Shown here: positions 1-28,872 of the stretch, in pieces
Position numbering within the stretch: the first letter of the stretch is position 1
Layout: every line of letters starts with the position of its first letter
IMG/VR virus record: IMGVR_UViG_3300046321_000163
Coordinates: 1 to 28,872 of that record
Source: a virus
DNA length: 28,872 nt
Reading direction: 5' to 3' (one strand)
Made by a program: the position numbers and the translations under genes
Notes under the pieces: model-generated
The model's input: the letters and a program-made list of their open reading frames with translations, nothing else
Told to the model about the DNA's origin: nothing
The model's database searches: none

Positions 1-1336
1 ATCTACGACTACCACCTTCACTACCTAACTCCTCTGTAAAAAATGACTTTTCAATAGCTCTTGCTGTTGGAAGCGATTTGCGAGTATTTGGTTGATTATT
101 GAATTTATTGATGTCACTTTTCACATTCTCCATCGTCTCAGTCAAAACCTCAATCATTTCAAGAGCTTTTGTCAAAGCAGTATTATTTGCCGACGTTTCA
201 TCCAAAGTAGCTTTTTGCAACTGACCAACAGCAGTAAATTTACTACCGTCAAGTTGACGTTCAGCAATCTTTTCAACGATATCCACCATACGATCAAGTT
301 TAGCATTGAGTAAATCGCTAATCGCCTTAATCAAAGCAGAATCACCTACAACAGTCGCAACCTCGACGATTGGATCAATAACTGGATCTGTTTCAATGAT
401 TTCTTCGGTAGTGATATCTACTGCTGATTGAGCGACATCTAAAAGCTCCATTGCTTTTTGAATATCTTGTAGCGTAAAACCGTTATTATCAGTCTTCATA
501 ATACTTTTGATTAAATTGTAATAACTTTGAGTTTCGTCGATCGAGTAATTCGCATCAAGTAACGATTTGAAAAACTCGCCTTTGGTAATCTCCTTTAATA
601 ATGTAAAGTTAGCATCATCACTAAATATATCCAACAAAGGATATGTCCGTTTTTTCTTTTTCTTATCTTTTGGGGAACTTTTAATCATTTCTCCATTAAC
701 ATGCTCAAGAATTAGTGGTTTGGCACTTTCTGTGGTCATTGATTTACGGATTGTTAATTCACCGTTAACGTATTGAAAAATACGATCATTATCACGAACA
801 GCAAAATCAGCAACTACTTCATCGGCGACATCGGTATCAAACCCACCTTTAATGACATTAAGTAGCGTTTTAGGATTTTTAGGCGAAGGCGTAATTGCCA
901 ATCCCGTAATACGCGCTTTGGTTATCTTTTTAGGGTTTAATGGATCTTTCGTTAAAGCCTGTCCCTCAATGCTAAAGCCTAACTTACGGTTAGGTGAGTC
1001 TTGAAGTACTGATGCTAAATCGTAAACTTGATTAGCGACTGCACTATCAGGATACAACATAGCCTTAACGTACATTCCTTTATCGGTGACGTTAGCTTCC
1101 ATCGGTTCGCCAATAATCATTGACGGATCTTTGGTTGCTTGATGATGCCAATTGACGAAGCCACTTTTCAAAAAGTACTCTAAATCAAAACCGTTAGGAT
1201 CTAAAAACTCGCCATCACTATCCTCAACGTTAGTAGAAGCGATGCCGTCAACGATCATCGCTCTTTTACCATTTTTATCAGTAGAACCCTTTATGAAGTT
1301 TAACGGCATAAAGAATTTGAATCTGTTACTTTTCAT
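1..1336 (-). CDS. Prohead protease with scaffold-like C-terminal region (3' end cut by window edge)
   Basis: This serine protease of the prohead protease (peptidase S78-like) class probably matures the capsid by cleaving scaffold and head proteins. I translated it by hand: it starts at ATG 1336 and stays open for about 445 codons to the left edge without a stop. The N-terminal ~150 residues hold the family signature: VNWHH near residue 61 (likely catalytic His64 or 65), LGFSIEG near 119 (likely nucleophile Ser122), then the strand ITKARITGLAITPSP near 138. After residue ~205 comes a lysine-rich patch and a long, mostly helical, acidic stretch with no protease signature, which looks like a fused scaffold or delivery domain. 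Its start overlaps the end of the upstream gene by 11 bases, so the two are probably translationally coupled. The protease call is strong. The scaffold role is inferred from composition and position. Confidence 0.85.
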   Translation of the reverse strand, partial: MKSNRFKFFMPLNFIKGSTDKNGKRAMIVDGIASTNVEDSDGEFLDPNGFDLEYFLKSGFVNWHHQATKDPSMIIGEPMEANVTDKGMYVKAMLYPDSAVANQVYDLASVLQDSPNRKLGFSIEGQALTKDPLNPKKITKARITGLAITPSPKNPKTLLNVIKGGFDTDVADEVVADFAVRDNDRIFQYVNGELTIRKSMTTESAKPLILEHVNGEMIKSSPKDKKKKKRTYPLLDIFSDDANFTLLKEITKGEFFKSLLDANYSIDETQSYYNLIKSIMKTDNNGFTLQDIQKAMELLDVAQSAVDITTEEIIETDPVIDPIVEVATVVGDSALIKAISDLLNAKLDRMVDIVEKIAERQLDGSKFTAVGQLQKATLDETSANNTALTKALEMIEVLTETMENVKSDINKFNNQPNTRKSLPTARAIEKSFFTEELGSEGGSRR

Positions 1337-2921
1337 TGCTTGCTTTTTTATTTGAACGTGCATAATTTAAAAATTCTCTCGTAGTGTGTCGCTTGTAGAA
1401 CGGCAATAATTCTATTGCATCTACTCCTTGTTTTGCTTCGAAATCGTAGAACCGTCCATCTCTGTTGATAAATGAGTGATCTTCGGGCTTTTCGATACCT
1501 GCCGCTTTTAGCTGCTTTTTATATTTAGCGGTCGTTTCGTGTTCACCGCCAATCATTGGTGCAATTATCTCTGCGAAGTAATCGCAAAAACCGACATTAA
1601 ATTCACTTGGCGACAATTGACCTAAATATTCATCGGTGACGTTAGTGTCTTTTTTAATCGCCTCGTACACATCTGTCATGTGTGATGCTATTAATGCGGA
1701 TACAGCTTTTGCAGTTTGAGCGCCACTACCTTGCGTATCATCGTTTTCACTTGCGTGCTGATTTTGAGTAGCTCTTTTAGCGATTTCAGCTTGCGCTATC
1801 CTTCGCAACCCCTCATGTTGTTCACTATCATTGACGAAAGCATCTAAGTGACCGTCACTCGCTTGTGCTAATTTTTGTTCGAAGTCACTTACTGACGGCA
1901 ATGACTGCTCTTCGACTTCGTCTTTTTTGCTGTCGCCTTTAACAGCTTTTTGTATAGTGTTTTTTAACTTAGAGAGTGTGTCAATTAAAGACTGAACAGT
2001 ATTTTCATCTTGATTGCCTTCGTGATAATTTTGAAGAAATTCTCTTACGCCTATTTCGAGTTTTTTATCACTATAACCACCATTTTCGTTCCACTGAATA
2101 TATTCAAGTGCCCATTTGTCGATATCTTTCGCATTAATCCCTTTTTGAATATTGCCGTCAATATCTCTTTTCTCAACTCCATCAACTTTGTTTGTTGCGA
2201 ACCAGGTAAGTAAATCACTCATCGGCATCGCAACGCAGTAACATTCAACAAGTGCGCTTGCATTTAGTTCGATTCTCGCACCCCACTCGTGATGACCATC
2301 AAGCAAATAATAATCGCCACTAACGATAAATTTACGCTCAGGTATTGATGGTAACGATCCAATCATTGATCGAATCTTATCATCGTTCAACTCTCCCTGA
2401 GTAGGTTTTATGTCGCTAAGTTTTAATGCTATCAAGCTCACTCCCAACTGTTCATTTAAAGATGCAGCGACTAAGTCGATATTTTTTTTAGGAACTTGCG
2501 GTAATTGTTCTCTTTTATAGCCTAACGAATTTGCACAATAATTATATACTAACAATTTATCATTGTCTGTAATCACTGATGTTAATAGTGGCATCAATGC
2601 AGTCATTACTATCTGCTCGTCGTTATGTGATTTTAACAACACATCAACGTAAGCATCGTTGACAGCATTCCACTTGTTATTAACTAAATTGTTTTTATTC
2701 GCAATTTGATCGAACTGCGATTTAGCAAAAATGAAATCGTCGTGAGCCTTTTGTAGTACGTTGTCGAGCTTGTACTTCTGTACAAGTAAGTCGTAACACT
2801 TTTGTCCATTAGACTCAGTCACTTCATCTTTTTTAAATCCTATGATTTTAAAAAAGCTATTTATTGAATCGCCGATAGATTTCATAATATTAAACTTTTT
2901 AAATTGCGATGACTTTGACAT
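1326..2921 (-). CDS. Head-associated protein with ParB/sulfiredoxin-like domain and possible Cys-His-Asp C-terminal domain
   Basis: This 531-residue protein lies between portal and prohead protease. Residues ~165-235 look like a ParB/sulfiredoxin fold: a LSDIKPTQGELNDDKI segment, then a strand-turn-strand ending in DGHHEWGA (208-215), which occupies the place of the GxHR/GERR phosphate-binding motif. Residues 1-160 are helical and charged. Residues ~300-410 are low complexity and probably linker. The C-terminal ~100 residues contain GFCDYFAE (Cys446), DHSFINRDGRFYD (His482, Asp493) and an EAKQGV tail, an order reminiscent of papain- or transglutaminase-like domains. The first call rests on motif recognition and the second is speculative. 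The start at 2921 follows the portal stop by 14 bases; Met13, with an A/T-rich leader, is an alternative. The role could be minor capsid protein, ejected protein or head-assembly factor. Confidence 0.6.
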   Translation of the reverse strand: MSKSSQFKKFNIMKSIGDSINSFFKIIGFKKDEVTESNGQKCYDLLVQKYKLDNVLQKAHDDFIFAKSQFDQIANKNNLVNNKWNAVNDAYVDVLLKSHNDEQIVMTALMPLLTSVITDNDKLLVYNYCANSLGYKREQLPQVPKKNIDLVAASLNEQLGVSLIALKLSDIKPTQGELNDDKIRSMIGSLPSIPERKFIVSGDYYLLDGHHEWGARIELNASALVECYCVAMPMSDLLTWFATNKVDGVEKRDIDGNIQKGINAKDIDKWALEYIQWNENGGYSDKKLEIGVREFLQNYHEGNQDENTVQSLIDTLSKLKNTIQKAVKGDSKKDEVEEQSLPSVSDFEQKLAQASDGHLDAFVNDSEQHEGLRRIAQAEIAKRATQNQHASENDDTQGSGAQTAKAVSALIASHMTDVYEAIKKDTNVTDEYLGQLSPSEFNVGFCDYFAEIIAPMIGGEHETTAKYKKQLKAAGIEKPEDHSFINRDGRFYDFEAKQGVDAIELLPFYKRHTTREFLNYARSNKKASNEK

Positions 2922-2935
2922 TTGTTAGTTTGTAG

Positions 2936-4492
2936 TTAATTATATAATGGATTGTCTTGCTGCAACTGTTGATCGGTTGAAAGATCTTCTTGTTGTGCAT
3001 TTGGATCCTGTTGTTGCTGAGCTGTATCTGCTGCTACCTGATCTGCCGCATTCTTAGCTTGAAGCCAAATACCATTCAAAATCAAATCGTCCTTATCGAT
3101 TGAGTCAGGTAAGCCGTATTTACGACGAATCTCTTTATATCCCATGAATGATCCAACTTTCTGAATATCAAGCGTTACTTGACTTGCTTCTGTCTCAGAG
3201 TCTAATCCAACGAACGCTAACTCAAAGTCAGGATTGATTGGGTTAATGATGTACTTGTTAAGTTTCGCAGCATAAAATTTTAGTAACGGCTTTAATCCTT
3301 TATCTCTGCTATATTTCAAGTCAGCAGCGTTATTGCTTTCAAACAGCGGCTTATTATCGTTACCTCCACCGTTACTAATCTTAAAACCAATTTCATCAGG
3401 TGATATCTTATATTCAGCACAAGCGACTTGAATTAAATACTCTTGCCACTTAGTAAACTGCATGTCAGTATTGTTCATTTGAAGATTGATCCACTCCATT
3501 TCGTTCGCACGAATAACAGGAGTGCGGTGTGCATTATTGACACCTGCAATCATCGACATCCATTGTTGACGAAACTCAGCTAATCGAGGCTCTGAAACAG
3601 ATTCAGCAACCTTCAAAATACCCTTAGGTGCTGCACCCTGACTAAAAAACGAACCATTGTACTTATCACCAAACAGCATCCACGTAACGTGATTAATCAA
3701 AATCTCCAATTCAGACTTTCCGTATCCGTTTGAATGAATATTACTGGTTGGATTACGAATACCCATGCAAAGTTCCCATGGATAAAATTCAGCCATAACC
3801 GTTTCATCAAGAACTTGGCAATAAGATGGTGTATATCCGTACATCCTTTGCTTATCACTCGACATAGCATCATCAATGCTATCACTAAGTCTAAACGTTG
3901 CAGCATCAGTCGCTAAATACTCAACTGGCGTTCCTTTTCTATCACGAATTATCTCGAATGTCATTTGATCCATAGCGAGTGAATCAAATATCACTTTTCT
4001 TGTAAATGTGTCAAAATCATCTCCATGCCATTTGTTTGCATCTACACCACAATTTAAAACAAACGATGTTAAATCCTCAGCAATATATTCATCTCGCTTA
4101 GTCATTTTATCAGCGTCCTTTTTTTTGCGGATTACAAACCCTACATCGTACTTAGATTTTTGCGGTTCACAAAAACTCGCCACTTGATCAACTCGGGTAG
4201 TGATAATTGAATGAATAATTGGTGTATAAGCCATTCTTCGTAAGGTGCCGTAAGATGCAGATTTGCGAGGATGTTTATATTCGAGATTGTTTGCAAAATC
4301 TATTGGATCAATTAATAGCGACTTTTGGTTTGTTGACACTCTTTTTGAAATATCATCAACAAGCTGTTGAGCCTTCATTAACGTAACAGGATCATTCGAC
4401 TGCATAGCCTTCCATGCAAGCTGAATTTGTTCTTCTTTGAGCATTTCTTGCCACTGAGCATTTTCCTGTATTTGATTAATTATCGTACTCAT
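2936..4492 (-). CDS. Portal protein
   Basis: The 518-residue portal forms the dodecameric ring at one capsid vertex through which DNA is packaged and ejected and to which the neck attaches. It resembles portals of SPO1/Twort-type myoviruses. Visible landmarks are the N-terminal TPIIHSIITTRVDQVASF helix region, the FYPWELCMGIRNP strand, GYGKSELEILINHVTWML (stem region), FSQGAAPKGIL, and a ISPDEIGFKISNGGG segment before the C-terminal crown. The last ~40 residues are Gln/Asp-rich and probably disordered. Length is close to the ~560 residues usual for the family. It begins 8 bases after the upstream unknown gene, with the A/T-rich leader common here, and is followed by the ParB-like gene and the protease, as expected for a head module. 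Confidence 0.88.
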   Translation of the reverse strand: MSTIINQIQENAQWQEMLKEEQIQLAWKAMQSNDPVTLMKAQQLVDDISKRVSTNQKSLLIDPIDFANNLEYKHPRKSASYGTLRRMAYTPIIHSIITTRVDQVASFCEPQKSKYDVGFVIRKKKDADKMTKRDEYIAEDLTSFVLNCGVDANKWHGDDFDTFTRKVIFDSLAMDQMTFEIIRDRKGTPVEYLATDAATFRLSDSIDDAMSSDKQRMYGYTPSYCQVLDETVMAEFYPWELCMGIRNPTSNIHSNGYGKSELEILINHVTWMLFGDKYNGSFFSQGAAPKGILKVAESVSEPRLAEFRQQWMSMIAGVNNAHRTPVIRANEMEWINLQMNNTDMQFTKWQEYLIQVACAEYKISPDEIGFKISNGGGNDNKPLFESNNAADLKYSRDKGLKPLLKFYAAKLNKYIINPINPDFELAFVGLDSETEASQVTLDIQKVGSFMGYKEIRRKYGLPDSIDKDDLILNGIWLQAKNAADQVAADTAQQQQDPNAQQEDLSTDQQLQQDNPLYN

Positions 4493-4500
4493 CGTTATAT

Positions 4501-5232
4501 TTAAAAACTAAGTGCCACTAATTGAGAAAGTGTTAAGTTGTAAGTTTTAGTATCACTAATATTGCGATATATAGTTTCCATTATCTTGCAATCAAAAGCC
4601 ATATCACAATATTTTTCACAATAATCATTATATCGTTGAAGGTTGATTTTTACGTTAAGTTGTTGCGGCATAGCAGGTTGTTCTGAAATGTAAGGTGCGG
4701 AACAGTCTTCACTAACATGTAACGAATACGTCTTATTCATTGAGCTATCATCGTGAGTACGAATCTGATCCCAAGAAAACCGTTTAGGTAAATTAGGCAC
4801 TACCAATGAACAATCTCTCCATTTATAATCGTTACAATTATCACCAGGAATAACTCCAATATCATTAATCAGCGATTTCATATCATCAATATATAGCGAC
4901 ATCTTTTTATGATAATCAGCCATTGTTTGGGTGATTTGAAATTTAATATCAGCTCCTGACTTTTCAGTCAAAAACCGCTCATTATCAAATTGATAATTGA
5001 TTGCTTTAAAAAACAAATTAGTTGATTCGACACCAATCAGCAGTGCTTTCGTTAATTCGTTAGTGCGATGTAGTTGAATGAAAGTGTCATCGCCAACGCA
5101 ATAAAGTGACGTTAACTGCCTGTTAGCGCCACTTACTATTGAATTTGCATTATATGGATCTTTAAGAACCTCTAATTGAACTGACTTAAAGAATTCGTTA
5201 ATACCTTTTGTATTGAATATAGTAGGTCTCAT
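4501..5232 (-). CDS. Unknown 243-residue protein upstream of portal
   Basis: I do not recognise this protein. It has no signal peptide or membrane segment. The first ~150 residues look alpha-helical and include ADYHKKMSLYIDDMKSLIND. The second half has five to six cysteines (DNCNDYKWRDC, SEDCSAPY, YNDYCEKYCDMAFDC), enough for a metal site, though the spacing fits no family I know. It is the first gene after a TATCTTTA promoter-like element and sits 8 bases upstream of the portal start, so it is probably co-expressed with portal. A role in head assembly or DNA packaging would fit the position, but nothing in the sequence proves it; a small terminase has not been excluded. Confidence 0.6.
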   Translation of the reverse strand: MRPTIFNTKGINEFFKSVQLEVLKDPYNANSIVSGANRQLTSLYCVGDDTFIQLHRTNELTKALLIGVESTNLFFKAINYQFDNERFLTEKSGADIKFQITQTMADYHKKMSLYIDDMKSLINDIGVIPGDNCNDYKWRDCSLVVPNLPKRFSWDQIRTHDDSSMNKTYSLHVSEDCSAPYISEQPAMPQQLNVKINLQRYNDYCEKYCDMAFDCKIMETIYRNISDTKTYNLTLSQLVALSF

Positions 5233-5259
5233 ATCTTATTGTCTTTATTTGCTAAATGA

Positions 5260-5291
5260 TAAAGATAGTATGGTTATGATGATTTTGCTAA
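5260..5291 (-). promoter_or_regulatory. Candidate promoter for the portal-protease unit
   Basis: On the minus strand, TATCTTTA (5267-5260) repeats exactly the -7 element found in the duplicated cassette and before the 25.7-kb membrane gene. The upstream element is weak: TTA instead of TTG, 21 bases away. The -7 box ends 28 bases before the ATG at 5232. This is the only intergenic gap of useful size upstream of the portal block, so it is a plausible start for that transcript. Confidence 0.45.
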
Positions 5292-5311
5292 AAACACAAT
5301 AGCCAAATTCA

Positions 5312-6022
5312 CTAAATCTTTTTCAAAGCAAAATATGTAGAGACCGCTGTTACAATTGTCGTTATCCATGTAAACCACTTTTTCGATTTAGTTCGTTTCG
5401 TAGCGTATGAATAAGTGTATGAGGGAAGTAGCTTATTATCACTTGTTATTGTAAGTAAAGTCATCACACTATCCTTCGTTACGCTATCTTTTTTAGCGAC
5501 CTGTAACTCAGCGTCGATTTGCAAACTTTTTAGTATCAACTCACCTTTGATTAAGGCAATTTTAAGATTGAAATCTGAACTGTCTATTTGGAACGATGTA
5601 GTGTCAGAAATAACATAATATCCACCATTAACAGTATCATTAAGAACTGCGATAAAAATCGAATCGTGAATAGTCGTTTTATTGAATTTAAGATCCTCGA
5701 CAAGTGCTTTGTAATTGGCAATTGTAACCGAATCATTACGACTGATTACTTTAATTGAATTTTTGTTCGCAATTAAAATGTTAACGGCGTTTCGTTGAAG
5801 CTCGGATACGTTGGATCTTAACGAACTGATCACATTTTGTAATGAATCAGCTTTGATGACGTCGACAACAACTTTCGTTAACGGAGTCGCATCAATTGTA
5901 TCAAGTGTGTCGACTAAGTTGGATAGATTATTAGATGATTGTTTTTTTAAAAGACAATAGCCAGATCCAAGTACTAATAATGCGAGAATAAATACTGGTG
6001 TTATTTTTAATAAACTTTTCAT
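5312..6022 (-). CDS. Membrane protein with N- and C-terminal membrane segments, spanin-like
   Basis: This 236-residue protein has a hydrophobic N-terminal segment (about residues 8-25, VFILALLVLGSGYCLL) and a second at the extreme C-terminus (about 213-233, WFTWITTIVTAVSTYFAL) preceded by KRTKSKK. Between them is a soluble region rich in Ser, Asp, Val and Ile with coiled-coil-like stretches. A long periplasm-sized region tethered at both ends is what a one-gene spanin would look like. Cys23 has no good lipobox around it (SGYC), so lipoprotein anchoring is not supported. No endolysin or holin is visible next to it. It ends with TAG, showing that TAG is a real stop here. Lysis function is inferred; a membrane-anchored structural or superinfection protein is possible. 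Confidence 0.6.
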   Translation of the reverse strand: MKSLLKITPVFILALLVLGSGYCLLKKQSSNNLSNLVDTLDTIDATPLTKVVVDVIKADSLQNVISSLRSNVSELQRNAVNILIANKNSIKVISRNDSVTIANYKALVEDLKFNKTTIHDSIFIAVLNDTVNGGYYVISDTTSFQIDSSDFNLKIALIKGELILKSLQIDAELQVAKKDSVTKDSVMTLLTITSDNKLLPSYTYSYATKRTKSKKWFTWITTIVTAVSTYFALKKI

Positions 6023-6064
6023 AGATAATATTTTTAAATTTGTTTGGTAATAATTCAGTTAATT

Positions 6065-6481
6065 TTATTCATTATGTTGCCTCCAAACATGCTCAAGATC
6101 CTCTCGAGCCCATTGAGATGCTTGTTGTTCACCTCTTTCAGTTTTTTGATTTAATCCCTCCTCTTTCGCTATCTGTTTACGCATTTTATGATAATACTTC
6201 TCGATATGTTTTGGTAAATTAACATCATTACCATTCTCATCTTCACCATGGTGAACAGCATGAGAAAATTCTTTAGCGGAATTAAATTGGGTACTATAAT
6301 GTTTCAGTGATTTAGTTTCGTGATCGTAGATAGGTTTTCCACTTTTCGTATGGCCGATTACTTTTCCGCCTTTTGATCCTTCGCCGCCTTTTTCAAAGGT
6401 CGCGGTGGTGGAAAGTGTTAGGTTGTTGACGAAACCTTTTTCGATTGGTGTACCGGCGAAGTCTTTTAAACTGATTTCCAT
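6065..6481 (-). CDS. Small accessory protein with a Gly-Lys linker motif, cargo-type gene
   Basis: This 138-residue hydrophilic protein begins MEISLKDFAGTP, followed by a Gly/Lys-rich stretch and KVIGHTKSGKPIYD near residue 40, a motif I associate with variable phage accessory proteins. The rest is charged and His-rich (HAVHHGED near 75; a helical Lys/Glu tail ending WRQHNE). No catalytic motif is clear. It sits directly behind a copy of the duplicated promoter cassette, whose predicted transcript would have a very short leader. A relic with the same first 12 codons lies at 8939-9001, so this start has been copied within the genome. This argues that the gene is an independently expressed cargo (moron) gene rather than a core structural gene. 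Function unknown. Confidence 0.65.
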   Translation of the reverse strand: MEISLKDFAGTPIEKGFVNNLTLSTTATFEKGGEGSKGGKVIGHTKSGKPIYDHETKSLKHYSTQFNSAKEFSHAVHHGEDENGNDVNLPKHIEKYYHKMRKQIAKEEGLNQKTERGEQQASQWAREDLEHVWRQHNE

Positions 6482-6497
6482 ATTTTTGAATATTTTT
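6445..6497. repeat. Leader plus gene-start repeat, full-gene copy
   Basis: These 53 bases match 8965-9017 with one difference (6482 versus 9002). They cover the leader and the first 12 codons (MEISLKDFAGTP) of the accessory gene. Here the reading frame continues into a full gene; in the other copy it stops after 20 codons. Confidence 0.9.
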
Positions 6498-6546
6498 GAT
6501 AAAGATACTCGTTTTGTTTAAAATTAGCAACAGGATGGTGTTTATT
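6484..6546. repeat. Promoter-leader repeat, copy A
   Basis: These 63 bases match 24508-24570 with a single difference (6536 versus 24560). The copy fills the space between the tail-fibre stop and the accessory gene start at 6481. Its left part (6484-6497) also belongs to a second repeat shared with 8965-9017, so copy A joins the two partial copies. It contains the promoter at 6500-6530. Confidence 0.9.
6500..6530 (-). promoter_or_regulatory. Bacteroidota-type promoter (cassette copy A)
   Basis: Minus strand: TTG (6530-6528), a 20-base spacer, then TATCTTTA (6507-6500), close to the TTG / TAnnTTTG consensus of Bacteroidota vegetative promoters. Expected transcription start is near 6493, about 12 bases before the ATG at 6481. 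An identical promoter lies in copy C at 24524-24554. Confidence 0.7.
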
Positions 6547-6550
6547 GTAA

Positions 6551-8914
6551 TTAAATTCTTTGTAGATAAGCCATCACAATAAATGGTGGACGGTTTTCGT
6601 GAGCATTATCACCACCTTCAAGTGGAATAGGCTTTGGTTGATCAACAATATTAGGTTCATTTCCACTTTCAACAGTATCCTTACTATTTACGGTAGCTTC
6701 TTCATTAATAATTGATCGCTTAATTAATCCAAATTGTCCTTGGATAATCGCTCTTGCAGTGTGACCGTGAGAAGGTATTTCATCAATTGTCAACTGTACT
6801 GCTTTTTGACCACCAGTAGTGCCAACTAAATTATAAGTACTATCCCAATAACCATTAGATGGATCAGTTATACGATCATCGTAACCTACAATAAATCTCG
6901 ATCTCAAATCAACTGTTCCATTTTGACCGTTACAAAGTGCCCAACCTGACGTTGACGGTTCAATACCTTTTCCTGTATCATCAAATTCGACTGGTTGAAT
7001 ATTAGATCTCATTATCACATCTCCTAATCTATAATTATCACCTTCTACTTTATAACCTACCCACTTATTTATACCATCATATACGCACTGAATAGTTAAT
7101 TGACGACCTAATAAACCTGCATAGTTAACATCAGTCGCTGAAATATTATAAACAGTAATATTTGCACCACCAACTGCTGTTTTAGTTACAATCGACATTG
7201 AATAAGCACTTGCGTTAATTACTCCTTTTATCACGATAGTGAACGAAGCGCCACTTTTACCGATACGATCTGTATAGTGATCAAGATTGATTAGCACATT
7301 TCCTGCAAGGTTAACGTCACCTGTTATAATGACATGCGCTTTCGCAACACCTATTTGCAAATCAATCGTTCCTTGCGCAATCATTGCGAGTTCAGTAAGT
7401 CCTGGTGAGGTGCCAGTGTCGAATGTTACTCCATAACTTCTTAATGGAGCTTGCGTTACAACGAATGCAAGTAATCCGTTTGGATTAACACCATAAGGTC
7501 TGCGAACATGCTGACTAACATCTTTTAGTCGTCTATTTACATCGAAAGAATCTTCGGTTAAGTATCCCTTTGGGTCATTTTTAAACAACAGCCACGATGA
7601 GTAATTATTATTACTTTTATATCGGTATTTAATGTTGTATCTAAATGTTGTTGCGAAGTTGTTAACTCGAATAGTGTTCGTTGCGATTGCAATATCAAAC
7701 GTAGCGTATTGTAGACACGTTCTCATCGTATTTGGCTGAGAAACATATCCTATTCCACCGTTATCGTCTGAAATAAAAAATTCGATCTGTTCGCAGTTAG
7801 GTACTACCGTTAAAAAATCACTACTTTCAAATGCATCAGGATCTAACGTGTCGACACTTAACTGAATTTGATTACCAATTTTAGTCGATGTTAAAATAGT
7901 ACAAAAATCACCTTTCTTACCATACACTCTCCAACCGTTCAAATCGCCTGATGATAAATCAGACAACTCTTTAATGCGACCACCTTCTCCTCCTACTAAC
8001 GTTATTTGCCTTAATGCTGATTGAATGATAAAATTGTATGAAGTAATTCCCCACGAAACTGTTATGATGTTTTGATCACCTGATGAAGCATTCGAATCCC
8101 AACATACACTATCAACGCCGACAACTTCACTTTGTTCGTTAGGTAGTTCAGTTAATACAGCAACTCCTTTGTCAGTCCATATCTGCACTCGCTTATCTTC
8201 AATAATTAGCGAAGTACCATTAAACATCACTCTTGCAATGGCGAATTTCTTATCATCCTTTGCAATAGGGTATGTATTTAGCGTTAGCTCTTGAACGATA
8301 TCAATTGCGCAAGAATCATATTGAAATGGATATTTATCTTGTGTCGATTGAATAGTACCAGGAGTAAAGGTTCCTATCACTGAATATTGTAGGTCAGTTT
8401 CAACGAACGTTTCTCCTGAGATCAACATATTCTCATTATCAATAACCTCGATAATTTGGTAAGTCTGTAAGTTGGTTTGAGAATTGATAAAAGTTATCGA
8501 AGTTGCGAAATTAGGCTGTCCTCTAACTGTCTCTAAGAATTTGGTTCCTGTTCCTGTTACGTTTCCTTGTGCATCTATTGATACAGTTCCTTTTTCTGTC
8601 GCACTATACTCGTGTGAAACAAATATCCAATACCATGTATTCGCATTAGGTAGCGTAAACGTAAAAGGATCACAAGTAACTACTAATCCGTCTTTATCAA
8701 CAGCGTATGAAGTTGTCGCAATAGATAATGTAGTGTTGCTGATAGCTGTTAATCGAAAATTATCGAAGCTAACATCGAGTGAGCTTTTAATTATACCGAA
8801 TGAGCCTGTTCCATCAACAATGCTGCGACGATAACCCTCAGTCAAAAATGACTGAAAGCGATTAAGTTCTTGTAATCCTAAGAACTGTTCAGGTGCAAAT
8901 TTAAAACGACTCAT
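6551..8914 (-). CDS. Tail fibre protein with C-terminal phage collar domain
   Basis: This 787-residue receptor-binding or fibre protein would attach to the baseplate and contact the host surface. The last ~157 residues form a Phage-collar-type domain: GDVIMRSNIQP, GWALCNGQNG, VDLRSRFIVGYDD, IPSHGH near residue 717, and the terminal ENRPPFIVMAYLQRI. The N-terminal part (MSRFKFAPEQFLGLQELNRF) resembles baseplate-attachment regions of fibres, and the middle is beta-rich and low in charge, as expected for a trimeric shaft. A stretch near 500-600 (TIDLQIGVAKAHVIITGDVN) could be a beta-helix or knob segment. It follows the baseplate genes and is separated from the previous gene by a 103-base gap holding a gene-start relic. 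No adjacent chaperone or reverse transcriptase was seen. Confidence 0.85.
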   Translation of the reverse strand: MSRFKFAPEQFLGLQELNRFQSFLTEGYRRSIVDGTGSFGIIKSSLDVSFDNFRLTAISNTTLSIATTSYAVDKDGLVVTCDPFTFTLPNANTWYWIFVSHEYSATEKGTVSIDAQGNVTGTGTKFLETVRGQPNFATSITFINSQTNLQTYQIIEVIDNENMLISGETFVETDLQYSVIGTFTPGTIQSTQDKYPFQYDSCAIDIVQELTLNTYPIAKDDKKFAIARVMFNGTSLIIEDKRVQIWTDKGVAVLTELPNEQSEVVGVDSVCWDSNASSGDQNIITVSWGITSYNFIIQSALRQITLVGGEGGRIKELSDLSSGDLNGWRVYGKKGDFCTILTSTKIGNQIQLSVDTLDPDAFESSDFLTVVPNCEQIEFFISDDNGGIGYVSQPNTMRTCLQYATFDIAIATNTIRVNNFATTFRYNIKYRYKSNNNYSSWLLFKNDPKGYLTEDSFDVNRRLKDVSQHVRRPYGVNPNGLLAFVVTQAPLRSYGVTFDTGTSPGLTELAMIAQGTIDLQIGVAKAHVIITGDVNLAGNVLINLDHYTDRIGKSGASFTIVIKGVINASAYSMSIVTKTAVGGANITVYNISATDVNYAGLLGRQLTIQCVYDGINKWVGYKVEGDNYRLGDVIMRSNIQPVEFDDTGKGIEPSTSGWALCNGQNGTVDLRSRFIVGYDDRITDPSNGYWDSTYNLVGTTGGQKAVQLTIDEIPSHGHTARAIIQGQFGLIKRSIINEEATVNSKDTVESGNEPNIVDQPKPIPLEGGDNAHENRPPFIVMAYLQRI

Positions 8915-8938
8915 TGTGTACGTTAATTAACTGATGAT

Positions 8939-9001
8939 TCAATCTCTATCTGATGCAATTCTTTTTGGTGTACCGGCGAAGTCTTTTAAACTGATTTCCA
9001 T
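8939..9001 (-). pseudogene. Gene-start relic: 20 codons sharing MEISLKDFAGTP with the gene at 6065-6481
   Basis: An ATG at 9001 opens a 20-codon frame (MEISLKDFAGTP, then KRIASDRD, stop TGA). The first 12 codons and about 16 leader bases are near-identical to those of the 138-residue gene at 6481, after which similarity ends abruptly. The promoter part of the cassette is missing. It looks like the stump left when a cargo gene was deleted or replaced, or a recombination landing site. It might also be a translated short peptide. Confidence 0.7.
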
Positions 9002-9017
9002 GTTTTTGAATATTTTT
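8965..9017. repeat. Leader plus gene-start repeat, copy B (truncated)
   Basis: These 53 bases match 6445-6497 with one difference. Similarity breaks just at the end of the tail gene at 9018, so the copy fits exactly against the upstream stop codon. No TTG/TATCTTTA element accompanies it. Confidence 0.9.
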
Positions 9018-9755
9018 TTAAATTAACGATTTAGCAAATCGGGCTATTTCATTTACTGATTTTTGAATTATTGAAAACGAAGTGTTTGTTGCGGTATTTT
9101 GTTTCGTATTAACCATAGCGTTTAGTGGTGCTATCGCTTTCATTTTAACATTATACTGCCACAATGCATTAAACTGATCCTTATTCTGTTGAACATCAAA
9201 TGACTGAATCTTAACGACATTAGACTCACCAAATGTATTATTGTAAAAGTGTAGTCTCATTGGCTTCCCTTGGTCGTCTAATGTTGATGACTTTTCAATC
9301 ATCGACTGCAACAATTTCGTTAAGCCGTAACCTGTTTTTACTTCACTATTAAGTAGTCCCGATTTGATTCGAGTTTTACTTAATACATCTTGTTTTGTAA
9401 ATACGTTCGACTTAGCACTATAACGCATTCCTGCTATATTCAACTCTTGCGTACCTATGATAATTTTCAATGCACGACCAAACGTTCCTGATATTGAAAT
9501 ATCAAAAGGAACAAATGTAGTAGTATGGTATGTTGTAATACCTTTTTGCGTTTTTTTGATATTTAACAAATCTTGATGATTTCTCGATATTGAGTCAGGT
9601 AAAACTGGAAAAATCAAATAATCAATCATATTATCGCTACCATCAACCAATTCGAACGCTATCAAATAGTATTCAAACTCATTAGGATACAACAAGTGCA
9701 GTCCCTGACGACCAACACTTGAAATTATTTCCTGAACTTTTGTTTGAATCGTCAT
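9018..9755 (-). CDS. Tail/baseplate protein, probably a hub-side or tube-initiator component
   Basis: This 245-residue protein has a beta-rich first half (YYLIAFELVDGSDN, DYLIFPVLPDSISRNHQD) followed by FVPFDISISGTFGRALKI. This arrangement recalls phage tail proteins in which a jelly-roll or LysM-associated domain links tube and hub. The second half contains LRLHFYNN-like and VKMKAIAPL strands and an amphipathic C-terminal helix. Its start follows the previous stop by 3 bases. Position after the baseplate genes and before the fibre supports a baseplate role (T4 gp48/gp54/gp53-like or distal-tail-like), but I cannot name the family with certainty. Confidence 0.6.
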   Translation of the reverse strand: MTIQTKVQEIISSVGRQGLHLLYPNEFEYYLIAFELVDGSDNMIDYLIFPVLPDSISRNHQDLLNIKKTQKGITTYHTTTFVPFDISISGTFGRALKIIIGTQELNIAGMRYSAKSNVFTKQDVLSKTRIKSGLLNSEVKTGYGLTKLLQSMIEKSSTLDDQGKPMRLHFYNNTFGESNVVKIQSFDVQQNKDQFNALWQYNVKMKAIAPLNAMVNTKQNTATNTSFSIIQKSVNEIARFAKSLI

Positions 9756-9758
9756 TTA

Positions 9759-10340
9759 TTATTTAGCTTGAATATTTACTGAATATCCAAGTTTTTTTAA
9801 CTTATTAACAAACGTGTTTACTTGATCGTGATAAAAGTCTGCAATTCGCTCAGCTTTTTTTCCTCTATCTCCATATTCATCAGGATGTCTTGATTCGCGA
9901 CTTGAATTTAGATAAATATCAACTGTACCTTTTTCGTGATTTATATTTGAGCCTTGATACGTTACTTCTGAAACTTTTGGTATATTTCTAATTTCATTTA
10001 GAGTGGATTGAGCTATTTGTTTATTGTTCTCAGAAATAGGCTCCATAGCCTTATCATTTAAAAAATTAGCTAATTGTTTAAACCTATTACTGCCGAGACC
10101 GCGTGTGTAATTCTCGTCGATTGAATTTTTATTCATTAAAATACAATTAGTTGGAGTAATCATAACATGCAACATTTGAATAGTGTCGAAATCATCTTTG
10201 TCGCTAATGTCTATGTTTACAGTTCCATGACCTTGTGACGCTACGATACTTCGAAGTTTAATATAGCCACAAGCGTTTATCTTTTTTAAAGCTGGTGTAA
10301 TTTTTCTCATAAAGTCTTGGAAGTGATCATTACTCAACAA
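9759..10340 (-). CDS. Accessory protein, in frame with the upstream gene across one TAA
   Basis: I do not recognise this 193-residue hydrophilic protein. It lies in the same frame as the gene ending at 10341, separated only by its TAA. The first codon after that stop is TTG (10340), giving LSNDHFQDFMRKI, which reads like a genuine amphipathic helix. The first in-frame ATG is at 10310 (MRKITPALKK). Three options fit: TTG initiation coupled to termination, initiation at 10310, or stop-codon readthrough making a fusion of about 439 residues. The C-terminal half has DIYLNSSRESRHPDEYGDRGKKA, rich in Arg, Asp and His, then a helix-strand ending. No catalytic motif is certain. Located between baseplate genes, it is probably cargo or a late structural accessory. 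Confidence 0.5.
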   Translation of the reverse strand: MLSNDHFQDFMRKITPALKKINACGYIKLRSIVASQGHGTVNIDISDKDDFDTIQMLHVMITPTNCILMNKNSIDENYTRGLGSNRFKQLANFLNDKAMEPISENNKQIAQSTLNEIRNIPKVSEVTYQGSNINHEKGTVDIYLNSSRESRHPDEYGDRGKKAERIADFYHDQVNTFVNKLKKLGYSVNIQAK

Positions 10341-11078
10341 TTAAGCTGCGTTAGGAACTTTGTAGTTATGATTAGCAATTTCCAAATCATCCATCACATT
10401 ACTATGATCGGCAAAACTTATATGAAATAATCCTTTACTTTCTTTTGGAATCAAATCATTTTCTACTTGATCTATATTTTTTTGATGTAAATTAGGAGAT
10501 TGTGCGTGAGCTTGTTTGAATGCACTATCTATATCTGATAGATAGTCTGATAACCTATTAGAGCTAACATTTTTAGATGCATACTTTTTAATATACGCAT
10601 CATTAACCATATCTCTATTATATCCACTAATAGATCCATCCTTATCTTTAAATATAGCTTTATGCTCCGTATTGTATTTTTTATTAATTTTATCAATATA
10701 AGGAGCCAGTGCCTCAGTAAATTTAAGATTTTGCGCTTTTTGTTGTTTAATGTCGTAATTAGATAAATTTACCTTCTTATTATGATCAATAGGTGCAGTT
10801 TGGATCTGACTTGATTGATTTACTGGCGTTTCATTTACTGAGACTTGATTGGTTACGTGTTGTTGAGCTTTTTTGCCGGTGCCTTTTCCATGAAAAGCCC
10901 AACCGTTCGCCGTTTTAATGTACGGGCGACCGCCAAAGTCACGGATTTCTCCAATTTGTGCCGGTCTTCCGCCTTTTAGAAAGTCGGGTTCGAGAGCTTT
11001 GAAAAGCTCTGAAGGATTGTTGATAGTTTGAGTTGACGAACTCGCACCTTGAAAATCAGCTAATGTTAAATCACGCAT
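10341..11078 (-). CDS. Accessory protein with DFQGA start and GEIRDFGGRPYIKT module
   Basis: This 245-residue protein begins MRDLTLADFQGA, similar in layout to MEISLKDFAGTP of the accessory gene at 6481. Near residues 36-70 it has KGGRPAQIGEIRDFGGRPYI and a KTANGWAFHGKGTGKKAQQH tail. I have seen this kind of module as a linker or attachment segment in modular phage proteins. It is followed by a Gln/Asn-rich linker and a helical C-terminal half (ESKGLFHISFADHSNVMDD near 217-235). I see no defined enzymatic domain. It follows the 545-residue baseplate gene by 15 bases with an A/T-rich leader. The shared start style suggests that these accessory proteins form a family with interchangeable C-termini. 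Confidence 0.55.
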   Translation of the reverse strand: MRDLTLADFQGASSSTQTINNPSELFKALEPDFLKGGRPAQIGEIRDFGGRPYIKTANGWAFHGKGTGKKAQQHVTNQVSVNETPVNQSSQIQTAPIDHNKKVNLSNYDIKQQKAQNLKFTEALAPYIDKINKKYNTEHKAIFKDKDGSISGYNRDMVNDAYIKKYASKNVSSNRLSDYLSDIDSAFKQAHAQSPNLHQKNIDQVENDLIPKESKGLFHISFADHSNVMDDLEIANHNYKVPNAA

Positions 11079-11093
11079 TTTATTAAAATTTAA

Positions 11094-12731
11094 TTAAGGC
11101 CAAAACCAACCTTCACCAGTAACGTCAATCCAAATTCGGTTGAAGCCATCATTCCAATACAATGGATCTTCAACTATTTTCGACTGAACTAAATTAGTTG
11201 CAATTAACGTTGTTGTATAAGGAATAAATAAATCTCGAACTATATCAACGATATCATCAAACGATTTTTGTTGATTGCGATTATAACACATTAATTCAAT
11301 AACATCGCTTGCTTGAACAAATCCTTTACTATATTTAGTCACACCGACACCAACCCTAAAATTTGTGATATAAATTTCGCCATTTGTTGTCGTTTCAACA
11401 ACAGGGATAAGATATTTGGATACATCTTTCTGTTTAAGATGATTTCCGTATCCATTTGCAGGATACGATAGTTTATTGTAATCGCTATTGAATAGATAAA
11501 CCTCAACTGAATGCTTTATACCTGCTTTTTTAATCTTGATCTCACCAAACGAATTGTTATCACTACCAGTAGCATCGACTTTAATAGCTGAAATAGTATT
11601 CTGAGCGGCATCGAATAGTAAAACGCCGCACTTAATCATAGCTAAATCAGTGCATTCAACATTAAATGAAATACAGTAATTGATAGCAGGCGAAATAACC
11701 ATAGCTTTTGTAATATCACCACCTACACCAATCGACGATGTTGAATTTAATATCAACTCGTTAACGCTATTAACTGTAACGCTGTTAAGTTGTAGTACTC
11801 GCTGAATATAATATGCAGTAACGTTACGATCAATGTATATTTTAGCTAAGTGATTACTGTTCGCAGTACTGCGCATCATTGGACTACTGTTATTAACGTT
11901 CCATGACACATGTTTACGCTCAGCTAAACCATAAATCAATTCATCAGTAAGTTGATTATTAAGTAGTCGTAACAATTCTCCTGGAAGAGTCGTTGCTGGC
12001 GTTATTTGAGTAGTGTCTATAACGCTGTACTGAGTACGTTTTCGAATTTGATCAAACCAATTATAAGCTATATATTGCAATTGTTCGAGGTTTTCGTTAC
12101 CTGCTAAAAGTATCCCTTTTTGCTCGAGATATTCTTTAAGTAATACTTCTTTTTCATAGAACGTTTCAAATACATTAGCGTAATTAGCGAAAAAGCTAAA
12201 AAACTGAGCTACACTTCGCAAATATTCAATGAACGATCTATCTTGTTCATAATCTTGATTATCGTTGCGAACTATATAATTAGACAAAGTGCCAGGCTTA
12301 TATAATTTCTCAAGCACATTGCACGTCCAATCGAAAAATGTGGCGTCGATACATGTCGAAAAGAACTGTTTGATAAACGAGTTATTATATGCGTTAGATT
12401 TTACTGAACGACCTTGCGTTGTTATAAAACTTAATGAATCGAGAGTTAATGTACCTGACGATACACCTTTACGCAAGTACGACACTCGAATAAATATCGG
12501 TTCAAAATTACGAATCAAAATTGCTGCTGATAGATTTGCGTTAGTAAGAGGCAGCCAATCACTCCATAGAAAGTTATCACGACTCCAACTAAACGTTTTT
12601 TCAAAAAATCGACTACCAGTAGTACCAGTCACAACGTCACTAAACGAAACTACTGACGCTATCGCCTGAGTCTTCAAGGGATAAATCAGTAGTTGCTGAT
12701 TAGGTTCGGTTGTTGAAAGGTTGAGTATCAT
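11094..12731 (-). CDS. Baseplate wedge / tail protein downstream of the J-like gene
   Basis: This 545-residue protein directly follows the baseplate J-like gene with an ATGA overlap of 4 bases, the usual place of T4 gp7/gpI-type wedge proteins. The N-terminal ~120 residues are beta-rich (VSFSDVVTGTTGSRFFEKTF, WSDWLPLTNANLSAAI). The middle is helical, with ATFFDWTCNVLEKLYKPGTL, RSFIEYLRSVAQFFSFFANY and YEKEVLLKEYLEQKGILLAG. The C-terminal part returns to beta structure and ends VTGEGWFWP. The mixed architecture, position and coupling support a structural baseplate role; exact family assignment is uncertain. Confidence 0.65.
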   Translation of the reverse strand: MILNLSTTEPNQQLLIYPLKTQAIASVVSFSDVVTGTTGSRFFEKTFSWSRDNFLWSDWLPLTNANLSAAILIRNFEPIFIRVSYLRKGVSSGTLTLDSLSFITTQGRSVKSNAYNNSFIKQFFSTCIDATFFDWTCNVLEKLYKPGTLSNYIVRNDNQDYEQDRSFIEYLRSVAQFFSFFANYANVFETFYEKEVLLKEYLEQKGILLAGNENLEQLQYIAYNWFDQIRKRTQYSVIDTTQITPATTLPGELLRLLNNQLTDELIYGLAERKHVSWNVNNSSPMMRSTANSNHLAKIYIDRNVTAYYIQRVLQLNSVTVNSVNELILNSTSSIGVGGDITKAMVISPAINYCISFNVECTDLAMIKCGVLLFDAAQNTISAIKVDATGSDNNSFGEIKIKKAGIKHSVEVYLFNSDYNKLSYPANGYGNHLKQKDVSKYLIPVVETTTNGEIYITNFRVGVGVTKYSKGFVQASDVIELMCYNRNQQKSFDDIVDIVRDLFIPYTTTLIATNLVQSKIVEDPLYWNDGFNRIWIDVTGEGWFWP

Positions 12732-13936
12732 ATTGATTTTAAAATTGTTCGCTGATAGTCAGAATCGATATCGTTAGGAAAGTAAATAGGTAACAAAGCG
12801 CCATTTATGTCAGATATAATCGTCCCTTGCAGATCAAGAATAATAAACTGACGCACTCTTGGAATCTCAAAACTTGGAGGACGAATATCGACCTTAGGTG
12901 AAAAGTATTGATCAGCAACATATCTTACCCCACTGGTTGATTTAACGATCTGCAATAAATCATCCCATTCAATCTTTTGACCACCTTTCCAATATCGCAC
13001 GTCAAAGTACTTCGATATTTTAGTGATGATATCAATACGAACACTATCTATGTTGACGTTGTTGTAAAACTCGACTCTCATTGTTATGTCGAGTTCGTAC
13101 CAAGTAGCATTTTTTAATACGAGACTGGTAATATGCTCTCTATTTGTTGGGAGCGCTCTAAATTCAGTTAGATTGAGATATTGTTGACTATTGCGCAACA
13201 ACTCATCGATTTCACTTGGAAGTAAATCAGCTCCGTTTTGTGTAACAATAGCGAGTTGTATTTTACCTTGCGAATCTAATCCACAAAACAACACTCTCAG
13301 TACGTTAGGATTGAATTTCAAAAACACTTGCGTAATATACTGTAACGTTCCCCGATTGCATAAATTTACACCGTATTTTATTCTTTTACGAAACAATACA
13401 TCATCCTCAACGTCTCGACCTCCTGTTGCACTGTACTCATTAATAACATAACGATGACCTAACGGACTTGCGTTTATGCGATTTAATGTCAGTGCATTTA
13501 CATTAGTTATTGATCCAACATCTATGCTGCGAACTAATGCATAAGTGTATCCTGCAAGACCTATTGTTGCATTGGCGCTTAATTGAAAAGTAACTGAATG
13601 ATTACCAGTGAAGGTGTGAGTAGTTGCTAAGTATATTGTTCCAGGATCTCCTACTAATCGAACGTAAGTAGAACTACCGCTTGAAGCGTGACGCTTACCA
13701 ATCCCCATAAACTGAGCAACATTATCTAAATATTGACCGTACGCAAAGTCAGGAAATAAATGCGATTCAACGATCGCTATATCTTTTGCAACTTTCTGAG
13801 CAATTTTCGCTACTCCATAGCTATGTGCACTCAACACACTATCAGGGCTAACTTTTGATACTTGATCTGTGTTATTGAGAAATGTTTCAACGTATAGTTG
13901 TTGAAGCTGCTCTACTGATGGTGGTTTAGTGAACAT
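12728..13936 (-). CDS. Baseplate J-like protein (wedge, gp6-like)
   Basis: The 402-residue protein carries the baseplate-J (Mu gp47 / P2 J / T4 gp6) layout. An N-terminal helical region contains FPDFAYGQYLDNVAQFMGIG (61-80). A beta domain follows (TYVRLVGDPGTIYLATTHTF), then the signature ATGGRDVEDDVLFRKRIKY (170-188) and later strands ending in VRQFIILDLQGTI. The protein forms the dimeric ring of wedges that encloses the hub and triggers sheath contraction. It abuts the upstream gp25-like gene with no gap and overlaps the next gene by 4 bases, so the three are translated in a coupled fashion. Length is close to the ~350-400 expected. Confidence 0.85.
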   Translation of the reverse strand: MFTKPPSVEQLQQLYVETFLNNTDQVSKVSPDSVLSAHSYGVAKIAQKVAKDIAIVESHLFPDFAYGQYLDNVAQFMGIGKRHASSGSSTYVRLVGDPGTIYLATTHTFTGNHSVTFQLSANATIGLAGYTYALVRSIDVGSITNVNALTLNRINASPLGHRYVINEYSATGGRDVEDDVLFRKRIKYGVNLCNRGTLQYITQVFLKFNPNVLRVLFCGLDSQGKIQLAIVTQNGADLLPSEIDELLRNSQQYLNLTEFRALPTNREHITSLVLKNATWYELDITMRVEFYNNVNIDSVRIDIITKISKYFDVRYWKGGQKIEWDDLLQIVKSTSGVRYVADQYFSPKVDIRPPSFEIPRVRQFIILDLQGTIISDINGALLPIYFPNDIDSDYQRTILKSI

Positions 13937-14848
13937 TTATATTGACTGATTTATAAACTCGTTTAATCGCGTTGTAATTGTAAAGGCATACTTAGCGACA
14001 TCTCCTTGTATTTTTATATCGGTTAAAGCGAAAGATGATAATGTATCATCATTAGCGAATGTATCGTTTAACTGTCTTGATAAAACACTCGACAACATCA
14101 TTGATACTGCGTTTCCTGGTCCTATCATCGATGAACGACCATGATTAGGATATTGGCAGTTATCACCTTTCTTCAAGTTGATCAATATATCTACCGCTTG
14201 ATAAATTGTATCTTTTGGCGATAGTACAAGTAGGTCGTCATTTGCGAACAATATCGTCTTATTGAGATCCTTTCCATATACATTGTGACCATTCATTATA
14301 TCGACTACTGAGACTATATCGAAAACAAAAGCTGTTCGCTTTTGAGTAACACTTATTGTATTTAGGGACTCAGGTGAATATGCAGTTTCCTTCAAATTAT
14401 TAGCAACTGCTATTTCAAACCAGTCGTTTTCAAAATCAATCGAACCATTTAATACACTAACGTTCTCTAACGTCATATTTTGCGACATTGAAAACGCTGT
14501 ACTAACTGTATTGGTGAATGAATTGTTACCAATCGAACTTTTGATCCATTTACCGGTATTCTTGATAGTACTCAATTTTACAAAAATATCATCTATCGCT
14601 TCAATCAATTCCCACATCATTAACGAATTAAACGCGAATGAGTGAGTAGTGATATGATGATTGATAATATCAACCTGATTTAACAAGTATTTCAATTTAC
14701 TAAACGCAACACTATCACTTAACGTTAAATCTCCCTTATAATAACTAATTATAGTAGGGTAATATTTGTCGTTAAACTCAACGAAGTCTGAGATAAAACT
14801 CGAAATATCGTATCGCGTGTATTTGTAAAATGATTCGACTGCGGTCAT
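13937..14848 (-). CDS. Baseplate wedge protein, gp25-like C-terminal domain
   Basis: This 303-residue protein lies between spike and J-like genes, the standard place of the gp25/W wedge component that links the sheath to the baseplate. The C-terminal ~100 residues fit that family loosely: DDLLVLSPKDTIYQAVDILI (204-223) with LKKGDNCQYPNHGRSSMI, then LNDTFANDDTLSSFAL and a terminal strand-helix YAFTITTRLNEFI. It lacks a clean copy of the gp25 EPR motif. The N-terminal ~150 residues are an extra, largely helical domain, making the protein about twice the usual gp25 length. Both ends couple to neighbours (TAATG overlap upstream, direct abutment downstream). Confidence 0.6.
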   Translation of the reverse strand: MTAVESFYKYTRYDISSFISDFVEFNDKYYPTIISYYKGDLTLSDSVAFSKLKYLLNQVDIINHHITTHSFAFNSLMMWELIEAIDDIFVKLSTIKNTGKWIKSSIGNNSFTNTVSTAFSMSQNMTLENVSVLNGSIDFENDWFEIAVANNLKETAYSPESLNTISVTQKRTAFVFDIVSVVDIMNGHNVYGKDLNKTILFANDDLLVLSPKDTIYQAVDILINLKKGDNCQYPNHGRSSMIGPGNAVSMMLSSVLSRQLNDTFANDDTLSSFALTDIKIQGDVAKYAFTITTRLNEFINQSI

Positions 14849-15756
14849 TATGAATTTTTTACATTATCAGAACTACATTTTGAATAATCTTCTTCAATTA
14901 AACCACTTATAGCTGCGACCAAAGCTGCTTTAAACGAAGCTCCTCCATCCTGAGGAGCAATTGGTGCTGATTGTATCGCTTTAAATAAAGTCGTTAATCG
15001 CAGTTTGTTTAAGTTAAGCTGTTTAATCAACTGTTGACCTAATAACGCTTTTTGCGCTTTTGAATCATTACCTAAAACAACTGACTTACTCAATACCTGC
15101 ACACTATCACGACTCATAACAACTTTATCTCCATTTTCGTTGTAAAGTTCAAATTTATTATCGTCAACAGCAACAATAAAGTTGTTTTTCTTTGTGCCTA
15201 TATTGATTTTGGCAGATTTCTCAACTCTAATCATTAAATCATCGCAATAATGCGACTGCTCACCATGAACGGTGGTCGATATCTTAGCTGTCCTCAATTT
15301 ATTGACTGATCGTAAATTAATAACGCTATCACCGTCATCTGATGTGTCGACACTAAGCTGTAGCACTCCTGATTTTCGATCACCCATTACTTTAACTGTG
15401 CGAGTAGAAGAATTTTTATCAACTACAAATTGATCGTGAGTTTGAGTTAACAGCTCGTCGTTCTTTGATAGAACTGCTACGACGATAGGGCAGTTGTGAA
15501 TTAGGATATTATTGTAACTAATACATGAACCCAACTGCGACTTGTCTTGTGGAAACTCAATCAAATTAAGCAAAGCGGTAGATATTTGTGCATTGAATAT
15601 AACTTCATTACTTTCAGTCAAAATGCCGATAGTACCACTCCTCATGCACTTAGCAATATACAGTTCTCTATCAACATCACCAGCAATGATAATGTATCCC
15701 ACACCGTTATTATAGCGAGCGTTTTGTATTCCTCTTTGCGCTATTGATTCCTCCAT
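14848..15756 (-). CDS. Baseplate central spike protein (gpV/gp5-like)
   Basis: The 302-residue protein probably forms the trimeric puncturing spike beneath the hub. The N-terminal part (GVGYIIIAGDVDRELYIAKC, GTIGILTESNEV) looks like an OB-fold. The middle has a run of short beta repeats rich in Lys, Asn and Val: KINIGTKKNNFIVAVDDN, KFELYNENGDKVVMSRDSVQ, VLSKSVVLGNDS, as in the gp5/VgrG beta-prism. The C-terminal ~70 residues are helical (QQLIKQLNLNKLRLTTLFKA) and end SSDNVKNS. No metal-binding HxH tip is obvious. Start and stop overlap neighbours as TAATG, placing it in the baseplate operon right after the hub. Confidence 0.65.
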   Translation of the reverse strand: MEESIAQRGIQNARYNNGVGYIIIAGDVDRELYIAKCMRSGTIGILTESNEVIFNAQISTALLNLIEFPQDKSQLGSCISYNNILIHNCPIVVAVLSKNDELLTQTHDQFVVDKNSSTRTVKVMGDRKSGVLQLSVDTSDDGDSVINLRSVNKLRTAKISTTVHGEQSHYCDDLMIRVEKSAKINIGTKKNNFIVAVDDNKFELYNENGDKVVMSRDSVQVLSKSVVLGNDSKAQKALLGQQLIKQLNLNKLRLTTLFKAIQSAPIAPQDGGASFKAALVAAISGLIEEDYSKCSSDNVKNS

Positions 15757-18032
15757 TAGTCGAACTGCTTACGTTTTAAGAAAAAGTCAAATACGTCTTG
15801 ATTTACTGCGAAGTTTTGTTTTATCTGCACTCCTAACTGTTGTTGCGAATCGGGTGAATTGGTATTATTATTTGACGTTAAGTTTGACATTACGTAGCGA
15901 TATACCAATTCGCTATCGATGATATTGAAATACGAGATTGCAGATTTGTCTTCAAGAGGTGGATGGCAATATTTTTCAACCATTACTCTCGTCAGTTGTA
16001 TCGTTGTAGTTCTATCAATAGATCCCACTCCAATAGAGCTACTATTTTGAACTTGTGTAACGTATCCAATTTCACCTGTTGATTCAATACGAACCCAAGT
16101 GCCGTACTTAAATCTTCGATCACCATTTATAGTGATACTCATATTACGAGTGAACGGCATATAAGCATAACAATCAATCAAATACTTTAAGTCAATCGCA
16201 CACTGCTCACTTATGTAACTACGAGTACGGTCTTGTGTTGATCCCGTTAACCCTGAAAATGGTAAATAATTAGAGACTACACTCAATCTTTTAGCTCCCC
16301 ATACATTTGCATACGGTGCGAAATATATTAACGGCACATACGCCAAACTCACTTCACTCCCTTGACCAATAAACAATCCTTGTGGCTTTATTTCGTATAG
16401 ACTATAAATATCGTCGGTATTGTTAGATACGTTATCAATTGAAATGACGTCGTGTGCATAAATCGTTTGAATAAGATCAGATTTCGATCTTACTCGAACG
16501 AGTGTTTGTGAGCTAATTAAATCTCCATCTTCATTTTTAACTGGGATTATTGTATTTTCGTATTTTGCAATATTATTTAACATCGCTTGAATACTATTGC
16601 CATCAAACGGTGGTTTACGAACAACTAAGTTAAATTGATCACCATAAGTATCAGTAAAAAATTCAACAAATGGTGATTGGCACACTTTGTGAATTTGATT
16701 GAGTAAAGATCCATCAGGCATTGATATCGAAACATCTGCTACTCGACGATCTGCTACGTTCTCATCTATGACGAGCTTTATAATTTGCCACAATCCATTT
16801 GCAAGTGTTTCATTAAACTGATTATTAGGCGTTTGAGTATCTAATCTATATAACTTACTACGACCATATTGAGAGTTGTCGTAAGCTGACAACAACTGCT
16901 GAGGAACTATTCCTAAGTTACTAATGTGGTTGATCAAAAATTGTAAAGTAAACGCTATACTACGAAATGCCATAGAGCTGGTTAGTATAAAACTACCGTC
17001 CAAAGCAAGTCTTTGAATCAACTTTTTATCTTCTTGTTCGTTAGCGAATGCATTTTGTGCAAATTGAAGAGGATAGAAAAAACTACCATCATCTATTAGT
17101 AATTTAATGAAATCTCTACCTGAAATCGAAACGTTAACATCACTCGTTGAGTAATTAATATTTTCGGTCGCTTTATCAATCAATCCTAACATATCGTATG
17201 ATTTACGATTATTAGGTAACGAAGGAAGCTGTGTTTTATCAATTGTGAACGACTTTGAATTAAAAGCATCAATTCTTTCACTTTCATTTTTAAGTTTCTC
17301 AAAACGCAAAAAAACAACATCATTTTGCTGAATGATGTTGTGTAAATAAGTATTGTTTAAGTCAACAAATATTGATGAAAAATATTGATCGTCACTAAAC
17401 TGACTTATTTGCGAAGTATCTACCTGCCAATTACCTGTATCATCTTTAATGACTTTTATAGCAGTCATAGCGAGTGAAAAATTTCCACCGTTACTATCAA
17501 CGTTGGTTGTCATCGAATTAAGGAACGGTGTTAAATCAACCGTAGAACCTTCTTCACCTAACGCTCGACACCAAATCCAAGCAGACATCGTTGAGTAGAT
17601 GCTTTGAATGATATTCGAACTGGTTAGTGTTGACGTGTCGTTTTTATCTCTGTATGATTCATCTTGTAATAGTCGCAGTAATTGTTGCGAGTAAAACATA
17701 CTGAACGTCGAAGACTGAAAAATTTGGTTTACACCAGTTACTGCAACGGTTTCAGTGAATAATTTATCCTTAGGTAACACAAGTATTGTATATAGATTGA
17801 TTTGAGTGAGTGAAACACTATTGTATTGACTCTGAAAAACTTGTCGCTCATCTTCGGTATAAAAATCCCATATACGCTGATTGTTGGTGACGCCGTTTTC
17901 GTCGGCATAGTTCAATAATTCATACGCAGTCATTCCCTTAACGATACTTAACGCTAAATTGGAAACAAACTGCTCAACAGTCGTTATTTCGCTGTATGAG
18001 TGGGTATAGTATATGTATGGTTTATTTTCCAC
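15756..18032 (-). CDS. Baseplate hub protein (gp27/gpD-like), large
   Basis: This 758-residue protein directly follows the tape measure and precedes the spike, the hub position. Near residues 299-320 is DVNVSISGRDFIKLLIDDGS, the hallmark segment of gp27/gpD-type hub domains. The region ~630-690 (MSITINGDRRFKYGTWVRI, TGEIGYVTQVQN) looks like the second hub beta domain. The first ~240 residues are an additional helical and mixed domain of unknown role. The start is GTG at 18032, inside the last codons of the tape measure (11-base overlap), implying translational coupling; the first in-frame ATG would discard conserved-looking sequence. No peptidoglycan hydrolase motif is apparent. Exact boundaries of hub domains are inferred. 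Confidence 0.7.
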   Translation of the reverse strand: MENKPYIYYTHSYSEITTVEQFVSNLALSIVKGMTAYELLNYADENGVTNNQRIWDFYTEDERQVFQSQYNSVSLTQINLYTILVLPKDKLFTETVAVTGVNQIFQSSTFSMFYSQQLLRLLQDESYRDKNDTSTLTSSNIIQSIYSTMSAWIWCRALGEEGSTVDLTPFLNSMTTNVDSNGGNFSLAMTAIKVIKDDTGNWQVDTSQISQFSDDQYFSSIFVDLNNTYLHNIIQQNDVVFLRFEKLKNESERIDAFNSKSFTIDKTQLPSLPNNRKSYDMLGLIDKATENINYSTSDVNVSISGRDFIKLLIDDGSFFYPLQFAQNAFANEQEDKKLIQRLALDGSFILTSSMAFRSIAFTLQFLINHISNLGIVPQQLLSAYDNSQYGRSKLYRLDTQTPNNQFNETLANGLWQIIKLVIDENVADRRVADVSISMPDGSLLNQIHKVCQSPFVEFFTDTYGDQFNLVVRKPPFDGNSIQAMLNNIAKYENTIIPVKNEDGDLISSQTLVRVRSKSDLIQTIYAHDVISIDNVSNNTDDIYSLYEIKPQGLFIGQGSEVSLAYVPLIYFAPYANVWGAKRLSVVSNYLPFSGLTGSTQDRTRSYISEQCAIDLKYLIDCYAYMPFTRNMSITINGDRRFKYGTWVRIESTGEIGYVTQVQNSSSIGVGSIDRTTTIQLTRVMVEKYCHPPLEDKSAISYFNIIDSELVYRYVMSNLTSNNNTNSPDSQQQLGVQIKQNFAVNQDVFDFFLKRKQFD

Positions 18033-19839
18033 CAGGCTTTACAATTTTATTGGTTTTAGTATCCATTGGCGATTTTCCAGTGAACCAACTTACAATCGAA
18101 TTAACGCTTGCAAAGAATCCAACTCCTAATCCTAATAAACTCTCTACTATATCTTTCATTCCACCGAACTGATCAGATAGTTTGGTTAATTGTTGAACTA
18201 TCTTTTCTCCTTGCTCAGCAAATACGTTATCCATTTCCGCTGAACTTTTTTGCAGACTACCAACTAACCCTCCTCTATCTACTTTTTTAAGTGCAGAATT
18301 ATCGTCCGCTTCAAATCCTAAGTTCAAGTTACCATTACTATACCCTGTTACTAATTTTGATATTTGAGACTTACCCAACTGAGGAAACATTGCTGATAGT
18401 TGTTCTTTCATCATGTTATCGTTTCCTCTTGACGATCCCGACAACATATCCATTACTCCTTTTAGTAATCCAGGTTGCGCAATTCCTTGCTCTTGCATTT
18501 CCATCAAATCAAATCTCGATGCTTTTGGATTCATTGAACTAAGTACTGAAAACTGCATAGCTTGTGCGTATGGAGATGAGGGACGAGATAATGCAGAATC
18601 AATTGTTTGAATAACTTGACCTGAAACAGTTGGATCTTTAAAACTTCCACCAAGTTTTGCAAAAGCGCCGACTATTCTGCTATTTAACGTTATATCTACA
18701 CTATCCATAACCGATATCTGTCTTTGAGCAAGTTGATTTGCAACACTAACGTACTCTTCAAGTTTTGAAAAGTCTCCTCCTCTAATATCTTTATCACCAT
18801 ACGAAAATCCTGAAACCATGTCTCCTAAAACCTTACCTAAATCCTTAGTATCGCTATTTCTTAACGTTCTTAAAACACCTGACGTTGAACCTGATGATAA
18901 TGCTAATTTTTTTTCAGCTTCTAACATATCCATACCTCGATCTTCAAGACCTTTGGTCGATCCTTGTGCCTTAGCTGCTTGCATTGCATATTGCGACATA
19001 AATTGTGACATCGTCACTCCATATCGCTCTGCTTCACGACCATTGGCTGATACACCGTTTACATTAAGTGAGTTCAATCCACTGCGTCCTTGTTCGTATG
19101 ACTCTGCCTGAGATAGTGCTTTGTTTACGATTTGACTCAATCCCTGACCTACAACTGGTAGTAAAGTTGTTAATGCAGCAAAAGCATATACATCATTGCG
19201 AGTAGCTAATGATCCTACTGTATTGGAAACGTTAGTAGCACGTCTTACGTAATCAGATTGTCGTCCACCTCTACGAGGTGATGCATCTCCTTCATCATCA
19301 TCTTCTTCATCATCAGAAGGTTGATTGTTAGAAGGCGGTCTGTTGCGACCCGCTAATGTATTACGAAGTGCAGTAATCGCATCATCACTTTCTTCTTGTT
19401 GATTATTTTCACTCGTTCGAGTTTGATCAACAATAGCTGCTGTTGATCGAGCATCATTGCGAGCTTGTTCTCGTGCGTTAGCTTGAAGTGTAGCTAATAT
19501 ATCGCGAAGAGTGCGCGACTCTAATGTTTGTTCAGAAAATCTATCTTGCGCTCCTGTTACGTTTATATTGTGCTGTCCTTGGGATATTTCACCTCGATCC
19601 AATGCATTGCGATTCTCAATTCTTGATTGAGCTAATTCAATACGAGCCTTACGCTCCATCGCTCGTATCTGTTCTTCAATGATCTTCACTAACTCTTTAC
19701 CGTCATTCGATTGTGCACGTGCAGACTCAATCATCGAACGAGCCATATCGACTGATGATTGCTTATATCTATCCATAAGTGCTTGCAAACCGTCATCTTG
19801 ACCGGTAAACGTAACACGAGTTTGTTGAGTAGCGCTCAT
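18022..19839 (-). CDS. Tape measure protein
   Basis: This 605-residue protein follows the chaperone-position genes and precedes the hub. Composition fits a tape measure: an N-terminal half dominated by long charged helices (residues 1-150 with many Arg, Glu and Gln), an acidic/proline linker (SDDEEDDDEGD near 177), a hydrophobic patch (AFAALTTLLPVVGQGLSQIV near 218-237), Ser/Met/Gly-rich helices, and a C-terminal hydrophobic segment VESLLGLGVGFFASVNSIVS. At roughly 0.15 nm per residue it would set a tail of about 90 nm, short for a Herelleviridae-like phage (more than 1,000 residues in phage K). No lytic domain was seen. Starts at ATG directly after the upstream stop. Confidence 0.8.
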   Translation of the reverse strand: MSATQQTRVTFTGQDDGLQALMDRYKQSSVDMARSMIESARAQSNDGKELVKIIEEQIRAMERKARIELAQSRIENRNALDRGEISQGQHNINVTGAQDRFSEQTLESRTLRDILATLQANAREQARNDARSTAAIVDQTRTSENNQQEESDDAITALRNTLAGRNRPPSNNQPSDDEEDDDEGDASPRRGGRQSDYVRRATNVSNTVGSLATRNDVYAFAALTTLLPVVGQGLSQIVNKALSQAESYEQGRSGLNSLNVNGVSANGREAERYGVTMSQFMSQYAMQAAKAQGSTKGLEDRGMDMLEAEKKLALSSGSTSGVLRTLRNSDTKDLGKVLGDMVSGFSYGDKDIRGGDFSKLEEYVSVANQLAQRQISVMDSVDITLNSRIVGAFAKLGGSFKDPTVSGQVIQTIDSALSRPSSPYAQAMQFSVLSSMNPKASRFDLMEMQEQGIAQPGLLKGVMDMLSGSSRGNDNMMKEQLSAMFPQLGKSQISKLVTGYSNGNLNLGFEADDNSALKKVDRGGLVGSLQKSSAEMDNVFAEQGEKIVQQLTKLSDQFGGMKDIVESLLGLGVGFFASVNSIVSWFTGKSPMDTKTNKIVKPGGK

Positions 19840-20196
19840 TTACTGCTTATCTATATCGTTAAACCAATCAGGCATTTTGTCGTCGTCTTCAAATACATCA
19901 TTGTCTCGTTTTGTCAACACCAAACCATGTCCTGGAACATAGTGAGTCTTAAACATCTCATCAAACTCGTCTTTATCTTTATCCCCAGTAGATCGTGGTT
20001 TAAATAATAACATCTCTTCGTACTCTATGCACACGTCGAGAATATTACTATCTCGATGTTTTTGCGAGTTGAATGCAATATTATATTTATCTCGCCACCA
20101 TTTATCTAACGGATATGCGATATTCCACGCAATAATAAAATTACGAATCGACTTGCGATCAACTACTTCATTCAGTATCTTTTGTTTCAGTTTCAT
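19840..20196 (-). CDS. Second tail assembly chaperone-position protein
   Basis: The 118-residue acidic protein overlaps the end of the preceding chaperone gene by 29 bases and is followed at once by the tape measure, as GT-type extension ORFs do. It has a helical Lys-rich start (MKLKQKILNEVVDRK), a Trp/Tyr-rich middle (AWNIAYPLDKWWRDKY) and a very acidic C-terminus (DVFEDDDKMPDWFNDIDKQ). Its frame is +1 relative to the upstream gene, so a classical -1 slip would not join them. A +1 or -2 shift, or independent start at ATG 20196, is needed. Chaperone role is from position only. Confidence 0.6.
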   Translation of the reverse strand: MKLKQKILNEVVDRKSIRNFIIAWNIAYPLDKWWRDKYNIAFNSQKHRDSNILDVCIEYEEMLLFKPRSTGDKDKDEFDEMFKTHYVPGHGLVLTKRDNDVFEDDDKMPDWFNDIDKQ

Positions 20197-20554
20197 CGCG
20201 AGTTTGTTCGAAGTATTGAGTCATTAATCGTTGCCAAGAGATGATCCATTCAGCCACTTGTTCACGATACACTTGAATTAACTCTTGACTGTCGAGAATG
20301 TCGAGATCGAGTAGTGACGTAACGTTGAGATCCTTAACGAGTTTAGGACACAATACAGTAAACATCGCAGTCATATCAATAATATCTAATGCAGCAGCAG
20401 TATTGACTGTTCCTGTATTATTCATCGCTCGATACATTCCTTTCGATAACATTTGCTTCATCGACTCGATGTCGATTAATTGTCCATTGTTAGGAATACG
20501 AAGTTCGTATGTGTTATCTTTTATGGTAAACGATATTGTTCGCTGAATCGACAT
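20168..20554 (-). CDS. Tail assembly chaperone (gpG-position)
   Basis: This 128-residue protein lies between tail tube and tape measure, where phages encode the chaperone that coats the tape measure before tube polymerisation. The N-terminus is a short beta hairpin (RTISFTIKDNTYELRIPNNG), the rest is helical with hydrophobic heptads (AAALDIIDMTAMFTVLC), and the C-terminus is acidic (TRDETETKDTE), all usual for the group. The start at 20554 has an A/T leader. A 113-base gap with inverted repeats separates it from the tube gene. It ends with TGA inside the next gene. Confidence 0.65.
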   Translation of the reverse strand: MSIQRTISFTIKDNTYELRIPNNGQLIDIESMKQMLSKGMYRAMNNTGTVNTAAALDIIDMTAMFTVLCPKLVKDLNVTSLLDLDILDSQELIQVYREQVAEWIISWQRLMTQYFEQTRDETETKDTE

Positions 20555-20596
20555 AATTTATATTTTATAACTAAAAGGTAATTTTTAACTAATAGC

Positions 20597-20621
20597 AATA
20601 CATAACATTTAGTTATGCATT
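20597..20621 (-). terminator. AT-rich hairpin between tail tube and chaperone genes
   Basis: Arms of 10 bases (one G-U pair on the minus-strand transcript) enclose a 5-base loop. No U-run follows directly, so this may be a weak terminator or processing/stability hairpin that sets tube expression above the downstream genes. A second short inverted repeat (AATCTTA/TAAGATT) lies just after the tube stop, around 20652-20667. Confidence 0.35.
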
Positions 20622-20667
20622 ACCAACCAACAAAGTCATCTTATGAACATTAATCTTATGTAAGATT

Positions 20668-21147
20668 TTACACTTTCGAAAGAACAGGTGTTAGGTATGA
20701 AAAGCGCTGATCTCTACCTGAAATCTGACTCTCGCTGATATCGAATGAATCGCTATCAGCAAAGCACCCTCTAATTGTAGCAAAAGGCTTGACGTCTGCT
20801 GACGTTAGCAATGTTACCGGATCGAAAGCTTTTGGAACTTTCTTGTAAATAACAACATCGACCGCTTGTTCAGTCAATAATACATTGTCAACCCAATCTT
20901 GTACAGTTGGAGCATTGCGATTGATACCTCCTGGAAGTCCAGTAAGATTCAAGTCGATCATATAAAATGAACAAGACAATTCACCTGTCCAATCTAAGGC
21001 AGGTAATTCTATCGGGATCAAAGTACCAATTCCTTTAACCGATCCTCTTCGGATAGTTTCATTAATTCTAATATTTTTCATTAATCCGACTGCAACTCCT
21101 TTTACTTTGATAATAGCAAGAGGTGCATTCATTGTCTTGTTCGCCAT
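20668..21147 (-). CDS. Tail tube protein
   Basis: This 159-residue protein follows the sheath by 32 bases, the conserved sheath-tube order of contractile tails. It is beta-rich with strands such as APLAIIKVKGVAVGLMKNI, ELSCSFYMIDLNLTG and AVDVVIYKKV, plus the ISGRDQRFSYLTPVLSKV ending, compatible with the gp19-like tube fold whose rings stack to form the inner tail. Length is near the 142 residues of the phage K tube. A G/I-rich N-terminus contains RGSVKGIGTLIPIELPALDW. Confidence comes from order, size and fold pattern together. Confidence 0.82.
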   Translation of the reverse strand: MANKTMNAPLAIIKVKGVAVGLMKNIRINETIRRGSVKGIGTLIPIELPALDWTGELSCSFYMIDLNLTGLPGGINRNAPTVQDWVDNVLLTEQAVDVVIYKKVPKAFDPVTLLTSADVKPFATIRGCFADSDSFDISESQISGRDQRFSYLTPVLSKV

Positions 21148-21179
21148 TTTATACTATTTTAATCGAGCTTTTGAAAATA

Positions 21180-22805
21180 TTAGTTTTCTACCATCGTTCC
21201 AGTGAAGAATAAAAAGTTTACAGGCCAATTTGGAACTAATACGTAATCAATGTAATATGCATCGTTACGAACTGAAACAGTTACATCACGGTACGAAATT
21301 AATAAGTTATCGGTTGTCGAAGTGGCAATCTTACTGTCGAGAAAGCCTTCGACCCAATCCTTAACATCATTCGCTGAAAGAGTATTGCGATTAGGTCCTT
21401 GCGATTGATTAGCAAGCAACTGAATCTTAGAATTAACAACAACGTCACGATTGATCTGAGCAGCTATTCGCATAATTGAAATTTCACGTGACGCGCCTTG
21501 TGGCGTTACTATTCCTTCATTATCTTGCAAAGACGTCAATCCCCACGTGATCACAAATCGCTTTATGTCAGTATCAAATTTAACAGCTAATAAACCTGCC
21601 TTAATCGCTTTCGATCTTTCTTTTTCGGTAAGCACATGCGTAACTGCACTCATTCCAAGAGCTTTGAATGTTAAAGGTGTTTGTGGTGCTAAACCACCTA
21701 ATCGACCGATCACTAAACATAAACTACCTAATACGCTATACTCACGAGAATAGTTCGCATTATATGTGTCGACAGCCTTACAACCTCCATGTAGAACCCA
21801 CGCTTGTCCATTGTTATATGATTTCGCTACTGTTAACGATGTTGCGAAATCATCTTTTGTAGTACCTGCACCAACCGCAAAGAACTTGATATGTCTTTGA
21901 CGATCAGTTAGTTCAGTCATAATTTTCAAATTAGTAGAGCTATAAGCATCTGCACCAGTTTTGTCACTGATAATAATGTTGAATTCATTATCAGCGATAC
22001 TATCGAGTACTTGTGTGATTAAAGTAGTGTCTGCATAACTTTCAGTTGCATCTACACTTAATACGTAAGTCGATCCAACTGGACCTCCTACTACGATGTC
22101 TGCTGCAACGATTGCACCACTCATAGCAGATGCAGTATCTATCTCAAAATACGCTTTGAAGTCAGAATTGATCCGAGACCAAGTAATAAATTCACTGATG
22201 TTTGATAATTCAACACTTCGAGCAACTACAATAGGACGAGAATTAGCTTTTGACGTTCCGTTCCATACATATCCTTTTGAATCAGCACCAGTATAAACTC
22301 CTTTGTAAATCGTAATTACAAACTTTGTTACATCATCAGTAGATACTGAAACGATTGCACCGAAACCTGTAACTAAGTTAGTTGCATCAAGTACTCCGTT
22401 TGCTAATAATCCTTCAGGACCTTTGATGATCAAAGAGCCACTTGCAAACGGTAGTGTGATTTTACTATGTGTCGTTTCACGTGCTGATACGAAAGAGATG
22501 CTACTCACGCCGCTTGTTCCTGCACCTAATGGACGTAACAAAAACTCACTATATTTCCACCACTGACCGCCACCAATCCATGATTGAAAATCGTTGATTG
22601 AATCGAACGTTTGAATCGCATTAGATCCATTAACAGCTACTCCTTTAATGCCACCAAAACCATAACCTGCAGCACTACCAGTATCTATAATCAATACATT
22701 GCCTGAATCGGATGTAGTAGTGGTATTTTGAACAGACGCTTTAACGGTACTATAAGCACCTGGCTCTGTAATTACTTTATTTCCAAAAAGATGCGATAAA
22801 GACAT
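21180..22805 (-). CDS. Tail sheath protein
   Basis: This 541-residue contractile sheath subunit has a family-like start (MSLSHLFGNKVITEPGAYST) and central Ig-like and alpha/beta segments (FNIIISDKTGADAYSSTNLK, AWVLHGGCKAVDTYNANYSR). The C-terminal polymerisation domain contains GIVTPQGASREISIMRIAAQ, NTLSANDVKDWVEGFLDS and the last beta strands DAYYIDYVLVPNWPVNFLFF. In the family the N- and C-terminal arms of neighbouring subunits interlock. Length fits (587 in phage K). It has its own promoter upstream at 22821-22851 and a 64-base gap to the preceding gene, so it is probably made in excess of the neck proteins. Confidence 0.9.
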   Translation of the reverse strand: MSLSHLFGNKVITEPGAYSTVKASVQNTTTTSDSGNVLIIDTGSAAGYGFGGIKGVAVNGSNAIQTFDSINDFQSWIGGGQWWKYSEFLLRPLGAGTSGVSSISFVSARETTHSKITLPFASGSLIIKGPEGLLANGVLDATNLVTGFGAIVSVSTDDVTKFVITIYKGVYTGADSKGYVWNGTSKANSRPIVVARSVELSNISEFITWSRINSDFKAYFEIDTASAMSGAIVAADIVVGGPVGSTYVLSVDATESYADTTLITQVLDSIADNEFNIIISDKTGADAYSSTNLKIMTELTDRQRHIKFFAVGAGTTKDDFATSLTVAKSYNNGQAWVLHGGCKAVDTYNANYSREYSVLGSLCLVIGRLGGLAPQTPLTFKALGMSAVTHVLTEKERSKAIKAGLLAVKFDTDIKRFVITWGLTSLQDNEGIVTPQGASREISIMRIAAQINRDVVVNSKIQLLANQSQGPNRNTLSANDVKDWVEGFLDSKIATSTTDNLLISYRDVTVSVRNDAYYIDYVLVPNWPVNFLFFTGTMVEN

Positions 22806-22820
22806 GTTATAAAATTTTTA

Positions 22821-22851
22821 TAAAAATACACAACAATAGACAATCAATCAA
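22821..22851 (-). promoter_or_regulatory. Bacteroidota-type promoter for sheath and tube
   Basis: Minus strand: TTG (22851-22849), exactly 20 bases, then TATTTTTA (22828-22821), matching TTG / TAnnTTT. The -7 box ends 16 bases before the sheath ATG. The spacer contains repeated TTGATTG/TTGTTG units. Confidence 0.6.
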
Positions 22852-22869
22852 GCATTTGATTGTCGCAAT

Positions 22870-23103
22870 TTAAAAATTGGCTATTATCCATTGCCACTCG
22901 TCAAGTGGCTTCGTTTGGTTACCATATTTAATATATAGTGCTCTTTTAGTCAACTCATGGACAATGAACTGATTCGTGTACTCTTGACACGTCATCAGAG
23001 GGAACGTCGATGGAGCAGCAACTACCTTAACAGAATGATCCGTTGAGGTAGGAGTTTTTATACTTTTTGGTTTTGGCAGTTTACTGCTGGTAGTCTTCTT
23101 CAT
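22870..23103 (-). CDS. Small unknown protein upstream of tail sheath
   Basis: This 77-residue basic protein has a Lys/Ser/Thr/Pro-rich N-terminal third (KKTTSSKLPKPKSIKTPTS) and a compact C-terminal part with MTCQEYTNQFIVHELTKRAL and an aromatic end (EWQWIIANF). Its ATG lies inside the last codons of the preceding gene (23-base overlap), which supports real coupled translation. No homology recognised; likely a minor neck or tail assembly factor. Confidence 0.55.
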   Translation of the reverse strand: MKKTTSSKLPKPKSIKTPTSTDHSVKVVAAPSTFPLMTCQEYTNQFIVHELTKRALYIKYGNQTKPLDEWQWIIANF

Positions 23104-23779
23104 CTGTTGATATTGCTAAGTGAACTCTCCAATCTCTAATGATGTCTAACGCAGCATCACTAAGTATTGAGGGGTGGGGAATTTCTAACGTGTATTGACC
23201 TCTTAATATTAACGATTTAATATACACTCCTTGTGGAATCAAATTACTATTTAAAGTAATATCGGTTCCTGAAATACTCATATTCATTATACCACATGAA
23301 CTAATACTTTCTTCAAGTAGTACTAATAATGCTCGGACCATTTCATATATCAAAATTGCTTCGAACGAATTGTCTGAAACAATCGTGATGTTAAATGACG
23401 TATTGTATATGCGAACGTTCGTATCGCTATGAGTATCGTCTGCAAATTCGATAGGTCCCATTGCATTCACGTTTCCACCAATTCCTTGAGACGCTTCACT
23501 ATCTTGTGATTGTGTCACATATACCGTTGGAAACGTTTGACGCTCTTGTGCGAACGATAAGCTCGTATTGATATACTTAATATGATCTTTTGATCTACTA
23601 AAAACAGCGACACTTTCTTTGTAAAAATCAAGATGACGGAATGTGTTGTTTTTAAATAAAATGTACAGTAGGCACTTATTCTCAATATTAGCGAGCTTCT
23701 TGTCGTCATAATCTTTTTTGACTATATCGAGTCCTGCGCGAATAACTTTCTCTACTATCACATTAGTTAAAACCAGCAT
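23081..23779 (-). CDS. Probable tail terminator / neck protein
   Basis: This 232-residue protein precedes the sheath module, where the tail terminator (T4 gp15 / phage K neck protein) is usually encoded. It has an N-terminal helix (TNVIVEKVIRAGLDIVKKDY), mixed strands (ESVAVFSRSKDHIKYINTSL), then TSFNITIVSDNSFEAILIYE with a hydrophobic helix (MVRALLVLLEESIS) and a late strand LILRGQYTLEIPHP. The beta-helix-beta arrangement resembles terminator folds. Its start overlaps the upstream gene by 17 bases. Assignment rests on order and fold pattern, not on a diagnostic motif. Confidence 0.6.
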   Translation of the reverse strand: MLVLTNVIVEKVIRAGLDIVKKDYDDKKLANIENKCLLYILFKNNTFRHLDFYKESVAVFSRSKDHIKYINTSLSFAQERQTFPTVYVTQSQDSEASQGIGGNVNAMGPIEFADDTHSDTNVRIYNTSFNITIVSDNSFEAILIYEMVRALLVLLEESISSCGIMNMSISGTDITLNSNLIPQGVYIKSLILRGQYTLEIPHPSILSDAALDIIRDWRVHLAISTDEEDYQQ

Positions 23780-24314
23780 CTTTCATTGTTTTTTTGATTA
23801 TCGCATCTATATCTAAATCATCATTTGCCTGATTAAAAAATCTACGAGCAGTAATGCCAGGGTGAATCCATTTATTAGCATTTGTCGATTGACCTACTCT
23901 AACGAATTTAACTGGTCGAGTAGAGTTACGATTGAACGTACGTAAAAACCTCATTACACTTGGGTTAATTTGCGCCTGTTTTGTATTACCACCTAAAACG
24001 ACTGTTAAATACCAAGCCCCTTTGTTTGAAAACTTAACTTTGTCACTCGCTTGAAAACCTGGTTTCATATCAAATGATTCGCCACCGTTTTCAATTGCAT
24101 TAGCTAACGCACCGTCTAACTGTATATCGTATTGACTGTCTTTATTATCAACACTTAACGCCGATACGTAATCATTGTACGATGAGTATAGCGTCTTGTC
24201 GACATCGCCAATCAAATTTCGCATAAACTGATTGCCGATTTCAGTTGTGCATTTTTGTATCAAATCCTTTGCATCAGGAAAGGATAGTTCGATTGATTGA
24301 ATTGTGTACGTCAC
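23763..24314 (-). CDS. gp10-like tail-completion / head-tail joining protein
   Basis: This 183-residue protein resembles HK97 gp10-type neck proteins. The N-terminal part is helical (DLIQKCTTEIGNQFMRNLIG). Central beta segments are AWYLTVVLGG and RPVKFVRVGQS, and the signature near 148-160 is KWIHPGITARRFFNQA, equivalent to the WxHPGxxAxxFF pattern common in these proteins. The start is GTG at 24314, chosen because it follows an A/T-rich leader and the first in-frame ATG (residue 31) would remove the first helix. The downstream neighbour overlaps by 17 bases. Confidence 0.7.
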   Translation of the reverse strand: MTYTIQSIELSFPDAKDLIQKCTTEIGNQFMRNLIGDVDKTLYSSYNDYVSALSVDNKDSQYDIQLDGALANAIENGGESFDMKPGFQASDKVKFSNKGAWYLTVVLGGNTKQAQINPSVMRFLRTFNRNSTRPVKFVRVGQSTNANKWIHPGITARRFFNQANDDLDIDAIIKKTMKDAGFN

Positions 24315-24368
24315 TATTTATAAATTATTTGTGCACTAAGTTTTTGATCGTTAATGTTTTATTGTTAA

Positions 24369-24497
24369 TTATTTTTGAAGTTCTCTTTGATCGTTATGAA
24401 GAGTTACTTGTATTTTGTTTTTGGTATTTTTAGAAAAAACAGGCGTATGCATTTTACCTGACTGCATACCTAACGATCCCATTGAAGTCGTTCCCAT
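24369..24497 (-). CDS. Small 42-residue peptide behind the duplicated promoter
   Basis: A 42-codon frame starts at ATG 24497, just after promoter-repeat copy C (-7 box ends 27 bases before). The peptide begins MGTTSMGSLGMQSGKMHTPV and ends with a charged tail (QVTLHNDQRELQK). The first 20 residues are Gly/Met/Ser-rich. No homolog recognised. The promoter placement mirrors that of the gene at 6065-6481, so it may be a short cargo peptide or the stump of a larger one. An upstream extension from TTG at 24554 would lie inside the promoter and is not favoured. Confidence 0.4.
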   Translation of the reverse strand: MGTTSMGSLGMQSGKMHTPVFSKNTKNKIQVTLHNDQRELQK

Positions 24498-24507
24498 TTG
24501 TGAGTAA

Positions 24508-24570
24508 TTTTGAATATTTTTGATAAAGATACTCGTTTTGTTTAAAATTAGCAACAGGACGGTGTTTATT
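24508..24570. repeat. Promoter-leader repeat, copy C
   Basis: These 63 bases match 6484-6546 with a single difference. The copy begins at the stop codon of the zinc-ribbon gene (24566-24568), whose TAA lies inside the repeat, and ends before the ATG at 24497. Confidence 0.9.
24524..24554 (-). promoter_or_regulatory. Bacteroidota-type promoter (cassette copy C)
   Basis: Minus strand: TTG (24554-24552), 20-base spacer, TATCTTTA (24531-24524), identical to copy A. Predicted start is near 24517, ahead of the 42-residue peptide and the tail-completion gene. Confidence 0.65.
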
Positions 24571-25354
24571 CTATTTTATATTGATCTACCGGATGTGAAA
24601 ATGTGTTATCGAATAATTGACCAACAACTGCATTAGGCGTTGTCGATAGCTTAGTGAATACATAATGCGCTTTTTTTGCAACTGCATGTGCTGGCATATG
24701 AGTAACATCATCAGTACTGGTTTTTTTTATATTAGTCACCATTACTTCACGTATCATTTCTACAATATGAAAAACATCGAAGTGCTCGTATCTTATCGAG
24801 ACGAGACTGTTAGGTTGCACATTTGATCCTGTAAATGTTATCACATTACCATCGGTTGTGTATTCGGTGGTCGTTAATGGCAACAACTTAGTTGATTCAT
24901 TAACGAATAAAAATGCATCCTCTACTTGATTGATATAGTAAACTGAGCGTGCTTGTTTAGTACTGTTGACGAACAGCACTTCACTGTAATACGCTTTGCT
25001 GTCAAGATACGTAATCTTATCCATGTAACCAATCTGTTGAGTGGACATAGCAGTAACTTGTTTACTACCAGTCTCCTCCTCACCCCAATCACGCTCATCT
25101 CTACGAGCAGTAGTTCCAGTTGATAGGACTCTTGTTTTGACTGGGTTGTAGAACACAAATCCTAAACCACCACAATTCATGCAAGACAATAAGTGATCAC
25201 CACCTTTTGTCTTGCATGGACATCTTATAGCACGCTCTATAATGACGTTATAACCCTTATTCCAAACGTTGTCGTCGAAGTGACTTTTTTTGAAATCAAC
25301 TCGACGTGCACTTGGCTGCGTAATCGGTGGTAAGTTTATATCGACTTGTGGCAT
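24566..25354 (-). CDS. Neck/connector protein with zinc-ribbon-like Cys cluster
   Basis: This 262-residue protein carries four cysteines near its start: RCPCKTKGGDHLLSCMNCGG gives Cys45, Cys47, Cys58 and Cys61, in a CxC...CxxCGGxG arrangement like a zinc ribbon, followed by LGFVFYNPVKTRVLSTG. The rest is beta-rich (AYYSEVLFVNSTKQARSVYY, GNVITFTGSNVQPNSLVSIR). Proteins with this Cys cluster are encoded in head-tail connector regions of several phages I know, so a structural adaptor role is likely. It sits between adaptor and tail-completion genes. Metal binding is inferred from spacing. Confidence 0.65.
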   Translation of the reverse strand: MPQVDINLPPITQPSARRVDFKKSHFDDNVWNKGYNVIIERAIRCPCKTKGGDHLLSCMNCGGLGFVFYNPVKTRVLSTGTTARRDERDWGEEETGSKQVTAMSTQQIGYMDKITYLDSKAYYSEVLFVNSTKQARSVYYINQVEDAFLFVNESTKLLPLTTTEYTTDGNVITFTGSNVQPNSLVSIRYEHFDVFHIVEMIREVMVTNIKKTSTDDVTHMPAHAVAKKAHYVFTKLSTTPNAVVGQLFDNTFSHPVDQYKIE

Positions 25355-25366
25355 GTTATAAATTAT

Positions 25367-25690
25367 TTACAACTGTTCATCTACTCTTTTATCAGTCGAT
25401 TCTCCACTTGCTGTTTGCGGTAACTGCATTTGTGTAATTGGACGAATCAAAGCTGCTCCTTTTTTCATTTGAACTTGTTTTGGACGAGTCAAATTAAGAG
25501 TCAATGTTTCTGTACCGTCACCGTTATCTGTAATAACAGACGTAGGAGAAGTGATAGTAGTCAAGGAATCTTTTGCTTTATTATCAGTCTTTTTGACGGT
25601 CTTTTTTACTGGCGTTTTAATTAACTCATAAGTAAAAAAGACCATTCCACTAATCATTGCGAACATAATTGTAAACATTAACGCTTTCAT
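25367..25690 (-). CDS. Small membrane protein inside the neck module
   Basis: This 107-residue protein (from ATG 25690) begins with a hydrophobic helix (MKALMFTIMFAMISGMVFFT, residues 1-20) and no lipobox, then a Lys-rich segment (KTPVKKTVKKTDNKAKDS) and a Thr/Gln-rich soluble tail. It has a type II (N-in) membrane topology or an uncleaved signal. An upstream TTG at 25708 is possible, but the ATG has the A/T-rich leader typical here and sits 35 bases after the -7 box. With its own promoter it may be a moron or membrane-directed accessory (superinfection exclusion or lysis-related); function unknown. Confidence 0.55.
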   Translation of the reverse strand: MKALMFTIMFAMISGMVFFTYELIKTPVKKTVKKTDNKAKDSLTTITSPTSVITDNGDGTETLTLNLTRPKQVQMKKGAALIRPITQMQLPQTASGESTDKRVDEQL

Positions 25691-25724
25691 TTTATAAAAT
25701 TTATTCAACTATCTGTTGATGCCA

Positions 25725-25755
25725 TAAAGATACATACTTTTAAAACGCGAGACAA
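25725..25755 (-). promoter_or_regulatory. Bacteroidota-type promoter for the small membrane gene
   Basis: Minus strand: TTG (25755-25753), 20-base spacer, TATCTTTA (25732-25725). Same -7 box and exact spacer as the duplicated cassette, but surrounding bases differ, so this is an independent promoter of the same class. Confidence 0.7.
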
Positions 25756-25809
25756 CACTAACAATAAAATATTTTTAAAATACCGATTTTTTAGTAGCTT
25801 TTTATCTCA

Positions 25810-26592
25810 TTAACAAACAGTCATCATAAGTCCTTTGTAAATTGCTCTTAAATCTAATAATGTAGCTCTAACTTCATCTGCATGTAGTTTAATGCGACCA
25901 GCGTAAATGCCACCTTGTGATGATGCTGTCGTTGATGTAGATTGGCTTAATCCGTCAATACTTACTGATTGGCTTGAAATGCCAGGTTGATAAGTTGTAT
26001 CTCCTAACACAGCTAATATCGCCATTAATGCGAGCTTAGCGACTACGTCAGAAATCAATGCTGGAACTACTTCAAATCCCGTCACGTAAGTTACATGCCA
26101 GTAATTTGGAATAAATGAGTGATTACCAAGACTGTAAAACGGAGACGATGTAGTGTAGTAAATTCCTTGTATGTTTGCTGAGGTGGATCCTCCTATTGTA
26201 TATACTGCTCGATTGGCAATGTTACCTTGTGCTTGATGACTCGTACTAAGCCATTCTTTTGGATAGGTCATTTGTTCAGATCCAGCAATTAATCCCTTTA
26301 CTTCAAAACACTCTTCACATGGATATGAGGTGCGAATGCAATTCCAATAAACCCAATCATTCGATACGAAGTCTTTGCTTTCGTGTATAATTTGTTTGGT
26401 TAGTTTGAGATCTAAATACGTTTCAAGTTGATTGATCGCTATTCGAATACTTGATTCGATCGCAGAAGGGGATATGTTATCACCATTACTCGTAACAAGA
26501 GGTATTCCTGACATATACTCAGCAATTAACGTTTCGTATGATAATAGAATATCGTATCTAACTTGAAATATACCTGTTAGAACTAAGCTCAT
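25810..26592 (-). CDS. Head-tail adaptor / connector protein
   Basis: This 260-residue protein fits the adaptor that binds below the portal. It has the N-terminal segment ISPSAIESSIRIAINQLETY (41-60) followed by DLKLTKQIIHE, a layout seen in gp6-type connectors. The centre has aromatic turns (YNW-type motifs and SYPCEECFEVKG), and the C-terminal helical end contains AGRIKLHADEVRATLLDLRA. It starts at ATG 26592 with an AAAAGG-like stretch 8 bases upstream, one of the few Shine-Dalgarno-like contexts here. A homolog in phage K is about 300 residues. Assignment relies on order and the N-terminal pattern. Confidence 0.65.
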   Translation of the reverse strand: MSLVLTGIFQVRYDILLSYETLIAEYMSGIPLVTSNGDNISPSAIESSIRIAINQLETYLDLKLTKQIIHESKDFVSNDWVYWNCIRTSYPCEECFEVKGLIAGSEQMTYPKEWLSTSHQAQGNIANRAVYTIGGSTSANIQGIYYTTSSPFYSLGNHSFIPNYWHVTYVTGFEVVPALISDVVAKLALMAILAVLGDTTYQPGISSQSVSIDGLSQSTSTTASSQGGIYAGRIKLHADEVRATLLDLRAIYKGLMMTVC

Positions 26593-26653
26593 CTTGAATA
26601 CCTTTTTGTTCGAGTAATGATGAAAAATTGTGATTATGACTTGTTTGTAATTG

Positions 26654-27292
26654 TTACAACTTAACGATTCCTTTTAAGAAACTGGCTAATGTTTCGATTT
26701 CGCTGTATTGACTGTAATCTTTCTTTTTAACTCCTTGAGCTTTTGCGAGAGCGACCAAGTCATCGTAAGTCATCGTTAATAACGCTTCGTAAATTTGTGC
26801 AGTCTCATCAACGACAGATGTTTGATTTGAGTGATCAGATGTTGAATCTACTACTATATCACCCTCAACAACAACAGGATGTAGTAACGCTGCTTCTGCC
26901 TCAGCTTTTTCAACTGCTGCTATTTTTTCAGCTAATTCGATTTCTTGTGCTGCGTACAATGCTTTTGCTGCATCGTCAGCTTCTCGCTTTTGTTTTGCGA
27001 TTAAAACAGCCTGTTCTTTTTCAGCATTTTCAATCTGTTTGATTTGAGCTAATCTGTCGATTTCAGCTTGTTTTTTTGCGTTTTCAGCTTCATTGATTTG
27101 ATCTTGTGTAAGAGTTACTTCTTTGTTAGAAATTGCTTCAAATACACACAAATCACTGAAATCACTAAGGAGCTCCTCTACGAGTGAATCATCAAGCTCA
27201 CATATGCATTGATCGTCAAAAGTAACGATAGTGCCTGCAAGATTAACTGATTGACCTGCTCTATGTAAGAGACTTGTTGATATCTTTGCCAT
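26654..27292 (-). CDS. Capsid-adjacent coiled-coil protein with HeH-like C-terminus
   Basis: This 212-residue protein directly follows the capsid gene. Residues ~60-135 are an Ala/Glu/Lys/Gln-rich coiled coil (VTLTQDQINEAENAKKQAEI, AEKIAAVEKAEAEAALLHP). Residues ~1-60 are compact and Cys-containing. The C-terminal ~45 residues (YEALLTMTYDDLVALAKAQG, then VKKKDYSQYSEIE) resemble helix-extended loop-helix (HeH/Rho-N) domains often fused to phage head-completion proteins. It lies downstream of the strong terminator at 27325-27360, so it would be expressed at a lower level than the capsid protein unless read through. Role: probable head decoration or neck protein. Confidence 0.55.
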   Translation of the reverse strand: MAKISTSLLHRAGQSVNLAGTIVTFDDQCICELDDSLVEELLSDFSDLCVFEAISNKEVTLTQDQINEAENAKKQAEIDRLAQIKQIENAEKEQAVLIAKQKREADDAAKALYAAQEIELAEKIAAVEKAEAEAALLHPVVVEGDIVVDSTSDHSNQTSVVDETAQIYEALLTMTYDDLVALAKAQGVKKKDYSQYSEIETLASFLKGIVKL

Positions 27293-27324
27293 GATGATAT
27301 TGATTAAAATGTTTTAAAAACGAG

Positions 27325-27360
27325 AAGCGTGACGACGACTTTTACTTCGTCGTCACGCTT
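27325..27360 (-). terminator. Hairpin terminator after the major capsid gene
   Basis: A perfect 14-base-pair stem (AAGCGTGACGACGA with its complement) encloses an 8-base loop, followed on the minus strand by CTCGTTTTT, an almost immediate U-run. It sits 57 bases after the capsid stop and 33 bases before the next ATG, so it probably limits transcription into the neck genes and keeps capsid mRNA abundant. Confidence 0.85.
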
Positions 27361-27416
27361 ACTCAACTCAATTATTAACCCAAATAAATTATGAAAACCT
27401 TACGCTCTTTTTGTTC

Positions 27417-28872
27417 TTATGCTCCAATATTAATAAAGCGTACGACCTTTTTAGGTGCATACAATTGCGGAGTTCCATATAACAACATCATAAAACGAGA
27501 TGATGGCCCGATTACTGCGAGATCCATCTTCATCAATGGAGCTAACTGTTTGAACTCGAAAATGTCAGTTGAGTTCTCATAAAGAAAACATTGTTGCGTA
27601 TCAGGCATCCAGCGGTTACGGTTACGAACCAAGTTTGGTCCTGCGTTATCATAGCCTGCTGTACGTTCAGCAGTACTCACTGTAAACAATGGGTAATACT
27701 TACGATCAGCACCTGTGCTTGTATCGTTCTTTTTCGTGCAATAAATAACATAGCACGTAGCAGGAATAGCACCACCTGGATCCGTAAATGATAAATCAAC
27801 TGATTTGCCAGCAGCAACTGCAAAAGCAGTAGTGGGATTCAACTCTAATAAGGCAGAGTTGCCGTAACGATTACGAGAAGTTACAGCAAAGAAATAATCG
27901 CCTGCGTCAGTAGTAGCAAACTTACTATACGCATCAGTAACAGCAGTAATTGGAGTGCCACCTGCAACAGGAGTGGACGGCGCCTTTGTACTCTCAGCAC
28001 CAGTTGATGTTGTTTTAGCAGGATCTGCATTCAAGAACTTATCGTAACCTAACTTGACATTACCGAACTGAGTTGCGACGTCAGTTACTCGTTGACCCAT
28101 TACACCAGCAGTTGTCTGAGGCGAGTTTGGTTGAATCAACTTCATAGACAAAAACGGCTTGATATATGAGGTCAATACTGACGGTGGACCCATTAGGGTA
28201 TCAGCATAACCATAGTTCTCGGTAATCGTTGTCGCAGCATCCTGTAAAATGTTGTCAGTCAACGGAGTACCACGTAAATCAATTACGCTATCGCTGGTTA
28301 AATACTGCTGCAAACCTGCGAATGCAGATTCGTGCTGAGCATAAATACCGTTCCACTCTTGATTAAGAGTCTTGGCATTACCAAACGCTAATGAACGATT
28401 CGCTTTACGCAAAATCCACATTGTGCCATTTTGGATTTCTTTTTGAATAGCAGAGCCAATACCAGGTTGAGTGCGAACTAACTGCATTGGATGACTGACT
28501 GCACGAGTTACACCTAAGAACTTAACGTGCTCTGCCATTCTGCGATAAGTTGAATCTGCCTCCTCAGGCAATTCACCTTCGTTGTTAAAGCCACCAGCAG
28601 TTGAGCCGTAGTCCAACAGTTGATTGAATTCTTCAACGGTATTGTATGCGGGAGCTTTACCGATCATTTTCCAAAACGTAATATCCTGCTCTTTGAAGGT
28701 CAAAACCTTCAACGTATTCTCCAACGACTCTACCTTCAACGGTGCACCTGAGCCTGGAACCGCATCACCATAGACCGCAGCACCTGTTTTGTCGCCAGCC
28801 ATTAAGGCCTTATTCAACAAAGCAAGATCCGCCTGAGTTGTGGAGCCATCGAACATTGCATCGTTGCTCAGC
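27417..28872 (-). CDS. Major capsid protein (SPO1/Twort-like), 5' end at window edge
   Basis: This protein forms the icosahedral shell. It resembles the phage K/Twort capsid protein. Near residues 46-66 is LENTLKVLTFKEQDITFWKM, matching the family pattern LxDQITMLTWxxEDLxFY. The C-terminus (LMKMDLAVIGPSSRFMMLLY with G, then APKKVVRFINIG) matches the conserved PMMKLPLAxIN..FAVLWYGA..RAPKKWARIKN block. Between them, from about 285 to 410, lies an Ig/FN3-like insertion (DAGDYFFAVTSRNRYGNSA, ATCYVIYC), also seen in the family. The first ATG in the window (28856) lacks the A/T-rich leader typical here and the frame stays open upstream (LSNDA), so I think the true start is beyond the right edge. 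The stop is followed by a terminator. Confidence 0.9.
   Translation of the reverse strand, partial: LSNDAMFDGSTTQADLALLNKALMAGDKTGAAVYGDAVPGSGAPLKVESLENTLKVLTFKEQDITFWKMIGKAPAYNTVEEFNQLLDYGSTAGGFNNEGELPEEADSTYRRMAEHVKFLGVTRAVSHPMQLVRTQPGIGSAIQKEIQNGTMWILRKANRSLAFGNAKTLNQEWNGIYAQHESAFAGLQQYLTSDSVIDLRGTPLTDNILQDAATTITENYGYADTLMGPPSVLTSYIKPFLSMKLIQPNSPQTTAGVMGQRVTDVATQFGNVKLGYDKFLNADPAKTTSTGAESTKAPSTPVAGGTPITAVTDAYSKFATTDAGDYFFAVTSRNRYGNSALLELNPTTAFAVAAGKSVDLSFTDPGGAIPATCYVIYCTKKNDTSTGADRKYYPLFTVSTAERTAGYDNAGPNLVRNRNRWMPDTQQCFLYENSTDIFEFKQLAPLMKMDLAVIGPSSRFMMLLYGTPQLYAPKKVVRFINIGA

Follow-up and report, generated by a model that had tools for sequence, protein, structure and literature searches.

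Morons are genes with a promoter of their own that are inserted between adjoining genes of lambdoid and other temperate phages. Repeated promoters with conserved flanks are found in PAK_P1-like phages (PMC4309531), and T4-type phages have mobile regulatory cassettes called PeSLs (Arbiol 2010 and Comeau 2014, as cited in PMC4503421). Host promoters relevant to phages of Bacteroidota follow a consensus of TAnnTTTG at -7 with TTTG near -33 (PMC7366714); in Flavobacterium, initiation is aided by adenines at -3, -6, -12 and -13 (PMC6847099). Here, we compare these systems with a repeated promoter-like sequence in a viral contig, referred to as the window, an entire IMG/VR record that is 28,872 bases long and classed as linear.

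Results

Two full copies of a promoter-leader repeat and one partial copy

According to a preliminary description of the window, positions 6484–6546 (copy A) and 24508–24570 (copy B) differ at a single base. Alignment agreed with this: 62 of 63 bases are identical (98%, E 1.4e-27), with exact identity over ~52 nt, and the similarity extends over 72 nt at 94% (6481–6552 and 24505–24576). All genes of the window and both promoters lie on the minus strand, as do the other features located below. Read on that strand, A and B have the form ATAAACACC(A/G)TCCTGTTG-N20-TATCTTTA-TCAAAAATATTCAAAA. The TTG-N20-TATCTTTA motif and short leader reported for each copy were recovered at 6500–6530 in A (TTG 6528–6530, TATCTTTA 6500–6507) and at 24524–24554 in B (TTG 24552–24554, TATCTTTA 24524–24531). 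Both have the core CTGTTG-N20-TATCTTTA and, behind it, a short leader rich in A. We regard this core as a putative Bacteroidota primary-sigma promoter; apart from the last, every fixed base of TAnnTTTG is matched by TATCTTTA, and TTG is found at N20.

The leader of A leads to the ATG at 6481 of a 138-amino-acid ORF, g138 (6065–6481), and that of B, with ~10 further bases, leads to a candidate 42-codon ORF, g42 (24369–24497). Both copies had been described as lying directly after the stop codon of a structural gene. Copy B in fact overlaps the stop codon (24566–24568) of the gene for a connector or virion structural protein (phrog_1004; 24566–25354).

A third, promoterless partial copy (C; 53 nt, 8965–9017) is 98% identical to positions 6445–6497 and opens a 20-codon ORF (MEISLKDFAGTPKRIASDRD). 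A and C are direct repeats on either side of the gene for the 787-amino-acid tail fibre (6551–8914). Because C consists of only the leader end and the first 12 codons of g138, A has its promoter half in common with B and its gene-start half in common with C, with an overlap of 14 nt. The simplest history makes A the source of both B and C, but A is possibly a composite.

A and B are the only two full copies within the 28.9 kb window, where two further TATCTTTA sites and one related site were located. A third TTG-N20-TATCTTTA site (25725–25755) precedes a 113-amino-acid ORF and is divergent outside the core; TATCTTTA also occurs upstream of g243 (5260–5267), without TTG at the usual spacing; and a promoter-like TTG-N20-TATTTTTA site (22821–22851) precedes the putative tail sheath gene. 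The third and fourth motif instances are dissimilar to A and B outside the core. All four sense-strand occurrences of TATCTTTA are intergenic, in a window with 3.6% intergenic DNA (binomial p 1.6e-6, with A and B not independent).

A structured RNA or a terminator within the cassette was considered and rejected: folding z-scores of -0.07 and 0.43 gave no sign of a stem-loop, and a terminator scan near A and B was empty. A strong terminator-like hairpin is present behind the capsid gene (27325–27360).

Related phages carry their own promoter-leader families

Relatives were collected by alignment, and nine contigs were examined in full or almost in full; single-sequence searches with the portal and g138 detected no relatives among viral contigs. 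Among named phages, the closest are Chryseobacterium phage MA9V-3 and Bacteroides DAC phages, and matches of the portal extend to SPO1-like phages. Profiles identified the genes for portal, protease, capsid, connector, fibre and baseplate, whereas sheath, tube, tape measure and gp53 are provisional names read from sequence and gene order.

Comparison of each relative with itself revealed dispersed promoter-leader repeats in which TTG is followed, after N20 (N19–21), by a TATCTTTA-like -7 element. Their plan is CTGTTG or GTTG, a 20-nt spacer, TATCTTTA and a conserved leader of ~20 nt, with the ATG usually 20–35 nt behind the -7 element. Sites matching the pattern numbered 16 in G010, 10 in MA9V-3, 8 each in G008 and G001, and 3 in G005, where all three carry TACCTTTA; a few of the sites counted in these five relatives (3–16 per genome) are probably chance matches. 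Some relatives (G004 and G011) use a core other than exactly TTG-N20-TATCTTTA. Sense-strand TATCTTTA was intergenic at 13 of 16 occurrences in G010 (p 3e-15), 7 of 12 in G008 (p 1e-7) and 5 of 7 in G001 (p 3e-5).

Outside the core, mean identity was 0.46–0.87 within genomes versus 0.34–0.46 between genomes. Within-genome identity therefore equals or exceeds the highest between-genome means, and each phage has its own version of the repeat. The A/B pair sits at the top of the within-genome range; one pair in G008 is 98% identical over 107 nt. In the five relatives, 41 of 45 copies lie outside the block from portal to fibre and, judged only by that location, may be early promoters. Most of the relatives' copies head ordinary non-structural genes, and A and B are in or beside structural genes. 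Given the common plan, A and B are quite probably members of this phage's own repeated promoter-leader cassette family. Counting against this reading are the final A of the -7 element, the presence of only two full copies in the window, the divergence of the third and fourth motif instances, the structural setting of A and B, and the different core of G004 and G011.

The preliminary description had called the phage otherwise non-repetitive and the arrangement unusual, and neither statement survives at the level of the clade, in which relatives have 3–16 copies of promoter-leader repeats. It had also proposed a search for the 63-base sequence, with the absence of further copies and of variation in relatives counting against it. 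No other copy of the exact A/B promoter sequence was detected in 31-mer and 28-mer scans of viral contigs or in a 31-mer scan of genome contigs. Same-core families do exist in relatives, and because they vary in copy number and place, the outcome that would have counted against the description did not arise at clade level.

The suggestion of a mobile promoter fared worse. Two distant, near-identical copies are what a transposing element would leave behind, but the scanned proteins include no transposase, recombinase or endonuclease, the cassette is not flanked by terminal inverted repeats, and the exact sequence has no copy in the viral and genome collections searched; we consider transposition highly improbable. 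Rather than a transposon-like cassette, which is not supported, A and B would be a small sample of a phage promoter family of a known kind, which makes the repeat as such fairly ordinary.

Promoter-like sites with short ORFs occupy boundaries where relatives' genes abut

The gap between the connector gene and g183 is 5 nt or less in six relatives (G003, G005, G007, G008, MA9V-3 and DAC19) and ~500 nt in G010; in the window, a promoter, leader and g42 sit between these two genes. Similarly, g260 and the connector gene are separated by 12 nt or less in G001, G002, G003, G005, G007, G008, G010, MA9V-3 and DAC19, and the window has at this boundary a same-core promoter and the 113-amino-acid ORF (25367–25708), which encodes an N-terminal hydrophobic segment. 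In G008, what separates the fibre gene from the virion gene after it is a lipoprotein-like ORF with a promoter belonging to that phage's own family. The two window insertions and the parallel in G008 indicate that insertions of a promoter plus a short ORF between structural genes occur in the clade. The earlier claim that the promoter places cargo between structural genes was partly right, for B with g42 and for the 113-amino-acid ORF, where the relatives' genes abut; the position of A, at a suspect junction, is less reliable.

None of g138, g42 and the 113-amino-acid ORF had an informative family match. A motif of g138, GGKVIGHTKSGKPIYD, also occurs in loci near the portal genes of relatives. 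No relatives of g42 were found, and it may not be a real gene.

One explanation for these boundaries is that promoter and short gene form moron-like units that were acquired separately, the likeness of the two promoters being due to the copying of one of them to a new cargo gene. It fits the presence of a promoter-like site before each of g42 and the 113-amino-acid ORF, at boundaries that are closed in relatives, and the parallel behind the fibre gene of G008. However, both units are left open, as a terminator is missing behind each ORF; the doubtful status of g42 weakens the case; and family copies in relatives mostly precede ordinary non-structural genes. We hold this explanation as tentative and prefer membership of A and B in a promoter family.

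Copy A lies at a suspect junction

Gene order in the window runs from capsid to fibre, then A, g138, g236, g243, portal, g531 and protease. Ten relatives follow the order portal (unmatched in G007), protease, capsid, tail and fibre where these genes are covered; the window alone has the fibre gene ahead of the portal gene on a single contig with this adjacency. The G004 record is circularly permuted, with the fibre gene at one end, ~50 kb from the portal gene. One end of the window cuts the head maturation protease gene (2–1363), removing roughly the last 60–80 codons, and the other is 16 bases before the start of the major capsid gene (27417–28856). These genes adjoin in relatives, mostly with a gap of 25–66 nt. 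The gene located 3' of the fibre gene in 17 distinct records is missing from the window.

The window thus looks like a near-ring of the structural block that lacks perhaps 300 bases. Its closure falls somewhere between the fibre gene and g243, with A as the most likely point. An excised ring, a true rearrangement or misassembly via the promoter repeat would each produce this arrangement. Since A may sit on an assembly or recombination junction, its location between structural genes is untrustworthy.

We estimate an even chance that the junction at A is chimeric, the assembler or amplification having joined the fibre gene to g138 through the sequence they share and so folded the structural block into a near-ring. 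In that case, the genome would have two separate promoter copies, one before the head-gene block and one following the fibre gene. The gene order of the ten relatives, the protease and capsid ends and the lost post-fibre gene are all consistent with such a join, and G008 has promoter copies both just behind the fibre gene and upstream of the portal gene, with a contig that stops inside a promoter repeat. Against it, the exact identity of A and B is shorter than the 126–127-nt end overlaps in two relatives, which suggest long k-mers; copy C, with the g138 start beside the fibre gene, and a displaced gp53-like gene are genuine sequence and point to true recombination at this place; and the break may instead be between g236 and g243. 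A chimeric junction is compatible with the promoter-family reading, as it concerns the location of A only and the repeat sequence itself is real. Cross-species chimerism was considered separately and is not suggested, since both sides of A are alike in GC (0.365 vs 0.363) and codon usage (r 0.92).

A true rearrangement, in which a crossover at the promoter repeat brought the head-gene block to its place after the fibre gene, appears possible but less probable. The conserved order breaks on or near the repeat, C duplicates the g138 start beside the displaced gp53-like gene, so that both could be traces of the event, and G004 shows that the connector gene and g183 can be relocated too. But the arrangement is absent from all relatives examined, and unless the contig is ring-like, it would be coincidental for its ends to fall within ~300 bases of the reverse breakpoint. 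Some true recombination is favoured by copy C and the displaced gp53-like gene, a ring-like join by the end-to-end adjacency of the contig ends. A true DNA ring of ~29 kb that holds virion genes only, cut out of a larger phage genome or shuffled via flanking promoter repeats, is improbable.

Discussion

The repeat itself is confirmed and its earlier interpretation is partly supported, but the picture of two loci 18 kb apart is suspect and should not be taken at face value; if A is chimeric, that pattern misstates where the copies are.

For A and B as members of a promoter family, the analysis shows the repeat, its motif, the intergenic bias, the same-core families of relatives and the insertion at B; from these we infer promoter activity, polymerase, timing and copying mechanism. 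The host RNA polymerase would probably read both, transcribing the g138-g236-g243-portal block from A and g42 and the genes after it from B. The -7 element ends in A and that of the host in G, so reading by a phage-modified polymerase is possible. The leader, A-rich and free of a Shine-Dalgarno sequence, leads towards a start codon; the A-rich stretch upstream of the g138 start is like that favouring initiation in Flavobacterium. Cassettes may be copied within the genome by recombination or gene conversion, with new copies landing, together with a short ORF, between structural genes. As proposed for PeSLs, the cassette may be used for shuffling.

Large SPO1-like Bacteroidota phages thus have families of promoter-leader repeats that are specific to each genome but built on the near-fixed core TTG-N20-TATCTTTA; a limited literature search found no description of them in this phage group. 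The repeats offer a testable handle on transcription in these phages, and they are spots where metagenome assemblies can break or mis-join.

Compared with morons, the window is alike in having a promoter and ORF inserted where relatives' genes adjoin (B with g42, and the 113-amino-acid ORF), but it differs in the lack of a terminator and of any sign of lysogeny, and the cargo is putative. The primary-sigma (sigma-ABfr) promoters of Bacteroidota hosts have the same TTG-type -33 and TAnnTTT -7 elements (PMC7366714); here, the -7 element has A as its final base, the spacing is nearly fixed at 20, and the flanks are conserved as a repeat. PeSLs, as outlined in PMC4503421, are early promoter cassettes, repeated between genes like the cassette here, and are linked to module shuffling, which is conjectural in the window; the present cassette has neither stem-loop nor terminator and so is not a PeSL in the sense used for T4-type phages. 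In the PAK_P1 type, a genome has several clade-specific intergenic promoter repeats that are 41 nt long, nearly identical and conserved around the two hexamers. Those are of sigma-70 type in a putative early region, whereas the present repeats are of Bacteroidota type and two of them are located in structural DNA. In common with the PAK_P1 type, there are several near-identical intergenic promoters with conserved flanks, two in the window and 3–16 in relatives.

Record ends and possible repeat-associated assembly breaks

One end of the window record (1-28872) cuts the head maturation protease gene, and the other falls 16 bases before the capsid gene. Because these two genes are neighbours in relatives, the record appears to hold the structural block as a near-ring. 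A terminator-like hairpin of 14 pairs (27325-27360, minus strand) sits directly 3' of the capsid gene. The Chryseobacterium phage MA9V-3 (L003/L004, PV245944), deposited as a circular genome, has identical ends of 127 bp, and those of the related contig G004 span 126 bp; both are most likely assembler overlaps remaining in the records. In another related contig, G008, a promoter repeat pair (66644-66750 and 88195-88301; L122 and L123) shares 98% identity over 107 nt. The contig end falls within this repeat, with an internal copy as its partner; such repeats are therefore able to break assemblies.

Promoter spacers and neighboring genes

In many promoter spacers of contigs G010 (L113-L117) and G001 (L109-L112), AAAGATA and TATCTTT face each other and form an inverted repeat. 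It takes in the -7 element and is perhaps an operator; the window promoter copies are without it. Short motifs in g138, the ORF behind copy A (6065-6481, minus strand; GGKVIGHTKSGKPIYD), and in g245 (10341-11078, minus strand; IGEIRDFGGRPYIKTANGW) also occur in several otherwise dissimilar ORFs near relatives' portal genes (L006, L020, L056, and MA9V-3). The gp53-like gene (9018-9755) lies shortly before the tail fibre gene, beside the promoterless partial copy C, whereas every relative examined has it between g302 and g303.
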